From NCBI GenBank assembly GCA_011037195.1, contig JAAEAF010000618.1, positions 124,001 to 188,000 on the forward strand: a stretch of DNA of 64,000 bases, read 5' to 3'. Numbering within the stretch: the stretch's first letter is position 1; each line of letters opens with the position of its first letter. This stretch comes from Triatoma infestans (Eukaryota; Arthropoda; Insecta; Hemiptera; Reduviidae). The position numbers were made by a program, and so were the translations under genes. The notes beneath the pieces are model-generated. The model had not been told where the DNA came from, ran no database searches, and saw only the letters and a program-made list of their open reading frames with translations. Below, piece after piece: positions 1-64,000 of the stretch.

Positions 1-1653
1 ATATATCTGTCCACCAACCTTTCCAGAGCTTTGCTCAGGAAAGAGGTTAGGCTAATCGGTCTATACGAGCCTGGCGTAAGGTCAGACACTCTACCCACCT
101 TGGGGAGGTAGAGCACCTTGACCTCACGCCACGGTACCGGCGTATATCTTCGGGCTATGTATGCCCTAAAGATTCTACACAGGTATCGTAAAAGAATATC
201 TAGTCCTTTTTGTAAAAGGACCGGGTAAATCCCATCCGTCCCAGGAGATTTGAAAGGTAGGGATTTGTTGATGGCCCACCTGACTTTGCTTGGCCTTGTT
301 ATGAGAGTGGCGAGTATCCAGTCCTCTGGGGATGGTCTAATGAGCCTTTCCCCAGGGATCCCCGCCACCTCTGGGCCTGCAAGTCGGGATGAGCCTGGAA
401 AGTGTGTCTCCGCGAGGAGCTCGAAGTTTCCTCTTCGGAGACAGTGAAGGTTCCATCCCTCTTTCGGAGGAACCCCACTTCCTTCGCAGCACCGTCTTTG
501 GCTAACACTCTGTGGATTCTGGCGCACGAGGGTGAGTCCTCAATCTCCTCGCAAAACCGCCTCCACGAACGTCTTTTGGCCTTCGTAATTTCTTTATTGT
601 ACTGCGTGAGGGCATTCCGATAGACGGTCCAGTTCTGGGTAACTTTGGCCCTGTTGAATAATTTCCTCACCTCGGCCCTCAATTTCTCGAGGTGATTGTT
701 CCAACAGACCGTCTTTCCTCTCTGTGGTCTTGACCTTACCGGACAGTTTTCTTGGAAGGCAGTGGCTATCGCCTTCTGCACCTCCTCTACCTGCACCGTC
801 CGCTCAAGATCCTCCACCCCTCTCCCGTCAGAGATTCCCTGTGCTACTCTGTTCTTGAGGGAATCCACAAATCCTTCCCAGTCGGTCTCCCGAGGGTTCC
901 GGAATGTTATCTGCTGCAGCGGGGGGGTGTCGATGGTGAACCTGATGTGCCTGTGGTCGGAGCAAGATGGTTCCGAAGGCACATGCCAGTTCGTGATGTC
1001 ATCACTCAGCCTATGGGTGGTCAGGGTCAAATCCAGCACCTCTCTCCTGGCCACCGTAACGAAAGTGGGTTTCTTACCTACATTAGAGATTAGTAACCCT
1101 TTACCATAGATAAAATCCAAAAGAGACTTACCTCTGCTGTTGCAGTTGCTGCTCCCCCATGCTGGGTGGTGTGCGTTGACATCACATCCCACGAAGAGCG
1201 GGAGATTCTTCGCCTCACAGAAGTCGACGATCTCTCCCATCAGGTCCGGCGGGCAAGATTGATCCTCACCGGGAAAGTAGGCGAAGCAGGCCACCAGCCT
1301 CCTAATTCCACCTTAGGTCCGTGCCGAGATGATTGCTGTAACAAAATCGCCTGAGCAAAGTGCTGGCAGCAAGTTACCATCAATCTGATTATTAAGGACG
1401 ATACAGGCTCTGGGTTTCCCAGAGCCCTTACAGTATAACACCTTACCTTGGAATGGGCGAATGCCTCTGACTTCCTCGGCCACGAGCCACGGCTCCTGCA
1501 CCAGAGCGATATGTAGTCGCTCCGATTCACACAGACCGCCGAAGCTGCCTTGGCATGATGGAGGTTGATTTGCAGGACCCGTAGCCCCATCCTAAGATGT
1601 AGTAGCGGGTCGGGAAAGCGAGCTGGGCTCGTCCTCCCGCCGCACTTCGGCAT
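1..1653 (-). pseudogene. Non-LTR ORF2: endonuclease plus N-terminal RT, frameshifted, partial
   Basis: This encoded the element's endonuclease and reverse transcriptase, which nick the target and copy the RNA by target-primed reverse transcription. The start near 1600 reads LRVLQINLHHAKAAS, the usual opening of an EN domain. After shifts near 1330-1540 it continues in another frame with QEPWLV. The piece at 1294-299 holds GCDVNAHHPAWGSS (residues 36-49) and the catalytic SDH motif in SCSDHRHI (residues 110-117). A basic linker before the RT follows, then a shift near 420-480. From about 245 to 1 the frame reads SPGTDGIYPVLLQKG and then YRPISLTSFLSKALER, RT motifs 1 and 2. The window ends before the FADD box. 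At least three frameshifts are present. Confidence 0.82.
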
Positions 1654-2735
1654 CCTCGGGCGCCAGACACCGCTGAGGAGTTTGAGGCCTCAACAGCGGG
1701 CTGACCCCGGCTTCGCCCAGAGCGACGGGCAAGCCCTTCCCCCCTGTCGGTTTTTTTGCCTCTCTTTTCGCCTGCCTTACGGCCGGCTGAGGGCTTGGGT
1801 GCGCGAGCCTCCGTTGTCGGAACATCCGACGCGGGGGTCCGCGCCAGCTTAGAAGTGGAGGGAGATCTTCCGCCGGGTGGATCGCCTCGACGGAAGGGGC
1901 CCCAGTTCCCACCTCATCGCCTCGTTTATCCTTGGTTCGGAACTTCAACCTGCCGAACCCGTAGAATGGAGCCATTTCTAGACTTCTCAGGATTTCCAGG
2001 GACTCCTTTCCCATGGAGAAAGTGAAGAGCTGGCCTTTGCTCTCCGGAACAAACCCCATAACCGTCCACAAGCCGGGACTGAGGCCCTGGTTGGCAAACC
2101 TCAAGAGGCTGACAACACTTTCTGCCGTCACCGGCTCGCCATCTTCATGGGGTAAAAAGACCGAGCACGTCACCGGCTTCAGGACCTCGTCCCCCACCAG
2201 GACCCTGAGGGCAGCGCCTTCCCAGGGCCGTCACCCAAGACGCACTCTCCTTGTCCGCGCAGATAAGCAGGAGAAACCCTGCTTTATGGGTGCACTTAAG
2301 AAAGCGCACCTGACGGTCCTCCGAGGAGGCCGCCATGGTGGACAGCAGGGATTTTTGGATGGCTTTCAGCCTATCCGGCTCCAACTGCGTGTCCGGGTAA
2401 TCGGCCGCGGCAATCGCGACCTTCTCTGAGGACAAAGCTTCCCCATAAGTACGAGGTCTCGCCCTCTTCGTCGGCCGCAATGCTTTCGGGGTACTTTCCT
2501 CCGAACGCGGCCTTTTTCCGGCCTGAGCCCTTTCTTCCTGTTGCCGGACGAGGTTCTCCCTGATTATGGATCGTCTTGCGACTGCCAAATCAGTGCCCTG
2601 CCCGACTAACCTTTGCACCCGCCTGTTAGACGCGCCTGACAGGCGGACTGCAAGAATGTCCATATCGGACATCACATCAACCTCCTCTAGAGATAGCCCC
2701 CTTAGGCTGTGTAGTGACCTCGGACATGGGGGCAT
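1592..2735 (-). pseudogene. Non-LTR ORF1 with DUF4780-like domain, one frameshift
   Basis: ORF1 proteins of these elements bind their RNA. The reading begins at 2735 with an acidic and basic N-terminus containing a nuclear-signal-like run (KRARPR). It enters a domain reading GFLLLICADKESASWV, then shifts frame near 2200. It continues in the 2197-1592 frame with VTCSVFLPHEDGEP, NQGLSPGLWTVMGF and FYGFGRLKFR. This pattern (hydrophobic strand, ICADKES, NxGL...W, then yGFGRlk) matches the DUF4780 family found in ORF1 of arthropod LOA-like elements; the match is by eye. No CCHC zinc knuckles are visible. The C-terminus overlaps the ORF2 start region by about 60 bases. Confidence 0.65.
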
Positions 2736-3215
2736 CCGCCCGCTCGTCCGAAGGTCTTTGTTTTAAATTAGAAGTATGTTGCTGCTCCATGTTGTTCCCA
2801 CGAGTAGCTGGGGAAGTGAAGTCCACCCGGTGAGAGCCCCGCAATGACCGGGTAAGGCTACTTACTCTGGGAGGGCGCCTGGTATCCCAGAGGCTCCGTA
2901 ACGACCCCAGGATTAGGCTCCGGGACCAACCATCCTATAGGCACGGATCGCATAACACCGTAGGATTGAGCCGGATATAGAGGCAGGATAGGGTGGTCAG
3001 GGATCTATAGGAGGGTGAGACATAAAACAGGAGGCCAACGGGGGGTGATCGTTGACCCACCAGAGCCCTAGTTAGCCGTGACACCGGAGAAACCCAGGTG
3101 CCACGTTGCCCGGCCCCCACGATGTAGGCATTAGGGTTGGCTCGCTGCTCCACTGGAATCGCCGAGGCTTTCCACCAGTGTAACAACATTTGGGGGCCAG
3201 TGAACATAGTAATAG
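2736..3215 (-). other. 5' leader of the LOA/R1-group element
   Basis: This stretch, less AT-rich than the flank, lies upstream of ORF1. It holds short frames but no recognisable protein. Its base composition matches the element rather than the AT-rich DNA beginning near 3220. The exact 5' end is an estimate. Confidence 0.5.
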
Positions 3216-3329
3216 AATCGGAATATAATTTATAAGAAATCTTAACATTGCTATTCTCCCGAGAATCCCCCCAAAAAATACATTTTTCTGGAAATACATT
3301 TTAAATAAAACTGATAGGGGTTTATCTTT

Positions 3330-3612
3330 GTGATAGTAGTATTACGAAGTGTATTGAAGCGTTGGATCTCTTTTTCGAGAAAGTCGCACTTCCGGTTCAT
3401 GAATTTTGACCGCAAACTTCGTGTCAGATGCGATGATAATACCTAAACGGAATATCAAGTCTGAGTTTCATACGATTTTTCGTTTTGGAGATATTATGTT
3501 TACAAACAAATACAGACTCATCGCAAAAAAATTTTTTTTTTTTTGTTATATCCGGGGGCCTTAAAACATGTATTTTCGGTGAAAACTCAGTTTCGAAAAT
3601 TTATAAGATCCA
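3330..3612 (+). repeat. Family A dispersed repeat, 3' half
   Basis: The sequence reads GCACTTCCGGTT, then ATACCTAAACGGAATATCAAG, then a weak spacer where other copies have a CA tract, then TCGGTGAAAACTCAGTTTCG. These blocks recur in the same order in many other places in the window (for example 22780-23030 and 36055-36280). The terminal TACTAGGAGTAAG palindrome is missing, so the copy is truncated. Confidence 0.75.
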
Positions 3613-6080
3613 CTGACCCACTAGAAATTAAAATATTAACATAAATAGGTTGGATCATATTGTTTAATGAAGTTGGAAAAATTGAAGTTAACTGTGACTA
3701 ATATGTTTTATATTACAGAACTCTGCCAATGCCAAGAAAGGGTACAGTTTCAGCTCCGCTCTATATGTCATGGTTGGAACTGATCACCGCAGGCATGCCA
3801 CCGGCATTAGTTCTACGTGGAAATCAAACATCTGTGCTCACATATTATTCTTAATTGATGTAAAGAAAACAAATTCATCGCAATACAAAAATGCATCTGT
3901 TTTTCAACAGATTGATAACAATTTTGTTATCTATCAAAAAAATAACTCTTAAGAGTTTTTAATATATTTTAAGTGCTCATAAACCAAAAAAATGTATACT
4001 TCTTAAGATGATACAAAACCAATAAATAGCGAACTGATACTGATACAAGTCAAGCAATAAACAATTCTCCCAAATTATTATTTGAATAACAATAAATATA
4101 ATAAATAAAATAATCAATTAATTAATTTAAGAAAATTGAAAACACGAGTTTTCGGGTTCAGACTCTGAAGAAGCTCATTGCAATATCAAATGTCAGTTCA
4201 ATTTTCAAATGTCAGTTTCTAGCAAACCACTGACGGGTTTCAACCCGGAAACGCCAGTGTTTTTTTATGAAAATGGCCGAGGAAGCCAAAAAAGTTCATT
4301 TTGAGAAAATTGTTCAGGTTTTTTTTGGGAACATTTCTGTTAAAAAAAAGAAATCTTCGCTGTAAAACAAGGAGAAAGGAAGGAGGTGCATACTATCGAC
4401 TTTTTTGATCTCTCAGTAGCGGACGCTTCCAGTAGTGGACAACCGCGGACGGCTACTTCATTTGCGGTGTTTTGCTTTACTAAAGTATATAGCCATGCAG
4501 ATATCTCAGGTAAATTAATTAAATTAGTTTAAGGAAGTAATTTAAGTTTTTTTTTTCATTGTCTTTGTCAAGAAAATTAAAGAAACAAAATGTGACTGTA
4601 TATGCAGTTGTCCGCGAATGTGTTAAAGCATATAACCGAAAGCTGTAGGATGATATGAGAGTATGTTATTATCGACAAGATTCATTCTCATTTAAAAAAA
4701 ATCATAAGTCAGTCTATGAGGCTTTTTGATAAAAACGTTGGACGGTGATTAATGATTTAGTATATTTTTGAAGCATAGCTAAAAAACTTACTAACCATCT
4801 AGTAACCAACAGTGCAGTTTATCTATCTCTGTTATGTATTGTTGACTAATAATTAGTATCTTGCCGTTGTATTTACAGCAATAATCAGTAAATTAAGTTG
4901 GTCAGAATTCATAACTTGACATAATATCTTCTATTAATTTTCTAGTGAATTAACGTCTGTATAAAATTTTGTACTTTTCTTTTTTTTTTTTGTTCCTTTT
5001 AAGCAATGCAGAAATTGTTGGGCTTGTCGAACAATTTTTCGAGAACAATTGTTCTGTCGATAGTAATGCACACCTTTGGCTCCCATCTATTTAGTCGTGA
5101 TACATTTATACAAACTCTTATGTATGATTACAGAAATTCCCTTTTTTAAAGCTTTGAAAGTTATTTCCTGGTCAAAAAAATTTACTAAACAACAGTTAAC
5201 ATAAACTAGTGTTTTTAAAGTAGAAATTGATTTTATGAAACAACTTGTGTTTATAATATGGATAGAAGTAAAAGATTTTATTTACTTTGAAGAAAGCCTG
5301 AAATGAAAGTTTTTTGTGCCTATTATTATAAAAAGGAGAATTGTTTTGTTGTCTTAACAATTTTGAAAAGAATAATTTTTTTTCTGTTTGATGAATTGTA
5401 AACTAATTAATACGTAACACTTTTATACATTATTACATGATCAATAAAAATAAGTACAAGAACTGTAAAGTATATCTCCCAGCATTCTCTAAATCAATCA
5501 GAGATTAGTTTCAGAAATGGTGGACTTAAATGGGATCTAGCGTTTCTACCTAATTCTGTTTTGCCTTCTATTTCAACAATGCAATGAAAATTCTTGGATT
5601 TTTTCTTTATAACTCACTTTAATTTTATAAAGCAGTAAATATTATGTTAGAAAGAACTGGTTTTTTGAATTTTTTTTATAAAAAAAAATTGATTGCTCCC
5701 TTTGATAATTTATAAAATACCCTCGAAGGGAAAATTAGTTAACAAAATCTAACCTAGATTTTTCATAGAAATAATTAGCCAATCACAGTGTAGAACAGAA
5801 GGTGTGAAATGTGGATGTATGTTAGACCAATCAGAAATTAGAATTTGACCATGCCCATGAGTTTGAAGAAAATTTGTTGACCGGAATCTTTTTTTTCTTA
5901 TCGAGTTTCTCACCTTTGTTTGAAACATTGGTTACGCTTCCCTCATTTTTAGTTTAGGTTCTCTCAGCTGTTTAATTTTGAACTTAAATTTAATAAAAAT
6001 TCCAAGTTTGAAGAACATTTATTAATTCAAATAAATAAGGAAAGTAAAGTAATACCTATTATTTTTGGGCTGGCTTTACT
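3613..6080. other. AT-rich DNA with no recognised gene
   Basis: No ORF of convincing length or domain was seen. A short imperfect palindrome with CACTG/CAGTG ends lies at about 4225-4260. The rest is AT-rich with scattered homopolymer runs. Confidence 0.5.
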
Positions 6081-6084
6081 TATA

Positions 6085-6990
6085 CCTAACTAACGATTAG
6101 GTGTCGTAAACGGAGGCGGGCAAATATGTTACTCATATTAATAAATAGAATAAAATCAGTCAAGAAAAGCAATGGATTCCAATACGACGGTGAATTCAGG
6201 TTTGTGGCCGGCGCTCTTCTAACCACTCAGCTGTCCTGGCGAATAAATTTGTCAATAATAACTATGTTTCTTGCAAGATTTTTTTTTTTTTTTTTGTGGC
6301 TTGTTCTGATGACCTGCCCCTTTTGTGGGCTTCCGAGGTTAATACTGCGCCTAGAGTCCCCAAATGCTAAATATATTTCACTGCAAAGCTGTCTCTCTAA
6401 AGGGACGGCATTTCATCACTTTGTCCACGACCTTTCTGATGGATTCCCCGGCAGACCGTGATAAATTTGAGGTGTACAAACCTTTGGTTTGACATTAAAT
6501 GGAAACCATAAAAGCAATATACATATTTAACAAACAGCTTGCGAACACATTTGCGGTTTAACCCGGTCTCTGAAGTGGCTACTGGCAAGTGTTCATTACC
6601 ACAACCATCACTAAAGGGTGATGAGTAGCGCTACTAGCAACATCTGATGATGACTCAAATGGATGCCCGCCCTTGTCAATTAAAATATAATTTATTCACA
6701 GTTCTCCGGGCGACGGCTTATGTGTATGTAACTAAAGGAACGTTAATGCCCGTGATGGCCCCGTTAATAATGCAGGCCCCAGTCTGCCGGAGAAAACCAC
6801 CCAACAACCACGGCGGGCTAACTTTAACACGACCACTAACTACGCGCACGCCTTTATACAGAAACCATAGTATGGCGGAGGAGTGGTGGAGTGATCGCTG
6901 TAAGCTCGCTTCGGCACCTCCATCAGAGCATGCTCTTATCAATTTATGTAATATTAATGAGGAAATGAGGGTCCTGTATGAATAATTTTT
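6085..6990. other. Unassigned stretch richer in GC, possible degraded repeats
   Basis: This stretch is less AT-rich than its flanks. Short frames on both strands (6126-6461 plus, 6647-6985 plus) show no recognisable domain and are probably chance. Part of it (6165-6250, minus strand) has a tRNA-like A box and is listed separately. It may be an old transposon leader or tail, but I could not match it to another copy here. Confidence 0.35.
6165..6250 (-). repeat. Possible tRNA-derived SINE head, degraded
   Basis: On the minus strand an A-box-like GCTGAGTGGTTAGA is followed about 40 bases later by a weak B-box-like TTGGAATCC. The spacing and the A box suggest a tRNA-derived SINE promoter. The B box is poor and no tail was identified. 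Confidence 0.35.
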
Positions 6991-7479
6991 CAAGGCAACT
7001 TGCGCTAATGATTTTGTTCTTCACCAAAGAAAGGCATGAGATTAAATAACTTTTCTCCTTCTCTCTCTCACTGCTAGAATTTTCAATCAATGGAAAATTT
7101 AAAAATGACTGATAAGGAAAAATATTAAATTCGCATTATTTAATAATTATGGAAAAAATAATCAGCTGTAAAACACACTCATTCGAATTTCTGTTTTTGG
7201 GAGACGAGCCTCACGTTCTAATTGAAGAATGTTGTTCATAGCTGGAATGTTTACTAAATATCTGGCTGCTTTTAATGTAAAGGAACCATTGATACACTTT
7301 TCAGGTAGCCAGATTTTGCAGTTTCCCTAATAACCTTCCTAAAGAATGAAATACAGAGAAAAATTACAGAGACGAAGATATTCTCAGATTAGTTTAAATA
7401 TTGAGTTTCAGGAAATCTCTGGAATCGTATTAATGAGAAAATTGGAAAAACCTGAAAAACACCTCCAAGAAAAATAACC

Positions 7480-7700
7480 AGGAAAGCTTATAACGTCTCC
7501 CAAAACCTATCTAAAATAAATTTTCTTGGAAAAATGGTTTAAAATAAGTATTACACCATGTTTAAAGAAAATATTTAGAGAAAACATTCTTAAAGTGGCA
7601 CTTCCGGTTGACCACAACCATTTTCATCATTTCCTTCAATTTAATTCCCACTCTTACAAACTCTAGCTTATCACCACAAATCCCAAAGGGAAACATCACA
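7480..7700 (+). repeat. Family A dispersed repeat, internal fragment
   Basis: Contains the phrase AAAGTGGCACTTCCGGTTGA preceded by TTTAAAGAAAAT and followed by TTCCTTCAATTT, the family A internal block on the plus strand. Both ends are missing. Confidence 0.6.
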
Positions 7701-7825
7701 AGGAACTTACAGTATATCTTCAAGGCCTGCTGTAGACCTTTAAAATATTTTATTTTGATGGGATTTTAAAGGAAATTATCCGAAAATCCAAATTGCTAAA
7801 TAATTTTTGGTTTAGCCAAACCTGT

Positions 7826-8006
7826 GACGTTAGGCTAAGGCTAGATCCTAGTTTTTGACGTTAGGCTAAGGCTAGATCCTAGTTTTTGACGTTAGGCTAA
7901 GGCTAGATCCTAGTTTTTGACGTTAGGCTAAGGCTAGATCCTAGTTTTTGACGTTAGGCTAAGGCTAGATCCTAGTTTTTGACGTTAGGCTAAGGCTAGA
8001 TCCTAG
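7826..8006 (+). repeat. Tandem 31-bp minisatellite, about 5.8 copies
   Basis: The unit begins GACGTTAGGCTAAGGCTAGA and ends TCCTAGTTTTT. Copies start at 7826, 7857, 7888, 7919, 7950 and 7981, exactly 31 bases apart, and the last ends at TCCTAG. The copies are identical by eye, which means recent expansion or strong homogenisation. No similar array occurs elsewhere in the window. Confidence 0.97.
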
Positions 8007-8311
8007 AATAAACATAAAATAATCCAGTGATATATATTTGAATTTTGAAATTTTTGTTTATGTTTGAATAAGGTGGATCAGAAATGTTTTTAATTTGCAA
8101 TATTTTTTCTCCTTATGAACTTAGTGGAATTATTTCGGAAAACATTCACTATAGGCCTGAGTGACACAGCCATTACTATTACATACTTGACCGGCTCTAG
8201 GAAGCGCAGGGCCCAACGCAATAGTTCTGGGCAGGGTCCCAGAGGAGTATATATATTCATATTGTTAATTTAAATTTAAAATAATACTTTTTACTTTCTT
8301 TTACTATTAGT

Positions 8312-9102
8312 AAGAGCATCGGAAATACACGTTTTGAGGTCCCCTAAGTCCAAAAAGTTTAGGAAATGTTCTCAAATGGTAAGGTAATGGAAATGGTTTA
8401 GGTATGTGTGTGCGTCTCAAAAATAAAAAGTTGCAGGAAACTCAAACTTGGTATTCCTTTTAGGTACTTCCCTTTTAGGTACAAACACGAAGATTTCGGG
8501 CAAAATTCATTAACCGGAAGTACCACTTTACTGAATGGTAGTTTCAGTTTTTTGTAATTTTCTCGACAACAACTGTAACAACTGTGTTTTTCTTAAAAAA
8601 CTTGGTACACAACTACACATACGAAGAGCTATAACTTTTATTTGATACATTTCATCGGGAAAATTCATTTAAGGGCGCTTTTGGGGCAGGGGGTGGGGTT
8701 AGGTTTTCCTGTAAGGTGGTATTTCAGATTATTACACAATTCTATCATCTAAATAATATTAACTAGAATTAAATTTGTTGTCGAAATTCCGAGTTTGAAG
8801 AAAATCGGAAATGCGTTTTTACTGAAAACTATTTTTCACTTTTCTGCTATTTTCTCTAAAACGGGTCCAACAATTTTCTTTAAACTAATTATAAACAATT
8901 TTCTACCAAGAGCTACAACTTTCATTTCATACATTTCTCTGGGTAAAGTCATTTAGGGTTCTTGAGGGGGGGGGGGTCCATTAAAGTGATATTTGACTTT
9001 CAAGTGAATGAGTAAACCGGAGGCAATTTTCTCCATAAAAACACCAACTGAATGTAAAGATCAGTTTTGTTTAAACTTTGTTCCGAGAAATTCAAGAAGT
9101 AG
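8312..9102 (-). repeat. Family A dispersed repeat, right part of a split copy
   Basis: Reads on the minus strand. From left to right: the CCGGAAATATACGTTTTGAGG-like end, GTATGTGTGTGCGTCTC (the eroded CA tract), TATTCCTTTTAGGTA, AACCGGAAGTACCACTTTACTGAA, then two successive TTTCTC..AACGATTTTCTT..TTCATTTA blocks. The copy is interrupted at 9102 by the non-LTR element and resumes at 13587. Confidence 0.75.
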
Positions 9103-9140
9103 TTTTCAACTAGCAATAATCGCACCTCAGGAGACCTTCA

Positions 9141-10115
9141 TTGGTTACAATATTGCCTCTGCGCAAGAGTCCTAAAATTGATAATAATTCGGTACTTAGT
9201 ACATCTTCATTTCGACAAAAAAGAAATAGAAGTTCGCCGAGTTCTACTCTGCCTGAATGTAAAAAAAGTACCACAAACCCGATCGAAATGACTACTCCGT
9301 TTGATTCTGAAGTTAGTCGCCTAACTATGTCAGAACTAATGAATTCGATGGCCTCCCTTATGAACAATCTCTTGGATTCGAAGCTTAGTCAGCTCGACTC
9401 AAAGGAGGATATAAATGCTATTCGAAATGATTATATCAGTCTAAAGGAGGAAAACCGACAAATGCATGCAGAAATTGAATCTTTGAGGGCTATTTATTTA
9501 AAGCATGAAGCCTTTTTAGAGGAGTTGGATTATAAAAATCGACGCTGTAATCTTATTTTTAAAGGCATGTAGTATTGTTACTCCATGAATTTTGCGAAAA
9601 TAATTTCTGACTTTTGTAATCAGGTTTTATCTGTGCAAATTAACGCTAACGACATTCATGCTTTTCCTATGGGTAATAGAGAGGTGCCAAATAGACCCCT
9701 TTTGGTTACTTTTTTACGCTACGAGGATAAATTAAGAGTCTTAAATGCCACATCTAAATTAAAAAAGTCTGGTTTTGTTGTTCATCAAGATTTTCGAGAA
9801 AACATGAGAAAAAGAAGAACGGAACTCCTTTTACTTCGTAGAGAAATCAAACGCTTGAATAGTAGTCTTCGAGTTTCCATCTATGCTGACACTCTGAGGG
9901 TAAAACATCATAAGTTTTCCTGGTACCTGTCAAGTGGCCTTAGGTATAATGCTGGCGATGGAATTAGTAAATTAAATGATATTCTTCAGATAGATATGGC
10001 TGGGTTTGTAACTGCTATTTCTTCTAATACTCTTCCAAAAGATTATTTCGCAAGTCACCAGAGACACACAGAAGTTCCCCACACTCCTCCAGCTGTTCAA
10101 CTGCCATCATCCTGA
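9141..10115 (+). pseudogene. Non-LTR ORF1 (coiled coil plus RRM-like domain), one in-frame stop
   Basis: An RNA-binding ORF1 protein. The frame 9141-9572 starts near the element's 5' end and gives a basic Ser-rich N-terminus. A heptad-like coiled coil follows at about residues 65-130 (MNSMASLMNNLLDSKLSQLD, then KEENRQMHAEIESLRA). It ends NRRCNLIFKGM followed by a single TAG. The same frame continues through 10115 with a domain of the RRM/C-terminal type: HAFPMGNREVPNRPLLVTF, ENMRKRRTELLLLRREIKR. Because the frame is unchanged, one base substitution accounts for the break. Total length is about 325 codons, normal for such ORF1s. No zinc knuckle is seen. Confidence 0.75.
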
Positions 10116-10157
10116 GAAGATGTCTGTCGGCGGTTCACGGTCAAACAATCACGGCTT

Positions 10158-13100
10158 TTGACTAATTCTTTATCTATGTTGTCTTACAATGTTAATGGTT
10201 TAAAAGCTAAATTAAGTGACCCATTATTTTTATCTTTTCTGAGAAAATATGATATTTTTATTTTAATTGAAACTTTTGTCACGGAAGATAAGTTTAGTTT
10301 TTTTAAAGATCATTTTTCTGAATATATATTTGTGTTGGCAGGCAGCGGTTAGATCTGTCGGGTTTGGTCGTGCTAAAGGAAGATGTCTCTATGATATAAA
10401 ATGTAATCTAAATAATGTTAAATTTATTAAATTGTCTGGCAAGGATGTTATTTGTATTAAACTCAAATCTAAAACTCTGCATATTTTACCAATATATCTA
10501 AACTGTAACCTCCTGGGATCATGACTTCTTCGAGCTAGTAAATTTTTAGAGGTTAACTTACATACTAAATTTATTATTATCGGAGATTTTAATGTAAGAT
10601 TGGGCACTTCTCAGACTCTTCCGGATGATCTCTTTGTGGATAATCCTAGTTGCACTTTAGCGAGGAATTCTAAAGATAAAATCATAAATAAAAACGGCCT
10701 AAGGTTTCTTGAGTTATGCGATAATTATGACCTTATTGTTTTGAATGGTCTCTTGCTCCTGATATAGAAGGTGAATTTACTTTTGTGAGTAAGATGGGCA
10801 GCTCAGTAAATGACTTATGCTGTGTCCCTCTTGATCTAATCCCACTCGTCAATTTTCATGTGTTGCCGGAATCGTTCTCTGATCACTTCCCCATTCTTAT
10901 TACGATTTCTGATAATTTTGTTTCTACCGATACTGTTGCTGTTCTTCCTTTATTGCCTCAGTTAATTTGGCATAATGATAAAGCAGATATTTATAAAAAG
11001 AATTTAGATGAATTAATGAAATCTTTTTCTGCATCTCCATCAGACCCACAGGCGTATCTAGATTCTCTGGTCAATGCAGTTAAATCATCTTCCCCAGCTT
11101 CCAATGTCTCTTCTTCCTTCAGTTTAGTACGTAAAAATCCCTGGTTTAGTGCTAAATGTCTCCGGGCGAGAAATCAATCATTTTCTCTTCTTAACTTGTT
11201 TCGTAGAACGGATTCCGAGATCGTAAAATTCTCATATATTGAATCAATTAGAAAATATAAGTCCCTCTGCTTGAAAGAAAAAAAACAATTTTTTGTAAAT
11301 TCTGCGAAGCAATTTGAATCACTAAGGATTCGAAAGAATTTTGGTGTTTAGTAAATCATTATAGGAGAAAGAACTCTTTATATGTGGCAATAATATAAGT
11401 ATGGAAACCTGGATCTCTCATTTTTATAATCTCTTAAATCCATCATCAAATCTGTCATTCGTCTCCTTTGCTGAACCTTCTTATTTTTCTCCCCTTTTAG
11501 ACTCCCCTTTCTGTTACAATGAATTGGACTCAGTTATTTCTAATCTAAAACATAACAAAGCCCCCGGTCCTGACCGAATAACTTATGAATTTTTTAAGTA
11601 CGCACCCACTTCTTTTTTAGAGAGGTTACTCTCTTTTTACAATTATATCTTTGACCTGCTGATACTCCTAACTCCTTTAGTAAGTCCCTGATTTTTCCGC
11701 TATTTAAGCGGGGTGACGTGAATGATGTCTCTAACTATAGAGGCATCTCCTGTCTCGATGCGGTAGCAAAAATTTTCTCAGCACTCCTTTTGCGTAGAAT
11801 TGAAATGTTTGTCATAGAAAATGATTTACTTAGTGAATATCAGGCAGGCTTCCGTCGTGGGTACTCCACAGTTGACCACCTGTTCACACTCACCAACATT
11901 GTTAATCTCAAATTTTTGGGAAGTCGGCAAAAGCTTTATGGTTTTTTTATTGATTTGAAGGCCGCGTTCGACTGCATTGATCGAAGAGCTCTCATTTATA
12001 AACTGGGCAATTTGGGTTTTTCGTTTAAAGTTTTGAATATCTTAAAATGTCTTTTTTCTAATTCATCTTCGGCGATTAAGGGCAGTCAAGGGATTTCAGA
12101 TTTCTTTGACGTGTGTAGTGGTGTCAGACAGGGTTGCTTGCTTAGTCCGATCTTGTTTTCGCTTTTCTTGGACGATCTTCCTCATATTCTTGAGGGCGGA
12201 GTTCGTATGGGTGATAAAAGGATCAAATGTTTAATGTATGCGGATGACATCGTATTTCTGTCTGACAATGCTACCAATCTGCAGCGTAATATTAATTTGC
12301 TGCAAGCATACTGTGACCAATGGAATCTGACGGTCAATCTGGGAAAGTCAAAAGTTATGGTGTTTCGTAAAGGTGGAAGGCTGGCTTCTTCAGATAAATG
12401 GTTCTATAAAGGAAAGCGCATTGATGTGGTGAGCCAGTACAAATATCTCGGAGTTATTTTGACTCCTCATTTATCTTTCAATGCACACCTAAAGCAAAAG
12501 AGTTCGGTTGCTAAATTAGCTTTGAACAGATTGTGGGAAGGCTTTATCATGCAGGACCTAGTTCCGCTGTCTGCTAAGTACAGTTTTTTTAACACTGTCA
12601 CGCGTTCAGTGTTATGTTATGCTTGTCAGGTGTGGGGGTTTCAACGTTTTAAAGTTATTGAAATGATTCAAAGATTTTTTATTAAGAAATTATTTGCCCT
12701 ACCTACCTCTACCCCAAATTATATCTTGTACTGCGAGACTTGTGTAAGTTTACTTTTCTCCTACACTTTAAAGTTACACTTCAATTATGTATTCAAAGTA
12801 CTAAATTTTTCAGATGCCCGTTTTTCTACAACTTCAGCTCTCCTAATAATTAATAAAAATACATCTTGGTTTTCTCAGTGGAATTCCTTAGCTCGAAATT
12901 ATAATTGTGCATTTGAATTTTCACTTGAAAATAGGGAACCTTGGCATGGTCAGATGAAAAGTCTTCTCTCCATTATAAATTCTAGGCATATGGAGGAGTC
13001 TGAGAGGCACGCCCAATCTTCAACACGTTTTTTGTTGTACAAAGATCTGGATCACACTCTTCCGTTTTTTAGGTTTACAGCTTCAAACCATTGTGGTCTT

Positions 13101-13409
13101 TCTTTAACTCAACTTCGTTGGTTATTTAAACTAAGGTGTGAGCTGCTCTATTTAAATTACTGTCCTTTCCTAGAAAGAGATGTGGATCTAAGTCCTCTGT
13201 GTAACTCTCGGTCCAAAGAAGACGTCTTTCACTTCCTTGCGGAATGTACTATTCTTCTAGAACTTAGATTACTTTATTTTGGCTGTAAGAAGTTATCCAG
13301 GTCTCATTTAATATCCCTGCTAAATTCATCTTCTTGCCAATCACTTGTTAATTATGCACGACACGCCTGGCAGTATCGTTACCAACTTGTTCAGTATTTC
13401 AATTTCTAA
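10158..13409 (+). pseudogene. Non-LTR ORF2: endonuclease and reverse transcriptase, several breaks
   Basis: The N-terminus MTNSLSMLSYNVNGLKAK is an EN domain start. EN continues with IIIGDFNVRLG (near 10575-10610), FTFVSKMGSSVNDL and ESFSDHFPI, the last carrying the SDH motif. RT motifs follow: NLKHNKAPGPDRITYEFFK (11548-11604), then in the intact 563-codon frame 11718-13409 YRGISCLDAVAKIF, FIDLKAAFDCID (residues 77-88), GVRQGCLLSPILF (135-147) and the catalytic YADD (174-177). The C-terminus has a HFLAEC motif like the His/Cys region of related RTs. The frame changes near 10340, 10740, 11350 and 11690, with a stop at 10524. The long intact RT part suggests moderate age. Confidence 0.85.
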
Positions 13410-13586
13410 TTTTTTTTCAATTTTCTTATAATTAGACTTCACAGTAATTGATTAAACATCAACCTCCGGCAGACGGATAACTTATCCAAGCCGTATATAC
13501 TTGTTTTCTTTCTTTCTTTTGTATATATGACTAATTGTATAATAAAGTATATTATTATTATTTATTATTATTAATTCAAGAAGTAG

Positions 13587-13690
13587 ATTCATTTAAAGAA
13601 GTATAGAGAGGGCGGGAGAAGGTTATGTTTTCCTCCAAAAAAAGGTCATTTTAAGTTATTAAGTTTAATGCTTCCATTGATATAGAGTGC
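13587..13690 (-). repeat. Family A dispersed repeat, left part of the split copy
   Basis: Continues the copy that ends at 9102: ATTCATTTAAAGAAG, a G-rich stretch, then GGTTATGTTTTCCTCC, which is the same block order as at 8665-8715. Similarity fades near 13690. Confidence 0.7.
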
Positions 13691-13699
13691 TGTTATAAA

Positions 13700-13795
13700 C
13701 ACGATGCCAACTTAAGATGATAAAAGTATCGTTATCCTGATGTAAACATTCTTTGATTTATAGTTCTTTGCTTCTCTTAATTTATTGAATCAATT
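13700..13795 (+). repeat. Copy of a short dispersed repeat also at 29724-29815
   Basis: GCCAACTTAAGAT..TATCGT..ATTCTTTGATTTATAGTTC is matched at 29724-29815 by GCCAACTTATGAT..TATCGT..ATTCTTTGATTTACAGTTC in the same orientation, with gaps. The two share no coding potential. The class is unknown. Confidence 0.5.
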
Positions 13796-14460
13796 GTTTA
13801 GAAATAGAACATCTCAATATATACGATTATAAGTTATAACACTTATTAGTAGAAATTAAAGTTATCTACTACCTGTCTTGTGCAGGACAGGTAGATAGAG
13901 TTCAAGAACTGAAATTGGTTGGCCCCCAAGAGACATTGGAAGGGGAAGTGTTGGTATCTAGCAGGAGGATAAAAGTGACATGTGGGATTGGTTATTCGAC
14001 TTGAGAGCTCACCAATTGCTCTCGATCCCCTCCTCACAATACTTTATAACACGTTCATCGGCCGAATATAACCAATAACAGACAAATCTGTTAAAATTAC
14101 AAGTTCTAGTTTATAACCTTCTTACTGATTGCAAATTTCGACAGGTTATCCCGGGGAAGCAATTTGTATTGAAAAAAGTATAATTTTTTTTTAACTGTAT
14201 TTCTACAGTTTTACAATAAGTTGAGGTGTTTTTTCTATGGTTGGGCTAACTTTTTCACAACTTTCTATTTTTCTTCTGATGTTAGCTTAAAGAATGCAAC
14301 AACTTTTAATTGGATAACAAGTCACGATTAAAATTTCTAGTCACAAATCTGGTTTGTATACTATGAAATTATCTAAATTAAATAAGAATAATGAATAAAT
14401 AAAAAGAATTGATTAAATAATTAGAGCTCCTATTAATCAAATAAAAGTAAATATCAGAAA
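13796..14460. other. AT-rich DNA with no recognised gene
   Basis: Contains a short inverted motif CTACCTGTC..GACAGGTAG at about 13868-13894. No gene-like ORF is supported. Confidence 0.4.
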
Positions 14461-14571
14461 TGAAAACATTTCTTAAAGTAGTATTCAAATCGTCGGGCCT
14501 TAAAATTACAATGAGATGTTTGTACGGCAATGGCCAGAGGAGTTTTTAAAGAAAACAAAATTTTCTTCGTT

Positions 14572-14610
14572 GCTCTACGTTTCGGGTACCAGGTGCCCTT
14601 CTTCAGTAGC
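14572..14610 (-). ncRNA. Hammerhead ribozyme motif, left arm
   Basis: Read on the minus strand: CTGAAGA, then a GGG..CCC stem II hairpin, then GAAA, CGTA and GAGC. Stem I is weakened because the 5' strand is GCTA instead of GCTC. Stem III is only two base pairs (AC/GT). Confidence 0.65.
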
Positions 14611-14663
14611 TTTCCTTCGTGCTTTCTACAGGAGAAACGTTCATTCCCCTCCTACCCTAAAGA

Positions 14664-14704
14664 GCTCCTGAAGAAGGGCACCAATGGTAGCCGAAACGTA
14701 GAGC
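14664..14704 (+). ncRNA. Hammerhead ribozyme motif, right arm, full core
   Basis: Stem I is GCTC (14664-14667) with GAGC (14701-14704). The core is CTGAAGA (14668-14674), then stem II GGGCACC/GGTAGCC with a short loop, then GAAA (14693-14696) and CGTA with the cleavage position after A14700. All invariant core bases are present. Stem III is a loopless two-base-pair ACGT, as in short-stem hammerheads thought to work as dimers. Confidence 0.8.
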
Positions 14705-15079
14705 AACAAAGAAAATTTCTTTCTTTAAAAACTCCACTGGTCATTGCCGTACCAACACCTCACTGAAAACATTTTTTTTTGCGTTACTTGAAAGATGCAC
14801 AACATCTAAGGTCCTTCGCACCTTATGCCTTACCTCTGATGTACATTATACTAATTGGGTTAAACTACTAGTTACCTAACAAGAAACCTAACGATAACTG
14901 GCCTAACATATATTAAATCGAACCTTTATTGTTTCTAAAATATTGAACCTCTATTATCCCCATATTGAACCTATATTGTCACTAAAAAACACCAAGTTAT
15001 ACCAAGAATTATTACTAAAGTATTAAAAATATTGAAATGATTGAAGTTTTGCAAATTAAAGGGATATGTTTAAATATAG

Positions 15080-15250
15080 GATTTTATTCGTCGTACATGC
15101 TTTTTTTTGTTGTTTCGGATTCTCAACCATCTTCAGAGTAAGGCTACCAAGTTCGTGTTATGCTTATTGATCATTATTGTTATCTTTATTGAATGAGAAT
15201 CCGAAACACGCCAAAAACAACAAAAATAAGCACGCCACGATGGATAAAAT
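15080..15250. mobile_element. Foldback element, degraded PLE derivative
   Basis: Inverted arms: left about 15084-15127 (TTTTATTCGTCG, then TTGTTGTTTCGGATTCTCA) and right about 15192-15250 (TGAGAATCCGAAACACGCC, then CACGATGGATAAAATA). The outer part resembles the ends of the foldback at 20176-20467 (TATTTTATCCGTCGTAGCATG). The minus strand of the left arm keeps CTGAAGA, a GG..CC hairpin and GAAAC, but the cleavage triplet is lost. No clear target duplication was found. Confidence 0.55.
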
Positions 15251-15849
15251 AAGATGTTATCCAGCATTACGAACCAATCCATTCAATATGCTTAAATTTG
15301 CAGGAACGCACTAAAATAAGAACCAAATTAAGAAGAAAACAAAGAAAAAACTAATACATGAATGAAGATATACAAAGCAAATTCGATACAATAAGTATAT
15401 CTACATATAATGTGTACAGTAACAGTTAAAATGTCATTCATTTCTTAAGAGCCAGTTAAGTCACGTATATATTTAGTATTGCCATAAATACTGATACAAA
15501 AGTTCAGCCTAGTACTACAAAGCTTTTTTTTGCATTAGCCATTACTTTATGACTATATTACAAAGGTTATATTCTACATATCGTTATCTAGTCTTCATAC
15601 CTTATTAGTAAAAGTATAAACGGTAGTCGGTATGCATTTTTTACTCATTTCATTAACATGGAGCGGGGTGAAAAAGAAAACCGTATTGCCACATAGCTCT
15701 TCACAAGGTAGGCAAACCAGCTTCTCAGAATTTGGAAGCACCATCCTCTGGGTATTAGCAATGTGTTCGTTTATCGTACAATTAACAGATAAGCGAGACC
15801 ATGACCTTCCCGTTCCGGACCCGACTATCTGCTTACAGTTCGTATAGAA
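15251..15849. other. AT-rich DNA with no recognised gene
   Basis: A 104-codon minus frame at 15595-15909 has no recognised domain and overlaps the start of the transposase remnant on the other strand. I treat it as chance. Confidence 0.4.
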
Positions 15850-16590
15850 AACGCGATTAAAGCTGTGGCGGCCAGGATCAGAAGACCTGTTAGGACAAAA
15901 AAAAATCATATCGTGAGGTGGGCATCTCAGAAAGATTTATGTCCAGACTGATTAGAAGCGACCTGGGTTAGTGGTTAATGGAGAATCGTAGGGCACACGC
16001 CTAAACCTAGTTTAAAGCAAATTAGACATGATAGATCTAAAGTTCTGTTGCAGCGTTACGCACAGGATCAAAGGCAATTCTGTTTACTGACGAAAAAGTT
16101 TTTAGCAATGTGGAAAAATTTAACCACCAAAATGATAGGATATTATGTGCGCACAGCTAGAGATATGCACAGAAAGTGATTGACAGAGAACATCATTATC
16201 GGAGTTCCTTATGGTTTGGTGTGGATTGAGCTATCAGGGGACAGCAAAAATCAATGTTTGTGGAGAAGGCGTTAGAATTTGTGCGAAGAATTACCAAGAG
16301 GATATTTTAGAACTCTCGTTATAAAACCTCTAAATCAAAGCCTTATTTCAAACAATCATTGGATCTTTCACAAAATTCAGCACGTGGCTCACAAGATTCC
16401 ACCAAGGGTGAGTGAAAATTGAATGTTCGTGACTTTATTATTGCTGAAAATTGATACTCCGGAACCGCTTCAATCCCCTTGATCAAGTTTGAAAAGAGTT
16501 TGATGACATTCCGGTTTGAAAAGAGTCTTTAGTACGGACAGCTTGCAATTTACCATTGAAAATCCACATTCCCTAGAACTTTACAGAAAA
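15850..16590 (+). pseudogene. Tc1/mariner-like transposase remnant
   Basis: Translating across several frames gives REVGISERFMSRLIRSDLGL (helix-turn-helix end, near 15920-15975), HDRSKVLLQRYAQDQRQ, then FTDEKVFSNVEKFNHQNDR (16076-16130), the first catalytic Asp region of this widespread insect transposase type. This is followed by SLWFGVD, FVRRITKRIF and LDLSQNSARGS, where the second Asp region (normally QDSAPAH-like) is eroded. The remnant fades near 16560-16590. Stops and frameshifts are frequent, so it is an old copy. No terminal inverted repeats were found. The subfamily (DD37-type or other) cannot be settled here. Confidence 0.7.
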
Positions 16591-16649
16591 CGATTTTCCT
16601 TAAAATATTTTGTAGAATGAAGTACATTCAGACAAATTGCAATTTCGGT

Positions 16650-16835
16650 TGACAGATTTTGACTGAAAGTGTTGATCATGTCGTATCCTAGGTGGTACCT
16701 AAACGGAATATCAAATATGAACTTCTTGTGATTCTTCGTTCTTGAAATATATTGCACATCCACACAGGGAGGACATGCGGTAAAAATAATTTTTTTATTG
16801 TATTCTGGGCCTTCAGAATCTCTTACGGCAGAAAG
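16650..16835 (+). repeat. Family A dispersed repeat, 3' fragment
   Basis: GGTACCTAAACGGAATATCAA, then CACATCCACACAGG (eroded CA tract), then a TTCTGGGCCTTCAGAATC end block. It begins right after the transposase remnant fades. Confidence 0.6.
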
Positions 16836-18540
16836 AGACAGTAAAGAATTACTAGTTCAGGAAACCACATGACTAAGTTATGCAAGGCTCAAACCATTCG
16901 ACCAGCCCTTTCTTTTCTTTATCGATCTGATGAAGTGCTTCGTGATATTCTTGGAAGAAACAATATGTTGGACACCTAGTTCTTTGTATTATGAAGAAGT
17001 ACTTCAACAGTGACCTGTTTAAAAAAGAATAGGTTGCTGAATATTGCAAAGGAAGGAAGGGTTGATCTCCCAGGTGAAAGGAGAGTTATCTACTTGAGCT
17101 ATACTCCCACACTCATACAAACAGTACATAAGGAGGTGTATTATAGGACGTGGTGAACATAAAGGGAACAGTTGAAAGAGATAATGCCGGGGTAGCTGTG
17201 TGTGTATGAGGCAAAAGTGGTCCTCTATTAGGTGATGTCGTAAAGAGTAACTCCAGGGCTTAGCTAGAGGGGCACTTTTGGAAAAGACGTACCTACTTAC
17301 TGCTGGAAGAAGAGTGTTTCCTGGTTGAAGAAAAGAAGAGTACGGTAGGAAGCAATCTCATTACAAGGCCGCCAGCTACACATGTCCCGCCATGACTCTC
17401 CCCTCGCACTCTCTCTCTCTCTTTCGTCCCTGTTCCCAGTGATATAGTCTTCTAAACTGCTTAACTCCATTAGGAAAATCTACCCTACATATAACCACTA
17501 GACACATTTACTGTTTATGTAGCCTTCTTGATATAAGGTTATATATCCATAATTTTTAGACCGTTTCTGCTCTGGCAAAGTGCCACGAGAAAAAACACAC
17601 ATGCACACACACCCATTTTATTTTTTATTTTTATTTTTATTTATTTAAACATTAGGTTGATATTTTTGTCATAATGGCAAGAAAGAAAAGGAAACACTCC
17701 CATTTTGGCTTTCTCATCTTCCAACTGACAAATTATCTCAAACCGGGATTTTAACCTATAGAATGCGTTTCTTTTCAGAGCCTACTTGAAAATAAGAGAA
17801 ACTAAAAATCTGACATGAAAAAAAATCAACCTGGTTTCACTTAGTGCAATTCTTACAGACCTGATTGAAAAACATTTCTTAGACTGAATTTTAGTTTCCT
17901 TAAACTCCCACTAGATTTTGCGGTTCCTGTGGATGGATTTTGTCCGAAACTTGCGATTGCAATATTTCCTCTCATTAAAGAAGTCCAAGTATAAAACTAT
18001 CCTCTTTTTACGACAATCATTATGTAGACAACATTAATTGAGACCATATGTTACATAAGAACAATTAAAATAAAAAAAATAAAAAACTATGAATTATGAA
18101 GAACATAATCTAAATTACATAATAATTACACGTAAGTTATAAAGCTATAGGGACGTTGATTAACTCTCATAATGAGAGCACCCAAGATAGAGTATGATCT
18201 AACTGTATTTGGCCTAAATGGCCGTCTCCCTCATCATTTCTTATGCGTTTGTGTGTGTGTGTCTGAATATTAGTAGTTGCTAATTAGAGCTCATTAAGAT
18301 AGGACCCTCATACTTACGTCATCTTGTCAGAACTGAATTAAAAGGGGGGGACATTCCTTGTGAAATTAGTTGGGATAATTTGTGCACATATTACAAAATG
18401 CTGAATAGAACTATTAATGAAACTCATTGACAGTAATTCTTTAAAAGTCTCTGCTACTGATTGAAATGTAAGAAGTATTAATAATAAAATAAATGGTCTA
18501 CGAAACGTCCAGTAAAAACTGGAATTTTTATTCAATATTT
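16836..18540. other. No gene recognised
   Basis: Mixed composition. It contains a CT-rich run (17405-17426), a short CA-rich stretch (17599-17612) and a GT run (18251-18262). The short frames have no domain. Nothing here could be tied to another repeat in the window. Confidence 0.4.
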
Positions 18541-19169
18541 AATTGCTTTTAAAATTATATAGGTGGTAGAATCGTGCAATATACCGAAATTGCACTAAAG
18601 TCAATTCTAGGGTCACCTAGAAAACTTCAAATCATTTTTCCCCAGAAAAATATACGTATCTAATAAAAAGTAGACCTCTGTAGTCTGCTCAGTATGTCAA
18701 ACATGAAGAAAATTTGAACTATTTTCGAGAAAGCCTCGGAAAACAGGAAAAAAAGGAACATTAAGTAAAGACGCACTTCCGGTTAACAGATTTTCATTAA
18801 ATTCGGAAATTAAGTAGAACATTTAAATAACTATAGATGGTTGAAGCTGTTGATATTAATAATGGCATTTTGAGGTAAGCTTGTGGACCAGATTCCCAAA
18901 AAATACTCAAATTAATCTTCCCAGAAAATATATGTAGATAGTGTGCCAAATATAAAGAAAATTGTTAAAACCTTAGTAAAAAAAAATAAATGCATAAAAA
19001 TAAAAAAATTGGTGTGTAACACTCGCATACTGCGATTTAAAATATAATTGTTACTGAGAATGAAAACTGAGAAAAATAAAAACCGAAATCTTCATGTCGG
19101 TCGTGATGATATTATTTGAATAAAAATAAAGTATTAGCTTTCAGCAATTTTATTTTAGAGATAATTTAT

Positions 19170-19252
<83 letters not shown>

Positions 19253-19373
19253 TACGTACATACATACATACACGCCAAACATACCCACTTGAAGATATAT
19301 TTCCAGTGAAAACTCAATTTATAAAATTAGACACGATCGTAATACTTCCTCTTACAGAATAAGAGAAAGTAAA
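18540..19373 (+). repeat. Family A dispersed repeat, long copy with expanded CA tract
   Basis: Holds the internal block with GACGCACTTCCGGTTAACAG (18770-18789), a second block, an expanded CA microsatellite (about 19170-19250) at the place where other copies have a short CA tract, then TTTCCAGTGAAAACTC, CGATCGTAATACTTCCTCTTAC and GAATAAGAGAAAGT. It is nearly full length at its right end. Confidence 0.8.
19170..19265. repeat. CA microsatellite inside family A
   Basis: About 40 CA units with one interruption (AAACCCAC near 19210), followed by CATA/CGTA units to about 19272. It sits at the CA-tract position of the family A consensus. Confidence 0.95.
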
Positions 19374-19375
19374 AA

Positions 19376-20162
19376 AAAAAAAAAAAAATGGTAAACATCT
19401 GATGAAAGCAAGCAATCCCATTAAGTCCAATATTTTTAATTTACGAAACAAACAGCTGTTTCATAAATGTACAGCAAAAAAGGGATTTAAATCAAAATAT
19501 TTAAAAAAAAAAAACATCGAGTTAATAAAAATGAAATGAGAATGTATGGTTAAATGGCCAGGTTGGCAGCGTGTAAAACCATTAAGAAATGTTGAATGAG
19601 GGGAGCCACATGTGGTCTCTCTCTGCGTAGGGCGATGGGAGGTCCAGTCCACTACATCAAAGTACAGGTGTTTAAATATTTAAGTGGGTTTTTGTGGGAA
19701 AACAGCTAGGGGGATCATTTATCTCCTAAGTGGCGGCCATCCTATGATGTCTAACACCACGATCACCAGGGGTTGGGTGTTCCTGTTACCGCTCTCATTC
19801 ACTCCACTCCTCTCCTATGTTATCCCCACATCCCTCTAACACAACTCTTACAATCCCATCAGTACATGTTGACAAATGATGTGGCGAATGAATGCTAACC
19901 GGATGACAACCCAGGTCCACGTTATTGATGATGCCGGGTTGTTCTGCTAAAACTTTTTGTCACAGACAATGAACCTAAAAGCTTGGATTTCTTTCTAATT
20001 CTTGACCATTAGAATGTTTACATATTACAAATTGGATAAATACGAAGTTAAACTCTGTTCTTGGCCAAGGGTTTGAAGTTTAAACAATTTGTAACGGCTA
20101 TTTTACCTTGTTTGGGCAAAAATAAAAATTGGAACGATTTTTACCTTCGGTAACTACTGTAA
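19376..20162. other. Unassigned; GC-richer patch 19550-19960
   Basis: A poly-A run (19372-19388) is followed by a patch less AT-rich than its surroundings. No ORF with a domain is seen. It might be part of an old transposon leader, but no second copy is visible here. Confidence 0.3.
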
Positions 20163-20175
20163 CAGAAATTATTGG

Positions 20176-20467
20176 ATCCGGTATTTTATCCGTCGTAGCA
20201 TGCATATTGTGTTTGTCTCCTGACCGTTTCCGGATTTTTATCCATCCGTCAGAGCAAATTCCCAGTTCGTGGGAGAGTTCATCAACGCAATGGTTCTGTA
20301 GACTCACACTTGTTGTGTTCTTCTACATAACCATTTTCGTTGAAAGTGAACTCACTCTACACACGAACTTGGTGAGTTGCTCTACGATGATGAATACTCC
20401 GAAACCGGTCAGGAACAAAACCAATATGCATGCTACGACGGATAAAATACCGGACCCAGCCACATTT
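20176..20467. mobile_element. Foldback PLE derivative with degraded hammerheads
   Basis: About 290 bp, bounded by a perfect 13-bp duplication CAGAAATTATTGG (20163-20175 and 20468-20480). Left arm from about 20180 reads GGTATTTTATCCGTCGTAGC; the right arm ends near 20457 with its complement. Each arm has a hammerhead-like block: on the plus strand GATGA, then GAAACCGGTC near 20395-20420, and on the minus strand a GGAT/ATCC hairpin then GAAACGGTC. Both have lost core bases. The target is a family A repeat, whose ATTGGGATCGT end block resumes to the right. Confidence 0.75.
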
Positions 20468-20575
20468 CAGAAATTATTGGGATCGTATAAACTTTTAGAA
20501 ATGGAATTTTCACCGGAAATACATATTTTGATCTCACCGGAGTTCGGAAAAAGGTTTGGTTTTGACTTAAAGAAC
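20468..20575 (-). repeat. Family A dispersed repeat, end fragment
   Basis: Minus orientation: ATTGGGATCGTATAAAC, TTTTCACCGGAAATACATAT, TTCGGAAAAAGGTTTGG, matching the 3' end of other copies. It is the target of the foldback element to its left. Confidence 0.6.
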
Positions 20576-20759
20576 AATTCAGTATGTCAAAACATAAGAA
20601 AACGGAAAAGTCAACACTTGTTGAGTATTCGTCGATAATTGGACATACAATCAATTTTGAGAATACCATTGAGCTTGCCCAAGTAAACAATCACAATCTT
20701 GATAAGAGAGGCAGCCAAAAATTGCGAAAGAGAAAAACTCCATAATTAGAGATGAGGAA

Positions 20760-21062
20760 TTTGTTGTGGTGGTTAGTTCCGCAGAGCTGGAAAGCATCAG
20801 AGACATTTTCCGTGGTAGCCGCCTGCTTCATTTTGTGTCAATCGCGGTTTCAGGCGGTTCGCCCATCCTTCATGATGCGTTTTTCAGACAGTTACAACAC
20901 AAGACTTTGCACAGAGCCATTTAGTTTACGCACTCCACACTTGCTCTGTGCAAGTCTGTGTTGTCAAACTGTCTGAAAAACGCATCCTGAAGATGGGCGA
21001 ACGCCCGAATCCAGTCGATGACCACAAAGTGAAGCAGGCTACACGGAAAATGTCTCTGATGG
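20760..21062. mobile_element. Foldback PLE derivative, subfamily shared with 53195 and 61763
   Basis: About 300 bp with an 11-bp duplication GAGATGAGGAA (20749-20759 and 21063-21073). The left end carries the tail TTGTGGTGGTTAGTTCCGCAG. Arms of about 130 bp run from about 20795 (AGAGACATTTTCCGTGGTAG) and to about 21060. The right arm holds CATC (20983-20986), CTGAAGA (20987-20993), a GGGC/GCCC hairpin, GAAT in place of GAAA, CCAGTC and GATG (21017-21020): a hammerhead with one core mutation. The left arm copy is more degraded. Confidence 0.78.
20983..21020 (+). ncRNA. Hammerhead ribozyme motif, one core base changed
   Basis: Stem I CATC/GATG and stem II GGGC/GCCC are perfect. The core reads CTGAAGA and GAAT instead of GAAA, which should break the first pair of stem III and probably abolishes activity. 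Confidence 0.6.
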
Positions 21063-21705
21063 GAGATGAGGAACTCCGTCAGACGAGAACATGGTTGCTT
21101 CCCGTTCAAAGAAAAGAGAGATAAAAGAAATGAAGGAAAAAATATCTTGCAGTGCTATTAAGTCGAGACTACAGGAATGATAAAGGCTACTGCAGCAAAA
21201 GTAAGCAAAGGTTGGAAAGTTATTGGAGCTCCAAACTCTCTCTTCTGCCAAACAGAAGTTACCATGGAAACTAAAAAGAAGCTCTATTATCATTCCTTAC
21301 TGAAACGGGTGGACTTCTATGGGTGGAAGTGAAACATGGGAATTCTAAAATGAATAAGGATATGCTATTGGCCGTCGAGCTGAATTTCTGGCGAAGGAGC
21401 TGTGAAATATCTCGCTCATATCAGAAATAAGAAATTCGAAAGAGAGCGGACGTTAGGAGACAATGTCCTCCCGGAGATAGAATTATGATGGCTGAGGTAC
21501 TCTGGCCACGTAAAAATAATGAAAGAAGACCTTTGGCCCAAGAGTTTCTTGGGCTACCTAGTCTGAGGAAATACGAAAAGCATGCGTTCTCATAAGGGGT
21601 GGTTACAAAATGTGCAGGAGGCAATGGTAGGAAGAGTTCTTGCGGCCAAGAATTGTCTCAATCTAGGAGAGTGGGCATATGACCGGGATATGACCAATAT
21701 GTAAG

Positions 21706-22089
21706 ATATAAGTTGTAAGATCCTTTGAGGAAAAAAATTAAAGAAAAAATACCGGTTTTCCTGAACAAAAAAGGCTGTAACGCGGTTGTGGTTTAATTTT
21801 ATATTAAAAGTTGTTTTAGAAAAAAAATTATTTGCATAAACATTGCCCTTTTTTTTTAAGAATTCAACTACTTTCGTGTACTTTCGACCACAGTCGGTTG
21901 TAGTGCCTTCAGTTGCCAAAGTTTAAGAAATTTTGGTCGGCCTGTACGTTATTTTTTCTACAAAAGTTCAAATTTTTACAAGATGGAAAAAAAGTAGGAG
22001 ATATAAGTAAATAATTAGATGTTGCTTTCTAACAAGGAAGAAGTAAGGTTACTTTAGATTGGTACTAGAATGTGCGCTTAAGGATAAAA
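21706..22089. other. No gene recognised
   Basis: AT-rich. A 109-codon minus frame (21590-21919) overlaps the RT remnant and has no recognised domain. Confidence 0.4.
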
Positions 22090-23550
22090 ATTATTTATCA
22101 AACAGTGAATAAAGTTAAACGCTTCTTTCCCTTAAGTTCAGGTACTGACTCTCGCGGTCCTCGTATGACAACTGAACGAGAGTGTGAGAATACTTTACTC
22201 ATGTTTGAATATTAAATTTTTTAATATGCCCTTAGATGTCGGGAGATGAATACTTTATGTTGCTTTATTGCAAAACAGAGCAGATTATAGAGAGAGGGAG
22301 TATTTAGCTTGAATTAAAGTCCATTCTCTGTTTTTGCATTTTTCCGTATTCGTGTAAGTTAAGAACCAATGTAAAGCAAAAAATTCTGGTGTGAAACACT
22401 CATACAACTTTCACTTACTCCTGTTCTCAAAATTATAATTGACAAATGTTATAGTTTGTGTACCAAATTTAACAAAATTCGTCGAAAATTGAAAAAACAG
22501 TTCAGCAAAAGCGCACTTCCGGTTTACCAATTTTCTTGAAACTTGAAATTTTGGCCATCTATTTATTTCTAATTAATTTTGTTTGGATGATCAAATTGTA
22601 TAATTAACTATGATAGCAATTTAGAGGAAGCGGTAACGCCACCCCTCCCCTTAAGTGCCCTTAAATGAATTTTCTCAGAGAAATGCTAAATAAAAGATGT
22701 AGATCATTGCGTGTTTGGTTTCAATGTTTCAAGAAAATCGTCGGAGCCATTTTTGAGAAAATCGCAAAAACGTAAAAAAACCAACTAGTAAAGTGGTACT
22801 TCCGGCTGAGGAATTTTGACAAATAACGTAGGGTCAGATCCCATGGTGATACCTAAACGGAATATCAAGTTTCAACTTTCTACGGTTTTCCGTTTTTGAG
22901 CTATGCTGTTCATATACATACCACACACATCACACACAAGACCATTTTGCTGAAAACCACTTTTTTTTGGACTCCGGATCTCAAAACGGATATTTCTGGT
23001 GAACTTCGATATCGAAAATTTGACCAAAACGATTACAATCCTTCCTCTTACTAGGAGTAAGAGAAAGTAAACATTCAACACGTGAACGAAGTATTTTTTC
23101 CTGCATCCCACGTAATTATTAAATCAAAATTAGTGAAGTTCTACTTTATTACAGAATGATAAAAAGTAAAAGTAGCCACTGTTTTATTACACTAGTGTAA
23201 TAAAGTAATATTATTCAATTTTAACTTGCTCGACATCTAGCAGCAACAAGATCAAACAAATCCCAGATTCAGCGGATTTGAGGTTATACCAAACGGTGCA
23301 GGTTATAGAGAGAGGGAGTATTTGACCTGAATTAAAATACATTCTCAGTATTTGCCCCTTTTCACATTTCTTTTATTCATACAGATTAAGAACCAATTTA
23401 ATATGGCTGCATAAAAAATTTAATATTCAACATGTGAGCGAAGTATTTTTACACTTTCATTCAGTTGCCATACGAGCGCAGAGTGTGTCAATACCTGAAC
23501 TCGAATGTAAAAAGCATTATTTTACTCACTGTTTGTTAAAAAACCTAGTC
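22090..23550. mobile_element. Long-inverted-repeat element, contains a family A copy
   Basis: The left arm (about 22097-22225: AAACAGTGAATAAAG, AGTTCAGGTACTGAC, CTCGTATGACAACTGAA, GTTTGAATATTAAATTTTTT) is matched in reverse at about 23425-23545 (AAAAAATTTAATATTCAAC, TTCAGTTGCCATACGAG, GTCAATACCTGAACTCG, TTTTACTCACTGTTTG). A direct internal repeat TTATAGAGAGAGGGAGTATTT occurs at about 22284 and 23302. No protein was recognised. A family A copy lies inside at 22385-23068. The arms total about 130 bp and are clearly diverged, so the element is old. Class unknown: MITE-like or foldback. Confidence 0.65.
22385..23068 (+). repeat. Family A dispersed repeat, near-complete copy
   Basis: Left end AATTCTGGTGTGAAACACTC then ACTTTCACTTACTCC. 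The middle has two CACTTCCGG blocks (about 22513 and 22797). ATACCTAAACGGAATATCAAG and a CA tract follow. The right end is TTCCTCTTACTAGGAGTAAG then AGAAAGT. At about 680 bp this is the best short reference copy in the window. Confidence 0.85.
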
Positions 23551-24264
23551 AACTTTAAAATTGTAAAAAACCTATATTTTAGCAATCTTATTCAAAACTG
23601 AAAACCTGTTTAATTGTATGTATATGATAACTTTTAATCTCTAGTGAGTAAAAAATAGGAGTAAGAAAAAGTAATAAACTTTATTCTTGAGAGATTAAAA
23701 AATATTACTTTATTCGTAGATTTTACAAATTATGAAGACTTAGAAAAACATTATGATTATTTCTCTGATTTATAACGACTGCCAGGGCTTCTGAAAAATC
23801 ATTTAGTCTCACCTAGAAATGCCAGGTGACCCAAAGTTATTAAAAATCAGTTACATAATACTGACCACCTGGCTAATGGTTTTTCCTACAAAATCTTATT
23901 TCTTTTCTGTGCTAAATCTCTATGGTATTTGTCTGCAATAAGAACATATACATTTAAATAAAACGAAAGTAATTTATAGCAGTTGTGCTACAAAGGAGGC
24001 TGTGATTCTCATGAAAGGATAATAGTTTCTAGCGAATAGCATGTTTGTTTGTGTGTTTGATATTCCGTTTAGGTCCGAACATTACTAACATTGCATCAAA
24101 CAAGAAAATCCCAACAAAATCAATCGCAATTTGAATGATTTATTCTGGCTCAGTTAAATGTTAATGTTTTTACTCACAGAATGTAGGTGTGTGGTGAGCT
24201 AGAGATAGACTGTGGTTCCCAAATAGTTTTGCATCCATCAACTTCCTCTGCGAGCTTCACAGTT
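23551..24264. other. No gene recognised; one family A scrap
   Basis: AT-rich. At about 24030-24085 a minus-strand family A scrap is visible: TAGCGAATAGCATG, GTTTGTGTGTTTG, ATATTCCGTTTAGGT. Confidence 0.4.
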
Positions 24265-24376
24265 ATTGTGTGAATGCTGGTGGGAGGTGTCAGTGTGTAA
24301 GTGTTTCGCGTGTTGTTAGGCTGGGATACCCACAGGGTCGCAAAGATCACTGAGGAAGTGGCTAGTCCACTGCGGG
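24265..24376 (+). repeat. Short dispersed repeat, partner at 60223-60332
   Basis: ATTGTGTGAATGCTGG..CAGTGTGTAAGTGTTT..GTGTTGTTAGG..GAGGAAGTGGCT aligns with ATTGTGCGAATGTTGG..CAGTGTAAGTGTTGG..GTGTTATTGG..GAAGAAGTGGCT at 60223-60332 in the same order. The match is moderate and class unknown. Confidence 0.4.
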
Positions 24377-24427
24377 TCCAGAAGTGTGATTATACTGAAT
24401 GTTTCTTTTTACTGTTGTGGACAGATT

Positions 24428-25375
24428 GGAATCATGTCAAATTTTCAATATTGAGTTTTTACCGGAAATATATACGTTTTGAGGCTCCGTGAATTACAAA
24501 AAAAAAAAAAAAAAAAAAAATAGATTTTCTGGAAATTGGTCTCATTTCAAAGTTCACATTTGATGTTTAGTTTCCATACTATCAATAGACCCGGACAATA
24601 AGGTTTCAATCAAAATCATTGAAGTACCACTGGACTTTGCAGTTTTTTGCAATTTTATTTGAAACATTTCTCCAGGAAAATACCTTTAAGGAAGATTTTG
24701 GGCAAGCTTTTGGTTTATGTTTTTCTCTAAAGTGTTGCCAAATGTGATGCCAAAATTTTGGATTTGACAAAAATCGGTTGAAGTGTGACTTTTATTGAAC
24801 AGTTTTCAGTTACTTTGAGATTTACTCCATGAATCCGCTTCATTGAACTTTTATACCCATGCCTATAGAGTCCTATCATCTTTGTTTGAAACGTTTTTCC
24901 AGGTTATATTCACTTAAGGCTGTTTGGGGGAGGGGGGGGGTTGAAGTTATGCTTTCTTCTAAAATATCATTTTGGTTTATTATATGATGTATCATATATT
25001 TAATATTAAGTACAATTAACTGGATTGTCAAAATTCCTATTTGAAATCGGTTGCCTGAAAATACGACTATACTGAACAGTTGTTTAATTTCCGACGATTT
25101 TCTCCATAAAGACACCAATAAGCATCTTCAAACTTGCTATAATAATTGCATGGACATCACTTTTGTTTGAATTGTTTTTCCGAGGAAAACTGATGCTAGA
25201 TAAGTTCTGTGGGCTTGGGATGTTCATGCTTCCTTCAGAAAAACATCCCAAGGAAGGATTCATGACAAATAAACATTTATTCCAAAATTATAGGTTGAAG
25301 AAACCTTATCAATTATAGCTATGCAAATTGAAATAAGAAAAACCCGTGTGTGTGTGTTTCTCATACCAAATTTTC
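24428..25375 (-). repeat. Family A dispersed repeat, near-complete minus copy
   Basis: Starts with the CATGTCAAATTTTC..ACCGGAAATATATACG end, followed by an A run, then successive AACGATTTTCTT and TTCACTTAAGG blocks with a G-rich run at 24927-24940. It ends on the right with CCCGTGTGTGTGTGTTTCTCA and CCAAATTTT, the complement of the left terminus TCTGGTGTGAAACACTCAC. The CACTTCCGG phrase is missing in the middle. Confidence 0.7.
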
Positions 25376-25499
25376 CTTCATTTTCTTTTTTGACGATTTT
25401 CTTTTAATCTTTGCACACAACATGTATCGGGCTACTATTTTTAATTAAAACAATTTTTCCTATAAAAAGTGAACGTTGGGGAGTTCTGGAGAAGTGATG

Positions 25500-25700
25500 A
25501 CCACAGGCGTTCTCTCTAACCGGAAGTGTGTGAGTTTTCAGAATAGTTTTCTTAGGTTTTTCGCGATTGCCACAATAAAACTGCAGCCAAAATATTAGTT
25601 AAACTAGTACGTACTACACGTATTTAAAAGTTATTACTTTTAATTGAGATATTTTCCCGAAAAAATTACTAATTGTAGGGGCATTGGTTAAGCTCCCTCT
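25500..25700 (-). repeat. Family A dispersed repeat, internal fragment
   Basis: CTAACCGGAAGTGTG, TTTTCGCGATTGCC, GTATTTAAAAGTTATTACTTT and TTTTCCCGAAAAAATTAC follow the minus-strand family A block order. Confidence 0.55.
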
Positions 25701-26689
25701 CCACAATTGTGGTTTCAACTACTTCGTGATAGTTAAGGAAATAAAAATTTGAAGCAACCATGACGTAGTGAAGGTTAACTTTGAAATCACTAAGGCTTTT
25801 CCCTGTTCATTTTAAAAGTGCACACTCACACTCAATATATATATATATATGTATATATTGTATTGTGTGCAAATGTGAGTATATGTTGGGACATATGTGG
25901 GTAGGAAATGGTAAAGAGATCGTGGCGTGACTAGAAAAACACGCGAATTCACTTCTTCGAACAGCACTGCAACATTGTTGGGGGAGAGGAAGTGGTCCCC
26001 ATCCTTACCCTACTACGCTCTTCTTTTTCTTGCAAAGAAGAAAAATGTACTGTGATGGTGTATATATGTGTGTGTGTGTATGTAGAAGAAGTTGGATGAA
26101 ATCAATCTGAAACTCCCTTATTTTTACACTCTTACTATTTCTACTTCTTCTGACTCCTCACTCACACCTAGTGAACTTGGTGGGATATGGTACGTGCTAA
26201 GAATGTATACTTAACTTCCTCCTAGAATATTATGCCCCTTTCTACTAACACATACAAGAAGACGGCTAGCCGCGCGAAGAGAGACTCGTTTCATGGTGAC
26301 AGACTTAAATCGTTTTATGGCCACATACTTTACATTCAGGTCTTTTTTTTCTTTCTGTTCATTCATAACTTTCATTCTTGATGAAAACATAAACTTTTGT
26401 TTTGAAACTTATTTTTTATTATGAATAAGCGAATTCGGCAAGTGTTCATCTTTTGGACTAAATTAGCGTAAAATTAAAAAAAAAAAAAAAAACAGACACA
26501 CAGTTCTAATTAAGAAATTTTTAAATTTAAAATTGTACTCAACTTGTGGGCAGTTCATGATTATGGCACTGCGTCACAGATATGATATGATTATACTCTC
26601 TAATATCCAACATGATATTACTTAACGCCATGAACAAAAGTTTCGAAATCTGTCTGACAGAAAGACAATCGGAATGCAGTTTAGTAGGG
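25701..26689. other. No gene recognised
   Basis: Contains a TA-rich palindromic run (25835-25860), a GT run (26067-26080) and poly-A (26475-26492). No domain-bearing ORF is present. Confidence 0.4.
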
Positions 26690-27316
26690 AAGCATATCGG
26701 GAAGAATACAAAACTTCAATTCCCCCCCCCCCTGCAAAAAAGATTCCAAATTTGAAGAAACTCGATTAACCGAAAGTGCGACTTTACAGAAAAGGTTTTT
26801 CAGTTTTTTGAATTTTTTTTTTTCGAAAATAATTACAACTATGTTATTGAAACTTAAAATGCTAACTGCACGATATATAAACCTATCACTTTTGTGTTTG
26901 TAACGTTGTTCCAAACAAAAAAATTGATATTAGGTTGTTCTGTGGAATTATTGGCGCTGTCTTTTGGACTACAATGTAATCATTCCATACTATCTGCAGA
27001 TTAGGTACATTATCCCCGCTATCTCTTTAATATTTGTTAGTGTAAATTAATGAAATTTCTTATTTAGGAGAGAGAACTCGGCAATTTTTTAACTTTATTA
27101 ACTGGAGTATAGGGAAGGGATTAGCTAAGTGGTTAGCCACGCGGAGGTCCCGGGTTCGAGGCCAGTGCTACCCTTAGATTTTTTTCTTCCTAGGAGCCTC
27201 TACAGCTCACTGTTCGGTGATGGACAGTATTGTCTGTAGCGAGAGAACACTGTCTGGAAGCCGGCTGTGCACTGAGAAGGCTCCCGGCGCTAATGACCAT
27301 AGATGTTGAAGCGCCT

Positions 27317-27347
<31 letters not shown>

Positions 27348-27397
27348 CACACTGGAGTAAGAGAAAGTCATATGAGTGTTCACATTAGATTTTTTAA
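26690..27397 (-). repeat. Family A dispersed repeat, minus copy split by a SINE
   Basis: The block order is CCGAAAGTGCGACTTTACAG, TTTTTCGAAAATAATTACAAC, TATCACTTTTGTG. After the SINE it closes with CTGGAGTAAGAGAAAGTCAT and GAGTGTTCACATTAGATTTTT, the complement of the family's left terminus. The SINE sits exactly in the terminal GGAGTAAGAG motif. Confidence 0.75.
27110..27350 (+). mobile_element. tRNA-derived SINE, full length, 9-bp target duplications
   Basis: Pol III promoter boxes of tRNA type are present: A box TTAGCTAAGTGGTTAG (near 27121) and B box GGGTTCGAGGCC (27152-27163). A unique body and a 3' end TGTTGAAGCGCCTTAAATTT with poly-A follow. The direct repeat ACTGGAGTA flanks it (27101-27109 and 27351-27359). 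Length is about 240 bp including the A tail. The 3' end TGACCATAGATGTTGAAG is repeated in the fragment at 47933-47991, which supports a family. Confidence 0.9.
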
Positions 27398-28015
27398 ATT
27401 TACTTACAAGAAGATAGTTAAAAATAATAATAATAATAAAATAATATGTACTTTCATAAAGACGTTTTGTTATTTTTAATTTTCATATTAATTCGTTTAT
27501 TCTTATTCAAGGAAAGTAAATCGGAAGACAATAGTTCACGAGCTGTTGAACGTTTGGAAGGTAACGCCGTGGTGAAATTAATACAGTATTGTATTTGGGC
27601 GCGCATGTGTTTTGGAGATGTACTGTTGACAATAGTATATAGAACGGTTTGACGTTGGAGGCGGTGTAATATATAGTAATCCTGGAGCAATGAGTGGGTG
27701 AGGAGGATATCCTACTAGAGAGAGAGAGAGAGAGAGAGGGTGTATGTCCCATTGTGATCGGCTTGTAGGGCCCGTCGCCCCCTTCCGGCTATGTCGTACA
27801 CTTGAACAGATTAGCTCCTGCTGCTGCTGCTACTACAATTGCTGCCTGAAACTGTAAGCGGTTTACCACCGTTCGTGCTAACAGAGCCGATTATCAGAAC
27901 ACTACTGTGTATATTATAGTATTACACAACAATTCACACCTTGTCATGTACACCCCCACCATTCGTTAACTCGGTGTATATATACAGTCTGTGTGTGTGT
28001 GTGTGTGTGTGTGAG
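27398..28015. other. Unassigned, GC-richer patch with simple repeats
   Basis: Contains a GA run (27717-27738), a GCT run (27820-27831) and a GT run (27990-28012), with a patch less AT-rich than its surroundings at 27520-27960. Short frames on both strands have no domain. The composition would fit a host exon or promoter, but I see no splice or coding signal that proves it. Confidence 0.3.
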
Positions 28016-30524
28016 AAAACGCTTTCGGTATTACTATGATCGTATTTAAATACAGTCAAATGTTGTTGTATTAGTAGATGATAATGTTGTAGTGAATCAA
28101 AATAGGGTTTATTGAAGGTAGATTTTTGCTACTCCGTCGCCTCATATTAGATATTTAGATACAATACATAGGGGATGATAGCAGATTTATAGAAGCACAT
28201 GACTTCATCCATTCAAAATATCCTTCCGCTAGAGACGGAGAAAAATCGTGATCCCATATAGGTGAATAACTAAAGTAGATTTATTAAATTCTATACCGTC
28301 AATCTAACTTGGAGCTATTGTAATTGAAGTACCAACAAAAAATTGAAGTACTCTTCCAATAAACACTGATGTGGAAGTTGAGGCAACATTATTTTACAAT
28401 ATTATTTATCAGAGACGGTGTTGGCTACTTCATTTTGTGACTAGGGGCGTTCGACTATCGTTGGGATTTCTTGATTAACAATGTGTATCATAGACTAGCA
28501 TACGCGCACTCAGGCCACATTCTGCGTGGTTTTGAGTATTTGAATAAAAAAAAGAAAGAAACTTCTATTTTGCCCTGGTGCAATATCTTTTAGGATAATA
28601 AATAAAAATTTACATAAATTACAAAATTAATTGTAATGAACTCTCTATGAGCACAATAATATAAAATACATTAATAATTAATACAATAAATAAAATAGAA
28701 ATAAACTCATTCATTAGAAGCAACATCCCCGAAGAACCGCATTAAGTAATCGAATAATACATTTTGAAATGTAACTATGGTTCTTTTATGAATTAAATTT
28801 GGAGATCAAAAGTTCCAGAAAAAAGTGGATTGCACCAATGAATGTTTTTAATTAGCTATTCTGGATGGATAAATATAAAATCTAGTATCAACAGCTCTGG
28901 GTATTTCTGGTTAATCTAATTGGGCCTTACGTTTAAGACAAATTAAATAAACATTCGGGGTGTTGATTTTTTTAAGAGTGTAAATAGAAAATTCCTTTTG
29001 TACTTAACACTCAACCATTAGTTAAGAAAGATAAACTGAGGATTATTATGTTCTTCTCTTCTTACGCTTAAAATAAAGCGAACACAAGAAATCATTGATC
29101 TTTGCAGTTTTAAGTTCAATTCAGTATTGAAATCATTGTAAACTAAAAAAACAGTAATCAAGGTGCGGAAATTTCTCTTACTCCATAGTTCTCAGAAAGA
29201 TATAACTTATACAGTATTATAATGGATGTGTTAGGTGGAGAGAATTTGGGTCTGGTAGATGATATAAGAAGAAGACTTGGTTAACACTGGATAACTAATA
29301 TATTAATTAAGAGACACAGATTGCCTGGACTTTACAATAAAGAAATGTTTTAAGGTAGAGTGGTATGAAAATGACACGTAGTAATTGGATGCATTGAACT
29401 GAATTCAACTGTCCTTTTTATGGATTGTCCGTCGCTATATTTATACAGTTTCTCCCTCTCCAGTCCGAGAGGGTGGCTTTGGGTTTTGATCTTTACTCTC
29501 TTTGGTTACTGACCTTCTCTTTGGTTGCTGTTACAATATTGCTTAAGTATTTGTGAGTAAATTTCAGATAGTTTTGACTCCCCCACTCCGAGAAACCAGA
29601 AATCTTATCACTGAATTCCGTTCTCCAAATATTCACGTGCAATTATTGAATGAAAAATAAGAGTTTTATATTATGCATACTGAAATAATGGTCAATCAGC
29701 TGTTTTAAACTGATGATTAGGGTGGCCAACTTATGATATTGAAAATATCGTATTATTCTTATACAGATATTCTTTGATTTACAGTTCCTTGACTCTTTAC
29801 TTATTTGCATTATGACTCTCGTCAAAAACAGATTGACATTTAAATGATGGGAGCTAAACACACACAAAAAAAGTGTGTTAGTCTCTGAAGATCTTTGGAG
29901 ATGTTAAAATTAAAAAAAAAACCAACCAGGAGTGAACAGAAATAAAAGTAAAGAGAGGAAAATCTGGCAAAGTACAATATTGGTGAAGAGTAATAAAAAA
30001 AGTAAAGAAAGAAAGTTATAATGCAGAGTTAAAAAGAAAAAGAGGAAAGCTAGTGTAGAAAACGGTCCCTGGAGGCAGAATATAAAAGTGAAAAATTACC
30101 ACATTTCACTGGGGGTTGTTCGAAAGCGAGGTGATAGAACGGGACGCCTTCACTTCACCTGTGTACAATTTAATATTTTTTTCACACCAACTCTTCGTAT
30201 AATTTTGGTGTTACATTAGGTCTTTAGATTAGTATTTCCAACTCGGTAGACTGGAAATCTTTTTTTATTTTTTTATTTTTACTTCTTTTTCGTAATTTTT
30301 TGAAAGGATGGTTCTTTTCAGAAATCATGATTTATTAACTTCTGTATTTTGTAGGGAGGGAGGGGAGAGCGCGAAGTTAATAAAGCAAAGAGAACCATAA
30401 AATGTTCATCATCTGTAAAGATTTAATTTTCTAAAGAAATTGAAAGGTTTCATTTTTGTAAGGTTCACCGTGGTTAGATTAATTGGGTGGTAAACATAAG
30501 AAAGAGAGCTCTTTTTTACCTTCT
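28016..30524. other. AT-rich DNA with no recognised gene
   Basis: No convincing ORF. Positions 29724-29815 repeat the short element of 13700-13795. The rest looks single-copy within this window and could be intronic or intergenic host DNA. Confidence 0.45.
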
Positions 30525-30835
30525 ATACCTGCTTGGTAAGAGGAAGTATGGCGTTCTTGTCAAATTTTCGATTTCGATTTTTTTACCGGATATACACATA
30601 AAGTGGTTTTTAGAAATTCGCCTGTCTTTGCAAATGTGGTCAGCATAACTTAAAAAACGGAAAAGTGCAGTAAGTTCAAACTTGATATTTAGCATGGGCC
30701 CCCCCTGACAATAAGTTATTTGATCAAAATTGGTTTACTAGATGGATTTTTTTTTTTTAGTTTTTTTGCGATTTCCTCAAAAATGACACAAAATTTCTAA
30801 TAACCTTCTAAATTTTACTAAATATTTAGTTGCGA
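30525..30835 (-). repeat. Family A dispersed repeat, end fragment
   Basis: GTAAGAGGAAGTATGGCG, TTCTTGTCAAATTTTCG, TACCGGATATACACAT, GTCAGCATAACTTAAAAAACG and ATATTTAGCATGGGC mark the 3' half on the minus strand. It abuts a plus-strand copy that follows. Confidence 0.65.
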
Positions 30836-30849
30836 TTTATATTAAAGAG

Positions 30850-32463
30850 CTGGCAGAAGCCCAGTAATGCATGGGGCACTCTAGGGGGTAATGGGACGTC
30901 CCAGTTTCCTCATAATCACCTAAAATAAATTCCTCGGAAAGAAAATGTCAAACAGATATGATGGATGTTTAAATGAATAAGTTAGTAAACCAAGTTTAGA
31001 AAAACAAAAAAAGGCCCACGACATCTCTCCCCCTAGATATAAGCATAATAATCTATTTTTCCTCATCGGAGGCGATTTTAATGCTCATGTTTCGTCATTT
31101 AACTTTTGTGATGATAGCATACTTTTATATTTCAATCTAGCCTCTTGTAGAACTAATAAAGATAAAATTTGTAATAAATGAGGAACAGCATTGCTCAACT
31201 CAATGGAGAGTAATATTGTTTTCTACCATTGAATGGATGAACTCCGAGTGAAGCTTGATGGCAATTTTACCTATGTTTCTTCTAACGGCTCTAGTACAAT
31301 AGATTTGTTTTAATATAATAGATTGTTTTAATAGATTTGTACTCTAAATATAGCTGGGTATGTCAAATTGTTTTACTTTTAAAAGAAATAAATGAAGAGA
31401 TCCTACTGAGCATTTCTGATCCACTAATATTTAAAATCACTATAAATCGAGTTTCGTCTTCTTACCAGCAACACCTCTATAAATCTGATCTTGAAAAGTT
31501 GTCTAATTTCGAATATAATTCTTTACGTAGGGACTATTTATTTTTCTATCCGAGAAGCCTGTCTCAAATCTAAAACGAATTATTGCTTAAAACGTTTAAT
31601 TTTTCAAATTAGACTTTCAGGCAGGCATGTATTCAAATTTTCCGGTAAAGCTGGTAACACTTACTCTTTGTATCCATCAAAATTATAATTCATTTTGGTC
31701 CAAATTATTTGTATCCATTTTGTAAAAATATTGAAGAGGATTTTTGTCATTTTTATTGTATTTGTCCTGGTTTACAACATTTTTCGTTCTAAATTTATAC
31801 CAACTCTTGTACTTTTACCTCTGTCAAGTTTCAGTTTTGTTTTTTCACTTGTTTTGCAAAATTCTACTTATAATCTTTATATTTATACAATATTTTACTT
31901 TAAATTAAGTTCATTTTTGTAACACTCAAGTTTGTTATTATTATTGTATATTTTTATACTATATTACCAGACTCCTTTGTATGGGGCAAGGCTCCGATAG
32001 CAAATAAATAAATAATCTTTCCCCCTAAAAAAATCCCTAAAAAGCAATTTTCTGTGGGAAAATGTTTCCAACAAAAATGATAAGCCTTTGGATGCATGGT
32101 TAGTGCCAAATATGCCAAATCTCTTTAATGCCGTCGAGAAAATCGAGGGAAACTAAAAGTTAGGAACTGTCGATGTTCTTCATATTTAATTCTCATTACC
32201 AATACATGGCTTTAAGATATCTGCAATATCCTGCAGTCGCACTTTACAGGCAAGGCTAATGTCACCGGTTCTCCATCCAAATACATCTCGAACATGAATT
32301 TTTCTAGAAATATGTTTCAAATACAAGTGATAGATCTACATAATTAATTTTAAAGAAAATCCTTGTGGCAATTTTCATGAAAAATCGCATAAAGCTGAAA
32401 ATTCCATTCAGTAAAAAGGTAGAGATTCCGGGAGAGCAATTCTGACAGACTTCTTCTCACTCA

Positions 32464-32495
<32 letters not shown>

Positions 32496-32600
32496 GATCA
32501 TTTTCTAAAAACCATTGATTCGAATTCAGGGGACATCAAAACGTATATTTCCGGTGAAAATTTGTAACGATCGCAATACTTCCTCTTTCCTTTAGTAAGA
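30850..32600 (+). repeat. Family A dispersed repeat, plus copy split by a non-LTR element
   Basis: Left part 30850-31023 (TTCCTCGGAAAGAAAATG, AAACCAAGTTTAG) and right part 32028-32600 (TTTTCTGTGGGAAAATGTTTC, TTGAGAAAATCG-like blocks, a CT/CA tract at 32456-32495, TATATTTCCGGTGAAAATTTG, GATCGCAATACTTCCTCTTT). The two parts form one copy when the 31036-32015 insertion is removed. Confidence 0.65.
31036..32015 (+). mobile_element. Internally deleted non-LTR retrotransposon, endonuclease remnant
   Basis: Near 31060-31320 a frame gives FLIGGDFNAHVSS, SCRTNKDKICNK, LDGNFTYVSSNGSS and TIDLF. This is an endonuclease core like that of the 9103-13572 element (GDFNVRLG, SKDKIINKNG, GEFTFVSKMGSS). A remnant of the region after EN follows, and the RT is missing. 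The 3' end is GCTCCGATAGCAAATAAATA. Flanks are TCTCTCCCCCTA (31024-31035) and TCTTTCCCCCTA (32016-32027), a 12-bp duplication with one mismatch. It is a dead, deleted copy of a related but distinct family. Confidence 0.7.
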
Positions 32601-33230
32601 CAAAATAAAAACAAATACCACGCGACGCCTAAAAATATAAAGAAAACATATAATGAGACTTTAAAGTCAAGATTAAACACAAAAAACAAAAACAAACATA
32701 ATTTTTCATGTTTACGGTAATTTAAATATTGGGTAACATTTTCACCAGGTATTCGGCCACACCCTACCACACCACCCCACCACGCCGATCATGATCAGTA
32801 GTTTGTTTGAGAAATAAAAAAAAAAATCTATAAATAATATTTAAGAAGTGATGTAAGGATGTCAGGTCCAGGACGAGGAACTACACAGTTTGTGAAGGAT
32901 TGATTATGGTATGTTATATATGATTCATGGCCGGTCCCAAGGCGGTATATCCATCAATATATATATAATATTGTGTGTGTGTGTGTTTTGTGTGAGGTAC
33001 ACTCTGGTGGTAGCTCTGTACACACTGATGGATGCTGGCCACTAGGCGCTCCTTTTTATCAACATCACTTATCTGAGATCAGCTGTGTCTTTGTTCTCTT
33101 TACTTTGTATAAGTTGTTTTTACCTATTTGTTTTTAATAGTTCTTTATTCATATACATATATTTTTTTGAGATTTCTATACATCATTCAATATTTCAATG
33201 AATGTACTAAATGATGAAATCAATTACGAA
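32601..33230. other. No gene recognised
   Basis: Contains a GT run (32975-32985). A 90-codon minus frame (32498-32770) is built from the end of a family A copy and is not a gene. Confidence 0.4.
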
Positions 33231-34113
33231 AAAAAATCTGGTGCGAAACAGTCACACGGCTTTCTCTTACTCTAATTAATACAGATTTAATCAAGAAATT
33301 TTTCTTTAAAATTGCAAGGTTACAAGTTTTAGTTGGGCTGGCCATAGAAATGGTGGTGAGGATTTAACATGTATATCTGAGCGGCTTTATATGGAGCGCT
33401 CTGTGTCAAAATCAAGAAAGCATGTGCAAATTTAAATTTAAATTAACTGACAAACCTACAGTACACCTCTAAAAGCATTTTTTATTTCAGAAAACTGTTT
33501 CAAATAAAAGTGATACGTTTCTATCTGTGTAGCAAGCATTCCAAGTTTAAACAAAATCGTTGAAACCGTTTTCGAAGAAATTCCAAAAAATTCTAAAACG
33601 TATACTGTAAAATCGCTCTACCGGTAAACCGATTTTCTTTAAATTTGGAATTCTATCAATGCTGCTAATGTGTATTAAAATTATGTAGATGGTAAAATCA
33701 TACATTATACTGAAATGATACTTTATAGGAAAGCATAACGTTACCTGTCCCCCCTCTCCCAGAACCCCCACAGAACAATTTTCCTGAGAAAATGTTTCTT
33801 ACAAAAATGGTAAGTATATAGTGTGTAGATAGTAAAGGAAGTTTAAAAAAAAAATTGTTGTTTGAGAAAATAATGAAAATCTCAAAAAAAAAAATTCAGC
33901 AAAGTTGCACTTCCGGAATAAGTTCCGGAACTTGCTTCCTGAGCCTTTCTTTTTTGAGACGTTCTATTAAAACACGCACACCCACACACACATATTCGCT
34001 AAAAACATTTTTTTCGTATTCAGTTAACCCCAAAACAGGAATTTCCGGTGAAATCTTAATTTCAAAAATCTGGCACGATCGCAATACTTCCCTTATTAGG
34101 AGCAAGAGAAAGT
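33231..34113 (+). repeat. Family A dispersed repeat, complete copy
   Basis: Left end AAAAAATCTGGTGCGAAACA, GTCACACGGCTTTCTCTTAC. The body has CTGAGAAAATGTTTC, TTGCACTTCCGGAATAAG, a short CA tract (about 33973-33987) and TTTCCGGTGAAATC. The right end is CGATCGCAATACTTCCC, TTATTAGGAGCAAGAGAAAG. At about 880 bp this is the longest complete copy, and a second copy begins 20 bases downstream. Confidence 0.85.
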
Positions 34114-34132
34114 TGTAAGAAAAAAACTGGGA

Positions 34133-34430
34133 GTAATCTGGTATAAAACTCTCACAAGACTTTCTCTTACTGCAAGTTAGGTAGTTATAATCGACAAATT
34201 TCTTTCAAACTTGGAATGTTCATTTAAGTTAACTATAACTTAGAGAATCTAAGCTAACTAATCTGTCCCTCCAGCTCTCCCAGAACCCCCCGTAAATCTA
34301 CTAACTCGGTAAAATGTTACCAACAAAAGTGATAGCTCTATATAAATAGTTAGAACACCAAGTTTAAATAAATTCGTTATCATGAAAATGGCAGAGAAGT
34401 GAAAAGAAACCTTCACTAAAATTGGTGGGG
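34133..34430 (+). repeat. Family A dispersed repeat, 5' half, next to the previous copy
   Basis: Starts AATCTGGTATAAAACTCTC, CAAGACTTTCTCTTACTGC and continues through AACTCGGTAAAATG, then ends where the next blocks should begin. It sits head-to-tail with the copy at 33231-34113. Confidence 0.75.
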
Positions 34431-35606
34431 GTTTAAACTTGACATGGTTTATCTCAAGTGAATACACTCTATGGCGCTCTATCTTTCTCAATCCTCTGCG
34501 AAACTTGTAATTGGTATTTGATAATTGGTGAGAATAATAATGATAATAAAAAGTAATAATAAAAAAAGAACACGGTGAGAATAATAATGATAATAATAAA
34601 AAAGAACCGTCCAAAATTCTAATACTGGGCTCTTACGGACCATATCGATGAGGAACTTGGTCCCTTAGAACAGACAGCCAATGTAGATTAACCCTGCAAG
34701 GAGCAGATGGGGAAAACAATCAGAATAAACAAACACATCAAGAATACTATCATCCAGCCCAACCTGGTGTTGAGGCCAGCCGCAGAATTTGCAGAAGAGC
34801 GTAGTGGAAACAAGACTAGCAAGATTGATAGGAGGAATTCTAGAGGAAGGTGGAGAATGAAATGGGAAAACGGGTCAACCGGAGGAAGTATCGTGGATTG
34901 GAAACAAAGGAAGCAGTTTGGTTCTCCTGACATCACAAAGGAATACTAGGGAGTAAATTTAATGAAGGCCCAAAATACTGTAATAACCCTTATGAGGGGA
35001 AGTGTTAGAACACTAAGAAGTAGACATAACTTGCAACAACAGTCTGTGAAATCTTTAGGATTTTAGTTCGATTCTGTTTAAGAAATACTGTAATCCATAT
35101 CAGCCACTAGTTATAGCCTAGATTTATCGGTTAGTTCTTGAGTAAGATTATATTATGATGGCTCTAGAGCCTATTTGTGCAAGTTTATGCGGGATTAGGC
35201 AATAAATTGCTGCGACTTCGTTATTGTAGGACGCGAACCTATACTGCCAATTTCATTACTTATGATGATCAAACTAATGTTAATTGGAAAAAGCGAAAAA
35301 TAAGTATATATGCAATAGTAGGCCAACTTGATGACAGATGTGCAAATATAAGGGACCCTAACCAATTTGTAGGTAGGGGAATTGTTCTTGATTCATTCCC
35401 AATAGTTGATGAACTCCTCCTCCTATTACTACTTGCACGCTAGTCAACAGAGGGGCGGATTTTATTGCTATACTAATGTTACCAGGAAATTAGATAGATT
35501 GAATTGCCGGAAGAAGGGCGTACAAATTAATTAAAATTATTATTCATTTAACTCACACCACAGTGACACACTGATAGTGAAAATTCAATTTTTATAACTG
35601 TGTATA
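34431..35606. other. Unassigned, two coding-like patches
   Basis: Open frames at 34707-34949 (plus, 80 codons, Arg/Lys/Gly-rich, including AAEFAEERSGNKTSKIDRRN) and 35177-35443 (plus, 88 codons, including TANFITYDDQTNVNWKKRK) look less random than their surroundings. I do not recognise either protein, and no splice sites or domain could be shown. They may be remnants of a transposon ORF. Confidence 0.3.
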
Positions 35607-36325
35607 AAAACAAAATCTGGTGCGAAACCAAAATCTGGAGATAAACATAACGCCCCCCCCCCGCCCAAACTTCTCTAAATGAAGTTCCTCGGAAAAAGGT
35701 CGGTGTATGCATAGTTAGTATACCAAATTAAATGAAATCCATCAGTGTTTTTATGGAATAAATCGCGGAAGTAGAAAAGCACTTCCTGTCAACCGATTTT
35801 CTTCAAACACGTAATTTTGTAACGTATTTAATTTTAATTAATATTATTTAGATGATTATTTAGAATTGTGAAATAGTACTTTAGAGGAAAACATAATCCC
35901 ACCCCTCCCTCAAAAGTTCCTTAAATAAATTTTCCCGGACAAATGTTACAAATAAAAGTTGTAGCTCTTCAAATTGATATTTGATAGTACTAAGTTTAAA
36001 GAAATTCTTTGGAGCTTTTTTGAGAAAATCGCGGAAAAGTGAAAATTTCATTCAGTAAAGTGATACTTCCGGTTGAGCAAGTTTGACAGACAACTTACTG
36101 TCGTCTTCCTTATAGTGTTACCTAAAAAGGTCAAGTTTGAACTTACTGTAACTTTATGTTTTTTAGCTATGCTGTTCACATACACACACACACACACACC
36201 CTTTTCGAAAAATCACTTTTTCTGACTCAACGGGGACCTCAAAACCTGTATTTCAGGTGAAAACTCGATGTCGAAAATTTGACACGATTACTATAACTAG
36301 AAGTAAGAAAGAAGAAAAATATAAA
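35607..36325 (+). repeat. Family A dispersed repeat, near-complete copy
   Basis: Left end AAAATCTGGTGCGAAACC. Middle AAGCACTTCCTGTCAACCG (about 35778) and GTGATACTTCCGGTTGAGC (36060-36078). CA tract at 36180-36199. Right end TTTCAGGTGAAAACTCGATG and CTAGAAGTAAGAAAG. Confidence 0.8.
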
Positions 36326-36343
36326 TAGTATGAAAATCTCGAG

Positions 36344-36393
36344 TAGTGTTCAAGCATAACCGTCCTTAATAGTGTTCAAGCATAACCGTCCTT
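36344..36393 (+). repeat. 26-bp direct duplication
   Basis: TAGTGTTCAAGCATAACCGT followed by CCTTAA occurs twice in tandem, starting at 36344 and 36370. It lies just outside the right end of a family A copy. Confidence 0.9.
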
Positions 36394-37535
36394 GCCACCA
36401 CTATGATTGCAACATTTCAACATTATATAAGAGAAATTTTTAAAATAATTTTTATAATTCAAAGAGTAAAATTGTAAGAGCATAATGCCGCTATCGGATA
36501 TGACTTTTTAAAAATTTGGTTCTTTAAAATCAATCTAATTTCTGACCTTTCAATAGGTGACAAAACACTATTCTAACAGATTTGTTATATTATATTCTTT
36601 GTTCACCGTAAGAGAATCTAGATCAGCCATCTTGTTAGTCCCAGCCTAACAACGCGATCAACACTTACACTGGACTGGTCAATATTTATTGACTTCTAAG
36701 AGAACACATGGATCTTTGTAGATCTGAATATAGACAGTCTCTTGATAGATCTAATATCTATGTATTTCTTTACTTTTGATACAGAAGTCAAGCATTATTA
36801 TTTCTCCTTTAGAAAGGGCGTGAAAAATAAAATAGGAAATTACAGTCGAAATATGGGACACGTAGATACATAATATGTAATAACCAATGTCAGAAAGGCA
36901 TAATATCAATATTAGCAGTCATGAATGTAAAGCGTGACTTAATTTCCGCTCTAAGTATACTTTTCCAACTGATAGGGAAGGGAGACAACCGTTCGCTTAT
37001 ATGTAGATAGTGTCTTCCGGTTCTTTGTTAAAATGAACAATGATTATGTATTATACACACAAATATATCTAACACTTACATATGTTGAACGAAGTTTCTC
37101 TTGATGAACATATGTACCAGGGTCGATACGGTCATCTCATCCACCTGGTTATAAAATAAAATAAAAAAAAAAGATTGTTGGATTTATTCAGATTGAACTT
37201 TTCAATAACCACAATAAAAAAAAAAAACTATAATAAAAATAATAAACTAAGTACGTTAATGGGTGCAATCTAAACACGCAAAGGGTGAAAAACCAGTATG
37301 GTTTCTCACGGTGGTGTCATTTCATAATGGATATTGTACACTATCTGAGAATCCGGACATTGACCGGATGTTGTGAAGAATCACTTCCGCAATAGTTTAA
37401 TAAATTGATCTTTTAGGCTGGTTCTTTAGGGCTTTGATTTGGTGGCAAATTCCAGTTCATCACGATGCACGCTCATACCAGAATATCCTCTATGCCATAA
37501 CCGGATCACTGTAAACAATATACAAACTCACGATA
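36394..37535. other. No gene recognised
   Basis: AT-rich; no domain-bearing ORF or second copy seen. Confidence 0.4.
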
Positions 37536-37539
37536 CCTA

Positions 37540-38780
37540 AAGATAGTTTTCTTTTCAGAGGTATGTCCTACAATTTCCAGTTTTAATGCAATAAGCCGGG
37601 GAGTCTTGCGATCTGTATTCAGTTTTTTGCTTTTTCCACAAAACCCGGCCACAACGATTTCCTTCAAATTTACACAGTCCTGCCAATTTTATTTGAAAAA
37701 TTTTTGTAAGAAAACTGAATTTTGTAACATTTATATTAAACTCTGAGTGAAGTGCTTTTACAATATTATTCGACCCTATTCTTTAAGGGACAATTGGCTC
37801 GATTCTTGCACCATTTAGGTTTCTGCAGTTGAGGAAATACTGTTCTCATTTGAATCTCCTTTTAATTAAGACTAGTTTAATTATTATTTGCATTTATTTA
37901 TAAATCTTAATCATTGTTTAGAAACTTAACCTTGTATTTAAGATCGAATCACGGCATACTGATAATCCATGCCGATTTGTCTTTTGGAAAACAAGTTATT
38001 CCATTTGTAAAAAAGATAATAGTAATTTGGTTATTTATTAACATATAATAAGGATTAATTAATGAATCAATTTCCTCGAGTAAACTGGATCAGAAAGAAT
38101 TTTTTTTCCACGTCCTCCTCTTGGTGAAAATGTCAAATTGGAGAAATTAAGTTTCCACAGTTTTATGGTGCCCTGAATACCAAAAAAAAAAAAAAAAAAA
38201 TGAAAAAAAAATTGTTATTGAATGTTCTGTAGGGGTAGATCTAAGAGTTTAAATAAACGTTTAGGAACTATCATTGCATCTGAGGTGTAGGTTCGATCAA
38301 AATCCAAATTCAGTGGATGCGTGTCTTGAATGAACGGATTTTTTTTTTATTACTTATTTTTGAGATTTTTTCCGAATATAGCTCTAAACTTCCCATGAAA
38401 GGCCTATCACCTTTATTTGATACTTTTTCCTGGAAAAATTTAGAATTTGGCAATTTTTTTTCCAAGTTTTGAGGGATCTGCAATTTTAAGTTCTCTTCTA
38501 ATGAACCATCTCAATCATTGTATAGTTTTAACATATATTAATAACATTAAGGTACACTAAAAGCATTGCTAGAATTCCATGTTTGATGCAAATCGGTTCA
38601 CTTGAAGAGCGGATTTACAAATTTCCAAGTTTTTCGGAATTTTCTGGAAAATGGCTTAATATTTCCACACAAAAATTATTTTAGAGAAGGGGTTCTGGAT
38701 TCCTTGTGAGTTAGGATTAAATTTAAACTGCGCTTATATGTTTTGCTCGAGGTTCCATAGTGAGCGTTGCATTACATTTT
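37540..38780 (-). repeat. Two family A-like fragments, minus
   Basis: 37540-37780 has TTTTTTGCTTTTTCC, CACAACGATTTCCTTCAAA and TTATTTGAAAAATTTTTG. 38090-38780 has CCTCTTGGTGAAAATGTC, repeated TTTTTGAGATTTTTTCCG, and CTATCACCTTTATTTGATAC blocks. They are more diverged than other copies; the AT-rich DNA between them is unassigned. Confidence 0.5.
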
Positions 38781-40479
38781 AGTCACAACCTAAAAAATTA
38801 ATACCCCAACACCTATATCTGTTAATAATGCAAAACGAACTTGTTTCACACTCAATTTTGCAAAGAATATAAAATGACCCATTTTTGTTTATGTTACTTC
38901 GTTGGAAAAACAAATAAAGTTTTTAGATTTCTGAGTAACTCTGCAACAAAAAAAAAATCAACGAAGAAGTGGGTTTAAGGATGTTATCTTTGTGAAGTGG
39001 TAGAAGTAAGCTAGCTAAGAATAATACTATGTTACATTAAAACAAAAAATACTAGATGATGGAGAAACTAGATGGGAAGGGAGAATGTGTCGGTGTGTGT
39101 TGGACCACAAATAGTGCATCATATCGTCATCATAACTAGAGTTGTCAAGCGCACAAGGAGTTGGTGATGTCAGTAGGAAGTGTTAAGGGACGTTGAAGAA
39201 CTTAGAAGAAGTGGTTTGGCTTGTGGCTGGGGACCTGTCCCAGCCAGGGGGGTAAAGCAACGTCCCTTGGGACACTCTGCTACTGTTTCTAGAACTTGAA
39301 CACCCTTCTATCTTTTCCTTCTTCTTCATTTCGTTTTTTTTTTTTTTTTGGTCGCTGTTTCTTCTTTTTCTTTCCTTTTTTATCCATCCCTCTTTCTCCA
39401 TTCACCATGCACGACACTTTATCCCCCCAAGGGGACATCCTAGTTCCCTTTATTTATCATTATTTCCACCACAAACCGCTATTTCTTCTTTCTCAGTTTT
39501 TTTTTTGGAGCTGCTCTTCTATACCAACGCTTCTTTATTTACTTGTGAAAGATAGCTGTAACGGTAGAAGAGCAACCGGTCTACAATTAAGACAGACTGA
39601 TAAAACTTTTTTTTTCTGATCTTTTTCCCTGTGACGTCACTTTATCCATTCTTTACTTTCACTTTTTCTCCATTCTTTCTTTACTGAAAAAAAAAAGCTA
39701 GACCATTCTAAAGGATTTCTTATTTCTTTTTACCTATTTTAACGTCACAGTAAAATAACCTCCTGTCTGTTTCACTTCTTTTCTCACTGATTTCCACAGA
39801 GGACGACAATTTTGACGAAAATTACAGATTTTCACTACAAAATCAACAATGATAAATTAAGTTTTGTTGAAAAGCAGGTTAATTAAGCAAACTAAAAGAG
39901 TGCAATTTTTTATTTTTATATTAATTAAACGTAAGGACGCCATTTTAGAACATTTATGCCTGAACAATTCAGGCTGAAAAAACTTTCATAATTATTATTT
40001 ATTCCCCCCACCTAAAAACTCCCAGTACAGAAAAAATTAAGATAATTTTATCTGAGCCTTTGTCCCTCTTATCTTCCCAATTATTTTGCCCTTTGGGCAC
40101 TTTGAGTGAACAATACGGAAATAGGGCTGTAACTATCTAAAGCATAGTCACAATTTATACAAAGGCTAATGACGATCAAATACAAGTCAGTTAGTAGGTT
40201 ATTAATGAATGGAAGTGTATGAACTAGTTAAGATTATTACTTAATGAATTCGCTCAAAAAAAAGAAAAAAAAAAAAAGAAGAGTTTCAAAATCTTTATTG
40301 AATTTTCTTTTTTCTTTTTCTCGGAAATCGCTCCAACGATTTTCTTTAAACTCCATATACAATTATTATTATTGGATTGTGGGGAGGGACAAAGCTCCAA
40401 GCTATTCGCAGCCTTTCCGTGCCCACATAGCTAATATAAAGAAAAACAACAACAAATCCGGTCTAGAACGAAAAATCTA
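38781..40479. other. No gene recognised; pyrimidine-rich plus strand
   Basis: 39300-39680 is strongly T/C-rich, which creates long open frames with no recognisable protein. A family A scrap is visible at 40290-40365 (TTTCTCGGAAATCGC, CCAACGATTTTCTTTAAACT). Confidence 0.4.
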
Positions 40480-41215
40480 GATCGGGGATTTACACTCCGA
40501 ACAAATCAGTGTACTCTAAGTGGAAATAGCCTAAACTTTTCCATAAACATGCTGTCCTGATCTGAATTTCCTCACAGCCCAAGCAATCTGTCATAAAGTG
40601 GATGGATGTTTCTTCCTCTACCTCCAAAAAGAATATGGCTTGAGCCAAAACCTGAGAGGCGTCTTCTGAAACCACAATACTCAGTAAGGGAATAAGCCAG
40701 ATGTCTGAGAGAGGCCCCCCTTCCGGATACCCAATAAGCATCTTAGACTGCTGACATTCCACTGAGATCATCCGAACAAAAGGCTGGTCTATAAGCTTGA
40801 CAGATATGTGCCCAAAGACAGGCCAACAGAAGATTCGGGAACAGAGGTGCCTAATTTGGCTAACCTATCTGCCTCATCATTCTCATATAATTCCCATGTG
40901 ACTGTTACCTAGACTAGAAGTACATCCTTCAAGGAAGAAAGCTCTTCCAGTCTTCTTGAATATTCTAGTACCAAACTTGGAAGTGAAGACACATGAAGCA
41001 AGCGCCTTGAACGCAGCCTGCCCAGTCGAGCAGATCAAACACCTTTTAAATTAATGTGTTACATACCCGTTCATATGAAAGCTGTAGAGAATAGCATAAA
41101 TCTCATCCTAGAATGATCTGAGCCATTCACCAAGATATATTGCCAAGTGATCCCCTACCATCTATTCTGGAACCATCCGTGTAATACCGGAGATAATTAT
41201 CAGGTACACCAACTT
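40480..41215 (-). pseudogene. Non-LTR C-terminal remnant (RNase H end, His/Cys tail)
   Basis: Minus-strand frames give ENDEADRLAKLG (near 40875-40840), the closing motif of an RNase H domain, then a linker. The 93-codon frame 40771-40490 follows with CQQSKMLIGYPEGGPLSDIW, a stretch equivalent to the gene's LTGH region, and EEETSIHFMTDCLGCE, which fits the HxxxxC tail of I/R1/LOA-type elements. The RNase H start between about 40900 and 41215 is broken by stops. It is probably the 3' part of an old LOA/R1-like insertion. No 3' UTR or duplication was found. It cannot be the missing part of the 1-3215 element. Confidence 0.55.
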
Positions 41216-42303
41216 CATAAACAATGGAGTCCCAAAATTTTCATTTGAAACATTTTTCTATAAACATTGTTTTTAGGAGAGTTTTTGGAAGTGCTACTTC
41301 GAAATGCTAAGCGGTACTATTAATCGGTGTCAATTCCAAACGAAATTTCTACTGATTAATTGCATTTCTAACAAACTTAAAAATAATTATCAATTAGATA
41401 AAAAGAACTTTAACAATGTTCCAGTAATTACACAAAAAATTGTTATTAATTGTCAATTAGTTAAATATTTATTACTAGCCCACATATTAGGTTTTTAAGA
41501 TATTTTATCAAATTAGTGAACAAAAAATTAAGAAATGACAATAATATTAGTAAAAAAATCAATATATCACCTGTTGACATTTAGTAGTGCCATTAATAAC
41601 TAGAAATAGATAAGATATCCATGGCAACTTATCAATGTAACTAGTTAAAGGCCTTCTGTAATATCTTACATTTTTTTTTTTTTTTGGCCCTCTAGAGCAG
41701 TTTGGGCGCTCTACAAGTTAAGTGGTTTACTTCTCTTATCTGCTGTAATATTTGGGGGAGGTGGCCTCCTTCTCCCAGTTTATACCAAAAGGAGAATTCC
41801 CTGGACTAAACTTCACACTCTTCTCTCTCTCTCTCTTTGTACACCTCTCTCTACATATTTCCCCCCACATACTGGACCCTTACTATATATTTCACTCAAC
41901 TGATAATATATCAAATATGACGTAGTTTGGAGTGTAAGTGTCAGCTACAAAGGAGGTGGGAAAAGGGAAAAATAAGTGCTTCGAATATTTTGGAGAGGAT
42001 TTTCGTATGTGTGGGGGGTGGAGGGGAGGCAGAAAAGAGGGATAATTTTATTTTATTTTTTTGTTCATGTTTATGTCGAACATACTTCCTTACACAATTC
42101 TTTTATGGACATGTATAACCGGGACATAATAACATCCATCTTTTTACTATATTTTACTACGAGGCGAAATTTTCTTGCTTGCGACCGAAGTCAAATTATC
42201 GTAATTTTCAGATACATTTAAGTAAAAAAAAAAAAAAAAAATGATCGGTGGAAACGTTTATTTGAACTTAACATTACAAACAAAATAATGGTTATTATAT
42301 TTA
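41216..42303. other. No gene recognised
   Basis: A family A scrap (minus) lies at about 41228-41300. T-rich and A-rich runs occur at 41670-41685 and 42225-42240. Small frames are chance. Confidence 0.4.
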
Positions 42304-43365
42304 ATGGAGAAAGCTATTGAAAAGCAAAAGGAAGTTACATCTGTTTCGTAGATCTGGTGAAAGCATTCGATAGGGTAAGGAAAGAAGATGTATTGGAAGC
42401 ATTGGAGCACAAAGGAATTGACAAGGGCACTATCTTGGCGGTTAGCAGCCTATTTAAGAAGAACAGAAACGTTGCTAGAACTATGCAATTTATGTCGAAT
42501 GTGTTTCAGACAAACAACGGCCTTCTGCAGGGTTGTAGTTTGAGCCCGCTACTCTTTGTAATCCTTATGGACAAGGTAATTAGAGCTTCCAAGCCCCAAA
42601 TGCGCAGCTTTCATTTGGGCTATAGAAACCTGCGTCAAGTTAAATACTCCCTTTTGGCATTTGCGGATGACCTGGTGGTACTAGCTAACAATGACCGAGA
42701 CCTCAATTAGAATTTGGCTATTCTGAGAGCGGAGCTGGGAAAAGTTAATATGGAGATCAGCACCAGCAAAACGAAAGTTATGCATATAGGGAAGAAGCCA
42801 CATCGAATAATGAGGGTGGTTAAAATAGAGAAGAAAAGCTAGAACAGGTCACGGAGTTCAAGTATCTAGGTGCGCATCTAAGCGAGGATGGATGCGTGGA
42901 CGAAGAAATTAGGGAAAGAACAGGTGCTGCAGGTGGGATGTTTAGCGCGGTCAGGAAGGGTTTCCTCAGTAACAGGGAGGTGTCTAAGAAAACCAAGCTT
43001 TCAGTCTATAGGTCAACATTCCTCCCTATACTCACTTACTCATTGGAGTCCTGGACACTGACAAAGAAGCATAAAAGTAGAATACAGGCAACTGAGATGA
43101 GGTATTTGAGGAATAAGAGGGGAAGACAAGAAGGGACAGGGTTCGTAATGCCATAATAAGATCCAACTTGAATATACAGCCAGCAGAAGAAATAATAGAA
43201 GAAAATAGGCTGCGCTGGTTCGGGCATGTTCTACGGATGGATTCCGACAGAGCGGCTATTATGGCATATGAAGCACAGGTAGAGGAACGGAGAGGAAGTG
43301 GTAGACCGCGACGCAGGTGGGAAGAGGGTGTAACGGGAAAGGAGGAATTGCGTGGGGGGATATGA
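42304..43365 (+). pseudogene. RTE-like reverse transcriptase, frameshifted
   Basis: The RT copies the element's own RNA at the target site. The frame running into 42710 reads CFVDLVKAFDRVRKEDV, the motif with the first catalytic Asp, then LLQGCSLSPLLFVILMDKV and FADDLVVLANN with the catalytic DD. A stop at 42711-42713 (TAG) follows directly. Translation then resumes with LAILRAELGKVNMEIS and KTKVMHIGKK. After shifts near 42830-42890 the frame 42896-43156 gives YRSTFLPILTYSLESW and TEMRYLRNKRG. The frame 43168-43365 gives NRLRWFGHVLRMDSD and GSGRPRRRWEEGV, the usual C-terminus. The endonuclease part is absent. The copy has at least one stop and two or three shifts. Confidence 0.8.
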
Positions 43366-43470
43366 GAGCATTGTGGAAGTCAGAGAGGGGGGAGGAAAAT
43401 GTACAAGTTGAAGGGGGCCTCACACCGCCAAGGCGGTAGAAAAGGGCACGGTTATGATGATGATGATTAT
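42304..43470 (+). mobile_element. 5'-truncated RTE-like non-LTR retrotransposon
   Basis: The element begins inside the RT fingers and ends in TTATGATGATGATGATTA (about 43452-43469), the short tandem-repeat tail used by RTE-like elements instead of poly-A. The 3' region GCCTCACACCGCCAAGGCGG contains a short inverted repeat that may form a hairpin in the RNA. No clear target duplication was found. Confidence 0.75.
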
Positions 43471-46400
43471 TAATGCTATTTTTATTTGTTGCTTGCTTGC
43501 AATAAACAACCAAAAGTGGCGAAGTGTTTTAGTGACAAATGGGGATTAGTTTAGACTTTCCCTTCATGATAGTCCGTGTTCGGTATTAATATAAATTCAA
43601 ATTTGCCGCCAACAGCGTACAATAATTTGCTGATCTATAGGATGTGTCCTAAGTATGGAGAGGTGGGTGGTAATCTATGAACTCTCTTTTCTGAATTAGT
43701 CGCCATTTTAAGCTCGAAGGAGTAAGTCGTTATGCAACACTCCCTTGAATAGGTCACAGTGTGATACCTATATAATTCATGCCAGTTCGGTTGCCCTTAA
43801 TTGTGAAAACTCTTAATTGAAGAAAGTTTGTTACTTCTGATTTTCCTGGGTAGTGTTAATCAACTGTCGACTTAGCGGCACGGTTCTTTCTGGCCTGCAT
43901 AGGTTTATTGTGAAATCACATGGTTGTTACTTCCGGTTGGTTTTCTGCCGTGCAGCTTCTGGGAGCCCATTTAATTATTATCTACGATGATCAGCCAAGT
44001 AGCCGTGTATTGGTCAAGAATCAAGAGTTAGAGGCACATAAGATTTATTTCCTTATTCCTGTTTTTCCTCTCCCCTTTTCCCCTTTATGGGCTAAAAACA
44101 CATCGGTCTTCCAGCACTGGCACCAGGATTCTGCGTTCCAAGGTAAACACCATTCCTTTGGCTTATTGAGAGTGATAATAAATAATATTTACTACCCATT
44201 TTTTAATTTAATATATATATATTCATTCTTTTCCATATAATTTTTAATATTTTAATTTCCCATTTTGCTCAACCATATATTATATTATATACAGTCCACT
44301 CAATATTTTCACTGTTTTTATTTAAACAGAGCCCAACCAAGATATCTCAACTCAATATATATTTTTATTTTCCTATATTTATTATACAGACCAATTTTTG
44401 TAAATGCGAAGGAGGTAGCACTCACTCCAACACTTATTGGTGTCTGATTTACCCTAAACCGCTGCCCAGTTTGTTTTTTAAACCTTACGCCTTCCTCTCT
44501 GCCGACTCTGACCGGACAGTTTGTTTCTGCCTCTTTGGGAGCGAGAAGTTTCTTGCCGTTTATCCAATCAACTTTTACATCTTCCTTTTTATGCGAATAG
44601 ATACTTCATTGCTACCTAAAACATGTCTGCGTCCTTGAGATGGGGTGATCTGTCGCCATCTATCCTTTCTTTCCGTATAACCAGGTAGTTTTGGGCTATC
44701 TGTCAAGCATACCTTTCCCCATGGGCTAGTTGGAAAAATCCAATCTGGAGCCTCTTTTATTGCTTGTGCAGAGACGAGGGTTTGGTTTTAGTAATTTCTT
44801 GTGCCAGATGTTTCCATTTTTCCCATTTTATATTTCATAGGCAACACTTTTTTTTTTTTATACTAACTGCCTCTTCTTAACTCTTCCTTTTCGAACCGAT
44901 AGGGAGTTCATTGCTACCTGTCAAATAACGCACCTTGTGGTTATCCACCAATCCATTCTTTTCCTTCCGATAGAATGGTGTGTCACTAACTGACAAAACA
45001 AGCCTGCTTCCTTGGGATCGGATGTCTGTCGCCATCTATCAAATCTGTCCTTTAGGTTTTCTATCCGACCGGTTAGTTTTTCGATACCCATCCACTCATT
45101 CCAACTTTATCTAACTTACACAACAAACGAACACAACTACATTTACATTGAGTAGTACTATGCAAGTAGTTGGCATTCCTTACTGTTATTATTTCATTGT
45201 TATTTTTTAAAATACATTACATAATGTACAGTTACATATGCAGCAGTTTGCCTCTTAGTTTTATTAGCATTCTCAAATTGTAAAATGTAAGATTACTGTA
45301 TAAATAATTACTTTCAACCAACTTGTGATCAGTTCTCTACCTAACATATATCTATTGGAATATTTAATTTCCACTATGTACTTCAACATGTATTTTAACA
45401 TTTTTTTAATTGAAAGGAACTTTTTTGTCTCATAACTGCAAATTGTGAATATTTAACAGATCACCTTAGCTATAGTTTGATATATAATTATATTCATGGA
45501 ACCAAAACAGATTTCTTTTTCTAATTTGCAAAGCAAGTAATATACATAACGCTTATGATATGTAATTAGTGCGGCATATTTAACGCTTTGACAATCTAAT
45601 AATGGTGTAACTTCATTGTTAATAGTGTTGCCTATACCTTTTCAATACCTATCGATAAATGAAATTTGCATAAGTTTTGGCAAAATAATTAATCTTGTAA
45701 TGAAAACATTTTATGAAAAATTCTGCATTTTCTAGTTATTTATTATTTGTTGATTTTTATATTACAATTGTTGATATTTATGTATTATTTTTATTATATA
45801 TCTTTGCTAGATAAACTAGAATGATGTGTTGTATTATCAACTGTACAATTTTGAGCTGCCCCACTTCTATTGTAATTTGTTTTTTTCAATAAAGAGCTCC
45901 CATTCTCTCATCATCTCTCCAACTGAGACAATTTAAATATAAGATCAATGCAGCAGTTATCGTCCAACAACATTTCCCCCCGTATTGTTCTTTCAAGATG
46001 CACAACATCTTGATATGCCATGTAATACATGTCACCACCTTATGTGACATATCAAGACTAAAGTAAGATATTATTCCAACATGAAAAAACATTCGTTGTT
46101 CGGCACATCTTTTTTTTTTTTTTTGAACTCTCTTCCTTTATCTGTAAACGAAAAACTTTCTCAATATCTACTCCCCTTTGGGGAAAAAGTGATGCTGATA
46201 CTGTCATAGATTTATCCCCAATCGGTTTTATAACTTGTTTAATTGGCAAATTTTTTTTAGTTATTTAAAAAGTAAGTTTTCTTTGCATCCTAATCGCACT
46301 GCTTCATAAGTTTCAAAGTGCTATTCTTTGAGAAACTGAACGATAGACCGGAAAATACATATTGCAATCTCGGGACTGTAGGCAGAGGTGGCAAAATGCT

Positions 46401-47916
46401 TACTTCCTCCAGCTTTGCTCATTTTATCCGAGTCAATTGCGAATCAGAGGGGCAGAAGTGTTATTATGTTGCAGGAAAAGCTTAAATTCGGTTATTAATA
46501 AACTCTATCCAGCTGTTCAGTTATGAAGTTCAGTATCAACACCTTTGCCGTTTGGAACAAGCTCAAGTAAAACATCTTCACAATTAACTAAACTCAGTGG
46601 ATGACTATTTTCTCTAACCAACCTTGGCAAAACTCCGTTTGGGCTACACAGTGTTGTGGAACGTACGCTTACATTTATTTGGATTTTTCAAAACAAATCC
46701 ACTTTTCCTCATTTTTTCCAAAATCGGCCACTAATCCGGTCCTTTAGAACCGGTCAACTGATTGTTCATGAGAATCTGATCTTGCTCTTATTTCTAGACA
46801 TCCACCTTTTTGAGATGGCGGCTAACCGTGTCATTTGAATCCATTATTAAAGTAAACAAACCTCGTGAGGTTCCTGCTTCACACATTCAAGTAATTCTTC
46901 ATCATCGACCACCGCAAAACGACTTCATCATGGCTTGTTTTGAAGAATGGTATCCCTACTTTTGATACGTTTAAACCAAAAAAAAAGCCTTCAGTATTTC
47001 GATGCAGTACCCATTTTTCTTTTTCTGCTCAAATCGGATGCTGCCTTTTGCTTAGTCTTTCTTACCAAGCACGTCTCAGAAGACCGCGAATCACAATCTT
47101 TCTTCGGATATTTTGGTTATAGATTGAAATAGCACTTGCTTGATAAAGAAAGACGATTGATTGCTTAATTGCATTCAGTATTAATTCAATAACAATTGCA
47201 TTAATTGCAATTTCAGTATTAATTGCATCCAGTATTAGTTCAGTAACAATTGATGCAAAATTATTTAAACAAAACCAACAAATAAGATTTATTATCTGTC
47301 TTTAAAAGTCAGCGTATCATGCATGAAAAATTTTGTAACAAAATATATAGTATTATGAGGCCCATCCACCTTCTTTTATTTCCTGAAACTGTTGCTGCAA
47401 CCAAACTCACGCCTAGGGTCTTTTTTCTGCTTGAGACTTTCCGTGCCCAGTCTCACCTTCACTGAAACATCCTTAAATGATTGGAAATCTATCAATACGA
47501 GTATCTTTAGTCATCTGTACCATTTTCCAATAAATGAACATCCACAGTTATTAGTACAAACCATCAATCTCCTTGAGATATCTACTTTTGAGAACCTCTG
47601 GCGCGATGGATGTGATTAGGACTTGTTATATATATGTTAAGGATTGGAAAGGGGACAGTATAATAAACGGGAAATTTAGTTTTCTTTGCCACCTCTTGCT
47701 GGAAAGTTGGTTCTTAGCGTCTGAAACATTCTTCTTGTGGCTCCAAATCTTTCTTTAATATATTATTCAGCTGTACCATTGTTTCATGTTGTTGCTTATA
47801 TGTTGTTTTGTATACTTGTATTTTCTTCAGTCATTCAGTTTTTTTATTATTTTAATTTCTGCTTTTTTCCCCAAAGCAATTGTGAATCATAATAACCCAA
47901 TATTTTCACTTACTCC
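43471..47916. other. AT-rich DNA with no recognised gene; internal weak duplications
   Basis: At 44590-44700 and 44890-45085 two diverged copies of a block are seen: GATAGATACTTCATTGCTACC/GATAGGGAGTTCATTGCTACC, then CTGTCGCCATCTATC in both. A 9-bp inverted pair CTTGATATG/CATATCAAG lies at 46011-46054. Frames near 46058-47132 and 47392-47758 have no domain I can name. Confidence 0.4.
47172..47255 (+). repeat. Imperfect short tandem duplication
   Basis: GCATTCAGTATTAATTCAAT, AACAATTG recurs as GCATCCAGTATTAGTTCAGT, AACAATTG about 53 bases later. The stretch between them, CATTAATTGCAATTTCAG, repeats part of the unit. Confidence 0.7.
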
Positions 47917-48370
47917 TAGTAATAGAAGGAAGGCGCCAATGACCATAGATGTTGAAGTGCCTTAAATTAAAAAAATAAATAAATAAATAAAAGGAAGTAT
48001 AGGGATCGTGTCAAATTTTCGAAATTGAGTTTTGAACGTAAATGCATATTTCGAATCCCCTGATTGCAGAAAAAATGTTTTTAGCGAATAGTCTTTATAT
48101 GTGTGTTTGTTTCGAAATATCCAATTTCAAGAATGCTCCAATTTGGTATTCCATTTAGGTGCGACCGCCGCATCTGAGACGATGGTTTTGGATAACATCC
48201 ATAAACTGGAAGGGCGATTTTATTGAATAGATTTTTCCAATGATTTTCCAAAAGATTTTTAAAAAAACGGTTCCAACGGTTTTATTTTAAAACTTTGTAT
48301 ACTATTTACACGCATAAATAACTTTCATTTTTACTTGAAACACTTTTTCTAGAAACAGTTCATTATTTGA
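47917..48370 (-). repeat. Family A dispersed repeat, minus copy split by a SINE fragment
   Basis: Begins CACTTACTCCTAGTAATAG (right palindrome), is interrupted by a SINE tail, then resumes AGGAAGTATAGGGATCGTGT, CAAATTTTCGAAATTGAG, a GTGTGTTTG tract, ATATCC and CCATTTAGGTGCG, then GGAAGGGCGATTTTATTG and CAACGGTTTTATTTTAAAAC. Confidence 0.75.
47933..47991 (+). mobile_element. SINE 3' fragment
   Basis: GCGCCAATGACCATAGATG, TTGAAGTGCCTTAAATT and an A-rich tail match the last 45 bases of the full SINE at 27110-27350. The head is missing (5' truncation). AGGAAG on both sides may be the target duplication. Confidence 0.75.
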
Positions 48371-49059
48371 TGGGTTTTGAGGGAACGATAGTGAAATGTA
48401 GTTGGTATGATGTGATGTTGTTTGTATGTTTGTAGTAACGAGTAGGACGAGCGGTTTTGTAAAGGCTTGTGTGTATGTTTGAGATAGAAATAGAAGTACC
48501 AGAAATAGAGAATAAGAACCATTTATAAATAAATAATTTAACCATATATTAAATTAGTAAATTTAAAGATAATTATGAATTTTGAATCTTGAATTAACTT
48601 ATGAATACAAGGAAACTTGATTCCTTCCAGTCACTAGAATAACTAGTAGCTAGATTGTTGAAACTCAAATGTTAACACTGGAAACTGGCACTGAATTTAA
48701 GAGAGCGATTCCTGATACAAATGTTCTGGTTCAATATCTAATTCAGACTGTTCTTGTTTGAAAGCAGAATTTAGATTGTCTCTTGAAAGAATGCCTTCTC
48801 TTGATAGTTCAAATCCTCCCCTGTGAGAAGGGACAAAAAAATAAAGGTGACTAAGTTCTATGAACTCTTTTGTAACGGTGGTCTTCTACCTTTTATTTTT
48901 TTTTTTGCTAACCAACTTGCATTTTTCTCTCAAATCATAATTCTCTTAAGATTACATTTATAATATTTTAATTCCTGGCATCCTTTACAATGGCATTATC
49001 CTTTCCTCTTAAGTACCATTTCAGTACAATCTATTGAACTTATATAATATTAATCCCCT
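48371..49059. other. No gene recognised
   Basis: AT-rich, no domain-bearing ORF. Confidence 0.4.
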
Positions 49060-49475
49060 TTAGAAATATCCCAGAATTCGGAACTACAACTTTATAGAAT
49101 AGGTTTTTTTTGTTGAGTTTTTGGAAATTTCTCAAAAAACGGTTACAATGATTTTCTTTAAACTTTGAATATGACTCACGGAAAAAATTCTTTAACTTTT
49201 ATTTATCAGATTTTTCGAGAAAAACTAATATTATGAATAATTGTCTGCGTAATTCGTGACGTTAAATTCCATACGTTATTTGAGTCTCTTCAAAGCTATT
49301 ATAACGTTGTCATCTGGACACTACAGTATGAAAGTACATTGCAGTGACTATCCTAGGGTGCCGACATGTAACTCCTCCCTTCTTTTTTTATGTTGAAAAG
49401 AAAAAATTATCAATTTTTTTTACTGCAGTAAGAGAAAATCGTGTGTGTTTCACATCTCTCTCTTGGTCATCCTAT
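49060..49475 (-). repeat. Family A dispersed repeat, minus copy with left terminus
   Basis: AGAATTCGGAACTACAACTTT, TTCTCAAAAAACGGTTACAA and CGATTTTCTTTAAACTTTG are followed by the end GCAGTAAGAGAAAATCGTG, TGTGTTTCACATC, complement of the family's left terminus. Confidence 0.7.
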
Positions 49476-51136
49476 TGTTAAAAAAAAAAAAATACAAATA
49501 CAATTAAAAATAGTTCGTTGCATTATCCATTTTGAATTCTCCATTATCCGAATCCTCGATCATTAACATAGAAAAAGCTTCAGACTTTATCATCAAAAAA
49601 TTGCTGCTAATCTTGTTTCTTAAAACGGTTATTATTGCTAATGCGAAACCTGCATTAAAAGAGTGATTTTTCTCTATTTTTCCTTTAATATTTTCCTCGT
49701 TTTATCCTTGTTTGAAAGTTTGCATTCAATTGTATAATTAGCTAAACAAAAAAACATCATCCCATATTGTACAATTGTAAACATTGTTTTTTTATAATAT
49801 GATGTCACATTATAAATGGAAAATCATACGTCGTGCGTCACTTATTTTCTCATATTGAGTTCTTACAACTTTCTACCTATTTTCTTCTTTTTTTTTTTGC
49901 CTATATGTTTTTTTCTTTTCTTGTAAACTCATTTTCTCTTATTCGCTTGTATAAATATAGTTATGCTGGGATATGATATCTGTTGTTCTATTACTAATAT
50001 ATGTCCTTTACCTTCCTACATTGTATAATGTTGTTTCTTAGAACTAAAAGAAAAAAAAGAGATACTTTCTACCTTGTCAGAGACGTGACCTGAGTACACT
50101 TTGCTTATACGTATAACCCTTTCTTGCACCATTGCATCTAAACTACAAATTGCCGCATTCACTTGGACGATATCCTCTCATTTGCAGTTCCAGTAGTGTT
50201 ACCCTCGTTTACAGATCCAAAAGCAAGAAGTTTGTTTTTATCGTACAACAACATCACCAAGACCTGGTATCACAGCCCACCTCTTCATCTATGCATATTC
50301 CTTTGTCCTGTAGTTTATACTTTGTTACTTCTACTTAGTTCCAGTATGTTCTATATCACAATGTGATAAGCACTGTTTTTCTTTTTTTAGAATCTCTTTA
50401 GATTTCACATGCCTCTTGATTTTATTGAATAGCTTCAGTCTCTAGAGAATTTTATTAAATTTAATGTAGTAGAAATATGATAGCGAGGATCTTACTTTCT
50501 TAATTAGCCTATATTATTAACAGTTGTAGAGATTATTTTACGCCTGTATTTATGCACTACAAATAACACCTCTTTTGTTTAAAAAGTGAATGCTTTTAGC
50601 GATTGCAATCCAATGGCGCATTGTAAACTATCATAGTAATCTATTGGGGACCATGCTGTCCCTTTGAAGGTTTATGGAGTGTCATTAACAGAGACGTACC
50701 GGAAATTATGTTATTATTTTTGCAAGGAGTGGGATCTTGAAATCAGTCTTGGCTGTCCAATTAAAACTAGATTATGGGAGGACGATTTTGAAGGCTTGTA
50801 TTTCATATTATACTTTACCATAGTTCTATTGATGCGAGTAGTGAATACTAAAGAAGTCTTGTGTTCTAAAGTTGGTCCATTTGTCGTAAAGTGATGCAAT
50901 AATGGAGAAATTGCCAATTAAAAATCGTAGTATAAAAAGGATATTGTTGGTTCTCCTTAATAAAACTGTTGCTCATTGCCAACTATTGCTAATTGTTATT
51001 ACTTTTGCAAGGATTGGGATCTTGAAATCAGCCTTGGCTATTCAGTTAGAGCTAGATTTTGGACGGTCGATATTTGTTAGATAGTTATAGATAGTTGGTA
51101 CATAGTTGTTTGAATTAGAATAATTTGAAATAGAAA
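49476..51136. other. AT-rich DNA with no recognised gene
   Basis: Apart from the duplication at 50710-51070, short frames such as 50132-50366 lack any domain. Confidence 0.4.
50710..51070 (+). repeat. Diverged direct duplication of about 80 bp
   Basis: TTTTTGCAAGGAGTGGGATC, TTGAAATCAGTCTTGGCTGT (from about 50718) recurs from about 51002 as CTTTTGCAAGGATTGGGATC, TTGAAATCAGCCTTGGCTAT, and both continue with a CTAGATT motif. No protein function is recognised. Confidence 0.8.
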
Positions 51137-51235
51137 ATACTACTTATTGTTAATGAAGATTCTCGACCGATCTAATAACAACTAAAGGAGATCTCGAGGA
51201 GCGGTCAATAAAATGTACACTTTTTTTAAATCTTT

Positions 51236-51272
51236 TCCAACGTTTCGACAAATTTATTGTCTTCTTCAGGGA
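51236..51272 (-). ncRNA. Hammerhead ribozyme motif, left arm of the PLE
   Basis: Minus strand: TCC, CTGAAGA, a five-base-pair stem II GACAA/TTGTC with loop TAAAT, GAAA, CGTT, then GGA pairing with TCC. The core is complete. This copy is in sense with the coding strand. Confidence 0.8.
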
Positions 51273-51616
51273 TCTGTACAACAATCATACAAAAAGGAAT
51301 AATAATAATAGTAATCACCATAATCTAAATATAGATAATAATAATAAAGAAATAGTTTGGGACAATTATTAAATATAAGACAAATACAAAACAAAACAAA
51401 CAAAAAAATTTTTTAAAACTACTTACAAAGATAAAAAAAATGTTAATCGGTGTTGGATATATTTTCCATAAAACAAACTAAACTCAAATTATGTAATAAA
51501 CAGAGAGAGTTACTAACTATATGAGCTACATCATCAGAAATGAAGGTATGTGGTAGATGAAGAGGTTATTAGAAGGTAGTATTCGGGAGTGGGGGATGAA
51601 AAGGAAAAACCAAGTC

Positions 51617-52606
51617 TTATGATGGATGGGAATTTCCAGGACGGGGGTTTAGGATACTGTTGTAGATGATTGACAAGTTGTTTGTGTCCGTCCTATAATT
51701 GATTGAAGTTGTGTGTTTTTTAATGTTTATCATTTCTAAAATGTTTCTTTTTTTTCTTGTTAGTGTTGGTCGCAAGAATTGTAGGGTTGTCATAGTCAAA
51801 GTTGTGGTTAAGTTCAATATGATGTCTTGTGAGGGCGGTAGTCGTGTCATTGTATTTTTTAACTTTGCAATCGTATTCGTGTTGGTATAGTCTTTTTTTT
51901 AAATACTGTGAAGTCTTCCAATGTATGTGGCTGGGCATTGTTTACAGTCAATTTTGTAAATTAAATCAGAACGTTGAGTAATAGGAGTCGAATCTGTAAG
52001 TCTAGTAAACATCTTTTGACAAGTATTGGAACTTCTGTGTGCCACAGAGATGTTGTAAGTCCGAAAGATTTTTGCAATTTTTTCGGATAGATTTTTAATG
52101 TAAGGAATGGAGATATAAGTGCAAGGTGATTGTGAGGAATGTGTAGGAGACTGTAATCTAGTTATGTTGGTGTTATTGGAGGTAATGTGATTAGTGACTT
52201 CGGTAAGGATATTTTTTATAATATGGGTGGGATAGCTATTATTTTTAAATATGGTGGTAAGTAATAGTTTGTTTTGGTCATGGAAAATGGGATGACTAAG
52301 AGATAATACACGCCTTGTAAAGGAACGGATGAAGTTAATTTTTTGAAGATAAGGATGGTGAGAATGAAAGTGTAGAAAGCGGTCAGATCGAATGGACTTC
52401 ATGTACCAATTAGTCACAAGAGAGCCATCGTTAGAACGGCTAATGGTCATATCAAGAAAATTGATTTTATTATCATTTTCAATTTCATAAGTAAACTGAA
52501 GTCTCGGATGGAAGGAATTGAAGATATTAAGGATTGTAGAAATCTGAGTGTTAGGAACAGCAGTTAGACAATCGTCAACATATTTGAATTCCTTTCCATC
52601 CCCCAC
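51617..52606 (-). pseudogene. PLE reverse transcriptase C-terminus plus GIY-YIG endonuclease
   Basis: Frame 52606-51899 (235 codons) opens MGDGKEFKYVDDCLTAV with the catalytic YVDD at residues 9-12. It continues through INFLDMTISRSNDGS and SIRSDRFLHFHSHHPYLQK, the PLE-RT thumb and linker. It reaches SDLIYKIDCKQCPATYIG, the GIY-YIG start with its CxxC-like pair. Frame shifts near 51900 lead to RLYQHEYDCKVKKYNDTT, ALTRHHIELNHNFDYDN, and then, in 51850-51617, KKHTTSINYRTDTNNLSI. The GIY-YIG nuclease cuts the target for insertion. The first RT motifs are absent. The first frame begins inside the right inverted arm. Confidence 0.85.
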
Positions 52607-52924
52607 TCCCGAATACTACCTTCTAATAACCTCTTCACCTACCACATACCTTCATTTCTGATGATGTAGCTCATACAGTTAGTAACTCTCTCTGTTTATT
52701 ACACAATTTGAGTTTAGTTTGTTTTATGGAAAATATATCCAACACCGATTAACATTTTTTTTATCTTTGTAAGTAGTTTTAAAAAAAATTTTTTTGTTTG
52801 TTTTGTTTTGTATTTGTCTTCTATTTAATAATTGTCCCAAACTATTTCTTTATTATTATTATCTATATTTAGATTATGGTGATTACTATTATTATTTTTC
52901 TTTTTTGTTTGATTGTTGTACAGA

Positions 52925-52961
52925 TCCCTGAAGAAGACAATAAATTTGTCGAAACGTTGGA
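52925..52961 (+). ncRNA. Hammerhead ribozyme motif, right arm of the PLE
   Basis: Stem I TCC (52925-52927) with GGA (52959-52961). Core CTGAAGA (52928-52934). Stem II GACAA (52936-52940) with TTGTC (52946-52950). GAAA (52951-52954). CGTT with cleavage expected after 52958. Stem III is the loopless ACGT. It is identical to the left-arm copy by eye, and antisense to the coding region. Confidence 0.8.
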
Positions 52962-53194
52962 AAAGATTTAAAAAAAGTGTACATTTTATTGACCGCTCCT
53001 CGAGATCTCCTTTAGTTGATACTACTTATTATTTTTCATATTTTATTAAAGTGTTGGAGTATTTTCGCCAGCCTAGTATAATTTTTTTTTTTTAATTGAA
53101 ATTTGCGATTCCAATATTAGTTGCAACAAATAAATGTGTTAGTTAATTCAATAGCCGGAAGTTTAGATTGGAGAAGCCATCCATAGAACAAGTG

Positions 53195-53360
53195 TAAAAC
53201 TGAATTAGCTCTGTGCAAGTCTGTGTTATTATACTAATTTGACAAAAACATCCTGATGATTGGCGAACACCCGAAACCGGTCGTTGACCACAAAAAGAAG
53301 CAGGCTATCACGGAAAATATCTCTGATGCTTTCAAGTTCTGCAGGACCAACCACAACAAT
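53195..53360 (+). mobile_element. Single-arm PLE derivative with hammerhead remnant
   Basis: Matches the right arm of the 20760 and 61763 foldbacks: GCTCTGTGCAAGTCTGTGTT, then ACATCCTGATGATTGGCGAA, CACCCGAAACCGGTCGTTG, AAGAAGCAGGCTATCACGG. It ends in the tail TTCTGCAGGACCAACCACAAC. The hammerhead at 53249-53286 keeps CTGATGA, GAAA and CCGGTC, but stems I and II each carry mismatches. No inverted partner arm is seen nearby. Confidence 0.7.
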
Positions 53361-55423
53361 TAGTATCGTAAACTTCATTTAGTGATACTTTATTTCAGGT
53401 TTGTAATTCTATTCTTTTAAAAGATCTTAACGTACAGTCAAACTGAAACCGCAAAGAATAGTAATCGGAAGTTCTTTGTTTCTGTCACTTTGCCTTTAAT
53501 CCTGTCCAATTCAAAGTATTTCCGATTCAGAGTCAGATAACGCATCATGTCAGCAATGACGTGGCAAGTCTACATAACCAAGTCTAGAGCTTCAACCACC
53601 TCATATGTCTTTAGGATTTTCTTCAAGCACATTATAAAGCAAATTTATTTAACAAAATGTTTTTCTACTTCGTTATCATTAGCTTCTGAGCAAACCTCTC
53701 ACAACGACCATATCTAACGAATGGGAATAAGTTATATTGGCTATAAGACTCAAGGCTGGTCCTGGGACTCCTTCCCAGATACAACCTATGCATCAGGCGC
53801 ATCCCCTGGTTGCGAATCGAGCGAATTCTAAATATAGCATTGGCTGCTTTATAAGAAGACAATATTTAGAACAAGCAACTGCAGACATAAGAGGAACATG
53901 AAGGTGTCGTATGAGGTAGGCTGTCCATTGATGTTGATTTCTATGAAATACCTCAGTAAACCAGTGCAGCTGTGCAAGGGTGTTGGTTTGGTGCAGTTAT
54001 TTTCAAGTAAGGCACTTGTGCAAGGTTGAAGGATTTCGCTAGCCTTAGTTAGCAGCCATTTATAGGAAAGAAAAGCCTGACAGTAAAATCTCATGACTTT
54101 CTAGCTTCGGGTGCTGGAGCTCTTTGTAGTAACTCGAACCTGATGATAAAGTCTCATACATCTGGATATGTTCCTGATTTAATTATTAGAATAGTTTAGC
54201 TTCCGGATTTTTCGTGATGCATTTCCAGATAGTTGGTGGATATTTCAGGATGGAAACCATTACCACTATAGACTTATAACATTAAATCGCCTAAGAAGAA
54301 ATTGGGGGTCCCAGTCTCCCCCACCAGTTTACTATTCTCTAACATTTTCTCGCCAAGTTTTGAGATCTGGAGTTTCTTCGTTAAAAATGCAAATTTCAAA
54401 TGCTAAACCTTATATATTATGATTATTAAATCCTGTTTTAATAGGTCGAAAGTTTGTGAATCAATTTTAATTATGTTCTTTCATTTTTATTTTATTAATG
54501 TTAAATGGTCCAATAATTCACCAAATAGATTATGATATATTATTAAATGAATGAACCGTAAAAACCATTATATTAAATTAACTGTAACACTCCTTTTTTT
54601 TGTTATAATACATTGTAGTTAAAAGTTTATTAGCTTTGGGTTTATGAAGAGATATTGTGAAGTGAGGATAAATACTAGTAATAAAGTGTGCGATCTAATC
54701 ATAAATAATAGTGGATCAATAGGGTCAAGTGTCAGGGGGAGGGCAGATGGTCAAAGAAGTAGCCATGGTCTTCCAATAAAGGGTCAAACACTATTCCATA
54801 GTTACGTACTGCTATACTGTTTGGGAAGATTGGGGGTTCGGGGGCGATATAAAGCAGAGGTTAGGAGAAAAACCATTCAAAAATGATATAGCTGGCCATA
54901 TCTGGATCCATAACGACCGATAAATGCCGTAAAAATATACGACCCTGATGAAATAGTAGAAGTGTAAGTAAGGTAATAATCGATTCTATTTCTACTCTCT
55001 CTTTTATTTTATTTTATTTTTTGTTATCTACTCTTACATTCTTGTTTAGAGATCGGCAGTGCTAGTAGGAAATGACAAGGTCTGTATATATAGTGGACCA
55101 GTGTTAATAGTGTTATGTAATAACGTGAGTAGAATGAAGGAGAGAGTATCAGTGCGGCAGTGTAACCCAAATGAGAGTACTCTACTATGTGTGGGTATCG
55201 TGTATATGTGGGTATGTGAATATACATGTTCAGCTGATAAATGTATAAACACAGGGCAGCCACTGACTAGTGCTTCTCTGTTCTCCTACCTTCCCCATTT
55301 TCTCAACGCATTAAACAACTTAATAGAGTTTAAGGTTTACTTTTTATTATGTTTTATGATGGCTGTAATTTTTTTCCTACTTTTATTTTTGACTTTGTTT
55401 GAGAACCTTATATGTATATAATG
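53361..55423. other. No recognised gene
   Basis: Minus frames at 53665-53862 and 53849-54094 overlap and could be one shifted frame of about 145 codons, including SYKAANAIFRIRSIRNQGMR and TKPTPLHSCTGLLRYF. I do not recognise it. A plus frame at 55059-55421 ends in a hydrophobic segment and is also unrecognised. Confidence 0.35.
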
Positions 55424-55425
55424 TA

Positions 55426-56725
55426 CGAGGTGTGTTCAAAAAATAACGGAAATTTTCATTTTTTTTTGAAAGAATATTATTTATTCGTCTACATCAATGT
55501 TATCCTCTTCAAAATAATCCCCATTAGATATTATACACTTATGTCATTGCTTCTTCCAATCCCCAAAACACTTATGGAATTCGATCTTTAGGATAGCTTT
55601 GAGCTCTTTCAGCGATGCACTTTTAATCTCATCTATGCTTGAAAAACGACGGCCCTTCAAGGTTCTGTTTTTTTTTGGGGGGGGGGAACAGAAAAAGTCA
55701 CATGGGGCCATGTCTGGCGAATATGGGGGCTGGGGCATCATTACAGTGTTGTTTTTTGCTAAAAATTCACGAACAAGAACGATGTGTGAACAGGTGTATT
55801 ATCGTGATGCAAAAGCCATGAATTGTTTTGCCAAAAAATTCGAGCGTTTTCTTCGGACTGCTTCGCGCAAACGGCGTTGAACTTGCAAAAAGTATTGCTT
55901 ATTGATCGCCTGACTTTGTGGCAAGAACTCATGGTGCACTATGCCATTAAAATCGAAGAACACAGTGAGCATAATCTTCGCAATTTAACCAAACTTGTCG
56001 AGCTTTTTTTCGGTCTTGGCGATCGAGAATGCCTCCGCTGGGACGATTGAGCCTTAGTTTTGATATCATAACCATAAACGCATGTTTCATCACCTGTTAT
56101 GACACGCTTCAATAGTTCTTCATCGTTGTTGACATGATTTAGCGATTCCTGTGCAACTTCTATTTGCCGCTGTTTTGCTGCAACAAGTTTCATACCCAAA
56201 ACAGATGAAAAAATTGCATGGAATAAGCCAATTGATATGCCAGCATCTTCAGCAACTTCTCTAATTGTGATTAGGCGAGCGTTCATAATCATTTCTTTCA
56301 CTTTTTTCACGTTTCCATCGGTTGTTGATGTGCTAGGACGACCCGTACGCTCGTCGTCTTCAACATCTTCATGGTCAGCTTGAAAAGAGCTTATACCATT
56401 CGTAAACCCTTGTTTTACTCCTAGTAGATTCACCAAAAGCAATATTTAATTTCTAAAATTTTTGTTGCACTTTATTCCATTTTTATAGCAAAATTTAATG
56501 CCAATTCTCTGATCCATGATTTATACAAATAAAAAATCGCTGACTGTAACAAAACACGTGTTATTCTTTTAACAGCTGACAAGAGACTAAACATTCAATA
56601 TAGCTCAAAATGTATAGATACATTTTAAGACATGTATACCAACACAACAACGAAAAAATCGTACCAATCGGAATAATATAACCCGCGAAATTTCAAAATT
56701 TCCGTTACTTTTTGAACACATCTCG
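55426..56725 (-). mobile_element. Full-length mariner DNA transposon
   Basis: Exactly 1300 bp between TA target sites (55424-55425 and 56726-56727). The terminal inverted repeats are CGAGGTGTGTTCAAAAAATA, ACGGAAATTTTC on the left and, reading inward on the other strand, CGAGATGTGTTCAAAAAGTA, ACGGAAATTTTG on the right. The size, TA duplication and transposase identify a mariner. The inverted repeats differ at a few positions and the gene is broken, so the copy is inactive. Confidence 0.95.
55544..56442 (-). pseudogene. Mariner transposase (DD34D type), frameshifted
   Basis: The transposase would cut at the inverted repeats and insert at TA. The main frame 56442-55939 reads SSFQADHEDVEDDERTGRPS and KVKEMIMNARLITIREVAED (helix-turn-helix), then RVITGDETCVYGYDIKTKAQ with the first catalytic Asp. 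A shift near 56000 moves to frames with IVHHEF-like second Asp surroundings (about 55900-55940). The frame 55741-55544 reads MMPQPPYSPDMAPCDFF with the third Asp, then KGRRFSSIDEIKSASLKE and FHKCFGDWKKQ. TW/CW changes, such as DETC instead of DETW, and two or more shifts make it non-functional. Confidence 0.9.
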
Positions 56726-56727
56726 TA

Positions 56728-57950
56728 TAAACCATACATATATCTGTACGATAATTTACCTAGTAAAATCTTAAAAAAGAAAAGAAAAGAAAAAAAACAT
56801 TTGTTTTTACCTCTTTTGTAATCGCACCTCGTAACAACGATTAAATCATTTTTATTAATGAATCAAAACTAATTAGGAAGTTGTGTGTAAGTCTGTAACG
56901 ATAATTTCAGTTTATTTAATTTTTGCACTATAAAAAGCGAAGGACATAAGGACTAAGAAATTCATGTCAATTAAGCTTCCATATTTTTTAGAATTTTATA
57001 TAGTTTTACAAAGGAGCGTTTCGGTCCTAATTAAGGACCTAATTAATTTTTGAGTAAACATTATTAAATGATGTAACATTCAATGAAATGAAATTGGTTT
57101 ATTAATAAATTAACTAATCTATGGTTCATTAATAAATCTTACCAGCCTGTTTTGTAGTTTAGCAATAAATTTATCCCACAGGTTTATATTTGCTTTAAAT
57201 TTAAATTGACATGTCCACGATACTCAATTATTAAACTATAAACACGCAAGTGTCAAGAATTAGTTAACCAAATTTATAAACCAATATTAAATCATTAATA
57301 GTAAATAATTTTAGTACTTTTAACTCAAAATTATATTTTCAATAGGCTGAAGACGTTCTCATTTTTTGGACAAAACGTTACCGTATAACATAATCAAATT
57401 AAAAAAAAAAAAAAATCAGAGGAGCTTGTTTGACACCAATTTTTCGGTCCTTCTTGTTGCTTCTCACATTACAAAATATAGTATAATAACAATTGAACAT
57501 AATTCCAAGAAATATAGCTCATAACTAAATCACTAAACTGCAGTTCGTAGGCGGAAGTCGATGATTGGGGAATTTAGAATTTTATTGCTGTATATGTGAG
57601 TGAGAGAGCTATAAAGTATGTTTTGTTCGCGTTGGTAGTGTAACGGAATTAACACAGCAATTTAGCCATAACCATAGTTCCAATAACAGCTGCTTGAACG
57701 CCCCACCAATGTGCCGCTAAAATTACTTCAACTACCGCTAACTCCTCATTAATGTCCATTTCAATGTATTGGCGAACGAGCTATAACTCTGACAGCAAAG
57801 TATACCCTATAAGATTTCTCGAAAAAAACCACCAAGAGGTAGAACAAACCCGGGAAGCTTGAGAGAACTGGCCGGATCAAGTTTGACGAATTAACAATTC
57901 TCAAGATTATGTAAAATACATCAAGTTAGCTAAACTAGCTAATCAACCGT
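56728..57950. other. AT-rich DNA with no recognised gene
   Basis: No domain-bearing ORF. A poly-A run lies at 57402-57415. Confidence 0.45.
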
Positions 57951-57954
57951 TAGA

Positions 57955-58050
57955 CAGAGCCACCTCGCTCTTTAAGCGAAAGGGCAGCACTACTGGACTT
58001 GAACCCGGAACCTACATGTGAGAGTCACCACGGTTGCAACACGGTTGTTA
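57955..58050 (-). mobile_element. SINE fragment (tRNA-like B box region)
   Basis: Minus strand: CCGGGTTCAAGTCC (strong B box, near 58005), AGTAGTGCTGCCCTTT and GAGCGAGGTGGCTCTGTC, in the order of the 27110 SINE (B box, AGTGCTACCC, GAGCCTC). The A box region is eroded and the 3' half is missing. Confidence 0.6.
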
Positions 58051-59056
58051 AAGATAGTTTGTAGTAATTTTATTTCACTAGTGAATTTTATGGATCAAGC
58101 GATTTGTCAGAGAAATCATTGGTTTGACCTGGATTAATAGAGAAAATTCCACCTTCTTTATTGAGTAAATCTGAATATTGTTTCAGTTAATAATTAGATA
58201 TTAAAATCTAAAAATTATTGAGAATAATTTAATTCTCATCAAGACCGGCTATCAGTTTGGTCCTCTTGCTTCTGTTATCCTTAAAAATATAATTTGTTTA
58301 ATTTTTTTTTCTCCAACATCTGATAAACTTGTTCTATTTTACTTCACTCAACATTTCTATTTTCAATATATATATATAATACGAAATTTTGAATATTACC
58401 TTCTGTAATAATCTTTGTCTTTCTTATCTTAGTTTGACATGTATAGAGCAATCTATGATCTTATGTTTTTTTATCAGTACTCCTTGCCGTGATATCTTCC
58501 AGTCATTTCCTTTGCAATATTATCCTTCCATCTATTCTTCTAGGCAACTTTCTTTAGCTACTTAAGGTTTCCATATCTAATCTTACGCTTCATCGCTTCT
58601 CCCTCATTTTTTCTGAAAGAGATCTTATTAAGGTTGTGCAACTTTATCATCATTGTGTCTGAAGCTTTTATATATGAAGGGGATTTTTTCCAAACCTTTA
58701 AATAAAAATAAAAAAAATGAGCTTTTTCAAGATTTTTGGAATTTATAGATATTTTCTGGGTTGTTAATGCTGAACCATAGTTGTTTAGTTTGTAATTGTT
58801 TGCTTTAATTTTAATTAATTTTTATTTTATAAAACGAATTTGCCAGTTATCATGTCTTAAATTTACTTTAGTGTGATAGAATGGAATTTTGTGTTAAAAT
58901 TTTAAATATTAGCTTAATGAATTTATTTATTTATTCATTTATTTACTTACGGGAAATTGCCCATTTTTACAAATGAAAAAATTGCACACATAATAAAAAT
59001 GAGTTACTTATTGAAACAAATGTAATTTATACTAACTAAAGGTGTATTTATTTATG
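58051..59056. other. AT-rich DNA with no recognised gene
   Basis: Includes TTTATTTATTTATTCATTT near 58921-58945. No ORF of note. Confidence 0.4.
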
Positions 59057-59265
59057 TAAGGCGCGTCAACTTCTATGGTCAGTAACGCCCGGAGCCTTCT
59101 CAGTGCACTGCCTACATTCGGTGAGTGATCTCTTGTTGCAAACAACACTGTCCATCACAGGACAGTGAGGCTAAAGAGCCTCCGAGAAAGAAAATATCTA
59201 AAGCGGCACCCTTGGACTTGGACCCGGCACCTACAGTATGCTAACCACTTAGTTATTCCTTGCTA
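59057..59265 (-). mobile_element. tRNA-derived SINE, near full length
   Basis: Minus strand: A-box-like TAACTAAGTGGTTAGC, B box GGGTCCAAGTCC, then GGAGGCTC, ACAGTGTTGTTTGC, GTGCACTGAGAAGGCTCCGG and TTGACGCGCCTTA. This is the same order as the SINE at 27110-27350, with moderate divergence. It is older than that copy; no certain target duplication. Confidence 0.8.
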
Positions 59266-60397
59266 AGTAATTTTGTTTAATTATCAGGGTACCTAAGAAA
59301 ATCAGTTTAATCAGTGGCTTGCCAAATCCTGCACTTCCTCTCTTTTCTATTGATTAACTGCAGAATCAATCACAGCCTCAGTCACTGTAAAAATAAAATT
59401 TACTCTTTGATATAGCTGTAATGATAGATGGAAATGATGTTGTTGGCGATGAAAAATTCAATACTTTTACTTAAACAGTGTTGCATTTTGACATACTTTA
59501 TAAGGAGAAAGAATAAAATGAGATATAGTGACATTCAGTCACCTCTACGGGTCATATATTGTAATGTGTACATCTTTGGGCGAATTAGTAAATGTAAATT
59601 GTATCGAAATATATTCTTGGTATATATTTTATGATTGTAAAGTAAGGAATTTTTCCGATGTATATATTTATAAATTTGGGTGTTTTGAAGGTTGGAAGGC
59701 ACAAAAGAAACAGTTAATTGAGTTAGAGATAACTGACCTACCCCTATCACTACATTTATTTAGGACAAAGGGAATTTCCCTCTTCTCACTTTCTCCGAAG
59801 TGGAGGTAGAATATACTTAGGGTTCAAAATTTATACCGTAAAAGGAATGAAATCCGTGATTAGAATAAGCCATGTACAGTATTGAGTGGTGGAAGTGCCC
59901 CAAGAAACCCAACCTTCTTCAAGTCAGTAAATATGTAAAATATGTAAGTTTATAAAAAGCAATTTCTCCTAAATGACAAGACACTTAATATGTTATTATA
60001 TCACAATCTTGTATTTATTTATTTTTGACATACATTGGTTATTTTAATTATATATTTTGGATCTATATACTTAGATGTTTTTCCATCCTCTCCAACTTCT
60101 GTATAAACACAGACCTCACGAGATCCCTTTTGAGAAGATCCATATATAAATTACAATAATTAATTAACATAATATAACTAAGTTAATTTACCCCCCCCCC
60201 CCCAATACAATCGTATTACAATGTATATTGTGCGAATGTTGGGAATGACAGTGTAAGTGTTGGCTTGTGTTATTGGTTCGGATTCCTGCAATGATACCTA
60301 GGATCTCAGAAGAAGTGGCTCATTCAGTTTACTCTACACCAAAAAAAAGGACCCTACAGATACATGTGACAAGATTTATGGAACTTTTTGTATCGGA
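59266..60397. other. No recognised gene
   Basis: A C13 run lies at 60191-60203. Positions 60223-60332 repeat the short element at 24265-24376. Frames at 59428-59809 lack a domain. Confidence 0.4.
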
Positions 60398-60895
60398 TGT
60401 TGCATTAACATTTTTCATAACTTGGGATTGCTAGATAAGTGTGGAAAGAATATTTTTGACGCAGGAGTGAGCCTCGAGACCAGGCTTGATTTGTCTGATT
60501 GGAATAACTCGATAGGTAGAAAATTGAAAATCTGGATTATGATTCATAGTTCCACAAAGCATAACGATAGTAATTTAATTGTTATAGTGAATAACTTCTT
60601 AATTTTTTTAATTCCATCTGTATCCAATTTAATAAAATCCCGTTATCAAAGATTCTATAACTCCCTGTCCCATCGTTATAATCCTTTAGTTCAACAATTT
60701 GCTAAACCAACCTTACCCGATAATCCATCCCGACGTCTGAAACGTCAGTGGCCCCGTGACCTTTTGAATTAACTTCAACGCCATGAAGTAATACCACTGG
60801 GTATTTTTGTCACACGTAATTCATATCATGTAAACATTCACCACATTTTTTTATTGTATCTATTGTACAGCTGCAAATAAATTATTGAAGAAAAA
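60398..60895 (+). pseudogene. Jockey-like ORF2 C-terminal fragment with 3' UTR and poly-A
   Basis: The frame 60422-60772 ends with SNLIKSRYQRFYNSLSHRYN, PLVQQF and PSRRLKRQWPRDLLN, the pattern (IkkrykkfyerLshH.NpLv ... RRLKR.wP.DLl) of Jockey-type ORF2 C-termini. The 3' UTR follows and ends AAATAAATTATTGAAGAAAA with an A run (about 60892). It is a severely 5'-truncated copy, as often produced by aborted reverse transcription. The start upstream of 60550 is uncertain. Confidence 0.7.
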
Positions 60896-61750
60896 AAATT
60901 AATAGAGAGATTCAATATATTGCAAAGTTTGCTATAACAACTTAATTTTTTAATTTAAGTTACTAAATACTCATTGATATAAAAATTAATATATATTTAT
61001 TGGAACTATACTTAAAATATACTTATTCCATTCACCATTAAGAGAAATTATTTAATTAATTATTTTTCTTTGTTTTGAAAAAATAAAAACTCATTTCTCA
61101 TTTAAAAAAAGAAGTTAAGAGGAAAAAAACTTGGCAGTATACTGAACTTGTTAATAAAGTAATTCTAAAGAAGAGCAGTAGCCGGTTCTACCGTCGTAAA
61201 ACTTCTTAACTTATAAAAAGAAATAGGAACATCAGAAATTCAGTTACAGCTGGCAAGATGGATGATTCAACCCTTTGACCATTTCAACTTCTTTAATAGC
61301 TTTTAAAAAATTACTCTTATTTAACTAATGTATTCTACTATTGTTTTATATTTATATTAATCTTTTATACATTATTTTATTATTATTTTATATATATATT
61401 TAACCAAAATTAGCTTTCTCCTTAATCGTTTAATTTCTTGAAGTAGGCGGAAGTTTTGTTTCTGTAGCCAATTAAAGAAATGAAGTTTTTAATTGAAATG
61501 AATATAATGAATTTCTCTAAATATGAAAGTTTAGAAATGTAGCAGGGCATAAATGATTAAGATATTCCGACTACGTTAATATTAACTCCTTGCAGTGGAA
61601 TAATATGATCTCGAATAATGATGGGCAAAACAACTCTGCTCTTGGATTTATTGATTTTGAATCAGCTGCTGGATCTCAAAAACTCGTTCAACAGAGTTCA
61701 TTCACGAATTTTTTACCTTTTTGTGTTAAAATGACCTTTAAATTCGGTTC
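60896..61750. other. AT-rich DNA with no recognised gene
   Basis: No ORF of note. A family of TAT/ATT-rich runs is present at 61320-61400. Confidence 0.4.
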
Positions 61751-61820
61751 AAATATCGTTTAGTGGTTGTGGTTGGTTCCGCAGAGATATTTTCCGTGAT
61801 AGCCTGCTTATTTTTGTGGT

Positions 61821-61858
61821 CATCGACCCGTTTCGGGCGTTCGCCTATCATTAGGATG
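61821..61858 (-). ncRNA. Hammerhead motif, left arm, core mutated
   Basis: Minus strand: CATC, CTAATGA (G to A in the core), a GGC/GCC stem II, GAAA, CGGGTC, GATG. Stem I is intact. The core change should inactivate it. Confidence 0.6.
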
Positions 61859-62672
61859 CGTTTGTCAAACAGCGTGATAACATAGATTTGCAAGAACAAA
61901 TTTAGTTTATACACTGACTGGTCTTTAAATGTTTTTGTTAAATGCCTAACTAGGTCAAAAGAGGGAGACGGGATGGTATGATAACGAAAGGATGATTTGA
62001 TAACGAAATGTTAATGCGGAATGTACGTTACATTAAGCTTGGTTAACACACTTACATAATTTTTTCAATGATAAATTTATAAAAAGTCTGTACTTAAGCT
62101 AGTTTAGACTTGTTATATTCAGGCATGTAAAGAACCCATATTTAGATATACATGCGTACGTGGATGGCGTGTGTGAATTATGAAAGATGAAATGCGAAAT
62201 AAGTCAGTGTCATCAAACATTCTGCTTATATAGGTTGATTGTTGATTGATTGATTGTTTATTTGTTTAAGAAAATATTATTAATTTATCTATACTATCTT
62301 ACGAACATTCAACTCGTAATTTGTCATTTCTGTCAGTGACTATTTCACAGCAGCCCACGGTTGATACAGTGTTATTTCGCACCGTTATAAATAAATAAAT
62401 ATAATAGTGAGATAATATGGATAATTAATTGTAAGGTAGTTTCCCTCAAACAACGTAGTTTAAGATATAGACCCCCACATGTTGGATATTTCCATTATTA
62501 AAGAAAAAAGTGCCCTTTAAAGACCCAAACTAGTGTTTTTTTCCCACTCAGGTACCACCCACTTCCCCGCCTTGACCTAATTAGGCATTTAAGAAAAACA
62601 TTTAAAGATCAGTCAGTATATAAACTAAATTTGCTCTGTGCAAATCTATGTTACCACACTGTTTGACAAACG

Positions 62673-62710
62673 CATCCTGATGATGGGCAAACGCCCGAAA
62701 CCCGTCGATG
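62673..62710 (+). ncRNA. Hammerhead ribozyme motif, right arm, full core
   Basis: Stem I CATC (62673-62676) with GATG (62707-62710). CTGATGA (62677-62683). Stem II GGGC (62685-62688) with GCCC (62693-62696), loop AAAC. GAAA (62697-62700). CCCGTC with cleavage expected after C62706. Stem III is two pairs with a C/C mismatch, so activity as a monomer is unlikely. Confidence 0.82.
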
Positions 62711-62984
62711 ACCACAAAAAGAAGCAGGCTATCACGGAAAATATCTCTGAAAATATCGTTTAATTCACTAAATGTTTTAATTTGTAATTAACTTTTTCAT
62801 CAGTTTGTAACAAAATTAGATTAATGACTATTATAAAAACACAAACTATTCATTATCAATAATATTTTCTATTGTTATTAATATTTTATAAGGCTCATAT
62901 TTTTTACTCGAATTATATGAATAATATTACACCACATATCAAACATAGGATTTAAACTTTTTGTTATTTTTGTTTATTTATGTG

Positions 62985-63260
62985 ATTGTTACACCAGCTC
63001 TACGTGTGCTATAAGTAACACTGACGCTGACACACCTCACATACTAAACGAGGAGAGAAGCTACCCAGCGGTAACCTCCCTAATTAATTATTCAAATTAA
63101 CTGCTCCCTTCTTCTGCGGAGAAAAGATCGCAAGGCCATTAGCACCTTAAACGTCTGAGAGGATGGTCTAGAATGCAACGGGATGATAAGTTTCGGATAA
63201 GAGGATTAGAGTGGGTATGAAAAGTCTGGTTGGAATTTGTTATATCGGGTTCTCTACAAA
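62985..63260 (-). pseudogene. Jockey-like C-terminal and 3' UTR fragment
   Basis: The minus strand near 63190-63060 reads in shifted frames something like GLAIF, PQKKGAV and GRLPLGSFSP. It corresponds to the WPsDLl end and the first UTR bases of the other Jockey-like copies (CACTGGGT block: GTACCACTGGGTA at 60790, CACCACTGGGTGAC at 63645). It is strongly eroded. Confidence 0.45.
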
Positions 63261-63537
63261 CTCTACAAAAACTAGAACAATAAACTTTGGAACGAGTTCT
63301 CTGCGGAACCGGTCTCAGTTCTAAGCGTTTCTATTGGCTAGATTCAGTGATTTGATTTATTCATTCATTCTGGAACTAATTAATTAGAATCAATTCCATT
63401 ATCAAGCCCAGTAGGTTCCAAGGATTCAGCCAATATGAATGTCCAAATTGGTAACCGGGTTCAACTGCTACCTATATTGAATCAGCTAGTATAACTTCCA
63501 ATAAAATATTATTACGTTGATGATGATTTATGGTTAA

Positions 63538-64000
63538 TTTTTTTTTTTTTTTTACACCGAGATTTATTGTCATAAGTAAATTTGATGAGAGCAATAAATA
63601 AGACAAAACAAAATAATTAAAACAAAATATAAATGAGCGGAGAAGTCACCCAGTGGTGTGACACTCCTTACTAGTTTAGTTACTTTCATCCATTAAGAGA
63701 TCAGAAGGCCACATACGCCGCAGACGTCTGGGAGGATTATCAGGGAGTGTCCGGGATGAAAGTCGAACGAACGAGAGGGTTGCAATGAGAGGATAAAGGT
63801 TTGTGAAATTTTTTGTAGCGGATTTTGATGATATCTTTAAGGAAAGGGATATTGAGGTCATTGTGGATAGTTAAATTTGTTGTGGATTTTGGATTGTTGG
63901 GATTGGATATGTTGGAGGTTTGAACGCCTGATTGAACCCCACAGTTCAAGTCCGTATGTCCATATTGGTTTAAGAAATGACGTATATATTAGTAGTTTAT
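63538..64000 (-). pseudogene. Jockey-like ORF2 C-terminus, extends beyond the window
   Basis: Minus frames 63949-63740 and 63861-63676 give SGVQTSNISNPNNPKSTTNL, TIHNDLNIPFLKDIIKIRYK, KFHKPLSSHCNPLV and PPRRLRRMWPSDLLMDES with one shift near 63800. This is the closing part of a Jockey-like ORF2. The 3' UTR runs down to a poly-A tail (T run at 63539-63554). Its upstream part lies outside the window. It is closely related to the fragment at 60398-60895. Confidence 0.75.

What the first reader, a model, noticed from the sequence alone, without database searches (positions are those of the whole stretch)
14472..62750. Compact foldback elements carrying hammerhead ribozymes, related to a PLE
Five elements (14472-14763, 20176-20467, 20760-21062, 51149-53018, 61763-62750) share one plan: a short single-copy tail, two inverted arms each with a hammerhead motif or its remnant, and 11-13-bp target duplications. 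Only the 51149 element has RT/GIY-YIG coding; the others are noncoding and as short as about 290 bp. Established: Penelope-like elements carry hammerheads with very short stem III in their terminal repeats. Inference: the small ones are non-autonomous derivatives moved by PLE proteins, and the inverted arrangement means any full transcript is a long hairpin in which a ribozyme faces its own complement. I am not aware of such minimal inverted-arm forms being a described class.
Basis: partly seen in the sequence, partly recalled or inferred. Interest (0 to 1): 0.88.

Follow-up and report, generated by a model that had tools for sequence, protein, structure and literature searches.

The report
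Penelope-style ribozyme hairpin elements, built fresh
Arms of a short non-coding element family that bears a hammerhead-ribozyme motif occur over 20,000 times in this eukaryotic genome, often as mirror-image pairs about 300 bases long with a tail at one end, and each pair was likely built afresh by a Penelope-type reverse transcriptase copying one short RNA from both cut ends of its target.

Summary
All five elements have inverted arms, a one-sided tail, 11-13-bp target duplications and a hammerhead motif or remnant. Only the 51149 element codes (RT, start of GIY-YIG). The non-coding families A (14472), B (20176) and C/D (20760, 61763) recur genome-wide; C has 23,229 arms.

Copies suggest how they form. 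Listed exact arms within 1 kb of each other are head-to-head in 29 of 29 pairs. Centre junctions are mostly private. Which arm is longer is unrelated to which has the tail (29 versus 37, one equal). Most subfamily variants in B sit on both arms or neither. So the foldback is probably not what replicates: each insertion looks newly made from a single-arm RNA copied from both cut strands, with two start points 24-35 nt apart, as in vitro work on a Penelope-like element suggests (PMC11167929).

Inverted pseudo-LTRs, one-sided tails and hammerheads are established for these elements (PMC3846280, PMC11167929). New here are minimal, abundant non-coding forms and copy-level evidence on how inverted arms arise. 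No autonomous partner with the same tail was found, and there is no RNA evidence.

The parts
14472..14763 (.). Element A: non-coding foldback, 292 bp, tail at left
   Evidence: 11-bp TSD TGAAAACATTT
14461..14471 (.). A target duplication, left copy (right copy 14764-14774)
14472..14505 (-). A tail (single copy, inner edge approximate)
   Evidence: one-sided part of the foldback
14572..14610 (-). A left-arm hammerhead, decayed
   Evidence: model R1 E 5.7e-10; fails strict descriptor
14664..14704 (+). A right-arm hammerhead, one stem II pair lost
   Evidence: model R1 E 1.6e-14; fails strict descriptor
20176..20467 (.). Element B: non-coding foldback, 292 bp, tail at right (internally deleted)
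   Evidence: 13-bp TSD CAGAAATTATTGG
20163..20175 (.). B target duplication, left copy (right copy 20468-20480)
20378..20414 (+). B right-arm hammerhead remnant
   Evidence: by eye; family core CUGACGA..GAA-ACCGGU-C; not found by R1
20760..21062 (.). Element C: non-coding foldback, 303 bp, tail at left
   Evidence: 11-bp TSD GAGATGAGGAA
20749..20759 (.). C target duplication, left copy (right copy 21063-21073)
20760..20794 (-). C tail (single copy, about 35 nt)
   Evidence: reverse-strand matches begin at about query 29-38
20838..20877 (-). C left-arm hammerhead remnant
   Evidence: by eye; not found by R1
20983..21020 (+). C right-arm hammerhead, GAA-ACC mutated
   Evidence: model R1 E 0.056; 28 C-family arms elsewhere pass the descriptor
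51149..53018 (.). Element E: 5'-truncated Penelope-like element as two head-to-head cDNAs
   Evidence: 12-bp TSD ATACTACTTATT
51137..51148 (.). E target duplication, left copy (right copy 53019-53030)
51149..51172 (-). E tail
   Evidence: left arm runs to 51149; right arm matches only to the base facing 51173
51173..51606 (-). E left arm (pseudo-LTR)
51236..51272 (-). E left-arm hammerhead, passes strict descriptor
51617..52588 (-). E coding remnant: RT from YVDD onward, then start of GIY-YIG; reading frame changes near 51900
   Evidence: (motifs by eye)
52588..52589 (.). E junction of the two cDNAs
   Evidence: right arm starts 52589; genome relatives align from residue 10, that is 52588
52589..53018 (+). 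E right arm, second shorter cDNA, no tail
52925..52961 (+). E right-arm hammerhead, passes strict descriptor
61763..62750 (.). Element D: C-family foldback with a long right cDNA, tail at left
   Evidence: 12-bp TSD AAATATCGTTTA
61751..61762 (.). D target duplication, left copy (right copy 62751-62762)
61959..62571 (+). D interior, collinear with the right arm in another copy (L092)
62673..62710 (+). D right-arm hammerhead, stem III palindrome broken
   Evidence: model R1 E 0.043
61821..61858 (-). D left-arm hammerhead remnant
   Evidence: by eye; not found by R1
15074..15281 (.). Decayed B-like foldback with tail at right
53198..53360 (+). Solo C arm with tail, starting at the family's common 5' end; no TSD seen by eye

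Best explanation
These are short non-coding elements in the insertion format of Penelope-like elements (PLEs), and each foldback was likely made new at its insertion by a PLE-type reverse transcriptase that copied a short single-arm RNA from both cut strands of the target. The inferred steps are as follows. A single-arm RNA carries, from 5' to 3', a leader, a minimal hammerhead, a stretch of arm (about 45 nt in C) and a tail. A PLE enzyme supplied in trans makes a staggered cut (giving the target duplication). One target strand primes at the outer end of the tail, the other at its inner end. Both cDNAs run toward the RNA 5' end, one usually stops early, and the two are joined head-to-head. Shown by sequence: head-to-head arms, the one-sided tail, target duplications, mostly private junctions, no link between tail side and longer arm, variants shared by both arms, and the hammerhead motif. 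Inferred: PLE enzymes as the agent, RNA as intermediate, and the joining step.
For: Head-to-head format: among the first 100 listed exact places of each search, all neighbours within 1 kb are head-to-head (14 of 14, 2 of 2, 13 of 13, recounted in 87). Adjacent E arms among the 40 places are 9 head-to-head, 4 direct (2,977-2,982 bp apart) and 0 tail-to-tail.

Tail: by a fixed threshold 72 of 75 foldbacks have one tail, 3 pass at both ends (L063 clearly; L030 and L049 doubtful), none lacks it. Genome-wide 13,029 C tails to 23,229 C arms, ratio 0.56.

Target duplications of 8 bp or more in 54 of 75, against 37 of 1,824 mismatched flank pairs.

Junctions: 22 of 22 (A), 23 of 24 (B), 17 of 21 (C) distinct. 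Tail arm longer in 29, other arm in 37, equal in 1; with a difference of 5 nt or more, 23 and 36. In C one arm reaches a common 5' end in 21 of 21 (B 15 of 24, A 6 of 22).

Shared source: no column has a side-specific commonest letter, and true arm pairs beat all 2,000 re-pairings in each family. At four B sites the second allele is on both arms 20 times, on one arm 8 times (6.6 both expected); three sites give 19 to 2.

Hammerhead: descriptor 43 hits against 0 in each of 20 shuffles; a model from other families finds 30 C arms at E below 0.01.

Published match: a purified PLE protein extends both target strands and starts at two sites whose interval is the tail (PMC11167929, passages).
Against: No RNA data.

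The 75 foldbacks are the best-scoring copies and so favour two-armed forms. In flanks alone, 16 of 27 A/B/C arms not cut by a locus edge are paired head-to-head and 11 are not; one L063 cluster has two same-strand neighbours (my tally).

The PAc paper saw no difference in start site between strands. Free choice would give many two-tailed or tail-less foldbacks; one tail is nearly the rule here, so some unexplained asymmetry is needed.

At the fourth B site the allele is on both arms once and on one arm six times; in A the sum is 11 both and 17 one-sided (3.8 both expected). In A, within-element divergence (0.116) is not below that among tail-side arms (0.111), and the common 5' end is weak (6 of 22).

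Two of five covariation measures do not beat shuffles (92 and 288 of 500), and the sequences were picked with motifs. B has a stem I mismatch and is not found by the model.
Confidence: 0.68

Rival explanations
1. The foldback replicates as a unit (a foldback or MITE-like DNA transposon, or a SINE-like hairpin RNA), and its centre is later trimmed by palindrome instability.
For: Length and plan are uniform in the best-scoring copies; palindromes are known to lose their centres (recalled).
Against: The two ends differ (tail on one side), so there are no matched terminal inverted repeats. Junctions are nearly all private. Three of four B subfamily sites show the allele on both arms or neither. 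No side-specific column exists. In C one arm reaches the common 5' end while the other is 5-20 nt short, which random central deletion would rarely give.
Confidence: 0.11
2. Self-priming: one cDNA or antisense RNA folds back at its end and is copied, as proposed for rotifer Penelope inverted repeats (PMC3846280, passages).
For: Explains head-to-head arms and alleles shared by both arms; published as a proposal.
Against: The second arm would be copied from the first, so a tail could not sit on the copy of a tail-less arm, and the template arm should be the longer at the centre. The tail sits on the shorter arm in 37 of 67 and on the longer in 29 of 67.
Confidence: 0.15
3. They are metazoan retrozymes: hammerhead-processed circular RNAs copied into tandem repeats.
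For: Small size, non-coding, type I hammerhead, target duplications (PMC7229834, passages).
Against: No direct neighbour within 1 kb among the listed exact arms. The arm contains an uncut hammerhead, and its 5' end is not the predicted cleavage site.
Confidence: 0.05

Closest known systems
Penelope-like elements with inverted pseudo-LTRs and tail (rotifer Pen2a_Av, PMC3846280; lizard PAc, PMC11167929; passages read of both)
   Same: Inverted pLTR next to direct pLTRs, 31-bp (rotifer) or 30-40-bp (Drosophila, cited) tail at one end, TSDs of 8-10 bp in the rotifer cases read, hammerhead at the PAc pLTR-ORF junction, unrelated sequence moved between pLTRs in trans
   Different: A, B and C have no coding sequence, are about 300 bp and form large families (C over 20,000 arms); no pLTR-ORF-pLTR tandem was seen in them
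Minimal type I hammerheads of PLEs, reported to cleave as dimers (Cervera and de la Pena 2014; Lunse et al. 2017; neither held, known here from citing passages in PMC7761336)
   Same: Very short, palindromic stem III (ACGU or ACCGGU), type I layout, PLE association
   Different: Here in minimal foldbacks; one extra nucleotide between A9 and stem II in all 16 sequences; activity untested
Metazoan retrozymes (PMC7229834, passages)
   Same: Non-autonomous, small, non-coding, type I hammerhead, TSD
   Different: Retrozymes are direct tandem repeats; these are head-to-head pairs or solos
Foldback DNA transposons and MITEs (recalled)
   Same: Long inverted repeats around a short centre
   Different: One end carries an extra tail; TSD length varies; junctions are private to copies

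Membership tests
Penelope-like elements (PLE) | Reverse transcriptase ORF | tested here: met
   Element E only: 8 of 15 relatives carry RVT_1 precomputed; P0012 passes the RVT_1 cut-off, P0002 is just below it (29.0 of 29.6); genome copies have open frames up to 834 aa. The E fragment itself has no Pfam hit.
Penelope-like elements (PLE) | GIY-YIG endonuclease | tested here: inconclusive
   Sub-cutoff match in P0002 (19.3 of 22.6 bits); motif in E by eye only
Penelope-like elements (PLE) | Coding capacity in A, B, C, D themselves | tested here: not met
   D has no PLE-like ORF, and tblastn with E and 15 relatives finds nothing in A-D; they are at most non-autonomous forms
Penelope-like elements (PLE) | pLTR-type arms, inverted and/or direct | tested here: met
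   Inverted: 29 of 29 close listed pairs; E arms 9 inverted and 4 direct adjacent pairs
Penelope-like elements (PLE) | Short tail at one end | tested here: met
   72 of 75 foldbacks one tail; ratio 0.56 genome-wide
Penelope-like elements (PLE) | Variable target duplications | tested here: met
   54 of 75 at 8 bp or more, lengths 8-14; control 37 of 1,824
Penelope-like elements (PLE) | Same tail as an autonomous PLE in the genome | tested here: inconclusive
   E tail unlike A, B, C; other PLE lineages could not be read
Minimal type I hammerhead | Core CUGANGA..GAA..H with paired stems I and II | tested here: met
   Met for A, C, E; B has the core but a stem I mismatch and is not found by the model
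Hammerhead_1 (Rfam RF00163) | Score against the Rfam model | tested here: not met
   Not listed at E up to 10 in A-D or in intact C and E arms; genome search 0, but its control rang nowhere
Minimal type I hammerhead | Self-cleavage | not testable with these tools
   Needs transcription assay
Metazoan retrozyme | Direct tandem repeats of the unit | tested here: not met
   No direct neighbour within 1 kb among the listed exact arms
Metazoan retrozyme | Circular RNA | not testable with these tools
   No RNA data
DNA transposon or MITE | Matching terminal inverted repeats at both ends | tested here: not met
   Tail present at one end only in 72 of 75
SINE | Pol III promoter and 3' end shared with a LINE | not tested
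   No promoter test made

The most novel reading that the evidence does not exclude
The conserved job of the Penelope hammerhead is not cleavage but pairing. Its self-complementary stem III (ACGU or ACCGGU) would hold two sister transcripts of one source locus together, so that a dimeric PLE enzyme copies one RNA into each cut strand of the target. This would give a foldback whose arms carry the same alleles yet start and stop independently. The foldback would then be the normal primary product of Penelope-type insertion, and the non-coding 300-bp families its most stripped-down form.
Probability: 0.15. Interest if true: 0.88.

Novelty: new variant of a known kind. Interest (0 to 1): 0.65.

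Why it matters
How inverted pseudo-LTRs of Penelope-like elements arise is unsettled: self-priming was proposed in 2013 (PMC3846280), and both-strand extension was seen in vitro in 2024 (PMC11167929). Over 20,000 short arms, with a marker (the tail) on about half of them, act as a record of single insertion events. They let the two ideas be told apart from sequence alone, and here they favour two independent starts. They also suggest that what the RNA needs fits in about 170 nt (hammerhead, arm, tail), which would make a very small in vitro substrate. The role of the hammerhead in these retroelements is called unknown in a review (PMC7761336, passages).

Tried and rejected
Rfam at gathering level on the window and at E up to 10 on A, B+C, D, an intact C arm and an E arm gave no hammerhead; the hits there are chance models. 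Rfam RF00163 against the genome also gave none, but its control rang in no genome.

Unit-replicating foldback, snap-back priming and retrozyme readings were tested and put aside (see rivals). Two RNAs drawn at random from the pool are unlikely given three of four B sites. E as mobiliser of A, B, C is not supported by the tails; B and C tails are related to each other (0 of 500 shuffles). Pfam, NCBIfam and PDB gave no usable hit to the E fragment; relatives identify it.

Rows dropped before counts. Of 30 loci each: A dropped L025, L026, L028; B dropped L043, L047, L048 (same place); C dropped L068 (same place) and L072, L073, L080, L081, L083, L084, L086, L087 (shared flanks), leaving 27, 27, 21. 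L022, L038 and L060 were found to be further duplicates and dropped, but are still in the counts (duplications; tails). In one search four A and one B copies lacked a usable anchor. One search covered 40 of 93 sources.

Full report
WHAT IS THERE. The five elements exist as described. Each is flanked by an 11-13-bp duplication and has two inverted arms and a tail at one end. The window lies in an unnamed assembly of 941 Mb; a U4 snRNA match at 9029-9170 marks it as eukaryotic.

FAMILIES. Searching the genome with A, B and C scored the 40 best of 2,343, 3,113 and 3,792 candidates and returned 80 matches each, the places appearing on both strands. C and D are one family. B and C are distantly related (about 72% identity over part of arm and tail; tails 0 of 500 shuffles). 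Counts with at most 2 mismatches: C 23,229 arms (35-mer) or 21,701 (42-mer reaching into the hammerhead); A 1,510; B 1,385; reversed-pattern controls 0. The A and B counts depend on the chosen 35-mer.

ELEMENT E. The minus strand of 51617-52615 holds RT from the YVDD motif to the start of GIY-YIG, read by eye. Pfam does not recognise the fragment. Fifteen relatives were found, 8 with RVT_1 precomputed. On rescan, P0012 passes the RVT_1 cut-off; P0002 falls just below it (29.0 of 29.6 bits) and has a sub-cutoff GIY-YIG match (19.3 of 22.6). Full-length genome relatives align from residue 10, which places the junction at 52588/52589, where the right arm begins. E therefore reads as two cDNAs of one RNA, about 1.44 kb and 0.43 kb, joined head-to-head. 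Among E arms (40 best places), adjacent pairs are 9 head-to-head, 4 direct at 2,977-2,982 bp and 0 tail-to-tail.

HAMMERHEADS. A strict descriptor gave 43 hits in 290,068 bases (71 sources): 11 in A arms, 28 in C arms, 3 in arms of the E profile, and one about 250 nt downstream of a PLE RT fragment in L055. Twenty shuffles gave none. The majority arms of A and C, made without any motif filter, carry it; that of B has the core but a G.G in stem I. A covariance model built from A, E and two E-like hammerheads was searched over the window and 39 B and C loci, 192,370 bases. It gave 36 matches at E below 0.01, all in arms, of which 30 are C arms not used to build it, mostly at E 0.0008. The first match outside any arm is at E 0.011. 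No B arm was found. In 16 picked sequences, paired cells (88.5% against 69.9%) and covariation score (0.736 against 0.356) beat 500 of 500 shuffles, but pairs changed on both sides (92 of 500) and further pair types (288 of 500) do not. Fifteen of the sixteen were picked by motif, so the constancy of core letters is partly by construction. Stem III is palindromic (ACGU in A and E, ACCGGU in B and C). Minimum-energy folds of A and E monomers show stems I and II with the core open; C and B monomers fold otherwise. In two-strand folds only E pairs the stem III palindrome between strands with stem II kept. Residue numbering is recalled.

HOW COPIES ARE MADE. I used 75 foldbacks (A 27, B 27, C 21) after dropping same-place and shared-flank copies. 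(1) By a fixed threshold 72 have one tail and 3 pass at both ends: L063 clearly, L030 and L049 doubtful. (2) Duplications of 8 bp or more: 17 of 27, 21 of 27, 16 of 21; mismatched flanks 37 of 1,824. (3) Arms: within-element divergence 0.116, 0.069, 0.045 against tail-to-other between elements 0.133, 0.087, 0.056; re-pairing arms at random never did as well in 2,000 trials per family; in A the tail-side arms among themselves are as close (0.111). (4) Subfamily alleles in B (both / tail only / other only): 6/0/0, 1/3/3, 4/1/0, 9/1/0; sum 20 both, 8 one-sided, 6.6 both expected. In A 11 both, 17 one-sided, 3.8 expected; C has one informative site. (5) Junctions: after dropping three further duplicates, 67 copies. 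Distinct junctions 22 of 22, 23 of 24, 17 of 21. Tail arm longer 29, other arm longer 37, equal 1 (binomial p 0.39); with a difference of 5 nt or more, 23 and 36. In C one arm reaches within 5 nt of a common 5' end in 21 of 21, with at most 13 unassigned bases at the centre; B 15 of 24; A 6 of 22. The reference ends were taken from the longest arms seen, so this count is partly by construction, but a solo C arm in the window starts at the same point. D and one C copy (L090) run further.

WHY THIS POINTS TO TWO STARTS. A unit-replicating foldback would hand down its junction and arm-specific changes. Snap-back copying could not put a tail on the copy of a tail-less arm, yet the tail is on the shorter arm in 37 of 67. 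Two starts, at the outer and inner edge of the tail, explain both. The purified lizard enzyme PAc extends both target strands and starts at two sites whose interval is the tail; it showed no difference in start site between strands, and hammerhead mutants inserted normally (PMC11167929, passages). The near-constant single tail seen here is not explained by free choice between two sites, so an asymmetry remains to be found. The rotifer study describes inverted pLTRs, a 31-bp tail on one of them, TSDs, transposition in trans of sequence between pLTRs, and proposes self-priming (PMC3846280, passages). Shared alleles further suggest that both cDNAs come from one RNA or from RNAs of one locus.

HOW COMMON ARE FOLDBACKS. 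The 75 are biased to two-armed copies. In the flanks of other elements, 34 A/B/C arms were found: 16 form 8 head-to-head pairs, 7 are cut by a locus edge and 11 are unpaired (my tally). Among the first 100 exact places listed in each, all 29 neighbours within 1 kb are head-to-head.

WHAT IS NOT SHOWN. The mobilising PLE, transcription, ribozyme activity, and the joining reaction. The PLE lineages at 66%, 55% and 42% identity to E could not be read.

NOVELTY. Nine searches of the paper library listed no paper that I recognised, from titles and abstract starts, as describing minimal non-coding inverted-arm PLE forms. I saw passages of seven papers. The two papers on PLE hammerheads most likely to touch on them are not held, nor is the 2021 PLE survey. 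Repbase entries were not searchable. I therefore file this as a new variant of a known kind.

Noticed in passing
window 9029-9170 (-): U4 spliceosomal RNA gene, 78.9 bits against a cut-off of 46.
   Followed up: no
window 55409-56742: Inverted arms of 55 nt about 1.2 kb apart, with broken ORFs on the minus strand that read like a mariner transposase (GDETCVYGYDIKTKAQSSQ, recalled motif); probably a decayed mariner-type DNA transposon.
   Followed up: partly
window 22118-23518: Inverted arms of 108 nt at 70% complementarity around 1.2 kb without a long ORF; unidentified.
   Followed up: partly
L092 1545-1605: A long D-family copy keeps arm and tail but lacks most of the hammerhead after CTGAAGAT; no inverted arm was found in the 2.3-kb locus.
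   Followed up: partly
L071, L072, L073, L080, L081, L083, L084, L086, L087: A C foldback with the same flanks in nine loci, near E-like arms; it looks like one insertion carried along by a larger repeat.
   Followed up: no
A1 alignment: All 16 hammerheads listed have one extra nucleotide between A9 and stem II (A in families A, E and the two E-like arms; T in B, C, D).
   Followed up: partly
L055 2323-3269 (-): Another PLE lineage: RT fragment followed by a strict-descriptor hammerhead.
   Followed up: partly
L007 2196-3112: A C foldback that seems to be inserted into another C element, a nested pair.
   Followed up: no
75 foldbacks: Exactly one tail per foldback is nearly the rule, which free choice between two start sites would not give; the cause of the asymmetry is unexplained.
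   Followed up: partly
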